Under the pieces are notes generated by a model. That model saw only the letters and a list, made by a program, of their open reading frames with translations. It was not told where the DNA came from and did not search any database. From Sanghuangporus weigelae (lineage: Eukaryota; Basidiomycota; Agaricomycetes; Hymenochaetales; Hymenochaetaceae): a stretch of DNA of 64,000 nt. Below are positions 1 to 64,000 of the stretch, one piece after another. The stretch lies in contig CP137327.1 of NCBI GenBank assembly GCA_033182465.1, positions 1,426,001 to 1,490,000 on the forward strand, written 5' to 3'. How positions within the stretch are numbered: the first letter of the stretch is position 1; the number at the start of each line of letters is the position of its first letter. The position numbers and the translations under genes are program-made.

Positions 1-7
1 GGATTTT

Positions 8-685
8 TTAGACGAGACCGGCGACAGCAAGGGCACCAGCGAGGACGGCGAAGCCACCGTTTACAGCGACATTGCCGGCCGCGGCCGAGCTCTCCGCTGC
101 CGCAGAAGTGGAGGCAGTATTGCTCACGCGGGCGGTGCTGGCGCTGGATCCAGCCGGCGCAACGCTACGGCTGCTCGAAAGACCTGTTGCTGCAGAGGTT
201 GCTACTACCGAAGTGGCCACTCCAGTCGTCGTTGACACAACAGAGCTCCTATATTTACACAAGGCAAAGTACATCATTTAGAAGCATGTTCTAACGCACA
301 AGACAGAAAAAACGGGTAAGAAACTCACGTGAGCAAAGTGTCTGTACCAGTTGCAAGCGTGTCAGTGCCAGTTGCGAGAGTGTCGGTTCCAGTCGCGAGC
401 GTGTTTGTCCCGGTTCCGAGGGTATCTGTACCCGTCGCGAGCGTGTCCGTGCCAGTCGCGAGTGTGTCGGTACCGGTCGCGAGTGTATCAGTACCAGTCG
501 CGAGTGTGTCAGTGCCCTGCATGCATCACAAGGGACCTCAGCACAAGCAGACATTGTAAAGTATTGCGGCTTACTGTGGCAAGAGTCTCAGTACCCGGTA
601 CACCTACTGCGGTTGTAGTGTCAACTCCAGCCTGAGCAGCGGCAAGGGCACCAAGCGAAGCGATGAAGACAGTTCGGAAAATCAT
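8..685 (-). CDS. Small GPI-anchored, Thr/Ser-rich cell-surface repeat protein
   Basis: Three exons give about 185 residues. The ATG at 685 begins a classic signal peptide (MIFRTVFIASLGALAAAQA). A donor (ACA|GTAAGC) near 570 and an acceptor (TGCATGCAG) near 522 join in frame to an exon made almost wholly of tandem 7-residue repeats, consensus TGTDTLA, about nine copies. A second intron (GTGAGT...ATATAG, about 254-327) leads to a Ser/Ala/Thr-rich exon ending in a hydrophobic tail (GGFAVLAGALAVAGLV) directly before the stop, the form of a GPI-attachment signal. It is inferred to be an O-glycosylated wall or plasma-membrane protein. I recognise no catalytic domain and no named family. The alternative is a secreted protein with a hydrophobic C-terminus. 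The end-to-end reading frame and the two topogenic signals make the gene itself fairly sure. Confidence 0.7.
329..526 (-). repeat. 21-bp tandem repeat inside the GPI-protein exon
   Basis: About nine copies of a 21-base unit encode TGTDTLA on the minus strand. Units differ mostly at third positions, with a few replacements (TLGTGTN). Because the unit is a multiple of three, copies can be gained or lost without breaking the frame. Confidence 0.85.
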
Positions 686-1348
686 GATGGTTGGTAACGT
701 CGACAAACGAAAAACAAAAGGAAGTTAAGTTAGTGAGAGGGAGCGACTTGGACAGAGGGTGAAGTTGGGTAGTACAGCGCGTGCGGAGAGAAAAGGTAGG
801 TTCTGAGAGAGAGTTTTTTTGTTTTATATATTTTATTTTTGGAGCACAGGGACCTTTGATCGCAGCCGCTGCAGCTCCGAAATCACAAAAAAACAGCCGC
901 ACCAGATCTTCATTCGTGCAGTGCAAAGGAAACACCCTCGAACGTCATCACCGCCAGCCTGTGCTAGCCGACCAGTCCCCATTGCGGTCTTTCGGCGTTG
1001 ACATCGGCGTTCCTTTTCCTTTCACCCCTCAAAAATCGCGGAAGATCGCGCAATCACAACTGAGACATGCACTTAACGCCCTTGCAACCAGGGTGAACGA
1101 TGAGTGGAACGTTTGATGGCAAGTCTAAAGCTAGCTACTAATAAGCCTCCAGCCAAAATCTACTCTCAACAAAAATTCTACATGTCAAAGAGGTCCAAAA
1201 TTAGTCTGTTCGTCGGAAAATCAAAACGTGGAGTCCAGAAATGAAATTTGAATGAATGGAAGGTATAGTGGTCATCCAAATTTATATGTAAAGAACGCGT
1301 CGCTTGGTTCATGGCGCAATCGCTTTTCGGCACCTTGTTAAGCTTTTT
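686..1348. other. Intergenic, GH3 3' end to GPI-protein promoter
   Basis: I see no gene here. It must hold the promoter and 5' UTR of the GPI-protein gene and the 3' UTR of the beta-glucosidase gene. Short A/T-rich and GA-rich runs lie at about 790-845. No repeat or RNA gene was recognised. Confidence 0.5.
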
Positions 1349-4300
1349 TCATGGGAAGGAACCCCGCAATCGCACGTCTCGGCTACTAGCTCCTACGCTG
1401 AACTTGATGGTCCCCACCGGGCGCCGCCATGACTGCGTTACTACATCCCATACGGACAAGTCATACCGAGAGAGCGTGACAGACACTGTCTTTGTTTGCC
1501 ATGGCTCTAGGAACACATCCGTGAAACCCTTGAGCACACTAGGTGGTTCACCCGCAGATTCTGGGTGGTGCACGTACAGCTGCGGAATCTATTTTCGACA
1601 AAGAAACGTGCCTCTATCAGTCACCAGGGAACAATTGAACAAGTCACCAAAAGATTTGCCCCGTACCTCGGTTCCCGCAGCACCTCCGGTGTTCTGAATA
1701 GTGAAGGTCACAGTGTATGCGGGTTCGTGGAGCCTACGAGGCGGTGCTAAGTGGATTCACGTAAATCAGTAAATAGGGTACGCACCACAAAGCAACCGAT
1801 GAGCCTTCCCCGTTCGGACTCGGTTCGCCACTCTTCCATGCAGACCGTAAGCTCTGTGAGGCGAACCCCGTGGTGACTGTCGACACATGGAGATTCGAGT
1901 ACTTGAACTTCGTGTAACTCAATCCGAACCCGAACTCAAAGCGCGGTTCTATACCGTTCGCGTCAAAATGGCGGTAATCTATCAAAAGCCTTTACGAAAT
2001 TTCTCCACTTAGCAAGAATGAACGGTACCCCCGCAGCAACACCATTTGGAAATTGTTGACTTACTTCTCTTCGTATGGGATCTGCAAGATCGAGTTGCCA
2101 CCGCCACCGAGCACCAGTTGCGCTCCATAGTCACCAGCATTTTTGGCAATTGTGTAAGGCAGACGGCCAGACGGGCTGACTTCACCGTAAAGCACGTCAA
2201 CCAGTGCATTGCCTGTTTCCGTGCCTCCCAGGCCGGCCCACAGCACCGCGGTCACATTCGGATGCTCGATCCATGGCTCGACGATCAACGGTCCAACGGA
2301 GTGCACGACGACGATCGTGTTGTCGTTCTGCTCCGCAACGGCCGCTACAAGTGCATCACCATTGTGCCACGCAGTCAAATTTCTGCGGTCTCCTTCATTG
2401 CCATCAACTGTGATATACCCCTCGCCAGAGTCCGAGTTGATGAAGACAATTGCCGCATCAGTCTGGATGGCCAGATTGCCCGCTGTAGGGAGATCAAAGT
2501 TGTCAAAGAACCAGTTGACGGTCGTTCGGTCTTTTCTTGCACGATGTTGAATGGCTTCAAGAGGCTACCACCGTTGTCAGTCCTCATTGCATCAGCAGCA
2601 AAAACAGGGATCACTTACAGAAATAAGGTAGGTGAACTGGAGTTAAAGGAATCAGTCAGATCATCATTTATGTGAGCCAGAAGAAACGTACGTTGGCCGT
2701 TCCTGAACCCCATCCTATGGCAAGAATACCGTCATTTCCTCCGTTGTCGGCGAACTGGTTCGGTCCTCCTGGTTGTGGGGCAGCATCGAGACCTATGAGA
2801 CGCCAGAAAATCAGTCGCGGAATAAGATCGGGACAACTCAAAACATAATGTACCAAACAGAGTTATCCTTCTAGGTTTGTTCAGTGGCAGGGTTCCGTTC
2901 ACGTTCTTGAGAAGCACGGTCGAGGCTGCGCCGATCTCTCGAACAATCCTACAGCACGTTAACAAATTCTCACTTTCAAGAAAGGCAATTTCTTGACACA
3001 CTTATCATGATCATCTTGCACGTCGACATGTTCATTCGTGACTTCATCGATTGGATTGAAAGCATTGAAGTTGACGGCGGGGTAGTCTTCGTCCTGGTGA
3101 AGGAAGTACCAGGAGGCAGCAATACGCGTCGCCATATCGTCAAGCCTTGCTTCGGCGATAGATCCGTTGTTCACGAACGCGGTGAGATTTGCACCCCACC
3201 ATGACGTTCCGGAATTGAACGTGATATCACCCGGCATGGTCATCTATTCAAAAGGTGAGATGAATAAAATTGATGGCAAGAAGCAACACACATCCAACCC
3301 AAATATCGCGCTCAAAGTGGAATGTTGCGCTGACCAGTCAGACATGATATCTAAAACAGAATGGTCGCCGATCGTCAAGCTTTTACAAAGACGAAACTAC
3401 TCACAACCGCGGAATCCAAATTCACCCTTCATAACCTGATTCAACATCCTGTCATTTTCGCATGCATAGGTCTGGTTGATCTGGTCTTTGCACGTTCGTC
3501 GGTACATTTCGCTATCAGTACTTGGAAAAATAATAGCTTACCGTAAGAGCACATCACACTCGCAACGCCGGCCATAACGCTTCGCAAGAAAGGATGTGCA
3601 TATAGCTCGTGCTCGGTACGATCATCAACATCTGAAGTTTCCATCGTCCGTTCGTGCTCTTGCTCACTGATGAAGAATCAGCTACTCAGCAGCTCGTGAA
3701 TATCTTAAAAGAGATCGCATACTTGTTGATATAGTGCTTCGCGCAAGCTTGCACACCGGCGCTTTGCATACCAAGGATGGTCTCATACGCAGCTTCACCA
3801 GCGAGGAATGGATCAGCACCGAATCCTTCCCAGTTTCTGCCACCCTAGAGCATGCGCTGCGTTAAGCCATAAACGAGGAAAGAAAAAGATACCATCCCGA
3901 ACCTGCGCGATTCTCCCGAGGTTCATCATCGGTCCGAGTGCAACATGAACACCCTTTCCTTTGAACTCTTCACCCATGGCAATACCTCGCTTCCTGATCA
4001 GGTTGCGCTGCCATGTCGTTGCCGCATTGATTCCAGCAGGGAAGACCGTCGCGAAGTCTGCGAAACGCACGCCCAGCGGAGAATCCTGGATGTCCGAATA
4101 AAATTGAACAGAATTACTTCCGGCAAGAACAGAATAATCGTACCTCTAAGCAGAGACCTTGCCAAGTTCCAGAGCCGTCAAGAGGTACCGGAGGGACGTT
4201 ACCAACGCACCGACCACCCTGCCATCCTACTCCAGTTGTGAAGTTAACCTTACATTACAATTCGGAGTCAGTCGGCGGAGCCAGCACAACAACTACAAGA

Positions 4301-5114
4301 GCCGAACGCACCTTTTCCTCTACACTAAGTCCGCTAATCAGATTCCTCGCCCTTGCCCAGGCAGCAGTCCACGCCGGATTGAAGTCCGGAATTAGCTGAG
4401 GTCCCGAAGAAACACCAGGCGGAGATAACGGATCCGTAGCAGGAAAGAGTCCTGTGATATAAAAGGCGATCAGTGTTTTCGAATCGCCACTTTCCTGTTA
4501 ATAGGGAGGAAGCCGAGAAAAACTAGAGAAATGGATTGTGCGCAGGGGTGCGCATGATTTCCCACGTACAATAAAAATGAATTGTCCTCCGAACGAAGAA
4601 CGGGACGACAGAAGATGAGCGACATACCAGGAATAGATTCTTGAGTTGGGCTGGGAAATGGAGAGAAAGAATGCGTCTCGGCAGGGTTTGGCGTTGGCTG
4701 AACAGCAATACCACCAGGTCCGATTCCGCTTGCCGTAGATCCCGGGGTAAATGAGCCCGAAGCTGTTGATGATGCATTTGTAGGGACAGTCGACGAAAGC
4801 GGGATTGAAAGACCCGTAGATCCAATTGTACCAGAGAACGTTGCAGTGGATGTAAACGAGAAGTTGGGAGCAGAGAGGGTGCTCGCCACTGTAGACGGTG
4901 CGCTCACGGTGCTAGCAGAGACTGTACTCGTTAAGTTGAATGAGCTCAACGCTGAGGACGTTGCCGACACGAATGAGCTTGTGAGGCTGACGTTTGCGGT
5001 GCTCAGCGGGTCAGAGGGTGTGAGTGCGGAAGCAAACTCCACGCATGTTTGGGACGCGGCGAGTATGCCGAACGCGACGGCGCGTCGGTGAGCCCGGACC
5101 GTCAACACCAACAT
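1349..5114 (-). CDS. Secreted GH3 beta-glucosidase with N-terminal Ser/Thr-rich stalk
   Basis: This is a many-exon gene of roughly 850-900 residues. The ATG at 5114 gives a signal peptide (about residues 1-30), then about 120 Ser/Thr-rich residues, then the GH3 N-domain (ending LSVEEK and [56 protein letters not shown]). The nucleophile Asp lies in [10 protein letters not shown] near 3345, followed by GLDMTMPGD across an intron. The C-domain shows VVVHSVGP and [18 protein letters not shown], and the protein ends with a fibronectin-III-like domain ([26 protein letters not shown]). GH3 enzymes of this form release glucose from cellobiose and other beta-glucosides outside the cell. All hallmark blocks are present and no break was noticed. 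The stalk may act as an O-glycosylated spacer. Exact intron borders in the C-domain are less certain than the outer ends. Confidence 0.9.
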
Positions 5115-5770
5115 TCTCTCTCACTAGCTGCTCGTCGTCGACTCCGACGAAGGCGAAGAGGCAGACGAGATGTGGGACGCAAGCGAAGAGAGGTGCGGTA
5201 TACTTGCCCGATGGTGCATTATATGTCGAAATAAATTATGAAATCACTATTTGGAATATATTTTCAAGCATCTCTGAAGAAGCCATTTGGAAGTCTCGTG
5301 ATCATGATATCATCACAAGCGTTACGTTGTGGAATTCCATAAATAGACATCCGTGACTCTTTTTTGGAATGGAAGGAAGGGTTGAACATTGGCGATTGCC
5401 TCTCATCCTCCGCATCCTCCGCCAACCACGCAAATATCACTCTGCTTCCGTGCACCTGACCTGCTTTTTCGACAAATAATTCTCATGAAAAGACTCGCTG
5501 TTCATAAAGCAAACCAGTTCCGAGGTTTATCCATTCATCCATGGTCTTCCTGACAAATAGCAAACACATCCGCTGACCTTCCCGCTATTCCTGAAGCACC
5601 TTGGCGTCCTTCCTTCCGCCCATGCCGCACGGTCCGGCTGACATCAGACGTCGCATCTTTTTCTAGACTTGATTGATGTTCGCCGTTATTCATTCGGAAT
5701 TTTCGTGCTTAGAAGGCTTCTTTCAAGCGAGTAAAAGATTACGGCCTACACTAGTTATATGTATTCCGCT
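5115..5770. other. Intergenic, GH3 promoter side
   Basis: I see no gene. The span should carry the promoter of the beta-glucosidase gene (start at 5114, minus) and the 3' UTR of the RhoGEF-kinase gene (stop at 5771, minus). It has no recognisable repeat. Confidence 0.5.
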
Positions 5771-8700
5771 TCACATGGAATGCCGAGCGAGGGTTCGTTG
5801 ATGGAGAAGACAAATTTGAGATGAAACGCATGCGGTGGATGGCCTGGCTCCAGGATTGTCGTTCCAGCATTCCCCAATAAGATCCCACAAATCGTTTGTA
5901 AGGAAAGGCGACGGAGTTCTTTGTGGCTTTACCCTCTTGCTCAATTCAATGAGCACTTGTCCATCGTGCTTCAAGTAATAATAGGGAACCTTCCCAGAAA
6001 GGATCTAGAATAGAAAATATCAGGTTCGAGTGATTCAAACGCTTGCCGCGTACGGGCGCGTGCGCTAGAACAACTTGAGCATAACCCACCTCCAAAGCGA
6101 TGCTCCCGAAGGAGTAAATATCGCTTGATACCGAGACCATCGGTTTTGGTGGCTCTGGATGATCGAAAAAAGAAAGACAATACAGCTCCGGGGCTGACCA
6201 TCGGATCGCACCGCCTAGCATTGACGATGGATACCAACTGTCGACAAGATCTTCTACAAGAGTAGACAGACCGAAGTCGCAAAGGCATGCTCGGCTTTTG
6301 TCGTTAATGAGAATGTTTGCCTACGCGCTGTGAGTCTGGTTTCCTTTTCGACATAACTTCATCTCGTTGAGCACTTACGCTTGACAAATCGCCATGAATT
6401 ATAGAACACGAATGCACTGGTGCAAATTATCGGTCTTCTTTCGAGAACTGACTGGACAAGAACTTACGATATGCAAGGCCAGCGGCAACGTCAGACAGCT
6501 TCCACACAGACAAGGTCAGGCCGCACTATAAACGATCCGATGCAATACGAAGCAAACATACCAACTGAAGCCTTTCCGGAAGCTTAAGCTCTCCGTCCTT
6601 CTTCTTGACGTATTGGTACAAGCTACCATTCTCGTACCAGGGACAAACCAAAGAAAGATACCGACCAAAATCAGCACATGTGCCGTGTAGAGGGACAACA
6701 TTCTCGTGATCAAGGCGCTTCCAGACTTTGATCTCGTGTTGTAAGCGCTGAATAGTAGGTGCGCGTAGTGTGAGTTCGGCAGTGCATTTCAGTTCGGATT
6801 GACAAGAGCAATCAGCAACTGTGAATGGAGGTCCTTTAGATTTGACTACCTTTGCCATTTTATCTTCCCTCTCGGCATCAAGGAGCTTCCCACGTAACAC
6901 TTTAACTGCTACCTAAAGACCATCAAGACGTTCAACTCTAAACAATCTGATAAATGGAGCTATGTCTTTACTTACTTTGTTGCATTGCGTACCGCTAATC
7001 CAGTTGCATTTCCATACGTCGGAAAACCCTCCATGCGCCGCTGGATAATTCCCGATCCGTCGCACTTGCCCAGTCAAATCTGGCGGAGCATCCTGTCTTT
7101 CTTCTGTAATTACCAAATTCAATTACAGCCACATACAAACAAAGAAATGAAAAAAATCAGTTCCCGTCTTCGTTCATATATTGCAATGGAAGGTCTACAA
7201 GTAAGTGCATCCGGCTTACGTAGAACAGCTTCAATAGACTGAATCCCCTCTACGAGCTTCGCCGGGTCAGCGATCAGACCGGCGGACTTTGTTGATCGGG
7301 CGGAAGAAAGTGAACGAGGCGATGCCGATAATCCGCGTTCAAATCGGTGGATCCCTGACCGAGGAGATGAGAGAACGCTGAAGAGCGAGTGCTCGCTTCC
7401 ATTGGATAAGGAGAAGAGGTACAAAGACGAAGCGAGAGCTTCTTCTTTGCGGGCAATGAGGCTCCAGGGTCTTGGCTTAGAGCTCATACTACGTCGGTTG
7501 AATTCTGGAAAATACGGAAGATAGATTAGGACGAGGATGGGAGACATCCATTACACGAAAACGATGATTCACCGAGATCGTCTAGCCAAGAGAGTGGATT
7601 AGCTGCGTCCAAATGTTTTCCGTTACATTCGCCACATTCGGTAATGTCGATGAGAACACTGTTGCTGGGTGCCAGTCGAGACAAAGCTCGGATCCATTGC
7701 TCTAACTGTTTCCCACAGGCGAACATGAGCAAAAGTGTGTTTGTCGGGCCGTCTTCGCGGCCGGCCCACGTCACACCGATAGAGAAGTCTTCTGTTTTTG
7801 CAGATTAACAAGCAAAAACCACGGAACATATTAATTATTTATCATCCCGGCGAGAGATAAGGAAAGAAGCTGAGTAAAGGGATGTCGCTTACCACGTTCC
7901 GGACATTCTACGTGTATGATTTCAGCCAGCGAGACAGCACATAACACATCAAACGGAGTGCCGGAGTGGATAGCTGGTCCGAAGTTCCATTCGCTGTCGG
8001 GATAATAAGATCGGGAATTATGGTTCGAAGAGCTCGACGCGTGTTGCAGCTTATCCGATGTAATAATAGGCCTCCCCAGAAGAAGCATTTGCTCGAATAG
8101 GAATGCAAAGACATAAGTGCCGGCTTCTCTTCGAGGGTGTGGGGAGTCGTTCGGTGTGAGCAATACTGCTGAAGTATCGCGAGATCGGCTTGGTCCACAG
8201 AAATTTCGAAACTCAGTATGGAGGCAATCGTCCAATATAAACTCGCCAAGTGAGAGACAGTCCATGTTCAAGTGAACATGTGGAGTGTGGTTGCTGATGT
8301 AGCGCTTTGAGTAGGAAGTGCGTTTGCTCCGCATAACTTCGGATATATCGTCCTTGAGGCTGAGTAAGGTCTGATACGCTGAGCAGAGTGCTTTGAATGC
8401 CGAAAAGTTTTCTACAGGATGAGTTACGTCCAGCACGGCCTTCGAGGCCAAAACAGTAGCACATCATCAGTCTGCTGAAGGTATAGCATGGGCAAACTCA
8501 CGGAACAAGTGTCAATAAACGATAAGATATGATCCGTCGGGAAAGCTAGCTGTTGTGACAACTCAAAGCACCTCGCGTACAGGGTCTCGTTCTGCTCCAT
8601 GTTAGTGAATGATCATTTAAGATATAAAGCTGGATCCCAAACCTGTCTATTTTTTATACACGCAACATCAATGAAGTCGAGCAAAGAGTAATACTGAGAG

Positions 8701-9681
8701 CAATATGATCGATATGCACCAGCTCCTGAAATATACATGTTTTCCTTGTGTCATTCATTAGTTCTTATTCCTCATTCCACGAGTATCTATTTTTGTAGCA
8801 GGGTTTACCTTGATGCCAAATAGACGGCTCCATCGGATTGAATCTGTCGAGCGAACACCGACGGACTGAAGATGGGCAATGATATGCTCTTGGTAAAGTA
8901 TCATACGGTCGATTTGGGCTGCTAGATATTCCAGGACCATTGGATTGGTGTCAGAGAATTTCATAATAGCAGCAGTACATTCCTAGGAATCGGAGAATGT
9001 AGAGTAAAGAGACTGCCAGTACTTCATTTGCAATACTACGCACTTTCATATCTTTCATATCTTCTAGGTAGAGCATCTCCGAATCGAGGAATTTCTCGAA
9101 TAGGTCTTCTTTCTGCCGATCAGCCGAGCGCGGTAGCTCGTAAAGATTAGGATAAGTCGCCTCCAGGCAATCGAGCACTCTTTGCACCATTTTCAGGACC
9201 TGACCCGAAAGGTGAGAATTTGTGTGTGCGTCGTATAATGTCGTAGTTTCATTACCTTGATAAATCCGCTGCAAGAACCGCCGAGGAACTCTTCAACTCT
9301 GAAAATTTCACCGTAACTTAGGCGACCTTGAATCTCCAGAATCTCGACTCTTCGCAAAAACTCCGCGATAAACGCAGCGTTCGTAGACTGTTTGCCTTCA
9401 TCTCCTTTATTGCCTTCATAGACCAGCGAGCTTCCACCAGTTTTCGATCCCAGTAAATCAAGAAGAATGAGCAATGGAGTGCCCTGTGATAAGGAGCTCC
9501 ATAGCGTCAGGGTCTGTGACGTCTTTGGCTCCAAAATATCCCATGAACAGTTATCGACTGTATAAGCGGGTGGAAGCCAACATCGGAATTCCGGGATCAG
9601 CCTTAGGCGAGGGAGAAGCTGTGCGCTGAGATCATTCAGAGAACGAGGGAAAAGATCAGACAATCCGTGGATAGATGGCAT
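5771..9681 (-). CDS. Cdc24-like RhoGEF fused to a TKL-type protein kinase (predicted single gene)
   Basis: The spliced model is about 1,000 residues. From the ATG near 9681 it has a CDC24-type calponin-like domain (LLPRLRLIPEF; LTLWSSLSQGTPLLILLDLL). A DH domain follows (NLYELPRSADRQKEDLFEKF; DTNPMVLEYLAAQ; FGAYRSYCSQYYSLLDF), then a PH domain (YVFAFLFEQMLLLGRP; ending KQLEQWIRALSRL near 7680). A donor GTGAAT (7570s) and acceptor TTTCCAG (about 7502) keep the frame open into a Ser-rich linker and then a complete kinase: HGGFSDVWK, Lys in VAVKVLR, HGDLSSANIL, CDFGLS, RWSAPELY, and PSTACV near the end. Active-site residues look intact. DH-PH activates Rho/Cdc42 GTPases; the kinase would add phosphorylation to the same polypeptide. 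Cdc24 normally ends in PB1, which I do not see. The alternative is two adjacent genes, but I see no stop in the linker if the 68-nt intron is used. Family assignments are firm; the fusion is probable. Confidence 0.65.
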
Positions 9682-10128
9682 ATACAGGACCAGAAATAGA
9701 CCAGAGTAGACGTGTGAGGGTACGGAAGCGAGATACACAAAGGACGTCCAGCGAGTGCATCAAATTTGTACTTCAAGACGGCTTGATGCGGTTTCCAAAG
9801 CGATTGGCAGGTACAACGCTGGGAACATATGGGAACAGCTTTCCAGAGTCATCTTCCGATCAGAGTGGTCTTGATGAACATCCAGCGCGGATTGATGCCG
9901 ACTGTGCTCCCGACTGACCCTGAGCTGAGAGCAAGTGTGCTTGCTTAGTCAGCAAATAGAGGACTTGATGGACATTCTTGTTGTTTTATACAAATTCAAG
10001 AGTTCATGCTTTGTGCAGTGTCTTGAGTCAAAAGACGAATAAAACAAAGGGTTGAAGTCGATAAAATAAAAAGTGGTAGGCTACGAGAAGTCAGTGCGTC
10101 TATTGAAGCTTGACGGAACGAACGAGTG
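9682..10128. other. Intergenic upstream of the RhoGEF-kinase gene
   Basis: This lies between the proposed RhoGEF start and the stop of the next minus-strand gene. A short minus-strand open stretch starting MTLESCSHMFP (about 9850) could be a 5' exon, but I could not splice it convincingly. Otherwise nothing was recognised. Confidence 0.4.
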
Positions 10129-11454
10129 CTACAAGAAAACAGACCTACTTCGTGCATGATCAACCGCCTGCTGCAGCCAAATAGCTCTAAAACACGCCTA
10201 AACTTCATGGAATTGATTAAAAAAAGCCAATTCCGCCACTTACCTCACGCTCCAGGAGAAACTCCATATACGTCAGAGCTACCGTTACCCAGAAACTACG
10301 GTCCACACCTAACTCCCTCTCCATTGCTATGTCAATCTCAAGCAGCCCAGAGAAAGAACCAAGACTCCATGCAGGCGAACGATCATGGAACGTAATTAGG
10401 GCTGGTGGAGAAGGAGGTATAAGTTCGCCGATTCGGCTCAAGGAATGCCGCTTCGAGTGTGCATCACTGCTTGCGTGTTCATGAGATGTGCTAGCAGAGT
10501 TGGACGAAGAAACGTCTTCCGAAGGAGGTAAGGGACATAGATTGAATGACAAAGAGTGAGATGGTTGATGATTCCTGAAAATAGAAAGCGCTTTGGTTAT
10601 GAGAGATGCGTTTTGTGATTCTGGGACGCGTGGTATGGAATGTGGAGCAAGGAAGAATTGCCTAACTTCTGGTGTCACGGCAGGTCGTTGATCAGAAGTG
10701 TTTGATATCTGATCGAGCTTAGCGCGGACCGAATCAGGTGAAGGAGGTTGGCCCAAAGCATTGCTCGCTCTCGGTGACGGCGTCGGCGGGTATGAATGTA
10801 CCACCGTCTCGGAGCTCGAACCGATGGTATCCGTCGAGGACTTGCTTGAATGCGTCGGCGGAGAAGAGACTCTTGAACTTGAAGGGATTGGAGGATTGAG
10901 ATGCTTAACTCGTTTCGGAGGGTTTATCCTCGTAGAGAACGAGAGTGCCGCGTCGGTATAAAATGGTGATGAAGTTGACAGCGGTGTCAACGGGATGGAC
11001 ACGCCTGGAGGGAAGAAAGGAGAGCGAATCTTGATGTACCATCCGCGTTTTGGACGGTGTATTGTCCAGCAGATTCGTGAGGATGCATTCTCCTAAGGCT
11101 CCGTAGCCAGATGAGAACGTGGTGCAGCATCAGAATCTCGAACTCCAACGCACTACGACATTCTCGACGATCTCATCGTCTGTCAAGAATCGTTCCTGTT
11201 ACAGCATAGGTCTCAGCGGAGACCTAAAGAGCGCGTAGATATAGCAACACCTTATACCAGTAAATCCGCTCCGAGCCTTCCTCCTTGACGAAGACTCTCA
11301 GATCCTCGATCACGTCTGAACTAAGAGTAGGCATAAAATACACATATTTTAATGGCATGAAATATCAACGAGATCAAGCATTGATATACCTCTGAACAAC
11401 GTATTTCTGGTGTTGCTTGAGTTCTGTAAAGTGCTGGCTCTGAGGTCTGTTCAT
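10129..11454 (-). CDS. Conserved-looking protein of unknown function, disordered middle
   Basis: Five or six exons join in one frame to about 345 residues. The ATG at 11454 starts MNRPQSQHFTELKQHQKYVV. Introns GTATAT..TTAG, GTGTTG..ACAG and GTAGTG..TTAG then give SDVIEDLRVFVKEEG, YWYKERFLTDDEIVENV and RPKRGWYIKIRSPFFPPGVS. A long Ser/Pro-rich stretch follows (about residues 100-290). The C-terminus is ordered (LEIDIAMERELGVDRSFWVT) and ends after one more intron in CFRAIWLQQAVDHARS. The structured ends and unbroken frame across every intron argue for a real gene. I do not recognise the family and propose no function. It lies in tandem with the GT15 gene, whose stop is about 200 bases upstream. 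Confidence 0.7.
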
Positions 11455-11656
11455 GATGAAAACGAGAAAGGACCATTCCGTCGTTACTGCACTGTCGTTA
11501 CGCGACGCGTTTAGATCGACATCACGTGCGCAATCAGATACGAATTCGTGCCTCGCCTCAAAAGATTCAGAAGCTGACGAATGTGATATTACGGTATAAT
11601 TAATGCTACGTGAAAGCCTGAAACCCGATATACAGAGTGATAGAGAAGGTCAATAT

Positions 11657-12955
11657 CTAGGCCGACCGTAACTGCGATTTACAGGAACAATGATTCCCGT
11701 GAACACCGTTGTGCCAGTAATCCATCCCGCAATACTCTTCTATGTCTTTCTCGACGTCGAAAAACATACTGACGGTCGCAAATCGAATGGGAGCATCGCC
11801 TTGATATTTTTGTCAGTCCCAGTTCTTTGATTTTTATTGATCTGTGCACTCACCCCATCGGTATTTGTATATCCTCTCTGGCACGCGCATGATCTCATCG
11901 AGCCATGCTCGGACATCCGGTCGTCGGAAAGCATCAAGCTTCACAATCTCGAAGTTATTGTAGTACGTCGGGAAGTCATGTTTCCCCATCTCCTCAGGAT
12001 TACGATTCGCGGGCCATTGCCAGCCATTGCTCTGAAGGTTTTCCTCGACTTCGGAGTGAAGATGAGCATATTCATCGACGAGATTCCACAGACCGACGGT
12101 AACCCAATCAGGGTCCGTTGTACGTACGTTGAAGGCATATGATCGGTTGTGTTGGTGGAAAAGGTCGACAGGGTCGTAGCAGAGGGGCTTGAAGATGTAC
12201 GAGTCTGTGTCGAGTCGCATGTAATACGTTACGTCTTTCAATCGCGGGTGGTCGAATATCTGAGACGCGAAGAAAGCACACATCTGATGGTAACCTATGC
12301 ACCGCCTTCCTATCAACCGCAAAATAAGAAGAAATAAGTATAGGATCACTCACCTGGCCAGTAATCAGCGAAAACTGGGTCAACAACAGACTTGTCATGC
12401 GACATGTTATCTGGTAAGTGCCACTCCAATCTAATCCATTCTATTCTTCCAATAAACCATCGTGCCTCTTGATTGCCTCCCAAGAAGTCATACAAACGAA
12501 GCATGAACTCATTGCGTCTTGACTGGTCGTCCAGGTCGTCCGAATACATTAATAGGATGGGCCATGGGTGCATTTTGACGTTGTTAAACAGGTAAGACAT
12601 CGACAACAGAAGCTCTCGGAGTCGCCAAAAGTTGACGAGATAGAGTACAACAGCAGAATAACCGAGGTTCTGCTCTGCTAGTTCTTTCATTGGTACATCT
12701 GTGCACGAACCAAGTAAGACTTATTTTTACATTGCCGAGATAGAATAGAGACGCACTTTGCAAGTCAAACTGGGGCGTCATCTTCATATGATACCTAACA
12801 AACTCTCCCGACGTGTACCACGCATCCACATACGTCGTCCCGCGACTCGTCACCTTCCATAAATTCCACAATACAACGGTCAAAAATAGTCCAAAAATCA
12901 CGAATAGAACCTTTCTCGACGCCAGAAAGCGATAAAACGGATTGTTCGTCTGCAT
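11657..12955 (-). CDS. GT15 alpha-1,2-mannosyltransferase (KTR/KRE2 family)
   Basis: A Golgi type II membrane enzyme that adds alpha-1,2-mannose from GDP-mannose to O- and N-linked glycans of wall proteins. The ATG at 12955 gives a short basic tail and one transmembrane segment (VLFVIFGLFLTVVLWNLW, residues about 15-33), then a short stem and the catalytic domain. Family blocks seen: NMSHDKSVVDPVFADY, GYHQMCAFFASQIFDHP, the metal-binding YMRLDTDSYI, TVGLWNLVDEY, and near the end GDAPIRFATVSMFF and HNGVHGNHCSC. The stop is at 11657-11659. Length, about 360-380 residues after splicing, is normal for KTR proteins. No damage was seen. Which KTR paralog it is cannot be told by eye. Confidence 0.93.
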
Positions 12956-13381
12956 TTTACTGCGACGACGACAGGAGATAGTACAGCCTCAACCAGTAGA
13001 CGAGATAAGAGTAAAAAGCAAAGCGTGAATATGTCCGGGCATCAGAAATCTCTATCAACGCTCTCGCTACGCATCGGCAGCCGGAATGCTGCTTTTGGTT
13101 GTGCGGCAACTCCGGTCCCCTTACGTAAGGCAACAGTAGGTCAGGTCGGAGTGTACATATTCTTAAATACATCCATAAAATTCTGGACATGTCTCCTCAT
13201 CCTTTCTGCAAACGGCCCTCGACTGCGGAAATCGGTACACCGGTGTCGGTCCCGAGAACCAAGACATCTTCCCAAGGCCTTCCTGATCTGCGTTAGCCTC
13301 TTCCGAGATCTACGCTTTACAGGTTACAGAAATATCTTCTACGCGACCTTCGCGGTTCTATTTTCTATTTTTGCTCGCCGA
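12956..13381. other. Intergenic between GT15 and SUZ12-like genes
   Basis: Both neighbours are on the minus strand. The span holds the SUZ12-like 3' UTR and the GT15 promoter. Nothing else was recognised. Confidence 0.5.
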
Positions 13382-15830
13382 TTAAACTGGGGTACCTCGC
13401 CAAGCTCGCTTCCAATGGTCCATCCCGACGAGATCTTTGTAGTACTTTAAGGTATCACAGAACTGAGTTCCTGTCAAGTAACGATTTTGAACGAGTACCT
13501 GCGGTGAGAGATGTCGGTCAAACGGATGAAGCATAAATCTCAACATACTTATACTTACCAGCAACCATGTCCGCAGCGCCGCAAAGCCCGCTGCACGATG
13601 GATCGTGCGCCAATATTCATCAACGAATACTTGAATGCCTGCCTCATAATCCTCAATGAACTTCGGTCTGATTTTTTTTAATCCAGAAGATCAGCAATGG
13701 AGATCATCGTGTAAGTCCATAAATTCATTCTTACCTATTGAGAAATATCCATCGACTCCACAATGCCAGCATTACCTTATCCTCGTCTCGTGTATCACCG
13801 AGCTCGAATACATCTTCCTCCCTTTCGATAACGTGTCCAGTCATTAGGCCGAATGGCTCGAGATTCAGCTCATTGAGGATATCATATAATTTAGGCCCGC
13901 CCGGTCGGTCAGAGTACGTATCTTCTGTAATGTAAGGATGAGCTGCCGCGGGACCTTCGAGTTCATCGAATGGAGGAGGTGTTGGGTAGCGATCTGGATT
14001 TTCAGGATCTATCGGTCGGGGAGGGCGCAAGATGTTCGGTAAGGCTGGAATCGTAGTCTTTGCGACTATGAAAGGACGAATCGGTGACAGGATTGGGCTT
14101 GAAGGTTGAGCTTTGGATGGTGACGACGAGAAGATTGTTTGAGCTCTTACGACGGATGGTCCGCGCAGAAAGGGCTTGTCCTGCGCCGGAGGTACACGTT
14201 GCGGATGCAGCACATGTTGGTCGTCGGAAGATAAATCTTCTTCCTCGGATGAACTACCGATTAAAACGAATTCTTTCTTTCCTGAATCTTCGGTCCCGGA
14301 TTCCGATTCCGGGACGTTTGGGAGAGTTACTTTTAGCAGTAGCGAGTTCTGGGAACGTTCGACTGATCAGTCTAAAACGAGAGGTTCAAAACTGTTGAGT
14401 CATACTAACATCCCCGCTATCTGACCATTCATATGCGCATTGGGTATGATGCCGGTAGAGATGGGTATCCAACGCGCCTCTCGTGTTGAAGCACAAATTG
14501 ATAGCGCATAACGGGCAAAACCACCTGCCATAGAACGAGCCTCCAGGGTATTCGTACTCTGCTATGACATAGATAACATTGACATGTGTGACCTCGATCG
14601 AACGAATAGCATCAGAGTCGTGTCCTCGCCATTTTGATGGTCCAAGCGCGTCCATGGATTTGCGCAAATTTCTTCTGAGGAAGGGAAGTTGGCCTCTAGC
14701 AAGAAGCCTTGCTTCGCGGATAGTCAGAGCATCAAGTGCATCGGTGAGTTCCTTTTCAAGATCTTCAGGAGTCTCCTTTCCTTTCTCGACATCTAGACTT
14801 GGGGTCTGGATACCAGTCGACTTATCAACAGTGCGGAGCTGTTGGGCCCGATTTATTATCTCAGCTGGATCAGCATCTACGTAAAGATCGTCCTCTTCAT
14901 CTTCATCATCCAGATTGAGAGGTAAATCTGAATCGATAAGCGATATTGGCTCTGGAGGCTCTGATGCATCCTGGCTTGTCTTCCTCTCCGGCTGTATTCT
15001 TGCTTTACGCGCGGCTCGTTGACCAAGAGGTGGACGTCGGTCGCCCACTGAGACGATACTGAATACAGACTTGTGAGCACACGAAGCGGCAGTATGCTGA
15101 GACTAACCTTGGCTTAGATATTCGGAAACTCTCATCTGAGCTATCCTCTGAGTCCGAATCCGTGAACCTGAAGGATTCATAATTCTATCGGATTAATTAA
15201 GTTGGATTGATCGGCTCACTCAAGTGCGACAGCAGGAAAGCTGTACGTTGTTCTTTCAGATACTCTCGAGACAGATCTTGAAGGAACCGCAGGTGTACTC
15301 CTGAAAGGCGTGACAAGAATCGAGGTCGGTTGCTTTTGAGCTCTCGGCTTTAGAGTAACTTGCGATGGTAAAGTCTTCCGGTCCACAGGACTAGGGCGAG
15401 TTATCTGTTCTCGTACTGTATGAGGTTGGAGACGAGCTGGCGTTGCCATCATCCTCCGTGCATGTCCCATAGAAGACGACCCATGATTCAAATTACTCTG
15501 AGTTGAAGCTACGCGCTGTCGGACTGGCGTTGAAGTTATCTCAGAAGTTGTTTCTGTGTCGAGCGTATTTATCGAAAGATCCTGTTCATAGGAGGCACTC
15601 TGACTAGGAGAGCGCTGATCAAATGTTGGAGCAGCTAGTACTCAAATGAGCAAAAATTCGCTAGATCGAATAACGATAATTTACCGTGTAACTCTGATAA
15701 AGATGAAGCCCTTACTTGGACCTGCGCGAAAGCAATAAGCTCTCTTTGAATGGGGACTCAAGAGGATACACACGTTCATTGAGGAGATAGGACCTACCGC
15801 CTTACGTCTCTTTGCCTGTGGAGGCGTCAT
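13382..15830 (-). CDS. SUZ12: SUZ12-like Polycomb (PRC2) subunit with C2H2 finger and VEFS box
   Basis: From the ATG at 15830 (MTPPQAKRRK) come a disordered Ser/Pro/Thr region, an acidic stretch (DDEDEEDDLYVD near 14890), and a zinc finger of the SUZ12 type: WFCPLCAINLCFN with His-His in DTHLYRHH near 14470, preceded by EYPGGSFYGR. A Pro-rich spacer (13.95-14.2 kb) follows, then a VEFS-like helical block (LNELNLEPFG; DEDKVMLALWSRWIFLNR; FIEDYEAGIQVFVDEYW; LVQNRYLTGTQFCDTLKYY). The stop is at 13382-13384. In animals, plants and some fungi SUZ12 scaffolds PRC2, which methylates H3K27. The finger-then-VEFS order fits SUZ12 and little else, but basidiomycete versions are divergent, so another VEFS-box protein is possible. 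Exon borders in the first 700 bases are the weakest part of the model. Confidence 0.6.
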
Positions 15831-16182
15831 TTCATTATATGCTAAATCTGTGAGCTAGCCTGAAGTCTATGTGGTCAACTCGGACACCAGCCTGCCAATG
15901 ATCGATCGTTGAAAATAAGTAGTTCCGACTCCCGATAGCTGAGAATGGAAGATTAAAGGAGCAATTCAGCTGTTGACTCTATTACTTCGGTGAAGGAGAG
16001 TCACTGATCTAAATCAATTCCAGCTGGAGTCGAAAGACGTCTTGGAGATGGTTGGAGATAAAAAGGAAGCTGAGTCTGCTGAGAAGTTCACGGGCGTTAC
16101 ACCGTGAGACGCGTCAGTCACGCATGCCTTGGAATACGGTCACGCGCATCCTCACTTTTGCTGGCAGTCACGGCATGCTCAT
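15831..16182. promoter_or_regulatory. Shared divergent promoter region, SUZ12-like / COQ8
   Basis: About 350 bases separate the divergent start codons at 15830 (minus) and 16183 (plus). Both promoters and 5' UTRs must lie here. I identify no specific binding site. Confidence 0.5.
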
Positions 16183-18558
16183 ATGCCACCAAGTCCCCTG
16201 TACAACTGGCTCTGTGTGCTGCACTCTGCTTCAGAAATCATCTCTCATGCTGCAACTATCAGAGCGGCCCAGGCAACACGGGCGAATGGTAGGCTTGGAA
16301 GGGGACATGAACGAGCGGATGCTACGGGAGGATTGTATCCAAGGAAGAGTTTCGATGTAGAGAATAGAGCGAAAGAGGCTGACAGGGAGGCTAGTAGACC
16401 ACCGAACGCCAAAGAGCAAGAGACGAAGACCTCTTTTCAAACATACAATTTATCCGATGCTTCTTTACAGGAGAGCGAGCGTCTGTTACCTCAGCGAGAA
16501 CCGACTGAACCATCTACTTCATATCCGGATGCTTCGGTGCATACAAATCCTGTCTCGAAGACGCCTATAGCTCACTCTGATAAAGCTGTCCAGAGCTCTG
16601 CATCGGACGCACATCTCTCTTCTGAAAGTGTCAGCAGATTTTCTGGTGATAAAGCATCTCCGGTGCGTCCTACTACACTGGAGGAGCCAAGATATACGGA
16701 GGAACTGGATACCTCGGGAAAGACGACACTCACGGATTCACCAGAGGTTATGGAATCTGTCCCGATTTCGGAAACTGAAGCAAAGGTGCGTCCTTTCCTG
16801 ATGCCTGATTATTCTGGCTTATTCGTTGTAGCTTTTGCAATCAGAACTACTTCCACAATCATCCCGACCACTATCCCAGACACAACGAAATCTCCAAGCA
16901 TCCCGGGTACCTTCTTCTCGAATAGGGAGATTGTTCCATTACGGTGGTCTTGCAGCTAGTCTGGGATATGGTGCCGCGTCAGAAGCATTTAGACGGGTGT
17001 CTTCCTCACAAGTTGAAGGACAGTCCTCGTTGATGATGACTCCCGCAAATGTCAAGCGTCTTGTTGAGAAACTGTCCAAAATGCGTGGGGCCGCGCTGAA
17101 GCTCGGGCAATTCATGAGCATACAAGGTGAGCTCAGGTGGATTTATGGTCCAGCAGTCATTCTAAGTGCAATGTAGACACTCATTTGCTTCCGAAGGACG
17201 TGGAGGAAGTGTTCCGACGTGTTCAGGACAGCGCGCATTACATGCCAAACTGGCAGATGGAGGTATGCTAATCTGCTCAATCTATCTCTGTCTTTCTGAC
17301 TTGGCGTAGCGCGTTATGTCTGATTCTCTCGGTCCGTCATGGGAATCTAATTTCGCATCCTTCGACCGTGTCCCTTTCGCAGCTGCTTCTCTTGGACAAG
17401 TACATTCTGCGGTCCTTGCAGCACATGCATCTCCGACTGGAAAAGAAGAGAAGGTTGCCATAAAGATCCAATTTCCAGACATCGCGAAGAGCATCGAGAG
17501 TGATCTGGGGTATCTCAAGTTACTCCTCAATGCCGGGAAGATCTTGCCGCGAGGTTTGTTCCTCGACAAAACCCTCCAGGTCATGAAAGGGGAGCTTGCA
17601 GATGAGTGTGATTATACGCGCGAAGCTGCGTGTGCGCGATTCTTTGGGTCGCAAGGCGCGCTTGGCAAGGATAGACGTTTTAGAGTACCTTGGGTATGGG
17701 AGGGAAGCACGGAGCGCGTACTCGTAATGCAACAGATGGATGGTGTGAGCGTTGGAGGGAATATTGTAGACAATCTTAGCCAGGAATCTCGGGATCAGGT
17801 AGGTGCGCTCCGGTCTGAGCTCAGCGATACAATGCTGACAGTTATGGCAGATTGCTTCAACGATTCTTGAACTGTGCATGAAAGAGCTCTTCGAGTTCCG
17901 TATGATGCAGACGGATCCGAACTGGTCAAATTTCCTTTGGAATGAACAAAGACGGCAGGTACGCGTCCCATATCCTACCATTCCGAGGATACGGTATATC
18001 GAAAAATATTGCCTACGCATAGATTGAACTGATCGACTTCGGTGCAACTCAGTCCTACTCTAAAGAGTTCATCGACAAGTGGATGCACGTCTTACAAGCA
18101 GCTGTTGCAGAGGACTACGACGCTTGTGTACACTGGAGTCTAGAGCTAGGATACCTCAAAGGCGGAGAAAGCAAATCGATGCTTGACGCACATATTCGTT
18201 CGCTCACGTTGCTCGCGACTCCTTTCCGTGCTCGCAAGTCCGCATCGTATGAACTCGGCGCGGATAGAAGCTATGCATTCGGAAGAGGAACGGATTGGGC
18301 TCGGATCACTGCTGAGATCCGTTCGTTGATCCCTGTGATGTTGAGAGAGCGGCTGACACCTCCGCCGAGGGAGACGTACAGTCTGAATAGGTGTGTGCCC
18401 GTTGATGAGCTTGTAACACCGATAATTGACTAAATGGTCGGAATGGCAGAAAACTTAGTGGCGCATTCCTACTTGCATCCAGGCTTGGAGCCAAAGTCGA
18501 TTGCAAGTTGATCTGGGAATCGACAGTCGAAAAACACGAGTTCGCACAGCCAACTTGA
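16183..18558 (+). CDS. COQ8: COQ8/ABC1 atypical kinase for ubiquinone synthesis
   Basis: A mitochondrial inner-membrane ATPase/kinase of the UbiB (ADCK) family that keeps the coenzyme Q biosynthetic complex working. The start at 16183 is chosen because [20 protein letters not shown] is the usual helical beginning; about 190 disordered residues follow. The UbiB core starts in exon 2 ([16 protein letters not shown]). Hallmarks: KxGQ motif [13 protein letters not shown], Ala-rich loop [10 protein letters not shown], Lys in [30 protein letters not shown], a divided catalytic loop [11 protein letters not shown], and [12 protein letters not shown]. The last intron (GTGTGT..GGCAG, about 18391-18450) leads to the exon ending [16 protein letters not shown] and a stop at 18556-18558. 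All signature motifs are present, so it should be functional. The gene converges on OPI3/PEM2. Confidence 0.93.
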
Positions 18559-18734
18559 TCTCGCGAAAAACAAGTTATACACGCATTTGTCAAAGTATTA
18601 GAGAACCCGCTCCCCAAGTATCATTATTCTCGCACAAACTAACTAGATCCTCTGATTGAATTGCACTAGGCTCTAGATGTCCCGTTGCAATGAAGTTCAA
18701 TACCCATTTGTAGCGTAAGCATGCAGAGGCAATA

Positions 18735-19640
18735 TCAGAGTTCCTTTTTGACGTTGTTGGTCTTTGCCTCAGAGCGCTTCGAGTATATCATAGTCGTAAA
18801 TGGTCTGTCTTAAGTTTCAGTAATGGTGCGAATCGGAAACAGCAGTTTGATCTTACCCCTCGAACTTGAGCGCTATAGTGTAGCAGATATGCACGTAAAG
18901 TGTTATTAGAAGACCAGCAGGTTTTTCATACCTATACATGAAAATTTAATTACGGTGTGATCACTTATACGTGGAATTGTACGCACCAAAGAGCGGTAGC
19001 CAAGAAACATAAAGTGCTTCCCACATACATCGGATTCTCGAGGACGTTGAAAGGAAAGCCTTCTACGCGGTGGTCCATGCTACAAGCAGGTGATAGCACC
19101 GTCAGCCACTTTCTTTGAGAAAAAGATGGACATCCACGCACAGAATCCCGAAGTAATCCCCGAGGAACGTACCAGTCATCCCTAGTGCCCAAGTTGACGA
19201 GATCACAAACGTCTGACCAACGACGAAAAGCAGAACGGGAAGGACGATATGAAGATTCAAGGGTAGATCGTTTGGTAAGATTGGGTGCGAAGGCTGCTCT
19301 GAAAGAGCGCGATGATATCTTTACGGGGAACAGGTTGAGCAACAACGTGCAAGTCACCACCGAGCTTCGCCACTCACAAAGAATCACGAAGGATACCAAA
19401 CGAAAAAATCATGAAAGCTAGAAAAAAGCATCCTGCCTTTGCATTGCCACCGAAGAGACGCGTTAAGGATTTGTTGTGGTATTCTAGGACGAAAGGTAGA
19501 TGGTCAGCGCGTTTCCTGGAGGACGGCGCGAGCCCGCTCTACGTACCATTTCGCGCAACAATATTCCATGCCAGCGGGTTGAAGGTAATAGATGCTAAGG
19601 ACACCAACAACGACGCCTTGCCGAAGTCCACCCACTGCAT
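18735..19640 (-). CDS. OPI3: Phospholipid methyltransferase OPI3/PEM2
   Basis: An ER-membrane enzyme that uses S-adenosylmethionine for the last methylations from phosphatidyl-monomethylethanolamine to phosphatidylcholine. Splicing gives about 200 residues, the usual size. From the ATG at 19640: MQWVDFGKASLLVSLASITF, AWNIVARN-EYHNKSLTRLFGG, FLAFMIFSFGILRDSL, then FVVGQTFVISSTWALGMTG and TFLGDYFGIL. The catalytic exon follows (MDHRVEGFPFNVLENPMYVG), then YEKPAGLLITLYVHICY and a Lys-rich tail (NNVKKEL, ER-retention-like). The stop is at 18735-18737. At least four short introns are used, all with good borders. It runs divergent to the SDR gene with only 157 bases between start codons. Confidence 0.94.
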
Positions 19641-19797
19641 CGTCCTTGCCGTGTCAACCGTCGTTGCGTGCGTAAACCAAGAGTCAAGGCGCGAATTATT
19701 GTCTTCCTTTTTTTTCTTCAGGTGATTTTATAGTAAGCCTCGGTTCCTTCCGAATCACCATCATCACATTTTACATACACAACCATTTAGCGAAAGG
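19641..19797. promoter_or_regulatory. Compact divergent promoter, OPI3 / SDR
   Basis: Only 157 bases lie between the two start codons. They include a pyrimidine-rich run (about 19707-19720). Both genes must start transcription here, so co-regulation is possible, though no named element was recognised. Confidence 0.5.
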
Positions 19798-20841
19798 ATG
19801 GACCTTGGCGTGAAGGATACTCGCGTTCTTATTACAGGTCAAGACTTTGGCGGATTTCATTGCATGATGAGCTTCGGCTGAATTCAAGTCAGGAGCGAAT
19901 GGCGGGATAGGTTTCGTCACTACACACCTTTTTCTTGGTGAGGAGATCCTTCAGCCTATCACGATCCTATTTATACTGTAGTTGTACTGGCATTCATATC
20001 GAACGTAGATCAAGGCGCAGATGTCGTTGCGCATTACAACACGAAGAAAGATCCCTTGGAGTCGCTAGATGGAAATTCCCGTCTATCAACAGTCCAAGCG
20101 GATCTAACTCAAGAATCCGATGTCGTGAAACTCTTCGATTCACAAAAGGACAATCCTATTCAAGTCCTCGTCGTAAACCATGGAATCTGGCCTGGTCACG
20201 ATGAGCCCATCTCGCAAATGTCGCTTGAGCAGTGGAACAAAACGATCATAACAAATCTGACATCTTCGTTTCTTATCGTCCGTGAGTTCCTGCGCCGATT
20301 GGATAAGCCAGACATACCTGCTTCGACTAAGGAGAAAGTCGCTGTTATCTTCATCGGAAGTACTGCTGGGAAATATGGTGAAGCCGGGCATGCTGACTAT
20401 GCGGCATCGAAGAGTGGTATTTTGAAGGAATGGGTCAATGCGTGATTCGAGACTGATTTCGCGTTTCAGCGTTGATGTACGGATTTCTGCTCTCCCTGAA
20501 AAACGAGATCGTCAAGATCGCTCCGAGGGGACGTGTCAACTGCGTAGCGCCTGGCTGGGTCAAAACACCTATGGCTGAAGAAGCGCTTTCGAACCCGAAC
20601 ACTGTCTACCGTGCTCTTGCAACGTACGTTCATCTGCCTAAGTCTATGGCTTGTTAGGTCTGACCTAGCGTTTTGCTCTAGGACGCCGTTGAAGAAAGTT
20701 GCAACGCCGTCCGATGTGGCTTATCAAATTCTCGCTCTCGCTTCTCCGGTAATTTCGGGACATGTTACCGGGCAAGTGATCATGGTCGAAGGTGGAATGG
20801 AGGGCAGGCTTTTGAATATGCCCGAGGACATCGATAGATAA
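19798..20841 (+). CDS. Short-chain dehydrogenase/reductase (SDR)
   Basis: A classical SDR of about 270 residues, NAD(P)H-dependent, substrate unknown. Exon 1 is MDLGVKDTRVLITG; introns at about 19838-19890 and 19940-20010 restore the cofactor loop TGANGGIG and then GADVVAHYNTKK. Further blocks: acidic DLTQESDVV, VLVVNHG (NNAG position), the catalytic serine stretch VIFIGSTAGKYG, YAASK (Tyr and Lys of the active site), then after another intron ALMYGFLLSLKNEI, RVNCVAPGWVKTPM and GHVTGQVIMVEGG at the C-terminus. Motifs are complete and the stop is at 20841. The NHG in place of NNAG is a modest change. A broken partial copy lies 1.6 kb downstream. Confidence 0.9.
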
Positions 20842-21442
20842 GACCCCATGGGTCCATGGTATTGAATATGAAGGTCAGTAAAATTCATCTTCATATCTGC
20901 CCGGTTGGTTATATGATATTTGTAACTTCAAAGAAAATCGCGTTTTGGTGTTGCTATCCTTCTGCGATCTGAGATGAATTGTCGATAATCTCTCCGAGGC
21001 TCTACTTTATTTGGGCAGGGATCTCTGGTGCTTCCCGTTAATGCGATATCTCGTGGTGCTAAGAGAAATACGATGGCATGCTGCTAGTCATCGTTGCGCT
21101 CCGTTTTTTCATCTCTACATCAATCTGGTCCTTGTATCCCCTTGTCCGGCTCATCACGCGTGGAACGAAGCTGCTCTTTTTGTGCTAGAACACGCAATAA
21201 GATTCCCGCAGACCGTTTACTTCCGGCCCAGATTCTGAGCTTCTGGTACTTCATCTTGATTTGATATCGTCCACGACGACAGCTCGTTGCAACGATGATT
21301 CGCTTCTACTATTCTACTGATGTTGCGCTACTGCGTATCTCTAAGATTAGTACCATCATCTGGCTTTCGGGGGTGGATCGGGAGGCGACCAACATCTATC
21401 CCTGATGATTTCATTGTCTGACGTACCATACGGATACATCGC
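20842..21442. other. Intergenic, SDR 3' flank
   Basis: No gene was recognised. Part of it (about 21,100-21,180, around CTCTACATCAATC and CTTGT) resembles sequence at about 22,750-22,830, so it belongs to the partly duplicated SDR 3' segment. Confidence 0.4.
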
Positions 21443-21894
21443 CTATCTATACTCTTCGTCGTTCTCCGGTATTGGATGCCAAACGTGAGCCCACGTAGGA
21501 TGGCACCGGCACACATCATCGGTCATACAAACACACCACTTCCCATCCTTGTTCAGGACTTCCCTTGATCTGGCTATGCCATCTCTCGGCCAACTGTTCC
21601 TAGCTGCAGTGAGTAACAAGTCGAGCATCATTCCGTGAACTTTCGAAAGCCCGCCCTCTTTTGTACTCAACATCGCAACCGCAATCACAGCCTAATTCTT
21701 ATGCTCGTCACTTTCATTTTCTGAGTAGACTGGTTCGAATAGATCGGCAAACTTTCGAACAAAATCTTTGAGACCGAGTCGCGATGAGAAATCGATTGAT
21801 TTGATGTCCATATTGTGCGAAGCCAAGATGAGACCACTAAGTGTCCACCAAACGAGTCATAAGGGCCGGAATGAGCGTCCTCTTCGCCGTACAT
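21443..21894 (-). CDS. Unrecognised possible gene, two open stretches
   Basis: Two minus-strand open stretches sit end to end. The upstream one starts MYGEEDAHSGPYDSFGG (ATG near 21894); the downstream one includes VHGMMLDLLLTAARNSWPRD and a Cys/His/Trp-rich stretch (WCVCMTDDVCRCHPTWAHVW). A TTAG acceptor joins them only roughly, because I found no donor of the right phase. The Cys/His pattern might bind metal, but no family is recognised. It could equally be a decayed fragment. Confidence 0.25.
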
Positions 21895-22479
21895 TTGTTG
21901 ATCAAATAATCAAAGAATCGTATCAGGAAAGGAATACATAAATCCTTTTTGTTTTTTTACGCTCGATGCTCCACGCAAATTCGCTTTAGTATCCGTTGCT
22001 TGGCACTTGACAGGCAGAGGCAATGCGTTCACGAGCTTATCGATAGGTATAGGGCCTAACAGGTTTGGGCCGACCCTTCATATAGAGCAACTCTATTTTC
22101 ATAAGCATCAGGTTGATTTCCAGATGATCTGCGGTATATGTGTGTGATGGACGGTCGTTGCGAAGGCACGATATATGTACCGTTGTTGTTGACTAACTAA
22201 GTGCTACAGGCAAATGAGATAGATCCAGAAATCTGAATCAAAGTCGAGTAATGTAATTAAATGCATATGCCTAAGCTACTTCCAGAGAGTCTAAGAAACT
22301 ATCTTGAATGCAGGTGTTCATTGGTTTGTACCATGCCCAACATTATCATCACCAGGAATCGAACGGAAGGCTCCTGCTCAGGCCTGTGGGAAATGGTTAT
22401 TGCTGCCGAATCTGCGAAAGTGCCATGCGCCCTTCGCATCTTCAAAGAGCGGTACATCGAACGGTCGATCGCACGCTTC
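21895..22479. other. Intergenic, nothing recognised
   Basis: A/T-rich short runs lie near 21,940-21,960. No coding frame, repeat or RNA gene could be supported. Confidence 0.4.
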
Positions 22480-22850
22480 AGGTTTTACCTTTGATGTATG
22501 GGTTCCTATCTTGTCTAGAGAACGGAACCAGCAAGATCACGAAGAACTGGCCCAGTCCAGAATTCCAATGACTGAAGAGGCGCTTGCGAGCACAAACACT
22601 TTTTTGAGCTCTTGTGTTGCATTTCTTCACGACACGACAGAACTTCGGCCCCGAATCCTTCTAGTCTAGATATGGAGGGAGGTTAGTCAAGTTCACGAAT
22701 ACGTTAAGTAACATCGGAATCTCGACGCGCATGATGGCGTAGTGATCAATCCCAAGATGCATTCCTCTCTACATCAATCAGATCCTTGCGTACCCGGATA
22801 CACCTTCATCACGGTCGAAGCGAAGCTCCTCGCTTGGATTTCCGATGGTC
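22480..22850 (+). pseudogene. Partial, broken copy of the SDR gene 3' part and flank
   Basis: At 22,490-22,600 LMYGFLSCLENGTSKI and IPMTEEALASTNT match the SDR gene (ALMYGFLLSLKNEIVKI and TPMAEEALSNPNT at 20,470-20,610). The stretch between them is shortened and the frame lost, and the catalytic N-terminal part is absent. Similarity continues past the coding part (TCTACATCAATCAGATCCTTG near 22,770 against 21,117), so this was a DNA-level duplication. It cannot encode an SDR. Confidence 0.65.
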
Positions 22851-23350
22851 AGCAAGATGTTTCGTAATTAGCTGATGCCGGACGGCGCTCAATTTCATAC
22901 GCTGTGGTTTTAGAGTCCCAAAAAGCGTATTATATCGTCCAAGTCTGACGTGGAAGGGCATACCGTGCCATTTTCTGCTTGCGCAGACGCGGCATCGGCA
23001 ACGATATATATAATTTGGAAGACCATTTCAGAATAAACGATCGATTTTTTTACTACCACTGTTTCACGCGTGCATAGGCTTTAGGTCAGGATAGATGTGA
23101 TTCGGAGATACTGATCGTCCTTAGGAACGCTGTGCCTGTATTTCCTTCACAGCTTGACCTAAAGATAAATTCTATTCTTTCAAATAAAAGGACAGCGCTT
23201 GTTATCCCTGGAACTTTCAGACTCTCTCCATTGCTTAGCCTGGTCAGATCCTGCTGCGTCCCCAAATGGGAAATCAAGACCTCTCTTTGGTTCACCTTGG
23301 GTTGTACCGAAGAGCACTCAATGCAGAACATCTAATTTCAGGCAGTAAAG
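22851..23350. other. Intergenic, nothing recognised
   Basis: No gene is supported. The 5' UTR, and perhaps an unplaced first exon, of the DUF6533 gene should lie in the right-hand part. Confidence 0.4.
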
Positions 23351-23361
23351 AGATTTCCTTG

Positions 23362-25122
23362 ACGGTCACCATTTCAACGGCACTCCAAGGCGAGTCTCTT
23401 GCGGGAACAAGAAACAATACGGCGCACTGATTCTGATCCCTCTAGCTACTTCAATTACACTGTTCTTCTACTACTGTGGTGAGCTATGTTGCCCACTCTA
23501 AGTACATTGTTGACTTAATCTTCGTACTGAAGCTCTGCATTTCGATGAAGAGGTGGTGTACATGCCCTACGCAGATCTCTGCTTATTTGTACTGATCCTT
23601 GATTTCTGTACAGGTCGAATACATATGGGTATGTGAATTTTCAAAGACAGCGACCGAGTCACTTATGATGCCCGGGCAGTCAAGACCATGGACTCGCGGC
23701 AAGGTCATCTACATAGTGGTAAGTTTCATCCTTTCCTCTTACAGTGCTCTCGTGTTATTTTCATTCTTAGTCGAGATATACGGGAGCAATTTTTCTCATG
23801 TACGTTCTATCTGTCCAATTAAAGACGTTGGAAGAGCTAAAGGTCAGATGTCACCTTAGACTCATGGGTATCGGTCTTTTACCCATACGCTGGAACGACG
23901 CTGGTCACCCATTGATCAATGGTAAGAAACTTGAAATGCTGGTGAGTAGATACTGAAGTATATAAGAGTCATTCATCGCGACTGAATAATCTTCTCGATA
24001 CAGGAGATCGGTGCATGTAAGCACTATGCTCACGAATATCGACCACAACTCATCTGAAATGCAGGTCTCGGCGATTATCTCTATGTTGTGGCCGGAACAG
24101 TCACGATCGTTCTCGCGGAAAGTGGGTATCTTATTACTTTTTAAATAGCCATGATCCTCTGATTATGACGTCTAAGTCACCTTAGCCATGCGTATTTACG
24201 CTTTGTATGGAAGAAGAAAATGGATGGCAGTCATTTGCGCGATATTGATATTAATTTCATGTGCTGGCACTCAAGGTCTCGGTATTATCTGTACGTGCTC
24301 CTCTCGGACTCCATTTTCTGATCCAGATCCAGACTAGTACTAATCGTTCGGTAAAATCCTTATCACGTTTGCGTATTATTCGCTGATAGACATTTTGAAA
24401 CCTGAAGACAGTTGTATCGGAAAGCCATGCCTGTTTGATTCGTCACTATCATATCAGATCACAATTACATGTGCCATGGCCTCTGACACGATCTCAGTTT
24501 TCGGATGGATCCCAACATCAGTAGTGGAACTGATATTTCTCGTTCTGGTACCTTGGAAGACCAGAAAGATGCAAAAAATTCATGGTGAATACAGCCTCGT
24601 TGCAGAAGGGAAGACGCCATATGCTGTCGATATCATGGCTGTCATGGCCAGGGACTCGAAGAAATATTTTCTTCAGTAAGCTTTGGCGGCTTTGGGGCGT
24701 GGCCTAGGGCAATGTCTGACCTGTATTATGCCATTAGAATGTTTGTGCTCTGTTTCATCGGTGCATGTCTCAATGTAATTGTGATACTTGACAACTTTAA
24801 GCTACACAGCAGCTCCCTTGCGGTGCGCCTTACTTGCTTTCATGCTTTGTCGCTTATTTGACGGTCTTCCCTAACCTAGATCATGCTTCCAGCTGTACTC
24901 TCGAACACCTTTGTGACATTCGCTGTAGCCGTCTTGTCAATCCTTGCTCCAGAGCTTTTCATCAGTCTCCGTATGGAGTACTATGGACCGGTGGGCTCGC
25001 TTGCCGATAAATCCCAGTTATCTTGGGAGGTTGCTATCCCTGAAGGAAGTCAGCATGCTCCTCAGGAATCTGGGAGCTCGCGAAGAGGGCAGTATTCAAT
25101 AGTTGAGGATCAGGAGGCGTAG
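23362..25122 (+). CDS. DUF6533-family seven-helix membrane protein
   Basis: A multi-exon basidiomycete membrane protein of unknown role. After splicing: ALILIPLATSITLFFYY (helix 1), ALHFDEE-VEYIW-SRPWTRGKVIYIV (the DUF6533 signature, built from three short exons at about 23,530-23,720), SRYTGAIFL, then GDYLYVVAGTVTIVLAE and AMRIYALYGRRKWMAVICAI (24,070-24,260). A loop with Cys residues (DSCIGKPCLFD) follows, then VFGWIPTSVVELIFLVLVPW, MFVLCFIGACLNVIVIL and MLPAVLSNTFVTFAVAVLSI. The cytosolic tail ends at 25120-25122. Order and spacing fit the family. The start codon was not found with confidence; the 5' border is where in-frame similarity to the next copy begins. Confidence 0.7.
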
Positions 25123-25339
25123 GTTTGGCGTATGGCGTTAACAGCGAACATGTTCGGATCTACTTCATCAGTTATTATATATTGTTGATCAATGTCTTAC
25201 TCTTTGGAGAAAGCAAAGTACTTGAACTCTTCTCGTGGTACATAGAAACCATCAGCGCCGGACCGTCTCGGTTATCAGTTTCGAAAATATTTAAGAGTGA
25301 CGTACGACTCCCTCCCAGTCATACCTATACCCTTCCGGC

Positions 25340-25700
25340 ATGACCCTCGCAAATCTCGAAGAGTTGAAACTGGGTGCTCTTAGCACGACGTTTTCAAAGT
25401 CTGTGACTGGTTCGTATTCACCTCTCCTCTTCGATTGGTATCTGATCATGTCGACAGTCTGCTGCACGACTGTTTTCTTCTATTATTCTGGTTCCGGTCT
25501 TTCCAGTTCCAAGAAACCTCTGACACTCATTTTAGACGTCAAAGTGTTGAATATAGCTTATGAAGTCATTTTCTCTTTCGTTGACGTCCTTCTATACTCA
25601 TCGTCTTCCATCAGATCATGTATATTTGGGTGAAGAGATCTGCTAATCTGTTGTCGTTTGATCAAAATATTTACCGGTTAGGAGATAGTCTAAAAATTGG
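25340..25700 (+). pseudogene. N-terminal fragment of a second DUF6533 gene
   Basis: The ATG at 25340 opens MTLANLEELKLGALSTTF, followed by a helix (WYLIMSTVCCTTVFFYY) aligning with the first helix of the DUF6533 gene 1.9 kb to the left. After an intron IMYIWVKRS resembles its VEYIWSRPW block. The remaining helices are not found, and an antisense FunK1 scrap follows. It is best read as a truncated tandem copy; a short expressed protein cannot be excluded. Confidence 0.5.
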
Positions 25701-26841
25701 TCATTCGGACCTGTACTTGCTGGTGAGCATAGCACAGCTAAGCTCATTGCCTCAGCTTTGAAACTAAACTGATGAGTTCATCAACTGTGAGACGCCGTTG
25801 CATTCGTCGTGTATTTTAATACAGTCTTTCTAAAACCGATACTGAGGGTCAAATTCGCCTATAGTCTAGTCGTATTGGCGGCTGCGGAGTGTTCTTCCTC
25901 TTTGAGGATGGAGCCACCTCTTGCTATAATTTGGGAATGAATGCTATCTCCATGAGCTGCTTGAGACGGCTACTTTATCAGATGCTACAGAAGTCACCTT
26001 TTCAATCATGTCAATTAGAGGTGCGAATGAGTTACATTTCTTTCTGTTCCCGTGTCAAGACACTGTCCAAAGACTGTTCAATCTTCATTGGAGACAATCT
26101 AGCCTTCATCTTCTGTAAAAACTTGGTTGTTTCGTCATTCTGCTATGGTAGGAGACGGTTACGAATGAATCCACATCTATCTCCAGCAGAAACATATGGC
26201 CTAGGTCGCCCAGTTCTTCTTCGAAGGCGATGGAGACTTCGGCACCAACAGCGATCAGGACTGAGATACAACCATTCTGAGGGATGAGGTCTTGTTTGCA
26301 AGATGCTTACTGCATAGATGTGGACGTACATCATTGCCCAGACCTGCATTTTTTTTTACAGCTAGTTGCAAAATTTCACCGGAACAGTTCGGCAAATTGA
26401 AGGCTTCTTGCTAGAACACATTGAGTCATGCTACATGTTGAATATATTCGTGGTGTCTTATTTCATTTCGTCAGGTTGAAAAGAAGGTATGTTTTCTTCA
26501 ATATACATCCCATCCGAGTCCGAACGCATTGCTCGGTTCGAAGGCTTCATTTTTTCCCATTCTCTGCCAAAAAGTCTACTTATTGAATGCATACTCGAGG
26601 ATGTGACATCTCCATCATACTTTCGGGGGAGACTCACCGCATTTTTGGTCTACGCACGAACCTGGTAGAAAATCTAGAGATGCTCCATAAGATTTCATGC
26701 GGAATTAAATCGAGAAATTCAGGACACTGCTTCATGGTCTATCAGATTGCATCGATATTCTGCGCAAAGTGACTGACTGTGACTGTCAACAAATGACGGC
26801 GCGGTTTGGACCGCGACTACATGGTACTTGTCCAATATCTA
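25700..26841. other. Gene-poor stretch with FunK1 debris
   Basis: Apart from the antisense FunK1 scrap listed separately, no gene is seen. The right end must contain the NPR3 promoter. A weak FunK1-like similarity recurs near 26,570-26,620, too short to call. Confidence 0.4.
25940..26090 (-). pseudogene. Antisense scrap of a FunK1 kinase gene
   Basis: DNA-level match, read on the plus strand: GATGCTACAGAAGTCACCTT, a tail of TTTTCA, and later AGACACTGTCCA. These align in order with GACGCTACAGAAGTCGCCTT...AGACACTGTCCA at about 51,632-51,720 in the minus-strand FunK1 gene. It covers only part of the N-terminal domain and has no usable frame. It lies 11 kb outside the FunK1 array. Confidence 0.55.
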
Positions 26842-29588
26842 ATGGCAGAGTCCTTGTTGGCCGTTCTTCTTGTCACTTCATCAGCAAAGGGATCGAATCT
26901 TGTGTTTCATTGGCCGCCATATCCGTCTTCCCAGCCACGGCTAGCGCGGCCCAAACCCCGACGCGACGAGAAGAGCCTGTATTTCGACAACGTTTGGATC
27001 GCTGCTACAAATTATGATCTCAAAGCAGCTGAAGACAGTAGCGCCCAGCGAAATGGATCTATATATGATGATCCAGAGCTGGATGAATGGGAATATGAGT
27101 GGAAACGGCCAAACGCATATCGCGAGCGCGCAAGGTCTCTCAGCTTCGCAGATTCATCCATCAGGTCACATCCTGGCTCACGACGAGCTTCTCCTTCAAT
27201 GAAAGACTCGGTGCACTTCGATAAGGACAACAGTCGACAGAGGAGAGATTCGTCGAGCGAGCACGAGTATGAGAGCCTCTTAGGATATCCAGCGGAGTTT
27301 CTCGCAAGTATCTTGTGCCCGAAGGATGATATGTGTCACCAGAAATTCGAGCTGGTAGTGGATGATCTAGCGTTTATTGGGCATCCAGTATGCGCCGATT
27401 CAGATGGTGGATGGAGGTTCAAGAGGCCCCGGGGCAGAGGAACGCGGCATGCTTCGAAGGATGTTTCTGCTTCTCAGCCTCCTTCGCCTATACCTGAAGC
27501 ACCTAAGGAGGAACCTTCAACACCAGCCATACCGGGAACGTCTCCTCCACATACTTTCCACCTCGTCTTCGTCATTGATTTGCCGGACCCCTCGTCATCT
27601 GCTTCTGGCAATGTGTTCAAATATTTCCATGTCATGTACGAGCAACTTGCATTCACTGTTACGGCTGTACTCTATCAAGAACAGGTTCTACATCGCTTTG
27701 TAGATACAGAATGCGAAACATTGGGTGGCCTTCGCGAGAGCTCCGTTTCTCGCGGCGCCTCGTTTACGGAATACATCGGCCGGGCGTTAGATAGCTCTTC
27801 GCTTGCCCGAGCGATGAAAACACTTTACGATGCGATCAAATCAAACTCCATTGCACGGCTGATTCTCAATGATGTGGGGATAGAAGTCCAACTTCCTCCA
27901 CAACTCGACAAACTTCTGCATGTCGAAGAAGAGAATCCAGACTTTGTCGAGCACCCTGAAACGGATGCAGTGAGCTGGGGACCGGAACTCAGCTTCGGAT
28001 GGGGTTTGCCGACGCTGGCGCCATGGAAAAGCCTATTGCTGTACGATATGGAGGATGATCAGAATGATCTGAAGATGAACTTGTCGCGCCCTGGGCTTAG
28101 TCCGGAGGACCAGGTGTTGGCCGAAGGACTGGTCCAGTTCCTTGAAACGGTGTCTATCTTTGACTCGTGCGTCTGCCCGATTGTCACGATCAACATTTAC
28201 TTATCCTCTTTCAGACTTGCAGATATCGCACATTCCCTGGATTGGGATCTGGAACGCCAGGTTTATCCGACTGTCCGTTGGCTGGTTTACCATCGTCGGG
28301 CCAAAATCGTTGATACAGTCCGTAGAGGTCTACGTTCAGTATTCTCTCTGTCCTCAAAGATGGACCGTCCGTGAGTTCATATCTATGCACACGTCTGCGA
28401 TTTCTGATGGCCTATTTAGACTTCCTGAGCTCTCAGTAGAGTTTTCCAAAGCCTTCTCGCATCCCGCCATTCCCCCTTTACCAAAAGTGTTCGCCGCAAT
28501 ATCCAATTCGTCAACTTCCTCAACTCCCTCATCAACTCCGTTTTCTCCTTCTTCCCATACGCATCTGTCAACCCACGCGATTGATTCGGCAAACAATGTG
28601 GCCTCAGCCTCGTCAGCGACCTCGCTTGATTTCTTTACATGCGCCGTACGTTCAAAAGATCTGATTCCCGTTTATCAAGATGTTGTTGTATGGCTCCTAA
28701 GACGCGAATTGATCGTCGCACTGCATCTGCATATCCGTATCGTAGCTACACCGGAGATCAAAGAACGTGTTCGTTGGCAGCGACTCGAACGCCGGCTTTC
28801 CTCGGTGAGGCACAGTCGGGACGCGAAGCGGAGTGGGTCCGGAGGACAGATCGGGCTGGTGCGGCCTGTCATCAATGATGGATTTACTGCGAGCCAGTCG
28901 AGGCGTCGTCGCCACTCGAGTCGTTCGGGAGGCGGTCCTGCAAGTGCCGCTGTCACCGAAGGCGGGATTGCACAGAGCTTAAAGCACCATGATGCGTTCA
29001 ATACCCGTGGGAGATCACAGATACGACGAGTGGATGCTGAAGACGGAGACAATGAGTACCGGCCCTCGCATTCCAGGTTGCGGGACTCCGCTATTGCTGA
29101 TGATGTCGATGATGAATTGTCTGAGGGTGTCCGGGGAGAGCAAAATGATGGTGGGAACGGAGAGGGTGATGGTGATGGTGTGAATAAGGAATCGGATGAT
29201 GATAAGAGAGATGATAATCATCTCCCGTCCGTTATACCAGAGCCTGGGCAGGCGACGCCGCTTCAGCAGATGTGGATCGAGGCGATGTCGGAAGGAAAAC
29301 CTCCGGAGGTCGCTGAGCGGTTCAAACGGTAAGCAGTACTTTTTAACTCTTTATTTTTTGCACTGATGGTCCACTTTGGCGTTTTCTTAGGATTCACCAG
29401 TTCTTTGATGGGAAGAAGACGGATGACGAGATCCTATACCGAGCGGATATCAAGAGACGTCAGCTCAAGGAGGTCTTGCAACAATATGATGAATTCGTGG
29501 GTATTTTCTGTGTACTCTGGTTATTTGCTTGAATTGACATCAATTTTCTCCTTTCAAACAGTTGCTCACGTCGCTCCATCCCGCTTGA
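26842..29588 (+). CDS. NPR3: NPR3 homologue, nitrogen permease regulator / SEACIT-GATOR1 subunit
   Basis: A subunit of the complex that restrains TORC1 at the vacuole when amino acids are short. The ATG at 26842 is preferred (MAESLLAVLLVTSSAKGSNL, the family start); one 21 bases upstream is also in frame. The N-terminal longin-like domain is split by a disordered insert (about residues 60-140), then LLGYPAEFLASILCPKD, FELVVDDLAFIGHPV, HTFHLVFVIDLPDP and FKYFHVMYEQLAFTVTAVLY. The middle has LLLYDMEDDQNDL. After an intron come DIAHSLDWDLERQVYPTVRW and a long Arg/Ser and acidic disordered region (28.75-29.2 kb). The last exons give a winged-helix-like end (PLQQMWIEAMSEGKPPEVAE; FFDGKKTDDEILYRADIKRR; LLTSLHPA). 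The stop is at 29586-29588. It appears complete. Confidence 0.92.
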
Positions 29589-29939
29589 CTGGTGACCTCA
29601 ATGCGAAACAATCTCTTATGATGGCTTGCAACGGAGTGTTGCGGTTGATCAGTCTCAACCTATCTCGAAGCTCGATTTTCCCGGAGTTTACCTCATCTTC
29701 TCGAACTTCACCGATGGCTTCAATTGAACGAATCCGCTCCACAATAGTGATCCCTTTGGCAAGAGCGCATCATAAAGGCATATTAATTTCGAGAGAGATG
29801 TATGATACATTTCCGACGCGGAAGTTCAGACATCAAAGCAACAGAACAGAACTGCGGAACTCGAGAGACACCAGTGTAATAATCAACAAGATTGCAAATA
29901 CGTATGCGATACGTGGTCAAGATATGCGTGGACCACGTC
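29589..29939. other. Convergent 3' intergenic, NPR3 / BAP31
   Basis: The 3' UTRs of two convergent genes lie here. No gene or terminator-like structure was recognised. Confidence 0.5.
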
Positions 29940-30873
29940 TTAGTCCTTACGCTTGTCAGATATTGAGCCAGTTGCTTTGTTGTAATCGTCGGCGAGACGG
30001 TCATACTCTCGTGCTTGCGCTTCGGATTGCTTCTTCAGCGTGTCTAGACGTAAACGGAAAATGAGCTGGGGCGATTATGATGCATAGTATATGAATCTTT
30101 GCATACCAAAATCGCGCGTGCGCGCCTCTGCCGCTGCGAGCTTTTTCTTCAGCTCTTCAATGTCCTCTCCAGACTTGTCAGAACCCTGTATAATGCGTCT
30201 TTTAATGCGTGTTATTAGGTGGAAGACGATGGACAGACACGTGCCTCACTCATTTTCTTAAGTTTCGCGTATTCCTCCTGTGCATGAATGAGATCAAGCA
30301 TGATGTAAAATGTCCGTGTAAGGACTATGGAGAGGAACAACGTGAATCCGGTGAGGTATGCATTGCGTTGTGCACTGTGCACAGGTTTGGATTAGCTCAG
30401 TCGAAAGAAACTATATCAACGTGAATGACTCACTAGAATTTACGCGCAGCGAAGTTGGTCTCTGCACGCACATCGTGTGAGGGCCCCGACCCGCTTGATT
30501 TTGCGGCTTCTACCTCAGCAGTGATACGTACCATGCGTTGGAACGCGTCGGCGAACAAGATCCCCACGAAACTGTTTCAGTTCAGTTGAATAACGCATCA
30601 AAGTCAGACACACACAAAGAGATGAAAATGTGAAGGAAGCAAAGTACGCACATGAACGCTATTTTAAGTCCATAAGCAACCTTCCCGACCACGGGGGACT
30701 CGGAGAGGAAGGTGAAGACGCGTTTGCGAACGGCGTGCGGCAAAGGTACGACAATTGCGATGAACGTGGCCATTTCGGACGCGAGCAGCATGAAGGTGAG
30801 TGAGTAGCTTGAGGATGCAACATCAGTATAATATTCAGCAGTATCAAAGACAGAAATCTCACTAGATTGTCAT
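29940..30873 (-). CDS. BAP31/Yet3-family ER membrane protein
   Basis: An ER protein with three N-terminal helices and a cytosolic coiled coil, thought to act in ER export and quality control of membrane proteins. Exon 1 is tiny (ATG at 30873, MTIY). Exon 2 gives YSLTFMLLASEMATFIAIVV and GKVAYGLKIAF; later exons FVGILFADAFQRMVRITAEV, NFAARKF, NAYLTGFTLFLSLVLTRTFY, and the coiled coil (DIEELKKKLAAAEART; DTLKKQSEAQAREYDRLADD). It ends SDKRKD, a Lys-rich tail like other family members. The stop is at 29940-29942. Length, about 210 residues, is typical. A MITE lies 229 bases upstream of its start, inside or next to the promoter. Confidence 0.88.
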
Positions 30874-31101
30874 TTTGTTGTAAGAGATGGAGGCGGTTGA
30901 AGACAAGATGGATGAACGGACTGTGTCGGTTCGGCACGCGTCAACTTGAACGAGGAAAGGAGGCGTGTTCGTACGTACGTCATCTTTCCCACGGTGGCTC
31001 AGGCTCAGAAATTCGGTCGAAATTCAGAATATTTTGCTCCAACGCGGAAAATCATTCAGCGTGGTTTGAACAATTATTCTTCTTTAATGGTGAACTTTAC
31101 T

Positions 31102-31749
31102 AGGACCCCCGTTAATCAGGGATAATGCCTCTGTCTGATCCGGATAATTTATGCCAAATTTTGACCCCCTAGGCCCCCAGAAATCCGGATAATTTTTGCA
31201 AATTTTTTCTGCAAAGCCTCTATAGCGTCCGGATAAGGCATTGTCAGATTCTGGCATGCCTCTGCCAATCCGGATAATCACCTGATGTAAATTACAAATG
31301 ACTGTTGACCAATACAACTTACAAGATTACAAAATATTTGATCTGATCATGTGCATTCGTGTAAACTACTTACTGTATTTAGGCTTTGTATTGTAGATTA
31401 CAGATAGAAATTACAAGAGTATCTTTTCTGTTTGTAATAGAAGAATCGATCGCGGAGGTCCCAAGAATCTGAAGAAGAAGGAATAAATTGGTTTATTTAT
31501 TGCTTTTTGTAATGTTCTAGCTAGTTACAAGAGGCGAAAATTGTTGAAAAACATGTTTCTATTGCGTCTACATCAAATCCGGACAAAAACAAGCTACTTA
31601 CCATGCCTCTGCCAAATCCGGACAATTTTGGGCCTTTCGGCCGGAAAGCCTCTGTCAATCCGGATAAAACGGGCGCGTCAGCGCCCGGAAAATCCGGATA
31701 ACAGGGTCGATTTTCGGCAGAGGCATCAAATGGTATTAACGGGGGTCCT
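31102..31749. mobile_element. 648-bp MITE (non-autonomous DNA transposon), 8-bp target duplication
   Basis: Ends are inverted: AGGACCCCCGTTAAT on the left, its complement on the right, and the match resumes at TGCCTCTG (about 32 bp, imperfect in the middle). Both sides are flanked by the same 8 bases, ACTTTACT (31094-31101 and 31750-31757). Inside, at least eight copies of CCGGATAA or CCGGACAA lie within about 200 bp of the ends, in the arrangement expected of subterminal transposase sites. There is no coding frame for a transposase. An 8-bp duplication suggests the hAT superfamily, but the ends are not a textbook hAT match. Confidence 0.85.
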
Positions 31750-31905
31750 ACTTTACTATACAGTTGGTATTAAACACATCTCTTTGGTTCGAATTCAATC
31801 CACGGTGAAAATAAATAGAAAGATTGTTCGTTGAAAAATCATCAGGTCCGCACGCGTGACGGAGGCATTCGAGGAACGGATTGAGAATAATAATGGTGCG
31901 AATGA

Positions 31906-32263
31906 TCACCCGCTGAAGCTTCGCTTGTCATACTTGTACTGGTTCCTACGTAAAGTGTTAAGAGTCATTCAGAGAAGACGGATGGCGAAGGCCACACACA
32001 GTTGATACCGAATAGCAAAGATAGGGGCGGCAAGTGCGCCAGTCATGGCAGCGTAGTATAAAACCTTCTGCTTTTTGTTATTCTGTGTGGCGCTGGTTCA
32101 GTATAAAGCTTTCAAGGAGACATATTAGTAGCAGATAACGTACAGGGTCGACAGCGAAGGGGTCGAAGTGTGGTGCACCTCCAGAAGCTAGACGCGTCTG
32201 CTGTCGTCCAGCACGCGCCACCATGGGTGTGGCTCGGCGAGCAGCAACTCGGAGGAGTGTCAT
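31906..32263 (-). CDS. COX8: Cytochrome c oxidase subunit (COX7C / yeast Cox8 type)
   Basis: A nuclear-encoded small subunit of respiratory complex IV. The ATG at 32263 starts an Arg/Ala-rich mitochondrial presequence (MTLLRVAARRATPMVARAG). Exon 1 ends FDPFAVDP; exon 2 gives NNKKQKVLYYAAMTGALAAP and then IFAIRYQL, matching the COX7C pattern (NK...L..M...F...P..VRHQL) in order and spacing. A third exon adds NQYKYDKRSFSG and the stop at 31906-31908. Total is about 81 residues, with one transmembrane helix. If the last intron is not spliced, the end would instead be CVAFAIRLL. The two-feature match (presequence and single-helix core) makes the assignment likely. Confidence 0.75.
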
Positions 32264-33229
32264 TGTGCAGTAGTTGTGACAATCGATGCAGTCGATGCAA
32301 TGAGGAATTGTTTTGCTCATTCTCATCGATCTGAGCAGAGCTTTTATACCTAGCGTAAGAGTATAAAAGCCCATATCGGAAGCACCAGAACTTAGCGTGT
32401 CTCTTCGGAATGACGATTTCAGCTGCTCCCGAGACGTTCCCGTTGGTTTGCACAGGTATTTCGTCATTCAAACATGTCGGTTATACAGTATAATTGCCAT
32501 AAAAGGCAACCATACGGCAATTTTCGTATGCTTCGGGATGCTTCGATTTCTGCTTCGGGAATGGTCCAAAGGGAGAATACGCACGAGACGTGCGCAAAGT
32601 CGGATCTTCTCGCAATTCAGAGGGAGAGAACTGAGTTGTTAGCTCTGAACTACGTAGCGAGGCCAGCTTGGCCGGGAGCTATGGCGCGAACAAGTGTGAA
32701 CAAAAGAACAGGTCCATAGATTGATCCTTCAAGCACTTCTGTACATAGATTTGGTATCCATGACCGCAAGCCAGGAGGCAGGAAGATTGCACCAAGAAAG
32801 CGAGTTCAAAGCTCCAGTCAAACAGGACCAAACAGTGGAGGGAGCGAAGTCGGACGGATGATGTATCATGACCAAGACTAATTGTTTTTCCGATCAACAT
32901 CACTCGTTCCTCATGATTTTCATCCTCGCATCAGCGCTGTATCGGAAGCACTAGATCCTCGGCATTCAGGGCAAAGGTGACTTGGTCGAGAAGCAGAGTA
33001 TCTGTTGGAACGATCGTTGTTCCTCTCTCGTTCATCTCGAGAACTTGTGCCAGGCCTAGGCTCAAGAATCTGGAGCCTGAGATGTATTAGTATAGACGGT
33101 AATCAGCCAGCGTTTCGCGAAGAACAGGCCTGACTTGAAAGTTGAGTGAGAAAGAGGCGTGAGAAAGAAAGCTTCTGTTGATGTGATGATCTTATCAGAT
33201 TAAAGACTGTCTTTCCGACGGTCATAAGC
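32264..33229. promoter_or_regulatory. Divergent intergenic, COX8 / TAH18
   Basis: Nearly 970 bases without a supported gene separate divergent start codons at 32263 and 33230. This is the unique left flank of the TAH18-FunK1 array: it is not repeated upstream of the later TAH18 copies. Confidence 0.5.
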
Positions 33230-35538
33230 ATGGCTGATGGCGACACTTCCTTAGACTCCAACACCGACGACCAAGAGCGCAACATTCTCATTCTATATGC
33301 AACAGAAACTGGAAATGCTCTTGACGTGGCAGAGCAGATCGCGCGTGAGGCTAGACGAAGACTATTCACTGTCCGACTTTCCAGCGCGGAGGTCTATCCA
33401 CTTGTGTGTTCATTGATATCTTGTCCCAATTCTTGGCAGTTAAACATGATAAAATACAGGAAGGACTTGTGCACGAGACACTTGTCATCTTCGTCGTCTC
33501 TACGACCGGGTCTGGTGTCGAGCCAAGATCGATGACGCCGATGTGGAACATGCTCCTCCGTGCAGACCTCCCCAGCGATATCCTCGAGGACCTACATTTT
33601 GCGGTCTTCGGATTGGGAGACAGTGCATATGAGAAATTCTGTTGGGCGGCGAAGAAACTTTCCCGACGCCTCTTGAGCTTGGGTGCGCAAGAGATCTGCG
33701 CACGTGGGGAAGGGGACGAGCAGCATCCTCTCGGGTGGGTCTTATCTGCTTTATACAGCTTCTGTATGTTAATGCATCGAAGACAGCGCTGAAGGTGCTT
33801 TGGATGTGTGGATACCGCAGGTCTTCTCGGCGCTCGAAGCGCTACTTCCTCCACCGCTTGATGGAACCACTGAAGACCCGGATGTCCTTCCACCTCCCCG
33901 AATATCCATAACTACCTCGGGGAAGACATTAGGAAGCGTTGATGACCCGTTAGCTGGGTGTGATTACTATCATGTGGCAACTGTACGAAGAAATGATCGT
34001 ATCACTTCGGCGGACTGGTTCCAGGACGTGAGGCACATTGAACTGGATTTAGAGGATGACATTATGTATATCCTTTGTTTATCTGCTTTCTTCATGAATC
34101 CGAGCTGAATTGTCGGACACTAATAGCTACTCTCCCGGGGATGTAGCCGTCATACACCCTATACAGCTCTCATCGGATGTCGATTCATTCCTTAGTAGCA
34201 TGGGTTGGAGTGATACCGTTGACGAAGAAATATACCTCTCACCTGTTGAACGGTGTAAGGACCTAACACTGTTCTATTTCTGTTGCTGACACGTTATGCG
34301 ATAAAAGTTTGGTCAATACCAGAGACAATTCCTAGAAGAGCGACGCTTGGACAACTCTTCATTCGACATCTTGACATAAATGCTGTTCCACGACGCTCCT
34401 TTTTCAAGGTTCTTCGACATTTTGCTACAAACGAAATGGAAAAAGAGAAATTGTCTGAGTTTTGCACAACCCAGGGAGCCGTGAGTCCTTAGGCTAATAG
34501 TTTGCCGATTCCAATTTCTGACTTTGAGATATAGGATGAACTTTATGAATATGTGACGCGAGTCAGACGGACTGTTCGTGAGGTGATAGCTGAGTTTCGA
34601 TCGCTGAAGATCCCAAAGGAATACATATTCGATCTGTTTCCTCCGCTAAGGCCAAGACAGTTCTCTATTGCCAGCTCTTCTCTTGTCAGTGCTTATAATT
34701 TATCCAGTCGAATCTTCGTCATTAAACTGAAAAGTCCTCCAGGTCCATAGAAAGCAAGTCCACTTATGCGTCGCCATCGTACGATATAGAACCAAGTTAA
34801 AGATACCCAGACGGGGTGTGTGCTCAACATACCTCGCCGGTTTGAACCCTGGTTTGTTTCCCAAAGCTGATTTCTGCTTCTGTTGCTGACCTCTTAAATC
34901 GAAGGCGATACCCTGCGAATCAAAATACAAAAGGGTTTTCTATCCCAGCCGCAAAGTCCTGAGACACCGATTGTTTGCGTCGGACCTGGAACTGGGATTG
35001 CTCCTATGCGCGCTCTGATCGAACAACGGGTCCATGAAGGTTCAGCAAGTAAGAGCGGTTTTCATGAAGAAGAGAGAACAGCGCTCAAATTTGTTTCTCG
35101 CTGCAGACAACAGCCTCTATTTTGGTTGCCGTTCAGAATCAAAGGACCATCATTATGGATCCGAATGGCTGGCCTTGGCGGAGTCTGGGAAACTCACATA
35201 TCGCACGGCATTCTCCCGCGACGGTCCGGAAGGCGCGAAGCGCGTTTATGTACAAGACCGTATGCGAGAGGACGCGGAGAGGCTGTGGGACCTGCTTGGA
35301 CGAAGAGGGGGATGGTTGTATATCTCAGGGTAAGCATTCTTCAAAACACCTTCGTGACGATCTATTTTTCCTAATATAGCTGTGATTGCGTAGGTCGTCG
35401 AACAAAATGCCTGCGGCTGTGAAGGATGCTATAGCTTTCGCGGCTAAGGAGGCCGGAGGACTGTCGGAAGATGATGCAAAGGGATTCGTGAAGAGGATGC
35501 AAGATGAGAGCAGGCTTTTCGAGGAGTGTTGGAGTTGA
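33230..35538 (+). CDS. TAH18: TAH18, NADPH-dependent diflavin reductase
   Basis: Passes electrons from NADPH through FAD and FMN to Dre2 for cytosolic Fe-S protein assembly. The ATG at 33230 leads to the FMN domain (NILILYATETGNALDVAEQI; VVSTTGSGVEPRSM; FAVFGLGDSAYEKFCWAAKK). The FAD domain shows DLEDD, SPGDVAVIHP, PRRSFFKVLRHFA, RPRQFSIASSSL and LNPGDTLRIKIQKG. The NADPH domain shows VCVGPGTGIAPMRALIEQR, LYFGCRSESKDHHYGSEW, AFSRDGPEGAKRVYVQDR, WLYISGSSNKMPAAVKDA, and ends LFEECWS at 35536-35538. About ten short introns splice in frame. All cofactor motifs are present, so this is the functional copy. Two damaged copies lie 15 and 27 kb downstream. Confidence 0.93.
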
Positions 35539-36983
35539 GTACTTAGTGTCTAAGGTCGCGTTGTATTTAGAGGCGAAAATATCTGTACTGTCGTTGACTG
35601 CATAGCTTTATGAATCACTTAGCTGGAAGGAGAGTTGAGAAGCCTCAGTCTTCACCTTTAATATTCTGCTGGTGAGAGGTATTTGGTATGCCCTTATTGT
35701 AGTGCACTGTGTGGTTGGTAGAGCTCCTATGTCAAAAGACGTCCGCGACATAAACTAAGCAATCTGTTTGCAGCGTCATTCAAACCAGACTTTATCATTT
35801 CTTACTTTCAAGACCGGTAAAGCATCCACAGGTAAAGTTTTGTCCTACGTGAATTAGCTACATGATCGCAGAGCATTTCTTCAGGTCACTCACCACAGTT
35901 TTTGAGCACCAGAGCATCACGCTCAGCTGTCTCTGAAGCACTCTGCTTCTTGAATATTATTGTGATTCAAGGTAGGTTTTCTAAAAATCGAATGGGCGTC
36001 TTTAACATTTTGATGACGCCTCGGACGAGTTTCAGGAACTTGATGGCGTAGAGTATTGGTTAGAAGTGAGATTCGCGTTTTCTATATACCATGTTAACAT
36101 TTCTGATGACAGGCTTGGGAGAATTCGGTATTACTGCGCATTGGATGAATTGGAGTGAAGTGAAGCGAAGTGAGGTTGCTGCTGCTGCACCTCCATGCTA
36201 CCATAAGATTGTTGTCAGACTAGGCGTGTGATAAGAACTATTAGCAGCGTCAAGTCTTATCGTGCAACGGAGTCGCTCTCCTGAAAAAGGACAAGAGGAC
36301 TCGACATGCTCGTGAGAAGCAGAAAAGGGGCATGTTTGCCTCCGTGGCTCTGCAAAATCAAACGCGGAACGTCCCGATCCGTGCTTGATGATCGCTTGCA
36401 AAAGGCCATAGAGAAAACAACCACAAACAACGAAAATGTCAGGAAGTTGCAAAATGCCAAGATGAGGGTTGAAGTGTAAGGAATTGGTTCTGATAAGTCA
36501 TTTACATAAAGTAGATTATCAACTTACTCTCGCTGCACCCTTCATCGGTCTGAGCGGAGACGTCTTCATTTTGGTTAGTCCAAAGGCCCGAACCAAGCTG
36601 GTTTTCACAACACAAAGAGATCGGTTGACTTCAAGCAAGTGCGACAGGGAGAAGGTCTTTACATTCCGGACCAAAGGTAATGCTTTGACAGCTATGCAAG
36701 CAAGCATCAGCGACATGCAACAAATCTAAATGTCAGTATAATAAGACTTAATAGGTCGAGTTCAAGATGGCTCAAGATTAGTGCTCGAGTGACTGGTATT
36801 ATATTCGTGAAGCGTACATTTGAACCTTCGGCGCACGAACTATTCGCGTCCCATGGTACATTTCCATTACGGTGCGGTAACTAAAGGACAGCAGGTAGAA
36901 AAGTAAATATGTATATAGTAGAGTTACAGATAAATAGCCCTAATATGAAAAGAGATGGAAAACACGCTTCTCAGCCGATGAGA
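35539..36983. other. TAH18 3' flank, duplicated downstream; no gene supported
   Basis: About 35,540-36,060 matches 62,850-63,370, with runs such as TAGAGCTCCTATGTC in both. Hydrophobic minus-strand stretches at about 36,257-36,460 (FLTFSLFVVVFSMAF) and 36,519-36,716 could come from an old membrane-protein gene, but they do not join and no family is recognised. Confidence 0.5.
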
Positions 36984-39599
36984 TCAAAAAACTTCCACCA
37001 TGTACCTTGACGAAGCACATCCGTGGTTAGCCTACATCTTCTGTGTTCAAAAGATGCACTTACCTTGCCCTTTGAGGCGATCGAATAATCACCAAGGTCT
37101 CATCGTTCTTGTCTCGTCCTCGTTTGCCCGCATGATCCGCTCTAGTATGGTTCAAATCGCTGGCAGGAGCGTGGCTAGTAACGTGCGCTCGTCTCTCTTC
37201 GTCTTGCTGTCGCGAGCTCCGAGTCACTATGTCCGATGAGACCATGTCTTCAGGTCCTCTATTCCGTTGAGCTTTCTTTCGGCATGATACGGACCTCGCA
37301 CAGCTCAAAAAAATTCTGCATCTCCCAAAAAGTCTATGAACTTCATCGTGGGTTCCCTCGAGCAACTCCATGCGAACATTGGGAAAAGCAGCTTCGAACC
37401 GCACATACTTGTGAACTAGCGTAGTGCGGATAGTATCTAGCGCCGCCTTGATACTGCGAAGGTGATCCGGCAACCAGAGAAGGTAACCGTGATAATGGAA
37501 ATTGACTTGAAGAAATAATGTGCGGCTCGTAGTCTTACTGGATCGAGGGAATAGCTCCAATGCCGCAAGTCTTCGCTGCTCATCGCGTTCACTGTCATAG
37601 GCATCCGTATTGCTTTTCTGGAAGCTTGACGAGCGATGGAAAAGTTCCCAGATGGCGATCCACCATAAAGACTCCAAGTCATGGAGATCATTGTGAAAGA
37701 AAGAAGGGGGTAGTCGCTCCTCTCGAAGCTTTGCGAGGTCTTCCATTCTGTGTTCCTGCAGTGCTTTGAGTCGAGCGTATATGTTAGCGTTGCTGACCGG
37801 ACGAAGATGGCCGTAACATCGCACTGCAGCCTCGACAGCCATGAAGTGCGGGGTACCCTTCACGAGAATTAGGAGACAACCAAACATGAAAGGAGACGGG
37901 TCACTCACTGTTAGTAACTCATGTTCGACGTCGTAGTTCTTCTGCTTTGCGTATTCCAAATCTCCAATCAAACCGCGGCCTTCGTATAAGTACAGGTTTC
38001 CGACACTCAGATCACGATGTACCCAGCCGGCTCCATGAATAAACTTCAAGGCTACTCGATCTTCACGTCAGAGCGGGAATCAAAGAAGATATTGAGCAAA
38101 CCTTTTGTACTGTCACCCAATACAGTGAACGCATCTGCCATGTTCTGCACAGCACCAAGAGATTCCGCGACTTCTTCGAACACGACCCGGTAGTGCTTCC
38201 GATGCAGAATCCTCCTCATAGGGTTGTACCAATTGAGAGGGTCTTTCAAGTCGCCTCTCCATAAGCCTTCAACACCAATCTCGGTCGACGGGTTCATGTC
38301 ATCATCATTACATTTGTTTAGATTCTCGACATTCACCCTGTACTTCTCCTTGAAGGTTGGCGTGTATCCTCGCATCATTACGTTTCCTGTATGATCCTCT
38401 TCGCCATTGACACGGACAAGACAATGCGCGACAGGAGTGAGAAGATGTGAAGCCACCTCCTGTCGAGCCTCCGCACCATATTTCTCTTCAACGTCGTGAA
38501 GGAGCATCTCACGTATGAAGTGTTCAGGTTTCTGGTCTTCCTCGATCCAGACATCCTTCAGCACGTATGGGATGTCTGAGTCTTTTCCGTGCGCAATCCA
38601 CACTCTCGTTGCGTGGCTGACTAGCTCATCAGCAGAGCTCTTCGATAACACTTCGAGCGTTTCGTAAATCTCATCTCCGACATCTATACGATAGGCCTGA
38701 CTTCCGTCGCGCCTGGTGGAAGGCCGAATGGTCGGATCCCATCCTAATTCTTCCTTGGATGCGAAGGCGAGAGAGAGAAACACGTGAAACAGTAGGTCTA
38801 AATCCTGTTTCGACATCGTCAAGTGGACCGTCAAGCTATCACATTGTAATCTAGCTCTCACTTTAGAAAAGTCAAAAGGCTCGCTGACAACGGGAGATGC
38901 TCGCGAGCAGAACCAAAGACGCATGCTAGTATTCTCGACGGTAATTCCAAAGGAGAATCTTCGACCTGGGTCCCGCACCATAGCAAGCTGGATATTAGAA
39001 ATGATTTTTCTGACATTCTGAGGCAACACTACGTTTAATATTGCCGAGCCACAGAAAATGATACTCACCTTCGTGCAAGACTCTTGACTACTTGTCCTTC
39101 TGAGGACTGCAGTGAGCGCTATATCAAACCACGAGCTGATCGTGCACTTCTCTGCACTGGCCCCTGCGATTTGTTCTTCTCGGTCTTTGAGAACGAAGCA
39201 CGCGGTTTGCGAGGATATACTTCCTCGGTGACCATTTTCTCGACCATCCTTGCTTCGTTCAGGAATGAGTACCATCTCTAGCGCCTGCTCGAGATGTGGC
39301 GCTTTCGCAGAGGCTACAGAAGTCGCCTTTTCAAAAATGTCGACCAGGCGAAAGAGCCATATTTCTTCTTTCTCTTTCCTCGAGACACACCCCGAAAGTC
39401 CTTCCATCTGCCGGTGGAGTCAACATGTCCGTTTTTTCTCAGCATAGATACGATCCTTTCAACATCGATTCCATGCCTGAGCGGAGGCAGGAGATGGTCT
39501 ACGAATGTACACGCCTCAATCACGGGGAAAACATAGCCGGGGTTGCTCTTCTTCAAAATCGATTAGCTCCTGCAACTGGCGAGTAGCACTAGAATACAT
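36984..39599 (-). pseudogene. FunK1-A, fungal-type protein kinase, N-terminus frameshifted
   Basis: FunK1 kinases are expanded in Agaricomycetes; their substrates are unknown. The kinase part is open: Lys in VLKDVWIEEDQ, GWVHRDLSVGNLYLY (HRD intact), GDLEYAK at the DFG position, KGTPHFMAVEAA, and FHNDLHDLESLWWIAIW. The C-terminus is basic; a last intron joins SPQRAR to YMVEVF with the stop at 36984-36986. Against its paralog FunK1-D, the N-terminal region lacks 5 bases near 39,545 and 4 bases near 39,350, so the frame breaks twice between the ATG at 39599 and about 39,340. An in-frame ATG at 39407 could still start a protein without the first ~70 residues. I call it a probable pseudogene; a shortened active kinase is the alternative. 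Confidence 0.7.
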
Positions 39600-41217
39600 G
39601 TTGTTAGGTGCAGACATCAAGTTTTGATGAGGTAGTTAGAGACGACAATGAAGGTATAAGTCAACTTGAACTTTCGTGGCTTACAACTGAAGACGTACTA
39701 TCACGTATCACGCGAGATCTGCGAGAGCCTACGGAAACTTCCGACAAGTTACAGTTTGTGTTGCATTCCAATGTCATCGGGGCGCATTTACATAACGACC
39801 GTGGCTGAATTGGAAGCTTCGAGTCATGAAACATAACAGCGTGAGTCACGAATAGCGAGAGTTCCAGTAATCCATGCGTAAAATGATTCCTAACGTCTGA
39901 AATGTACTATTGACACCATCGCTGTCAAGTTTGCAGAATGTTCTTGCATTATCTATCTCTGATAGGCAAGTCAGTGGTGGGTGACAAGAAAGACGTAAGG
40001 AGAAAGGACGATTCTGTGTACAATTTTCACCTTTCTTTCGCAGCGGTTCGGGGCGGTTATCGTAAATCGTCATTTGCAATTCTGTTCCTGAAAAGCAATG
40101 TCGTTCCTAGGAATTCCTCGCTTGAATACCAGAACATCCACTGGTGGAAAAGATAATCTTGGAACTTTTCGCAGCACGTCGATTCGCAAGTATCCAACGT
40201 TCCAAGATAACTTCCAAATATTCAGAAATATGCAGATGATTGGACTCACATTCCAATTTTCAAGAGCTTCTCGACAGTTGCAAGAAATTCTCTAGCATAG
40301 CCGATTTTGTACCATATGAGTAGGTTAAGTCAGCCTGCATTGAGGTTAAGAAAAGCGAAGGTTGTCAACAGGAATCGCCGAGTTCAAATACAATCCGTTC
40401 AGAACAACTCAAGGACAAAAGTAGTTGCTGCACGCCTTAGTCTTCCAGTGAATTATAATTACTTCAGCAAATGCTGCAGTCAGCAAGTAAAAACATTCTT
40501 CAAGATAGAAAATCAGACCTGAATAACTATCTTTTCCCTTTCTCTTTTGCAAGTTGCCAGCGACCTTCATTTGTATTTATTTCAAAGTGAATCGCGCGTC
40601 GGAAGCAGATAGCAACACCGTGAAATCCAATTTGATATCCTTTCCTGTTGGATTCCATCGGATAGCGAATCTACAGCAAATTCGTAGTCGGGAAATCAAC
40701 AGAATCCAACTGTCCAATATACCTGGCCAATTCAGAAACATGACATTTTGTCCGATTCATACTACAGCCAGACAGTCCGTGAAAGATGAAGGCCATACCT
40801 ATCGTATCTAAATCTTAGAGTCAAGCGTACCACAGAAGCTGCGGGACCTCCTTGTTGCAGGTAAGCATGGAAGACGGTATCTTGCGGTGTCCACGCTGAC
40901 ATCACGGCTAGGGCTCGAGGAGCGCTTATTATGAGATAAATGAGATGCTCGGTAGGCGCTTCGAGCGCTTTTTGGAGAATGCGCAAATAGATTCATAAAC
41001 CATGCAGAGTACCAGCGTAATTTGAAGCAACACATTGACAGGACAGGGATGAAAACGAGAACTAGTGACGATCTTAAAGTTACATCTGTCTGTGACTGTG
41101 ACAATGTAACTGGCCAAGATGTACGTTACACGTGACGCGACGCGATTCTAACCACCACCACCATCTACTCTAATTTTTCCATTCCGATATCCTGCTTGCT
41201 CGAGATCTCCTGCAAAA
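39600..41217. promoter_or_regulatory. Divergent intergenic between FunK1-A and FunK1-B
   Basis: This 1.6-kb span lies between divergent FunK1 genes. The matching span between FunK1-D and FunK1-E is only 0.5 kb, so sequence was gained here or lost there. No gene, terminal repeat or element was recognised in it. Confidence 0.45.
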
Positions 41218-43913
41218 ATGAACCCTTCAGCAGCTCGATTCCACTCTGAAGATCCGACGTCCTCTAAACGGCATACTGCCCAACCTCCTGTTCCTTCCTC
41301 AAGTAGCCACGATTACGAACATGTCGACATGATACAGGAAATGCAGAGTCCGGGTTATGCCATCCCGGAAATAGATATAAACTCGTTTGTCGACCTCATT
41401 CTTCCCCCTCTAAAGGATGGCATAGTTGTCGAAGATATTATGTCGTCGTTGGTACATGAAGGTACTATCTCCACCAGCCGAGGATGGAAGGGCTGTAAAA
41501 GGACTGCATCGAACAGCTCAAACGGAAGAGAAAGTGATATATTTGCTCCTCTGTGGGACTTATTTGATAGAGCGGCTTCGGTGGCATCGAAAAGCACTCC
41601 CCATCTAGATCAGTTCATTCGAATGGCTTTTCTCCCTTCGAAACCGCGGCGAGCGTCGAGACGAAGGGTATCGCTAGAGAGGGCATACTTCGTTCTGAAT
41701 GGCGCTCAGAGACGCTCAGCGGGAAGAAAGTCAAAGAAACTCCCGAAATATACATGGTTCGATGTCGCTCTTACTATGGAACTCAAGAAGAACGATACCC
41801 GTCAGACGTGCGAAGACGTACGTGCCTAAAATTTCTCTCACTGATTCAGCATCTGAAGCTTCGTGCAGAACTCCAGGAATGTTATTCGTAACATTCAGCA
41901 AGTGATGGCCCGAGACCCATGCCGGAGATTCTCGTTTGGTATCACTGTCGAGAACACGAACATGCGCCTGTGGTTTTGTTCTCGTGCGACGCCGGTAGTC
42001 AGCAAGCCTTTCGATTTCACGATGGTATGCTCTTCACTAGCCTCGTCTGATGAATGTACTTCTTAACTTGGTTGGGTAGGATTTAGCGCTCTTATTGCAT
42101 GTGCTTCTTTCCTTCGCATTTGCTTCGAAGGAAGAACTGGGATGGGATTCGACAATCCGTCCGATCATCAAGAGCGACGGCAAACGGGCATACCACATCG
42201 ATATCGATGGTCAGACATACGAAACAATGAAAGTGCTGGCAGATGACGCAGCCGAAGAACTTGTGAGTCACGCAACCAGAGTATGGAGTGCCACCCATCT
42301 CGACTCGGGCGAACTCTTCGTCCTGAAGGACGTGTGGATAGAAGATGAACGGGATCTTGAACACTGCATTCGCGAGAAGCTTCTGTACGATATTGAAAGT
42401 GAATACGGTGCGGATGTACGGAAAGAGGTTGCCTCGCATCTACTCACCCCTGTCGTGAACTGGCTTGTATTTGACGGCAATAGGCAAGATCACACGACTA
42501 TCAACATGATGCGGGGGTTCTCGCCATCGTTCAGACAAACCTTTAAGGTCGATATTAGGACTCTCAGAGCACGAAATGATGATGGGATCGACGTCTTAAC
42601 ATGCACTGACCGGGAAGACATGAGGAGTCCTCTTCCCTGGTACAATCCCGTGAGGAAGATTTTCGGACGAAAGCATTACCGTGTTGTATTCAAAGAAGTC
42701 GCAACAGCACTCCATACGATCAATGATTCTGCTAGTGTTTTCATCGCCCTGAGCGATAGTGCAAGAGGTAAGCGTTTCTCGTCGATTACGGTAGAGGTGA
42801 TGGGCTTATTATCAACTAGTTTTGAAATGGATCCATGGATGCGGTTGGGTACACCGAGACATTAGCGTGGGTAACCTGTATCTTTATCATGGTCGAGGCT
42901 TGATCGGAGATTTGGAGTTCGCGAAGCGGAAAAACACTGATTTAGAGCACGAACTACGGACAGTAAGTAATCTTATTGTCCTGGTTCACTGTTACTGATG
43001 AAAGTGAAGGGCACTCCTGATTTTATGGCTGTCGAAGCGGCACGACGCTCCTACGAATATCTTCCGCAAATTGTCGATGATGATCTAGACGCGGAGCTGG
43101 AGGCATTATGTGAAGGCAGGGTAGATGAAGTCTGCTCAAAGTCAAAACCGGATCCAGCTGCTGCTTTCTTTCATAACGATCTGCATGATCTGGAGTCGCT
43201 ATGGTGGAGTGCCATTTGGATACTGTTTTGCGAATGCACTAGCTCATCGATGGGCGGCGCAAATTCATGTATGGATGGCTCAGGTGATCAACGTAATTGT
43301 GCCTTTTCCAAGCTTTTTTCCTGGACATCCAACACAGAGGACAGAAAGATGTTCACCGAGAGCAGGGCAATTTTCAATCAAAGAGTCGCTTGGATGCCGG
43401 ACCACCTCCGTGACTTGAGAGCTGCGATTGATTCCCTGCGCGTGGTGCTAGTTCGGAAGTATGTGGCATTCGAAGCCGGATTCCCTCGAATCCAAACAGA
43501 TGCTTTTGAAGGTATCCACGAGATATTTCAGAAGCATTTCAAACGATGCAGTGAAATAATCGCTGAGATCAGGCTCTCGTCGTCCAAAGCAGATGGCCAA
43601 AGGCTTCAGCACACCGATGTGGAGCATGCATCGGCCACTTTACCCTTTCAATCCAAGACGCAACCCACCGAGCTCGAAGCTTCGAAGAGTAGGCCGCTCG
43701 ACCTTATGGGTGATGCGAGGAACTCCGAACCTATGATAGGCGATGCTGCTGCGCCGAAGCATATCGGAGTTAGGAAAGGAAAACGTAAACGAGAAGACAA
43801 CGAAGACTTACCTCCTATGCGCCCGTTTCGCATGGCAAGGTGCGTATTTTTTTCAAAAAAGACATCCATCAAACTGACTCTCCTTCATCAGATACGTACT
43901 CGGGGTTTGCTGA
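41218..43913 (+). CDS. FunK1-B, fungal-type protein kinase, intact
   Basis: The spliced model is about 820 residues, unbroken. An N-terminal helical domain (SPGYAIPEIDINSFVDLILP; FAPLWDLFDRAASVAS) is followed by MARDPCRRFSFGITVENTNM, RLWFCSRATPVV and FAFASKEELGWDSTIRP. The kinase fold then begins: YETMKVLADDAAEEL, catalytic Lys in LFVLKDVWIED, acidic helix residues, VMMRG-like NMMRGFSPSF, and RKHYRVVFKEVATAL. After an intron: LKWIHGCGWVHRDISVGNLY and GDLEFAKRKNTD. After another: KGTPDFMAVEAARR, then FHNDLHDLESLWWSAIWIL. The tail has a nuclear-localisation-like KGKRKRED, and a tiny last exon gives ARYVLGVC. Six or so introns all keep frame. The HRD Asp and Lys suggest catalysis. It is divergent from FunK1-A and in tandem with FunK1-C. 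Confidence 0.88.
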
Positions 43914-44311
43914 TGATTCGCAGAAAGGAGATTACTTCGTTTTGTGCTTTGACTATGAAATTGCTTTGATCCGTCTGTACAAGTATTCTGATCTGTTATC
44001 ATTTAATTCATAACATGTCGTGAAAAGTATTGAAAAGAACTCCTGGATAAGTGGTATTACAAAGTCTTTGAATACGTCTATGTAATCGTGTGAGCATGGG
44101 TCTCAGCATTTTAGAACACCATGATAGTGTTTAAACCGTTCTGAATTCGAGTCTTGATAGGTCCAGACCTTGAGAGAGCTGAATTTTGTCCACTCTGTAG
44201 TCGATCTTCTGCCCTTGATTTGAAGCCACGATCAGCCAGGTGACGGGACTTGCCGTACTTAAGTCCTGTTAACTACGCAGACCAGCAACCACTCCTTGCC
44301 TCCACCCCACA
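43914..44311. other. Intergenic between FunK1-B and FunK1-C
   Basis: Contains the 3' UTR of FunK1-B and the former promoter of FunK1-C. Nothing else was seen. Confidence 0.45.
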
Positions 44312-47032
44312 ATGTCGAGTGATTTACCAATCGCTTCATCTTCGGAGACTGGTACCTCTACTATTCAGGATTCTCCCACAACCCCCAAGAATCCTAGACG
44401 ATGGTTCCGCTTAACCGAAGACTCTCCAGTGAAGATACATTCTACCTTGGGCCGTGGCTATCAGTTGGGAACGCTTGACTCCAGGAGAGTAGCAATTGCT
44501 GATGATGTAGATCATGCTATGCCAGAGATTCCTCTTGAGTCTTTCATGGAACACTTGCTTCCTCCTCTGAAGGACGGACTTGACGTAAACAAGGTCGTGG
44601 CTTCGTTGGCCAAGCAGGATACTAAACTATTCACTCGCAAAGGGAAACTACTCAACGATTTTCGAAAAGGAACCTGTTCATAACAATGCATACGAAAACG
44701 ATGTTTTTGCTCCATTGGCTACGATTTGCAAGCGAATCTGCGAATGTGCTTCGGAAATCCTTGGAGAGGAACAAACGTGTCGGCTTGAGCTGCGGCCAGA
44801 CTATACACCGTGGTCTGAAAGGAACAGCTCAACGCGACCTGATGCATATTTCGTACTCAAAGCATTGGAGTGGTATGCTACTGCAGTTGCAGCAGCGAAG
44901 GCGGAAAGGAGCGAGGAAGAACCCAAGAATTTGAAACAAGCAAAGAAGAAGAAGCCACCGACGCTTTCCTGGTATGATATCCTTTTCCCTGGTGAATTCA
45001 AAAAGGGAGAAACGGATGAGGATAGGGTCGATGTGAGTCCATCAACTTAGTTGCTTGATTCGGCGCTCTAATTTTCACGTTAGAATGGCCTTAAACTTCT
45101 ACACAGCTTGCAACATGTTATGACTTTGGACGCCTGCAGGAGGTTTGTTTTCGGATTCACGGTTGAGAATACATCCATGCGACTTTGGTTCGCTTCTCGA
45201 GCCAAAGTCTTGGTAAGTGAAAAATTCAATTTCACTCGGGTGAGTGGCAGCGGATGACAAGCGAGTAACAACTAATTCAATCTCATTAGAGCGTGAATGT
45301 AGTCGCTCGTATATTTTTGTCCATTGCATTTGCTTCGAAGGAGGAACTGGGCTGGGATTTGTCAATCCGACCCTTCTTCGGAGTGAACAAAAAGAGGGCA
45401 TACTATATCGATGTTGGAAGCACAACGTACGAGACAGTCGAAGTTATCTCGGACCTTGAAGCGGACGTACTCAACAGCAGTGCGGCTCGGGCATGGAAAG
45501 TCCGACTTCCAGGAATGAACTCTTTCTTTTATCTTAAGGACATCTGGTTAGAAGAGGGTCGGAGGCTCGAGAAAACCATTCACGACATGATCTTGGAGAA
45601 CGTTGAAAGGGCTTTCGGTGCGGAGATCCGGAAGGATACAGCTTCATTTATGCTCACGCCTATGGACGACTGGCTTGTTCGTGCCAACGGTGAAGATGAT
45701 CATACGACACGTGTCATGATGCGTGGTTACACACCGTGCTTGGAGAACGTTTATCACATCAAGAAACGGTACAGGTCTGACAACTCAAAGAAGAGTGTGG
45801 GTCTCCCGTCAGCGGCTGACACGGATATTCATGATATCCAAGCTTGCATCCAAGTAAAGACGCTTGAGCATCGCAAACATTATCGTGTTGTGTTTATGCA
45901 ATGTGCTTAGCCCATTCATACTCTGAGGAAGTTATCCGATGCATTTGTTGTATTGAAAGACGGTGCGACAGGTCTGTCAGACATAAACTTTATCAAAGAC
46001 CGAACCGAAATGACTTATCAAAAGACAAAATTAGCTTTGAAATGGATCCATGGCAGTGGCTGGGTCCATCGCGGTCTGGGGGCGGACAGTTTGTACTTTT
46101 ATAATGGACGTGGCTTGATCGGAGATTTTGAATATGCAAGGCGAAAGAATTCGGAAGCTGCACATAAAAAGCGTACAGTGAGTAAGTAGCATCAGAAAGA
46201 CACTCTTCACTCATCATCTTTGTAGGCACTTACCGACTTTATGGCTAATGAGGTCATCGCACGAGAATACCGTTACAGACCAAGAGAGCAGGTACTGGAG
46301 GCAGGCGAAAAGCCTGCTTTCTGTAGTAACGATCTTCACGACCTGGAATCATTATGGTGGACCGCGATCTATCATCTTTTCATGAATCGTGACGTTTCCG
46401 AGGCAAAGATGCTCGAACATGAAGTCAGAATGATAATGAGAGGTTGCAGCGATGCCGCTTTGACTGTGTTTCCTAGGTCAAAGGAGATAAGCGAACGCCT
46501 GAAGTTCTTGGATCAGCACACAACATTTTCGAAGCTTGTTTCCTGGATGCCTGAGAAATTCAAAAATATCAAAGAGATGATAGATCATCTACGCAAACAG
46601 CTCGTTCGACGATACATGGCTTTCGAAAAAGATCTGTCCGTGATTTGAATGGACGCCTTTCAGGGCTCACAAGAAGCATTCAAAATAGCATTTGACCGGT
46701 GTGTAAGTTATGCAACAGGCGTCGAAACGTCACCATGTAAGACAACAGCGCTCCAGCTGTTGGATGTCGAACAGGACGAGGAGGACTGGTCTTCGACTCT
46801 CGTATCCTTGTTTAACAACACATCAGAGTCCTCACAATCAGGATCCGGTCTTGCAACGAACGCAGATGCTGAAGTAGCAGGAAAACGAAAACAGCGGGAA
46901 GATGATCTGCTAAAGAAAGGCAAGCAGAGACCTCCTTTATCCAGCCATATTAGACATGCCGCTGAACTTATTCTCAAAAGTTATGAGCAAGAAGATGAGG
47001 AGACGATCCGTATGACACGCGAACTCTACTAG
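44312..47032 (+). pseudogene. FunK1-C, fungal-type kinase pseudogene
   Basis: The start (MSSDLPIASSSETGTSTI) and N-terminal domain (MPEIPLESFMEHLLPPLKDG) are like FunK1-F. The frame shifts by one base near 44,660 (a stop follows LNDFRKGTCS) and resumes at ENDVFAPLATICKRICEC. An in-frame stop ends MQCA at 45,908 where FunK1-F reads through, and another follows EKDLSVI at 46,646. The catalytic Asp is also lost: GWVHRGLGADSLYFY has Gly where the others have HRD. The rest is recognisable: YLKDIWLEEG, GDFEYARRK, LTDFMANEV, NDLHDLESLWWTAIYHLF, and a tail with GKRKQRED. Three frame breaks plus a lost catalytic residue make this a dead kinase gene of the C-type (with FunK1-F). Confidence 0.85.
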
Positions 47033-47523
47033 GAGGACTAGGCCGGTAACCAATTGCTCCAAAGAAGCCTCAGGAGGCTCACTGTGATGGTCGGGTTTGT
47101 CCGTCGTATGTTTGATGTATACGTAAGCTTGCTGTATACAGTATATGCTTTCATTTGTACTCCTCCACGTTTTAATTGCAGACTATGAGAGATATTTTAT
47201 TTGACCAATATTGATGCCAGCGCGAACCAGTAGTTGATCGATATCATGTAACCAGCGTTGCCGAAGTAGTGGAAATTCTGATCGAGGTCTCCCGAGAGTG
47301 AATTTCAAACATCGATGGAAAGAAACCGAAGTGCAGCGGGTGATATGCCAGGCGAAGAGGATCCACAATGCAAGTTCCTTCGCACTCTGCCTTCAGACGC
47401 CCGCCATTTGTCAATAGGGCTTAAGCAGGTAGGAGCGAGCAGGTAGGAGCGACACAATATCTCCAGGCGCTGAGGTCAATATCATATCGGCACATATAGT
47501 AAAGGAATGAACTCATAGAGGAC
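47033..47523. other. Intergenic / decayed left end of FunK1 relic 1
   Basis: A short part near 47,260-47,290 (GCCGAAGTAGTGGAAATTCT) resembles 58,675-58,700 in the second relic, so the relic may start here. There is no coding potential. Confidence 0.4.
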
Positions 47524-47971
47524 CTGCATGTACGAGCTATTCATGAATTGCGACACTTAGAGAATCACATGGACCATGACGAAGCCGACCAAATAGCCAA
47601 CGGTTGGCGAGACGCAGCTTTTCCAGTAATCCCTGGAACCGGAGCAACAAAAGGTCGTCTGATTTTCTTAAAGATAAGATCGTGTGTGAAAAATACGTAT
47701 GTCTGGAAGATTCAAGGATATCCAAACTTCACTGGCCAATCTTCGTAGACGTGTGATTTGGTTCTACATGCTCTTTGTGAAGAGCCTGCCTGCAATCGAA
47801 CCAGATGTCTTCGAAGGCTCACAGGATAATTGTATGAACATTCGATGCATGTTTGAAACATAAGATCTTGCCATGTCAGACTACAGCACTCCAGTCGTAC
47901 GTCAAGCAGAATAAGAGTGAATGGAGCTTGCCTACCAAATCTTTGTTTGATGGTGCGAAGAGAGCAACTTG
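47524..47971 (+). pseudogene. FunK1 relic 1, C-lobe fragment of C-type
   Basis: YELFMNCDT followed by a stop, then RITWTMTK, and later GLKRAT-like ends match the 3' part of C-type FunK1 genes (YELFMNSDTSENHMDHD in relic 2). The upstream kinase is missing. It is nearly identical to 59,021-59,493. Confidence 0.7.
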
Positions 47972-48596
47972 ATCGAAACCAGGCCCTTCATTCGCAGCAA
48001 GAATCGGAGGATCAGGCAAATGAAAGCAGAGTGACCTTTAAAATACAATCTGCAAAGAAAGGTAAGCAGATGCTTGTGCTTCTTAAATTATAGAATATAC
48101 AGTGCCGACCTTTCCACGTAAGTGACTCGAAGGAGAATTAAAAGACGTCCGGTATAGATTCCATGCTCACCCCAAGGGACTAATCTGGTGGATAGAGTTG
48201 TCCTGTCCAATCAATCTCAGCAGTCTCTCATCAGTTTCAGATGAATATTTCTTACTTCCATATGCTTTACATATGCCGATGCCTACTGTATAGTAGATAT
48301 GGAGTATGCCTTTCTATGTCTCTGCCCGTTGTTGTATGTTTGAAATATGATGCAAGCTAGTTACATGGGCCAAAGTAACTGTATTGATGTGGTGACGAAA
48401 GGATGTTCGGCCGTAGAAAACGTCAAGATAGAAGTAAAGCATGTATGATGTGATATAGGTTAAAGTCCTCGAGCCTGGGAACAAATCACGTAACGCGTTT
48501 TTCACGATCAGACTAGTCTGTTGACCAGCATTACATCCGTTTTATCAGGAAAGCGTTCGGTAAATAAGCCTCGGACTTGAGCACATCAAGGAATAC
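47972..48596. other. Unit-end spacer, copy 1
   Basis: Non-coding. Aligned by eye it is almost the same as 59,494-60,148, including CAGTGCCGACCTTTCCACG and AAAGACGTCCGGTATAGATT. It ends exactly where TAH18 similarity starts. Confidence 0.7.
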
Positions 48597-48801
48597 TGGC
48601 GACGTTTCCTCAGACTCTAACGCCGACGACCAAGAGCGCAACATTCTCATCTTATTTGCAACAGAAATTGGAAATGCTCTCGACGTAGCGGAGCAGATTG
48701 TGCGCGAGGCCACACGAAGGCTGTTCACCATCCGACTTTCCAGTGTCGATGTCTATCTACTTATGTGTTCATTCAGATCTGGTCCCAATTCTTGGCAACT
48801 T
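48597..48801 (+). pseudogene. TAH18 copy 2, 5' fragment only
   Basis: GDVSSDSNADDQERNILILF and then NALDVAEQIVREATRRLFTI match codons 4-60 of TAH18. The start codon and first three codons are absent because the copy begins at the array junction. Similarity stops at TTGGCAACT (48,801), inside the first intron. The remaining ~2 kb of the gene is missing. Confidence 0.85.
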
Positions 48802-49302
48802 ATTCGGGAGGGAGGCAGACTTCCAATACTTGCGCTGCACTGGTGAATATGAGCGAAGGAAATCTATTAGATCCTGCCACCAAATTTTCGCTGTTATAAA
48901 GTTTAGAAACCATCAGTTTTTCCAGCATTACATATCATTTGAATTTCAGCAGATGCTGAGAGGAAAAATGCCTAGACTGAAGTACTCCGTAGTCTTCCAG
49001 TTTGGTGCGATTATAGTACTTTGAAAACTATGTCAACAACCATCGGTGAGACGCAATAGATCAGAATTGCAGTCAAATAAGGGTGGACAATGAACATACT
49101 GGTGATAATCCAATCTCAAGGGTACTCCGAAGGGCCATGTTACCGTATCCTGTGCGTTCTAACCATCATAGCCCACAATATAACTGAATTAACTATCAAG
49201 TATGGCGAAAAACAGAAATTCAAACGTAAATACAGTGCTAATAACAATTTAGTGGTCCTAATATAAGAGAAAATGAGAAATACGCCTTCTCAAATGACAC
49301 GG
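48802..49302. other. Deletion-junction region of unit 2
   Basis: From 48,802 similarity to TAH18 ends. From about 49,240 similarity to the 3' flank of FunK1-A (about 36,930) starts. The stretch between has no recognised origin and no gene. Confidence 0.45.
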
Positions 49303-51905
49303 TCAAAAGACTTCTACCGAGTGCCTTGATGATGCAGATCCATAGCCAGCCTACGACTTCAATTCCATATCAGTATTGTTCAAAGTTCTTACATTGCTAT
49401 TTGAAGTGATCGCATTGTCGCCAGAGTTTCATAGCTACTGTTTCGTTTCCGTTTTAATTCTCGTGGAGCGCACTCCAAATTGATACACTTCATTTAGCTG
49501 GTAATGGCGCAGGAAATAGCGTTCGTTTGTTCATGTTCGCCTCGTAGTCTAAACCTCCGAGTCGGTAAATTTGAGAAGACCAGGTTTACGGGTTTTCTGA
49601 GCAGGACAACTCTCCGGCACGATGTCAGCTTTGCGTTGCCCAGAACTTCCCTACACGTTCCAAAAAGTTCATGAAATTGGTCATGACTTCCATCAAACAC
49701 GTCCATTCGGAAATTAGGGAAAGTGGCTTCAAACTGCACATATTTGTGAACTAGCGTGGTGCGCATGGTGTCGAGAATCGACTTCATGTTTCCAAGGTGG
49801 TCCGGCAACCAACGGAGCGAGTTGTAGTAATGGAAATTGACCTGAAGAAACAATCTGCGGCTCGTCGTCTCACTAGATCGAGGGAATAGCTCGGAGCCCG
49901 CCAGTCTTCGCTGCTCATCCTGTTCTTTGTCGTAGTTACCCGCAGCGCCCATCTGGAAGCTTGACGAGCGATGGAAAAGCTCCCAGATGGCAATCCACCA
50001 CAGTGACTCAAGATCGTGAAGATCATCGTGGAAGAACGAGGGGGGCCGCCTCTCGCTTACCAGTTTTTCGAGGTCGTCCCGTCTGTTTTCTTTCAATGCC
50101 TTGAGCTGAGCACGCAAATCGGCTTCTTTTATTGGAGGTAGATGGGCATAACGACGCTCTGCAACCTCCACAGCCATGAAGTGCGGCGTGCCCTTCATCA
50201 GAGTCAGCCGAAACCCATTCTTGAAGCGAAACCAATCACTCACTGTCAGTAACTCGCGCTCAATATCAGAGTTCTTTCGCTTTGCGTATTCCAGATCTCC
50301 GATCAAGCCGCGGCTTTTATATATGTACAAATTCCCGATGCTCAGATCACGATGTACCCAGCCAGCTCCATGTATGAATTTCAGAACTACTCAGTCTTCA
50401 GTTGAGAGCGTGAAATAAAAGAAAATTGCACGAACCTTTTGCACTATCGCTCAACACGGTGAACATGTCTGACATGTTCTGCACTGTACGAAGACACTTT
50501 CCAACTTCCCTGAATACGATTCGATAGTGCTTCCGATGAAGGATCCTCCTCATGGGATTGTACCAATTGAGAGGATCTTTCAAGTCGCCTCTCCCTAAGC
50601 CTTCTATCCCGATCTCCGTCGACGGGTTCATGTCATCATCATCACATTTTCCCAGATTCTCGACATTCACCCTATACTGCTCCTTGAACGTTGGGGTATA
50701 TCCACGCATCATTACGTTTCCTGTGTGATCCTCTTCGTTGTTGACGTGGACGATACAATGAGCAATGGGAGTGAGCAAATGTGTGGCCACCTCCTCTCGC
50801 GTCTCCGCACCATACTTTTCTTCGACGTCAAGAAGAAGCGCTTCACGTACAGAGTGCTCAGGCATTTGGTCTTCCTCCGTCCAGACGTCTTTCAACACAC
50901 ACGGTACGTCTGAGCCCACTCTATTCACAATCCATACTCTCGTTGCGTGGCTAGTTAGCTCATCAGCAGAGCTCTTCGATAACGTCTGGCATGTCTCGTA
51001 TGTCTCGCCATCGATATCAATATGGTGTACCAGTCTACCGTTATTCTTTATGAACGGTCGGAAAGTCGGGTCCCATCCTAGTTCCTCCTTGGATGAGAAG
51101 GCGAGAGAGAGAAATACGTGAGTCAGCAGGTCCAAGTCCTGTTCGACAGCATCAGCTAGTCAATCGCTGTACCATTATGGAACCTGGTGCTCACTCTTGA
51201 GAAGTCAAAAGGTCTGCTGACGACCGGAGATGCGCGTGAACAGAACCACAGACGCATGTTGGCATTCTCAACGGTATGTCCAAACGAAAATCTTCTGCTC
51301 GGATCCCGTACCATAGCCAGCTGAATATTAGAAATTACCTTTCGGGCATTCTTAAGAAAAACACTAGCTTTAGTACAGTCATGCGAATAGAAATAGGGGC
51401 TCACCTTCTTGCGAGACTCTTCACTACCCGTCCTTCTAAAGCTTGCAGTGAGGGCAATATGGCACCAGGAGCTAATCGCGCACTCCTCTATACTGGCTGC
51501 TGCAGACTGCTCTTCTCGGTCTTTGAGAACAAAGCATGCGTTTTACGAGGATGTACTTCTTCGACGTCCCTTACTTCTTTCCGGGAGGAGCACCGTCTCT
51601 AGGATCTGCTCGAGATGGGGCAACCTCGCAGACGCTACAGAAGTCGCCTTTTCAAATATATCGATCAGAGGTGCAAATGTGTCATGCTTCTTCCGCCTCT
51701 TGCCCCCAGACACTGTCCATAGATCCTTCCATTTGCCCGAGGCATCAATATATCCCCTCTTATTGAACGCAGATTTGACGTTCTTCACGTTGACTCCTTT
51801 CCTGAGCGGAGGCAGAAGATGGTCTACGAATGCGCGCGTCTCGATGACTGGGAAAACATAGCCGGGGTTGTTCAGCTCTTCTTTGAAGTCGATAAACTCC
51901 TCCAT
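49303..51905 (-). pseudogene. FunK1-D, fungal-type kinase with a nonsense change
   Basis: The closest paralog of FunK1-A. From the ATG at 51905 (MEEFIDFKEELNNPGYVFPV) the N-terminal domain is open (DTFAPLIDIFEKATSVASAR) but stops at TCG-TAA near 51,546, where FunK1-A reads SSQTACFVLKDREEQ; CAA to TAA is a single C-to-T change. Beyond it the frame resumes (NACFVLKDREEQSAAASIEE). The kinase core is well kept: VLKDVWTEEDQMPEHSVREA, VMMRGYTPTF, RKHYRIVFREV, GWVHRDLSIGNLYIY, GDLEYAKRKNSD, FHDDLHDLESLWWIAIWELF. The last exons hold ELKRKRNSSYETLATMRSLQ and a tiny exon ending HSVEVF (stop 49303-49305); the frame between about 49,500 and 49,460 also looks shifted. It is a likely recent pseudogene. Confidence 0.75.
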
Positions 51906-52408
51906 CGTGCAGATAAGTCCGAAGAAAGTGTCGTTGATTGCAGAAGTCAAGTTATGTTGAAGATGGATAGAGGATGAAGGTAAGAGTCAACTTCTATGGC
52001 TTGATGGAGACGAGACGAACTGTCACATGTGTCACACATACAATCTAATCTCATTAATAATTTGTAGTGGAAAGAGTACTAGTGTCACGATACGTGACAT
52101 ATCTTGGGCGATGATAGATTATTGCGCAGCTTGCATGCTGCAGCTAAGGCATCTGCATCACCAGAAATACAGGCAAGTACTGTCTGTTCTTAGTAACGAC
52201 AGTAAGACGGACAATAATCAACAACGCATATTAATCGTTGGTGTAATAAGTGTATACCATTTTCGAGACGCGACAAATCAAGCAAACCACGTGACGTGAC
52301 GCATGCTACCTACCTTGAAGAACGAACCACTACTACTCGTTACCACCCTTGTACATCACATCTGCTTCTTCCTCCTCATTCGACAATTCAGCATATTGAA
52401 TTCACGTT
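51906..52408. promoter_or_regulatory. Divergent intergenic between FunK1-D and FunK1-E
   Basis: About 500 bases between divergent FunK1 genes. It holds both promoters if still used. No gene was seen. Confidence 0.5.
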
Positions 52409-55083
52409 ATGAGCACCTTCCTATCAAGAGTTACCGGTGCTGATCTGACGTCCTCAAGTCAATGCACGCCCCTGCCACCCGGTTTCACGACCACCGAGGA
52501 TGGAGAATACGTTAGTGTTTCGGAGAGACTGAGGAATCCGGGCTATTCTATCCCAGAGATCTCTACTCAAAACTTCTTTGACTTCCTACTTCCTCCCTTG
52601 AGGGATGGAATCGCCGTTCAGGACGTTATTTCGTCTCTGAAAGTCGAAGGGCTTTTCGATTCATTCAATGGTCTTAGCGCGCCTCCTACAAACAAAAGGG
52701 AAGACGAAATGTTCGCGCCTCTTGCCGACATATTCAACAAGGCCACCTTTTCAGCAGCAATGGCTTCCCCTCATCTGCAGCAGACTATCCAGTTGGTTCT
52801 CTTGGGGAACCGGAGTCGGAAGGGTCAAAGAGTCCCACACGCATATTTCTCCGTGAACGGCGCGAAAGATAACTCCACGGCGCGAAGCGGACACAACGAG
52901 ATTCTGAAGACATTCTCATGGGCAGATGTCGCACTCACAAGCGAGTTCGATTTCGGGATAAATGGCGAAGTGTGGGACAACGTAAGCATCATCAGACTCC
53001 CATTGATCTCAAGATTAATTCCCGTATTAGATCGTACATAACAGACTTATTCTGGACATTCAGCAAATTATGGCTCGAGATCCCTGTCGTAGATTTGCAT
53101 TTGGCATTACTGTGGTAGAGACGACGATGCGTCTGTGGTTTTGTTCTCGGGCGACGCCGGTAGTCAGTCAACCATTTGATTTCACAACGGTGAGTGCCTC
53201 CTTCGATGAAGTAACACATTGCCGTCTAACTGTGTCGAGTAGGAACCGGAGATGCTAGTCCACGCTTTCCTTTCTCTCGCGTTCGCCTCTAAAGAGGAAC
53301 TAGGCTGGGATTCAACATTCCGCGCACTTACAGACCCTGAAGGAAATCGGACATATCATATAGACATCGCCAACGAGACATACGAGACATTGCAGCTATT
53401 GTCAGACGGCGCGGCTGAAGAACTGACTAGCCATGGAACAAGAGTGTGGAAAGTGAGGCGCGTGGGATCAAACGAGCTGTACGTCGTTAAGGACGTCTGG
53501 GTGGAAGATGGGCGCGACCTCGAACACAGCATACTCGAGACAATACTGAATGACGTCGAAGAGAAATACGGATCGGACGCTCGGAAGCGAGTGGCGTCGC
53601 ATTTGCTTATCCCTGCAGCACATTGGCTCGTCCCTATCCGCGAGGAAGAAGATCATACAGCGCAAGTTATGATGCGTGGGCATTTGCCGCGGTTCAAGAA
53701 TAGGATCAAGATCAGCATTGGACTCATAGATGAGGTGGATGATATCGATACCGAGGAATCCTTAGATACCCTCGTAATCCAAGAATCGGAGAGTCGACTT
53801 TCCCGGGCACCATTGCCTTGGTGCAACCGTAAACTGAAGATCGTACACCGCAGACATTATCGTATTTTGTATGAAGAAGTCGCAACTGCTCTCTATGCAA
53901 TCAGAAATCTCCCAGACATCTTCACTGTATTAAGTGACAGTGCAAATGGTGCGTGTTCTGTAATGATTTTCTGTCGTTTACTTAAAGATTCTGTAGCTTT
54001 GAAATGGATCCATGGATGCGGCTGGGTTCACCGTGACATCAGCGCAGGGAACCTATACCTATACAATGGTCGTGGCCTGATCGGTGACTTTGAACACGCC
54101 AAGCGTAAACAAACCGACATCAGGCATGAGCACCGAATCGTGAGTGGTTGAGTCTAGTCATACGAGCATTTACGCTAAGTTGTATCAAGGGTACTCCTGA
54201 CTTCATGGCTATCGAAGCAACGAGGCGTTTCTATGCCCATCTCCCTGACGATGACCCCAGTCAAATAGAGACTGAAGGCCAAACTCCATTAGGACGCCGG
54301 ATAGATGAAAGTTGCTCCCGGAAAGGATCCGATCTTTCTCCACCCTTTTTTCATAATGATCTCCATGATTTGGAGTCATTATGGTGGATTGCCATTTGGA
54401 TACTTTTCTCCTATCGTTTTTTCTCGGGGAATATAATTACAGGTTCGCACGAGAAAGAAGGTGACGTTCAACGAGGATCCTCAGGCGCCGAAATATTCCC
54501 TGGGAATAGTGATACAGAGAATCGTAAAATGTTCCTCGTCAGCAAGGAGATCTACTTCAGAAGATTCTCTTGGATGCCTGATTGCCTTCGGAGCATCAAG
54601 GCTACTTTGAACACTCTCCGAAGGATACTCATCTGGAGGTATCGAAAGTTCGAAGCGGCGTTTCCTGCAATCCAAATGGACCTTTTTGAAGGGGTTCACG
54701 ATAGAGTTGGAAGAAATTTCTTAAAATGCAAGACGCTCGCGGCTTCACTTAGATCGAACGAAAAAAAGTTCGACTGCTCAAGGATCGACCGTTCAGCACG
54801 TGAACATTATACCTTACCCGCTTCATCAACGCGACGGTCTCTTAAGCGAGAGTCTTTGATTGATAGGTCGACACCCACGATAAAGACACGCAAGTTTGCG
54901 ACGGACGACGCTACTGGACCCTTAACAAACATCAGAACGAACGGAAAACGGAAGAGGGATGACGATGACAGTTTACCATGTATGCGTCCGCTTCGTATGG
55001 CAAGGTATGTCTGTTTGCTGCAGTCCCGCATCCGAAACTGACTGACTATCATTTACCCAAGGTATGAGCTTCCGGTTTGCTGA
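52409..55083 (+). CDS. FunK1-E, fungal-type protein kinase, intact
   Basis: The paralog of FunK1-B, about 800 residues, no break found. N-domain: NPGYSIPEISTQNFFDFLLP, MFAPLADIFNKATFSAAM. Then MARDPCRRFAFGITVVETTM, FASKEELGWDST, YETLQLLSDGAAEELTSHG, Lys in YVVKDVWVEDGRD, VMMRGHLPRF and RRHYRILYEEVATALY. The intron at about 53,949-53,995 joins SAN to ALKWIHGCGWVHRDISAGN; GDFEHAKRKQTD takes the DFG position. After the next intron come KGTPDFMAIEATRRFYAH and FHNDLHDLESLWWIAIWILF. The disordered tail contains NGKRKRDDDDSLPCMRPLRM, and the tiny last exon gives ARYELPVC with the stop at 55081-55083. HRD and Lys are kept, so it may be active. Confidence 0.88.
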
Positions 55084-55547
55084 GTGCTTGACTATCATGC
55101 TGCGCTGAATGGTAACGATTGTACTTATAATGCGCATGCCTTTGTATTGTAGAGTATTCGGAGCATGAAGCTGGAGCGAGTGAACATACATGCACTTTTT
55201 AGAGTCTATGAAATCGTCTTATCAGTTTGTTAACCGCGTGAAGTGGATTTGATTTTATTGTAAATCGACGAAGTTTGCCACGTGCTCTCGGATCGTTTAC
55301 GTAGCTGATGAATGCATGTCATATGCCAAATGGTTTTCTGAACTACCACACAGTAACGGCATGATCCTTGTGCAGCTCCATTATCCGGAAATCAAGGTTC
55401 AACCAATGTAATTTTTTTTAATTCTTGTCACTGCTGGATCTACGAAGTCGTGGCCGCTGCAAAACACGGTCACATGATCATCATTCCACATTAAGGCCTT
55501 CGTCGTTCGAGCCACGCTAGTCAATAACTTACTCTTACCCTGCATCT
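55084..55547. other. Intergenic between FunK1-E and FunK1-F
   Basis: The 3' UTR of FunK1-E and the promoter of FunK1-F. Nothing else was seen. Confidence 0.45.
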
Positions 55548-58319
55548 ATGTCCTTCCGTCCGTTCCCTGCTACTCTAGATGAAGAGACCCCTATTGCAAC
55601 TCACGCACGTCCAAAAACGCCAACAGAGTCAGGACCCGGCAGCGGCTTCTTCGATGACTCTCCTCCAAAGTTACGACTAAGTCACACTCGAGAGTTTCGA
55701 GCTGGAGACCTAGAATCCATTAAAACAGCCCTTGCCCAGGATCAAAGCTATTCCATACCTGAGATCAATCTTGATCCATTCGTGAAGCACCTGCTTCCTC
55801 CTTTAAAGGATGGGCTGGATGTCGATGCCATTCTGGCCTTGGCTAGCAACGACAGTAGCTTGATTGGTCCGGGGGGAGAGTCATGGACGGACTTTCAATC
55901 TGCACCGATTAAACGAAACAAATGCGAAGATGATGTGTTTGCGCCTCTTGCGGTGATATGCGAAAAGATTTGTTCCTATGCTGCTGAAACCGCAGAGTTG
56001 GAGCAGAATTTCATTCTGGCTCTATTGCCGTATTATACGCCTCGATCCGAGCGGAACAGTACAACCCGGCCTGATGCTTACTTTCTTCCCAAGGAACTAA
56101 AGGAGCATGTCAGTTCCATGGAGACAAAAAAGGAACTACAGACAAAGAGAAGGCCATTTACTGCGGCGAAGGTGACGACTAGTACACGATCTGAGGAGGA
56201 GGAAATAATATCGTGGTATGATACTGCGGTTCCAGGTGAATTCAAAAAGGAAAGTTCACCGGGAACTCAGTCCAGAGTGAGCGCTTCTTTGTTCTGCATG
56301 GAATGCAGGAACTAAATTTGCGTACAGAATTCAAAGCAATTGATTCTCAACATGCATAATATTATGACTCTTGATCCGTGTCGTAGGTTCACGTTTGGCT
56401 TCACTATTGAGAATACAAGCATGCGATTGTGGTTCTGTTCTCGTGCCATCGTCCTTGTCAGCAAAGAATTCGATTTTTCGAGAGTGAGTAGTGCAAATCC
56501 CCTTGAAAGTTCGAAGCCTTACTGAAAATTTCTCTAGAAGCTGAGGATATTCATACACGTTCTCCTTTCGTTTTCTTTTGCGTCAAAAGAGGAGCTAGGT
56601 TGGGACCCGACAATCGAGCCTTTCATTGGAACCGATGGCATGAGAGCCTACCGAATTAGTTTGAATGGACAAATCTATGAGACGGTGAAAATCCTTTCGG
56701 ACGTGGCTGCTGATGCATTGAATAGTCGAGCAACCCGTGTTTGGCTCGTCCGGCTTCTGGGAACTCGGTTATTCTTTGTGCTAAAAGACGTCTGGCTAGA
56801 ATATGACAGAGACGCGGAGGATGACATTCGCCGGATGATCCTGGAGGACGTCGAAAAGATATTCGGGAAGGACGCTAAAGAGGAACTCTCTTCGCACCTT
56901 CTCACTCCGGTTGCATGTGGCCTTGTACCTGCCGCCGGACAAGACGATGACACGCTTACTGTCATGATGCGCGGCTATACACCGCGCTTGACAGATTTTT
57001 ATTCGATTAAAAAGGAAGGATACGTAAACGCCGATGCAAAGAAAAGTACTGGTCCCCCTTCGACAAGCGACTCGGACATCAATCGCGTACAAATACCTCG
57101 AATCGAGCTCAGGAAGATTGCACGTCGAAAACACTACCGGATCGTATTTTCAGAGGCAGCCAGACCCATACATACGGTTGGGACATTGTCGGACGTTTTT
57201 CTTGTACTTAAAGATAGCGCAAAAGGTACGAATACAATCCAATTTCATGGTATATTGTATCTGACCGATAGTAGCATTGAAATGGATACACGGAGCTGGA
57301 TGGGTCCATCGAGACATCAGCGCGGGCAATCTATACTATTACAGTGGTACAAACGGCGACGGGAGGGGCATAATAGGAGACTTGGAATATGCGAAACGAA
57401 GGGGTGCAGTTGGCAGACACAAGATACGAACTGTACGTATTATAGTACTACCTGACGGGGTCCCGAACTCATTGTTGACTAGGCAAATACTGATTTCATG
57501 GCAACCGAGGTTCTCACCAGAGTCTACCGGTTTCGACCAACCCATGATTCCGAGTCAGATCCCGAGTCAGATCCTGAGTCAGATCCCGAATTGGATCTCG
57601 AATCGAATACAGGACCGAAGGCAGATAGTCACAGCGAAGGCTCCTCTTGGGAACAAACAAAATCATCTTTACCTTTCTTCCATAACGATCTCCATGACTT
57701 GGAGTCGCTATGGTGGATCGCAATCTACCTGCTCTTTATGAATGACGACAGCTCTGATCCGGAGAAAGTCAGCCAAAAGGCCGAGGTGTTCAGAGAGGAA
57801 GTCTCCCTCCTGATATTTCCCAGATCTAAAGAAACCGAAGACAGAGCGACTTTTCTTATCGACAAGGATCAGTTCCATATCAAGATTTCGTGGATGCCAA
57901 GACGTTACAAAAAAATCAAATCTGCTTTGAATCGTCTGAGGAAGGACTTGATAAACTACTACAAGACGTTTGAAGCCAAACTACCCCAAATTTATACGGA
58001 CGCCTTCGCGGGTTCGCAGGATACATTTCGAGACCAATTTCAAAGTTGCGAGGCGCATGCGAAGGGCATTGAGCTCGTGCCTCGTAAAGCGACAGCGATC
58101 CAGCTGCCTGACATTGAACAAGGGGTACGCCTTCCGTCTTCAAGTGGCACTTCAAGAGCAGGCTGGCATGGCGTGCAGCCAAAGTCAGGTCCTGTAGCTT
58201 CGGTGGAAACTGATGCATTTGAGAGTCCCGTGGCACCTAAGAGGCGAAAGCAGGGAGAGGACAACTCGTCACGCGAAGGTATATTGAATTTATTATCTGT
58301 CAATCAGAACATCGACTAA
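55548..58319 (+). CDS. FunK1-F, fungal-type protein kinase, intact C-type
   Basis: The spliced model is about 850 residues, frame intact. N-domain: SYSIPEINLDPFVKHLLPPL, DDVFAPLAVICEKICSYAAE. Then TLDPCRRFTFGFTIENTSMR, FASKEELGWDPT, YETVKILSDVAADALNSRAT, Lys in FFVLKDVWLEYDRD, VMMRGYTPRL and RKHYRIVFSEAARPIH. After an intron (about 57,225-57,274): ALKWIHGAGWVHRDISAGN, then YYYSGTNGDGRGIIGDLEYA. After another: ANTDFMATEVLTRVYRF, a repeat-rich acidic loop (ESDPESDPESDPELDLES), FFHNDLHDLESLWWIAIYLL and SWMPRRYKKIKSALNRL. The tail has PKRRKQGED. The stop is at 58317-58319. It is the only unbroken C-type copy here; FunK1-C is dead. Confidence 0.87.
57543..57600 (+). repeat. 15-bp repeat in FunK1-F coding sequence
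   Basis: About three and a half copies of a 15-base unit like GAGTCAGATCCCGAG encode SDPES-type repeats. They lie in the kinase C-lobe loop just before FFHNDLHDLE and are absent from the other copies. Confidence 0.75.
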
Positions 58320-58679
58320 AAGATATTTACGATTAGTTATTGGGCGTGTTAGCTGCGAACCGGCTCGGAAACGCACGAAACAATCCAAATAAGCGCCGGA
58401 ATCATTGTGGACGACATTCGATCTTCGTTCAAGACATGCTACGTATGTATATGGGAATGAGCGGTATGACTTTATGACGAATATGATGTATGCTTTCCGG
58501 TGTGATACTCTACATTAAGATCAATTAATACTATATGTTGATTTTGTGGCGCACGATGCGCGGATCTGGAGGACTTGTGTTAGACATGTGCAAAACGATA
58601 CCACTGAGGACTAGTAATCCGACTAGAACAACACACACATAAATTTTAATAAAACGTCTGCGGCCAGAACGACACTGCG
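58320..58679. other. Intergenic after FunK1-F
   Basis: 3' UTR and spacer. No gene was seen. Confidence 0.45.
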
Positions 58680-59493
58680 AAGTGCTGGAAATCCTGCCAA
58701 ACCCCAAAGGTGATCATCAGCCTCTGACTACGGAGAGAAGTACGGAAGCGACGCACCACTCCTGATTCGGAAGAGCTTTTCGTTTTTGAAATATGCACGG
58801 GTGGAAGACAAGCCATTTACAAGGCAATACTACATGACGTCGAGGATAAATATGGAAAGAGCGTACGAGAGCTTGTCACAGAGAAATTCTTGTGGCTAAC
58901 GAAGTCACTCTTCGGGAATACCGTTGCAGATTGCCTATCGACGTTTCAGAGACGGACGAAAGACAGCAGCCCGCCTTTTACAACAACGATCTGCACGACC
59001 TGGATCCATTATGGCGGACCTGCATCTACGAGCTATTCATGAATAGCGACACTTCAGAGAATCACATGGACCATGACAAAGTCGGACAGACAGTCGATGG
59101 TCGGCGAGACACAGCTCTTGCCGTGTTCTTCAAAACGGGTGCAATAAAAGGTCGCCTGATTTTCTTGATAATAAGATTGTGTTTGAAAAATACGTCTCTT
59201 AGGTGCCTGGAAGATTCAAGGATATCAAAGCTTTGCTGGCCTAACTTCGTAGATATGTGGTTCGATTCTACGTGCTCTTTGAGAAGAGCCTGCCTGCAAT
59301 CGAACCAGATGTCTTCAGAAGCTCACAGGATATATTTGTAGGAACATTTGGCGCATCTTTGAAACACTCAAAAGATATCGGGATCTCGCCATATAAGACT
59401 ACAGCACACCAGCTCTCGTACGTCAAGCAGAACAAGAATGAATGGAGCTTGCCTACTAAATCTTTGTTTGATAATGCGAAGAGAGCAACTTGA
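58680..59493 (+). pseudogene. FunK1 relic 2, internally deleted C-type gene
   Basis: Pieces of a C-type FunK1 in order: EVLEIL (kinase N-lobe), AILHDVEDKYGKSVRELV (58,830-58,880), then directly ANEVTLREYRC, NNDLHDLDPLWRTCIYELFM and a frameshifted tail ending KRAT at 59,491. The catalytic loop and everything between are deleted, and frames do not connect. Its second half is nearly identical to relic 1 at 47,524-47,971. Confidence 0.75.
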
Positions 59494-60148
59494 TCGAAAC
59501 CAGGCCCTTCATTCGCAGCAAGAATCGGAGGATCAGGCAAATGAAAGCAGAGTGACCTTTAAAATACAATCTGCAAAGAAAGGTAAGCAGATGCTTGTGC
59601 TTCTTAAATTATAGAATATACAGTGCCGACCTTTCCACGTAAGTGACTCGAAGGAGAATTAAAAGACGTCCGGTATAGATTCCATACTCACCCCAAGGGA
59701 CTAATCTGGTGGATAGAGCTGTCCTGTCCAGTCAATCACAGCAGTCTCTCATCGGTTTCAGGTAAACATTTCTTACTTCCATATGCTTTACGCATGCCGA
59801 TGCCTACTGTATAGTAAGATATGACGTACGCCTTCCTATGTCTCTGCCCGTTGTTGTATGATGCAAGCTAGTTATATGGGCCAAAGTGACTGTATTGATG
59901 AGGTGACGAAAGAATGCCCAACCGTAGAAAACGTCGAGATAGAAGGAAGTGAGGTGGCATGCGATATAGGATGTCCTTGAGCCTGGGAATAAGTCACGTA
60001 ACGCGTTTTTCACGGCTAGCTGAAGTCTTAAGTCTTGACTTGACGTCGCCCGAATCCACCGTCTACAAGATGTTGACCGGAATTGCATCCGTTTTATCAG
60101 GAAAGTGTTCGGTAAATGAGCCTCGGGCTTGAGCGCAGCAAGTAATAT
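59494..60148. other. Unit-end spacer, copy 2
   Basis: Non-coding, almost the same as 47,972-48,596. It has a short extra segment near 60,020-60,070 before the TAH18 junction. Confidence 0.7.
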
Positions 60149-62812
60149 TGGCGACGCTTCCTTAGACTCTAACACCGACAACTAAGAGCGCAACATTCTG
60201 ATCTGGAGGTGCTTGCTCTTGACACGGCGGAGCAGGTTGCGCGTGAGGCTAGATGAAGGCTGTTCATCATCCGGCTTCCCAGAGTCGATGTCCATCCACT
60301 TGTGTGTTCATTCAGGTCTGGTCCCAATCTTGGCAACTAAACATGATAAAACACAGGAAGAACTCGTGTGGAACATGTTTCTCCTCGCAGACCTCCTCAG
60401 CGACATCCTCGAGTGCCTACATTTTAAGTTTTCGGATTGAGAGGCAGCGCATATGAGAAAATCTGCTGGGCGGTGAAGAAACTCTCTCGACGCCTCTTGA
60501 GCTTGGGTGTGCAAGAGGTCTGTGCACGCGGGGTGGGTATTTTTTGCTTTATTTGTACAGCTTCTGAATTTTTATGCATCGAAGGCAGCGTTGAAGGTGC
60601 TCTGGATGTGTGGATGCCGCAGGTCTTTTTGGTGCTTGAATCTCTGCTTCCTCCACCACTTGATGGAACCATTGAAGACCCCGATGCCCTTCTACCTCCC
60701 GAATCCACAACTACTTCGGGAAGACGTTGGATTGCGTTGACGACCCATTATCCGGATTTAAAGAATACCTTTTGGCAGCTGTACGAAGAAATGATCGTAT
60801 CACTTCGGCGGACTGGGTCCAGGACGTGAGGCACATTGAACTGGATTTAGAGGATGACGTTATGTATCTCCTGTTTGTCTGCTTTCTTCATGAGTCTGAG
60901 CTGAATTGTCGGGTTATAACAACTACTCTCCCGGGGATGTAGCCGTCATACAAGCTATACAGCCCTCATCGGATGTCGATCTTTCCTTGGCAGCATGGGT
61001 TGGACTGACAGCGCTGACAAGGAAAAATTCTGCTCGTCTGTTGAACGACGTGAGTATCTAATATTCTTCCTTTTCTACTGCTCACACTTAGTGCAACAAA
61101 ATTTCGGTCAATTTCAGGGCTTATCCCTAGAAGAACGACATCTAGACAACTCTTCATTCGACACCTACATAAATGCTGTTCCACGACGCTCCTTTCTCAA
61201 AGTTCTTCGACATTTTGCCACAAATGAAATGGAGAAAGAGAAACTATCTGAGTTTTGCAACCAGGGAGCCGTGATTCCTTAGGCGAATATTTTGCCGTTT
61301 CTGATTTCTGACTTTGAGACTAGGACGAACTTTATGAATATGTTCCGCGTGTCAGACGGACTATTCGTGAAGTGATAACTGAGTTTCGGTCGCTGAAGAT
61401 GCCGAAGGAATACATGTTCGGTTTGTCTCCTCTGCTAGGATCAGGGCAATTCTTTATTGCCAGCTCTTGTCTTGTTAGTACTTATAAGTTTATCCAGTCA
61501 AATCTTCCGCATTAAACTGAAAAGTCCACCAGGTCCATAGAAAGCACGTCCACTTACGCGTCGCCATCGTGCGTTATACAGTAGAACCTGTGGATAAGAA
61601 TGCTCCTCGGTGGACACGAAAAGCATTCTTATCCAGGTTATTCCAAACTGCGACATTATATAATTGAAAAATATTACATCATAACCAAATCCGGAAATTA
61701 TCCAGCCCGATTTCTAACCTGACAAGCGAGACAAAGAAGGGAGGATAAGAGCAACCATTGGAGATCTTGCATTTTAGTCGCTTATGTTGTAAATATTTCA
61801 TTCTTTTGGTTGGACAAGAGTCCGAAATTATCGATTACGTCTGGCGGAGAAACTACAGGCCTCGCATATATACCAAATATGGTAAGAATGCATCACTTGA
61901 TCACCTCTCATTAGGAATTTCCGAAGAAAAAGTGTATTCCATATACCGACTTAGAAAATATTCTTATTGGACCCTGAATTTCCCGCCTACCAACCCCATA
62001 GTCTCAAAAATCCATTCTTAACCTCAGGTTATTCCTATCCACCAGTATTCTTATGTACAGGTTCTACTGTAGAACCAAGTTAAAGATACCCAGACGGGGT
62101 GTGTGCTCAACATACCCCGTCGTTTTGAATCATGGTTTGTTTCTCAAAGCTGATTTCCGCTTCTGTTACTGACCTCTTAAATCGAAGGCGATACCTTACG
62201 AATCAAAATACAAAGAGGCATTTTATCCCAGCCGCGAAGTCCTGAGACACCGATTGTCTGCGTCGGACGACCTGGAAGTGGAATTGCTCGTATGCGCGCT
62301 CCGATCGAACATCGGATCCATGACGGTGCAGCAAGTAAGCGCGATTCTTATGAAGAGAGAGCAGTACTTAACTTTGAATCTCGCTGCAGACAATACTCTT
62401 TATTTTGGTTGCCGCTCAGAATCGAAAGATCATCATTATGGTTCTGAGTGGTTCTCCCTGGCAGAGTCTGGGAAACTCACATACCGCACGGTATTCTCCC
62501 GCGATGGCCCAGAAGGCGTGAAGCACGTTTATGCACAAGACCGTATGCGAGAGGATGCGGAGAGGTTCTGGGATCTAACGAAAAGGAAGATGGCTGTAAA
62601 TTTCAGGGCAAACATTCCTCAGCACCTTCATGACGTTTTTTCCCCTTGATAAACGTGTGATTGCATAGGTCATCGAACAAAATGCCTGCTGCCATGAAGG
62701 ACGCTGTAGCTTTTGCTGCTCGAGAAACTGGAGAAGTTTCGGAGGATGACGCAAAAAGCTTTAAGAAGAGATGCAAGATGAAGGCAGGCTTTTCGAGGTG
62801 TCCTGGAGTTGA
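60149..62812 (+). pseudogene. TAH18 copy 3, full-length pseudogene carrying a MITE
   Basis: Covers codon 4 to the stop of TAH18. Recognisable blocks: LSRRLLSLGVQEVCARG, GALDVWMPQVFLVLESLLPP, RRNDRITSADWVQDVRHIEL, VPRRSFLKVLRHFATNEMEK, LYFGCRSESKDHHYGSEW, RMREDAERFWDL, SSNKMPAAMKDAVAFAA. It has no start codon (array junction), a stop right after the first block (TDN-stop), part of the FMN domain deleted near 60,205, several frameshifts and a 491-bp insertion. It cannot make a diflavin reductase. Confidence 0.9.
61579..62069. mobile_element. 491-bp pogo-like MITE, TA target duplication
   Basis: The left end CAGTAGAACCTGT and right end ACAGGTTCTACTG are inverted, and the similarity continues less exactly (GGATAAGAAT; ATTCTTATG). 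TA flanks both ends (61577-61578 and 62070-62071). The empty site is seen in intact TAH18 near 34,783, where the gene runs from ATCGTACGATA into GAACCAAGTT without interruption. CAGTAGAACCT-type ends with a TA duplication fit pogo/Tc1-mariner MITEs. An 87-codon open stretch inside has no known match. Confidence 0.88.
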
Positions 62813-63862
62813 GGAGGATGCGTGCTTTGCGTCCAATTGCGTTAATATCTAGAGGCGGATTAGTTGTATTTTCATCGAGGGCGAGGGCTTATGGGAGATC
62901 ATACGGAAGAGGAACTGGGAAGGCTCAGTTTTGCCTTTAATATTTGCCGCTGGTGGAAGGTATTCGGTATGTTCTTATTATCGCGCACTGTATGTAGTAG
63001 AGCTCCTATGTCATCTGCGACACAAATTAGGTAATCTATTTTCTCCAAAACGGAGCATTGTTCAGCCAGTCATCATCCCTTACTTCCGTTTCGGAACTGG
63101 CAAAGCATCCACAGATAACATTTTGTCCTATGTGCAATTAGATACTGCAGATCATCGCAGGACATCTCTGCAGGCCGGTCAGCTCAGTTTGTGAGCGCCA
63201 GGATGCTACCATCGAAGTATGCATGCAGGTGACTCTCATCTGTCTCCGAAGCACCCTGCTTCTTAAATTCCTTTGTTGTTCAAGAATCGAGGTAGGATCT
63301 TTTGACAATCGAATAGCGTCTGTGATACTTCGATGGCACCTCTAACGAGCCACAGAGCTTTGTATGGCGCAGAGTTTTCGTTACGAACTTTGAAGCAAGA
63401 CTGTTCTTGAGAAATCTGTATCCGCAACTTCGACGATCATTGAGAAACGCAGTCACGGCTGCTTGGTCATCTCCTTGGAGTTCGGAGAACTGTGTACGAA
63501 GGAAAGTAATAGTAGATGCGCAACAGGCCTTGGTAGTCCCTGCATGTACTTACTGTCCAGAAACTTTGACTTTACGGTCAAATGCGATTTTTGTCATGTT
63601 CGATTTTGCGTGTGTGGACTGTATATATATTGTGTTTGGATAACGTCTAACTTCCTTGCTCAAGAAAGAGATGTCGCGCATTCAGTAGTTAGATGCAAAT
63701 ATGCCAAGTCGCACGTGAAACCCAAACAGCACCGTAGATAAGACTCGTGATCGTGATACATATTCGAGCTGGCACATCTTATCAGAATATCTATACATCG
63801 CAGGAGGCAGAAGAACTAAATGAAAATGAGACAATCTCTCTTACTTATAACACGTAATAATA
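62813..63862. other. Duplicated TAH18 3' flank, then unrecognised spacer
   Basis: The first 550 bases match 35,539-36,060 (for example TAGAGCTCCTATGTCAT). The rest up to the A-type FunK1 end has no gene I can support. Confidence 0.5.
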
Positions 63863-64000
63863 TTAAAAAACTTCAAGCGTAAACCTTGAAAAGAGCGTTT
63901 CTGATCAGCGTTCTCCCCTCCAAATAGTCAATGTCAATCTTACCTTGCTATTCGATTTGGTGGCATGGACAGGACATTGTCATCATTGTCACGCTTGCGT
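63863..64000 (-). CDS. FunK1-G, C-terminus of a third A-type FunK1 gene (partial)
   Basis: At the right edge the minus strand reads RKRDNDDNVLSMPPNRIAR, then a donor GTAAGA (63,943) and an acceptor TTCAAG (63,885), then a 22-base last exon giving FTLEVF and a stop at 63863-63865. This copies the end of FunK1-A (RARYMVEVF) and FunK1-D (HSVEVF), and the KRKR-acidic-MRP tail of FunK1-B and E. The position and strand are those expected for the A-type gene of unit 3. Whether the rest is intact lies outside the window. Confidence 0.75.

Follow-up and report, generated by a model that had tools for sequence, protein, structure and literature searches.

Truncated TAH18 copies in a FunK1 kinase array of Sanghuangporus weigelae and the relative age of the kinase lineages

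TAH18 and the FunK1 kinases of the locus

The window analyzed here, 64,000 nucleotides of Sanghuangporus weigelae contig CP137327.1 (positions 1,426,001 to 1,490,000), carries an intact TAH18/NDOR1-type gene followed by FunK1 kinases in the order A(-)B(+)C(+), D(-)E(+)F(+), G(-)H(+)I(+), with TAH18 relics in between (Table 1). The third group lies almost wholly beyond the right edge of the window, only the tail of G entering it, as far as about 63,960. The arrangement of TAH18, relics and kinases A to F described in the first-pass annotation was recovered with a complete TAH18 model, and G, H and I extend it.

Table 1. Position and properties of the features in the window.
Feature	Position	Strand	Properties
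Intact TAH18/NDOR1-type gene	33,230-35,538	+	599 aa, ten exons; left parent of the junction
FunK1 kinase A	37,060-39,419	-	Open frames, HRDLS; PF17667 99 and 31 bits
A-B spacer	39,749-41,070		About 68-79% similarity to the spacer preceding kinase J; edges sharp
FunK1 kinase B	41,875-43,603	+	HRDIS; PF17667 62 bits
FunK1 kinase C	45,093-46,906	+	HRGLG; core piece 23.9 bits, N-terminal piece 33.8
Spacer L2	47,515-48,595		Left of junction; 211-bp run 47,954-48,164 identical to spacer L3
TAH18 relic 2	48,597-48,797	+	201 bp, 85% alike; begins at TGGCGAC
FunK1 kinase D	49,395-51,542	-	HRDLS; PF17667 64 bits
FunK1 kinase E	53,043-55,005	+	HRDIS; PF17667 78 bits
FunK1 kinase F	56,316-58,049	+	HRDIS; PF17667 76 bits
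FunK1 C-terminal fragment	58,955-59,173	+	In left part of spacer L3
Spacer L3	59,011-60,147		Left of second junction
TAH18 relic 3, first part	60,149-61,578	+	Begins at TGGCGAC; frame broken
Insert in relic 3	61,579-62,069		Terminal inverted repeats, TA target duplication
TAH18 relic 3, second part	62,070-63,383	+	Carries about 0.5 kb of 3' flank

The TAH18 model contains nine GT-AG introns of 52-64 bp each, and the flavodoxin (PF00258), FAD-binding (PF00667) and NAD-binding (PF00175) domains all score above cut-off in its product. The flavodoxin domain scored 134 bits with NDOR1 (4h2d), against 65 with sulfite reductase, the next best, and 55 with P450 reductase. In the whole-protein search P450 reductases came out on top, NDOR1 appearing only as a 165-residue flavodoxin domain among the best 60 of 154 matches. 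By its flavodoxin domain the protein thus appears nearer to NDOR1 than to the other two reductase types. Other diflavin reductases of the genome are 24-36% identical to it, and no TAH18 copy was found in the genome besides the intact gene and the two relics. Yeast TAH18 is essential and donates electrons to Dre2; essentiality in S. weigelae is assumed.

Kinases A, B, D, E and F exceed the curated Pfam cut-off of PF17667 (Pkinase_fungal, 24.1 bits), and the core of kinase C falls just under it, its N-terminal piece lying above. According to the FunK1 description in PMC3203195, a serine replaces lysine in the active-site loop; we place this serine in HRDxS. HRD(I/L)S is present in A, B, D, E, F, G, H and I, and J reads HSDLS. 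Kinase C is probably degenerate, since the HRD aspartate is replaced and its C-terminal match contains stops, some of which may be intronic. The pairs A/D, A/G and D/G have dN/dS of about 0.15-0.23, best explained by purifying selection on these three kinases.

Relics, junctions and their unrearranged parents

Both relics begin at the same TGGCGAC, the third base of TAH18 codon 3 followed by codon 4, corresponding to a breakpoint at 33,237/33,238 in the intact gene. The novel junctions lie at 48,595/48,597 and 60,147/60,149, and the DNA to their left is alike over about 1.08 kb and foreign to TAH18. The 2.7 kb upstream of TAH18 matched nothing else in the 163-kb region searched. These results agree with the earlier proposals that the breakpoint in codon 4 is shared, that the original gene was left intact and that the relics were born without start codon or promoter. 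The two broken copies between the FunK1 clusters mark duplicated DNA.

Relic 3 is 78-82% alike to TAH18 in its first part and 75% in its second, the two being split by a 491-bp transposon-like insert with four near copies (91-95%) elsewhere in the genome. The similarity ends sharply about 0.5 kb beyond the TAH18 stop (36,070/63,400) and does not reach the kinases. Codon comparison of TAH18 and relic 3 gave dN of 0.12-0.13 and dS of 0.29-0.37, with three in-register stops and 11 deletion runs, indicating that one lineage was constrained and the other broken. The relics are best explained as neutral debris, usable as clocks. CpG hypermutation of the relic was considered and is weak, with transitions at 46/277 CpG and 121/982 other C or G sites. 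Relics 2 and 3 share a state against TAH18 at 16/188 sites, which would fit a junction born once, although TAH18 itself may have changed at some of them.

The right parent of the junction was found unrearranged at 74,804-74,933, 11 kb beyond the window. It resembles the junction spacers up to the breakpoint at 74,933/74,934 and then enters non-TAH18 DNA; the unrearranged spacer spans 74,804-75,031 inside the array, and its DNA past the breakpoint is common to a spacer at 79,514-79,609 (75%). Both parents are therefore present in unrearranged form (left at 33,238, right at 74,933/74,934), and continuity of the right parent across the breakpoint gives the junction the polarity of a direct duplication, in support of the polarity proposed earlier. 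On the right of the relics we found no trace of either the spacer's right half or the first-unit TAH18-A interval, so the order of the rearrangement steps is not fully recoverable. Distances among four spacers group L2 with R3 and L3 with R4, which is not the simplest grouping.

TGAT occurs at the breakpoint in both TAH18 and the 74.9-kb spacer. Microhomology is a hint only, since the spacer at 79.5 kb lacks TGAT and the junctions read AATAC or AATAT before TGGCGAC. The idea that the spacer is a dispersed transposon was unsupported: spacer searches of the genome matched this array only, at a low sensitivity, since the copy near 79,400 and, in one search, L3 went undetected. An assembler false duplication is unlikely, because most TAH18 and spacer segments are 12-28% diverged between copies, which also carry different insertions and deletions.

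Spacers L2 and L3 share an identical run far above the 29 bp that shuffled sequences give. Silent divergence between TAH18 and relic 3 was 0.22-0.28 in five of six segments and fell to 28/262 at 34,359-35,060, against 267/1019 (26%) at silent and noncoding sites elsewhere; this trough was picked after viewing divergence windows, the six segments being jointly uneven (p = 6e-6). The two tracts suggest later gene conversion in the spacers and in TAH18/relic 3. The identical-run test was not significant in A/D (p = 0.13), the one kinase pair it covered, or in the A-B spacer (p = 0.06).

Divergence of the kinases and of the junction markers

A diagonal between 36.9-48.6 and 49.2-60.1 kb, expected from the first-pass annotation, was present in a sensitive self-comparison, but its quality was very uneven: 72% at 36.9-39.7 kb, 59% in the B/E and C/F stretches, 61% in one fragment and 83% at 47.5-48.6 kb. 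Off-diagonal kinase matches were almost equal at 57-60% (B/F and C/E, and on the opposite strand A/E and B/D). The A-B spacer finds its partner before kinase J, beyond the window at 75,231-76,480, and the D-E spacer gave no comparable match to it. A first kinase tree covered 18 of 26 extracted pieces (C8a-e, C11a, C5a and C7b left out). The tree of a concatenated set of 15 kinases supported A,D at 100%, A,D,G at 90% and C,F,I at 96%. It was not decisive, the trio topologies being unrejected (p-AU 0.55 and 0.14), with p-AU of 0.55 for the three-trio topology.

If a single event made the relic and its spacer, TAH18/relic 3 and spacer/right parent should be equally diverged. The junction spacers differ from the right parent at 26/124 and 35/124 sites, and over these 124 sites neither value departs from TAH18/relic 3 (Fisher p = 0.23 and 0.67). 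Kinase divergence was taken from the same concatenated set: of 17 loci in the 163-kb region that match the HRD exon, 15 were included, leaving out the locus at -23.9 kb and Q, and a 91-kb fragment was not used either. None of the 105 pairs among these kinases was as close at fourfold sites as TAH18 is to relic 3. The closest, A/D, differs at 67/164 sites (41%; p = 0.00017 against TAH18/relic 3), and B/E (75/112) and C/F (56/83) are saturated, A/D differing from both (p = 2.8e-5 and 8.9e-5). Genes copied in one unit should be of one age, and the kinases do not share that of the junction. Faster-than-neutral protein evolution does not account for their divergence, since fourfold sites have diverged too and dN/dS of A, D and G lies in the range given above.

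On these silent-site comparisons the kinase lineages appear older than the TAH18 capture, and the duplication marked by the relics was probably not the origin of the kinase family. The proposed amplification of a kinase trio in that event was thus not upheld: all 105 pairs are more diverged than the marker, and TAH18 homology stops before the kinases.

Origin of the array

We favor, on balance, the reading that TAH18 was captured late, at the margin of a FunK1 array already old and rearranged, and that the junction was then copied once. An old birth-and-death FunK1 array would have adjoined a single TAH18, and a direct duplication would have joined a spacer within the array to TAH18 codons 3/4. 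This would place a headless TAH18 on the spacer's right while leaving the original gene intact, a step borne out by the two parents and the junction. Any kinases copied along with it would have been lost, or the copied stretch was short, given that no kinase pair is of that age and that TAH18 homology ends sharply. A second copying of the junction would then have produced the two relics and spacers L2 and L3, after which spacers and TAH18/relic may have gone on swapping short tracts by conversion, as the identical run and the trough suggest. Against this reading, the recurrent order of TAH18, A-type (-), B-type (+), C-type (+) and spacer, together with the kinase tree, is what a duplicated trio would be expected to leave, and loss of all simultaneous kinase copies is a large claim. 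The lack of spacer and TAH18-A remnants beyond the relics, the grouping of the spacers, the 124-site basis of the spacer/right-parent comparison and the nonsignificant runs in the other low-divergence blocks also weigh against it.

The same order, repeated in three units, could reflect an old event that copied TAH18 with the trio, followed by conversion that homogenized TAH18 and relics, the spacers and, to a lesser degree, the A-type kinases; B and C types would have drifted apart. Grouping of A-type and of C-type kinases across units, the two conversion-like tracts and the sharp edges of the low-divergence blocks would all agree with such concerted evolution. It is nevertheless a doubtful explanation, because TAH18/relic 3 divergence is even in all but the one segment, no old stretch that escaped conversion is seen over 2.8 kb, and spacer/right-parent divergence would have to equal that of TAH18/relic 3 by chance. 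We regard as unlikely the pasting of a 2.8-kb TAH18 piece (33,238-36,070) into an array spacer, with the spacer-relic junction later copied next door and no large tandem duplication: sharp limits at both ends of the similarity and absence of a kinase pair of the right age speak for it, but the right half of the spacer is missing beyond the relic and a simple paste does not predict equal ages. A model in which TAH18-A-B-C was duplicated in tandem once or twice, with a trio gained each time, would account for the collinear order, the junctions and the unrearranged right parent. This appears very improbable, since kinase fourfold divergence is far above that of the junction markers and A/D is unlike B/E and C/F; it is contradicted unless silent sites mutate at least about twice as fast in the kinases as in TAH18 and the spacers.

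Between the A-B spacer and the spacer before J, 20% of the first 829 sites and 30% of all 1495 differ, against 69% (79/114) at fourfold sites of kinases B and J. FunK1 coding cassettes deeper in silent divergence than adjoining spacers could conceivably, though we think it improbable, point to a locus resembling those of allorecognition or resistance genes, where unequal exchange juxtaposes ancient, selection-separated kinase lineages and recycles spacers and a captured host gene.

Tandem duplications are known to yield promoter-less partial copies of a gene at their edge. The present case is alike in the breakpoint within a gene, the intact original and the headless copy at a novel junction, and differs in that no kinase partner is of matching age and the junction was recopied and partly converted. 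Tandem arrays also evolve in concert through gene conversion; here too an identical run and a silent-divergence trough occur in diverged repeats, but significant tracts are confined to spacers and TAH18, with none in A/D. According to PMC3203195, the FunK1 family was described from Coprinopsis cinerea and has lineage-specific expansions in Paracoccidioides and Coccidioides; many loci and the HRDxS active site are shared with the present array, whereas here captured fragments of a neighboring gene serve as neutral markers and the kinase paralogs come out older. Judging by titles, none of the FunK1 papers listed in our literature search deals with arrays in mushrooms.

FunK1 kinases are greatly expanded in some fungi, and a captured fragment of a housekeeping gene provides a neutral clock inside such an array. 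The results suggest that paralogs in an array can have arisen in events other than those its visible junctions record, which calls for caution when family growth is inferred from tandem order. The possible TAH18/relic conversion tract suggests in addition that a pseudogene may still have traded sequence with a working, presumed essential gene.

TAH18, its relics and the duplication junction

The region analyzed comprised the window (C10:1,426,001-1,490,000), 30 kb to its left and 69 kb to its right, with positions above 64,000 continuing the window numbering. The intact TAH18 gene encodes a protein with flavodoxin, FAD-binding and NAD-binding domains, the flavodoxin domain scoring 134 bits against the solved domain of NDOR1 (65 for the next enzyme). 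TAH18 is essential in yeast. Searches of the genome's own DNA and proteins revealed no TAH18 copies besides the gene and two headless copies, relic 2 and relic 3; other diflavin reductases are 24-36% identical. Both relics are dead. Compared with TAH18, the exons of relic 3 carry three in-register stops and 11 deletion runs (dN 0.12-0.13, dS 0.29-0.37). The insert in relic 3 has four copies at 91-95% elsewhere in the genome, plus weaker ones, indicating that it probably represents a transposon family active fairly recently.

TAH18-derived features in the window
Feature	Position	Description
TAH18 gene	33,230-35,538	Ten exons, 599 residues
TAH18 relic 2	48,597-48,797	Starts TGGCGAC; 201 bp kept
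TAH18 relic 3	60,149-63,383	Starts at the same TGGCGAC as relic 2
Insert in relic 3	61,579-62,069	491 bp; inverted ends (CAGTAGAACCT...), TA target duplication

The same spacer, alike for about 1.08 kb, lies to the left of both relics and bears no relation to the sequence upstream of TAH18. Its final 132 bp recurs at 74,804-74,933 (73%), where the match ends at the breakpoint and other DNA continues beyond. This continuation is also present at 79,514-79,609 (75%), indicating that the unrearranged form exists twice and that the junction is derived. TAH18 and the 74.9-kb spacer share a 4-bp TGAT at the breakpoint, which is absent from the 79.5-kb spacer and from the junctions. The relic junction is a real, polarised duplication junction, and it had been correctly seen in the first-pass annotation.

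Organization of the FunK1 array

Across the genome (33.87 Mb, 13 contigs) the FunK1 kinase family gave 117 exon-level matches, and 17 HRD-exon matches fall within the 163 kb analyzed. Together with the small introns, the FunK1 matches suggest a mushroom-type fungus. The kinases, lettered from left to right, are ordered A(-)B(+)C(+), D(-)E(+)F(+), G(-)H(+)I(+) and then J(+), with five further HRD-exon kinases right of J and two left of the window. A tree of 15 of the 17 HRD-exon loci supported A+D (100%), A+D+G (90%) and C+F+I (96%), with weak resolution of B, E, H and J. Since a three-trio topology was not rejected for these 15 kinases (p-AU 0.55), an old duplication of a trio could well underlie the repeated order.

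In kinase C (45,093-46,906) the catalytic aspartate is gone (HRGL), and in kinase J (78,160-78,294, outside the window) the HRD motif reads HSDL; lacking canonical catalytic residues, both are candidate pseudokinases or dying genes. One FunK1 fragment lies in the spacer left of relic 3, and weak ones (E 0.0003-0.001) occur between I and J. Left of TAH18 and shortly before an NPR3 gene (26,797-29,332), a short stretch at 25,934-26,073 resembles the 5' part of kinases A and D (72%) and may be a FunK1 remnant lying beyond the array.

The match of TAH18 to relic 3 breaks off abruptly near 36,070/63,400, A and D stop matching near 39,680, and similarity between the spacers left of relic 2 (L2) and relic 3 (L3) starts abruptly at 47,515. 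The A-B spacer (39,749-41,070) gave a sharp-ended match to the spacer before J, and not to the D-E spacer. From these mosaic edges we infer that the array was cut and joined many times. Neither a single-step nor a two-step tandem model fitted. The spacer before J, the sole close relative found for the A-B spacer, holds a weak FunK1-like match (75,556-75,675), a relic that the A-B spacer may share.

Left of the array, window 1,347-4,818 and L011:1411-4788 form an inverted pair of about 3.1 kb (70% identity); the ORF at 4,470-5,120 had no Pfam match. A pair of 548-bp direct repeats (L017:7372-7919 and L018:2615-3162), identical in sequence and separated by 5 kb, resembles the ends of a young retroelement.

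Age of the capture and probable gene conversion

Silent or noncoding sites, summed from segments and leaving out one low-divergence trough, show 267 differences in 1019 between TAH18 and relic 3; fourfold sites over the whole gene show 43 in 197. The junction spacers differ from the unrearranged parent at 26/124 and 35/124 sites, statistically the same divergence (p = 0.23 and 0.67), as a single event predicts. The closest of the 105 pairs among 15 kinases, A/D, differs at 67/164 fourfold sites, followed by D/G (72/148) and A/G (78/152); B/E (75/112) and C/F (56/83) are saturated. A/D at fourfold sites is more divergent than TAH18/relic 3 at silent or noncoding sites (p = 0.00017), and the noncoding flanks differ at 170/425 sites beside A/D versus 143/508 beside TAH18 (p = 0.00017), indicating that every kinase pair examined is older than the capture. 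The proposal that the TAH18-capturing duplication amplified a kinase trio is therefore not supported, all 105 pairs being more diverged at fourfold sites than TAH18/relic 3. These divergences suggest that the kinases preceded the capture of TAH18.

An identical run of 211 bp is common to L2 and L3 (shuffled columns average 29), and the longest run between TAH18 and relic 3 is 50 bp, versus 25 in shuffles. For TAH18 against relic 3, silent divergence drops to 28/262 at 34,359-35,060 (p = 2.5e-8 versus the rest, the segment having been picked after the profile was seen), about half or less of that in flanking segments; all six segments together are uneven (p = 6e-6). Identical runs and this trough make gene conversion likely in both L2/L3 and TAH18/relic 3; the latter case suggests that a gene presumed essential exchanged sequence with its own relic. 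For A/D and the A-B spacer, the identical-run test gave no significant result. How far conversion reached decides between the preferred reading, a late capture beside an old FunK1 array, and its main rival, an old capture homogenised afterwards; the even background divergence across the rest of TAH18 favours the late capture. The case is ordinary in kind and instructive in detail, and TAH18 fragments are more useful as junction markers than the first-pass annotation had claimed.
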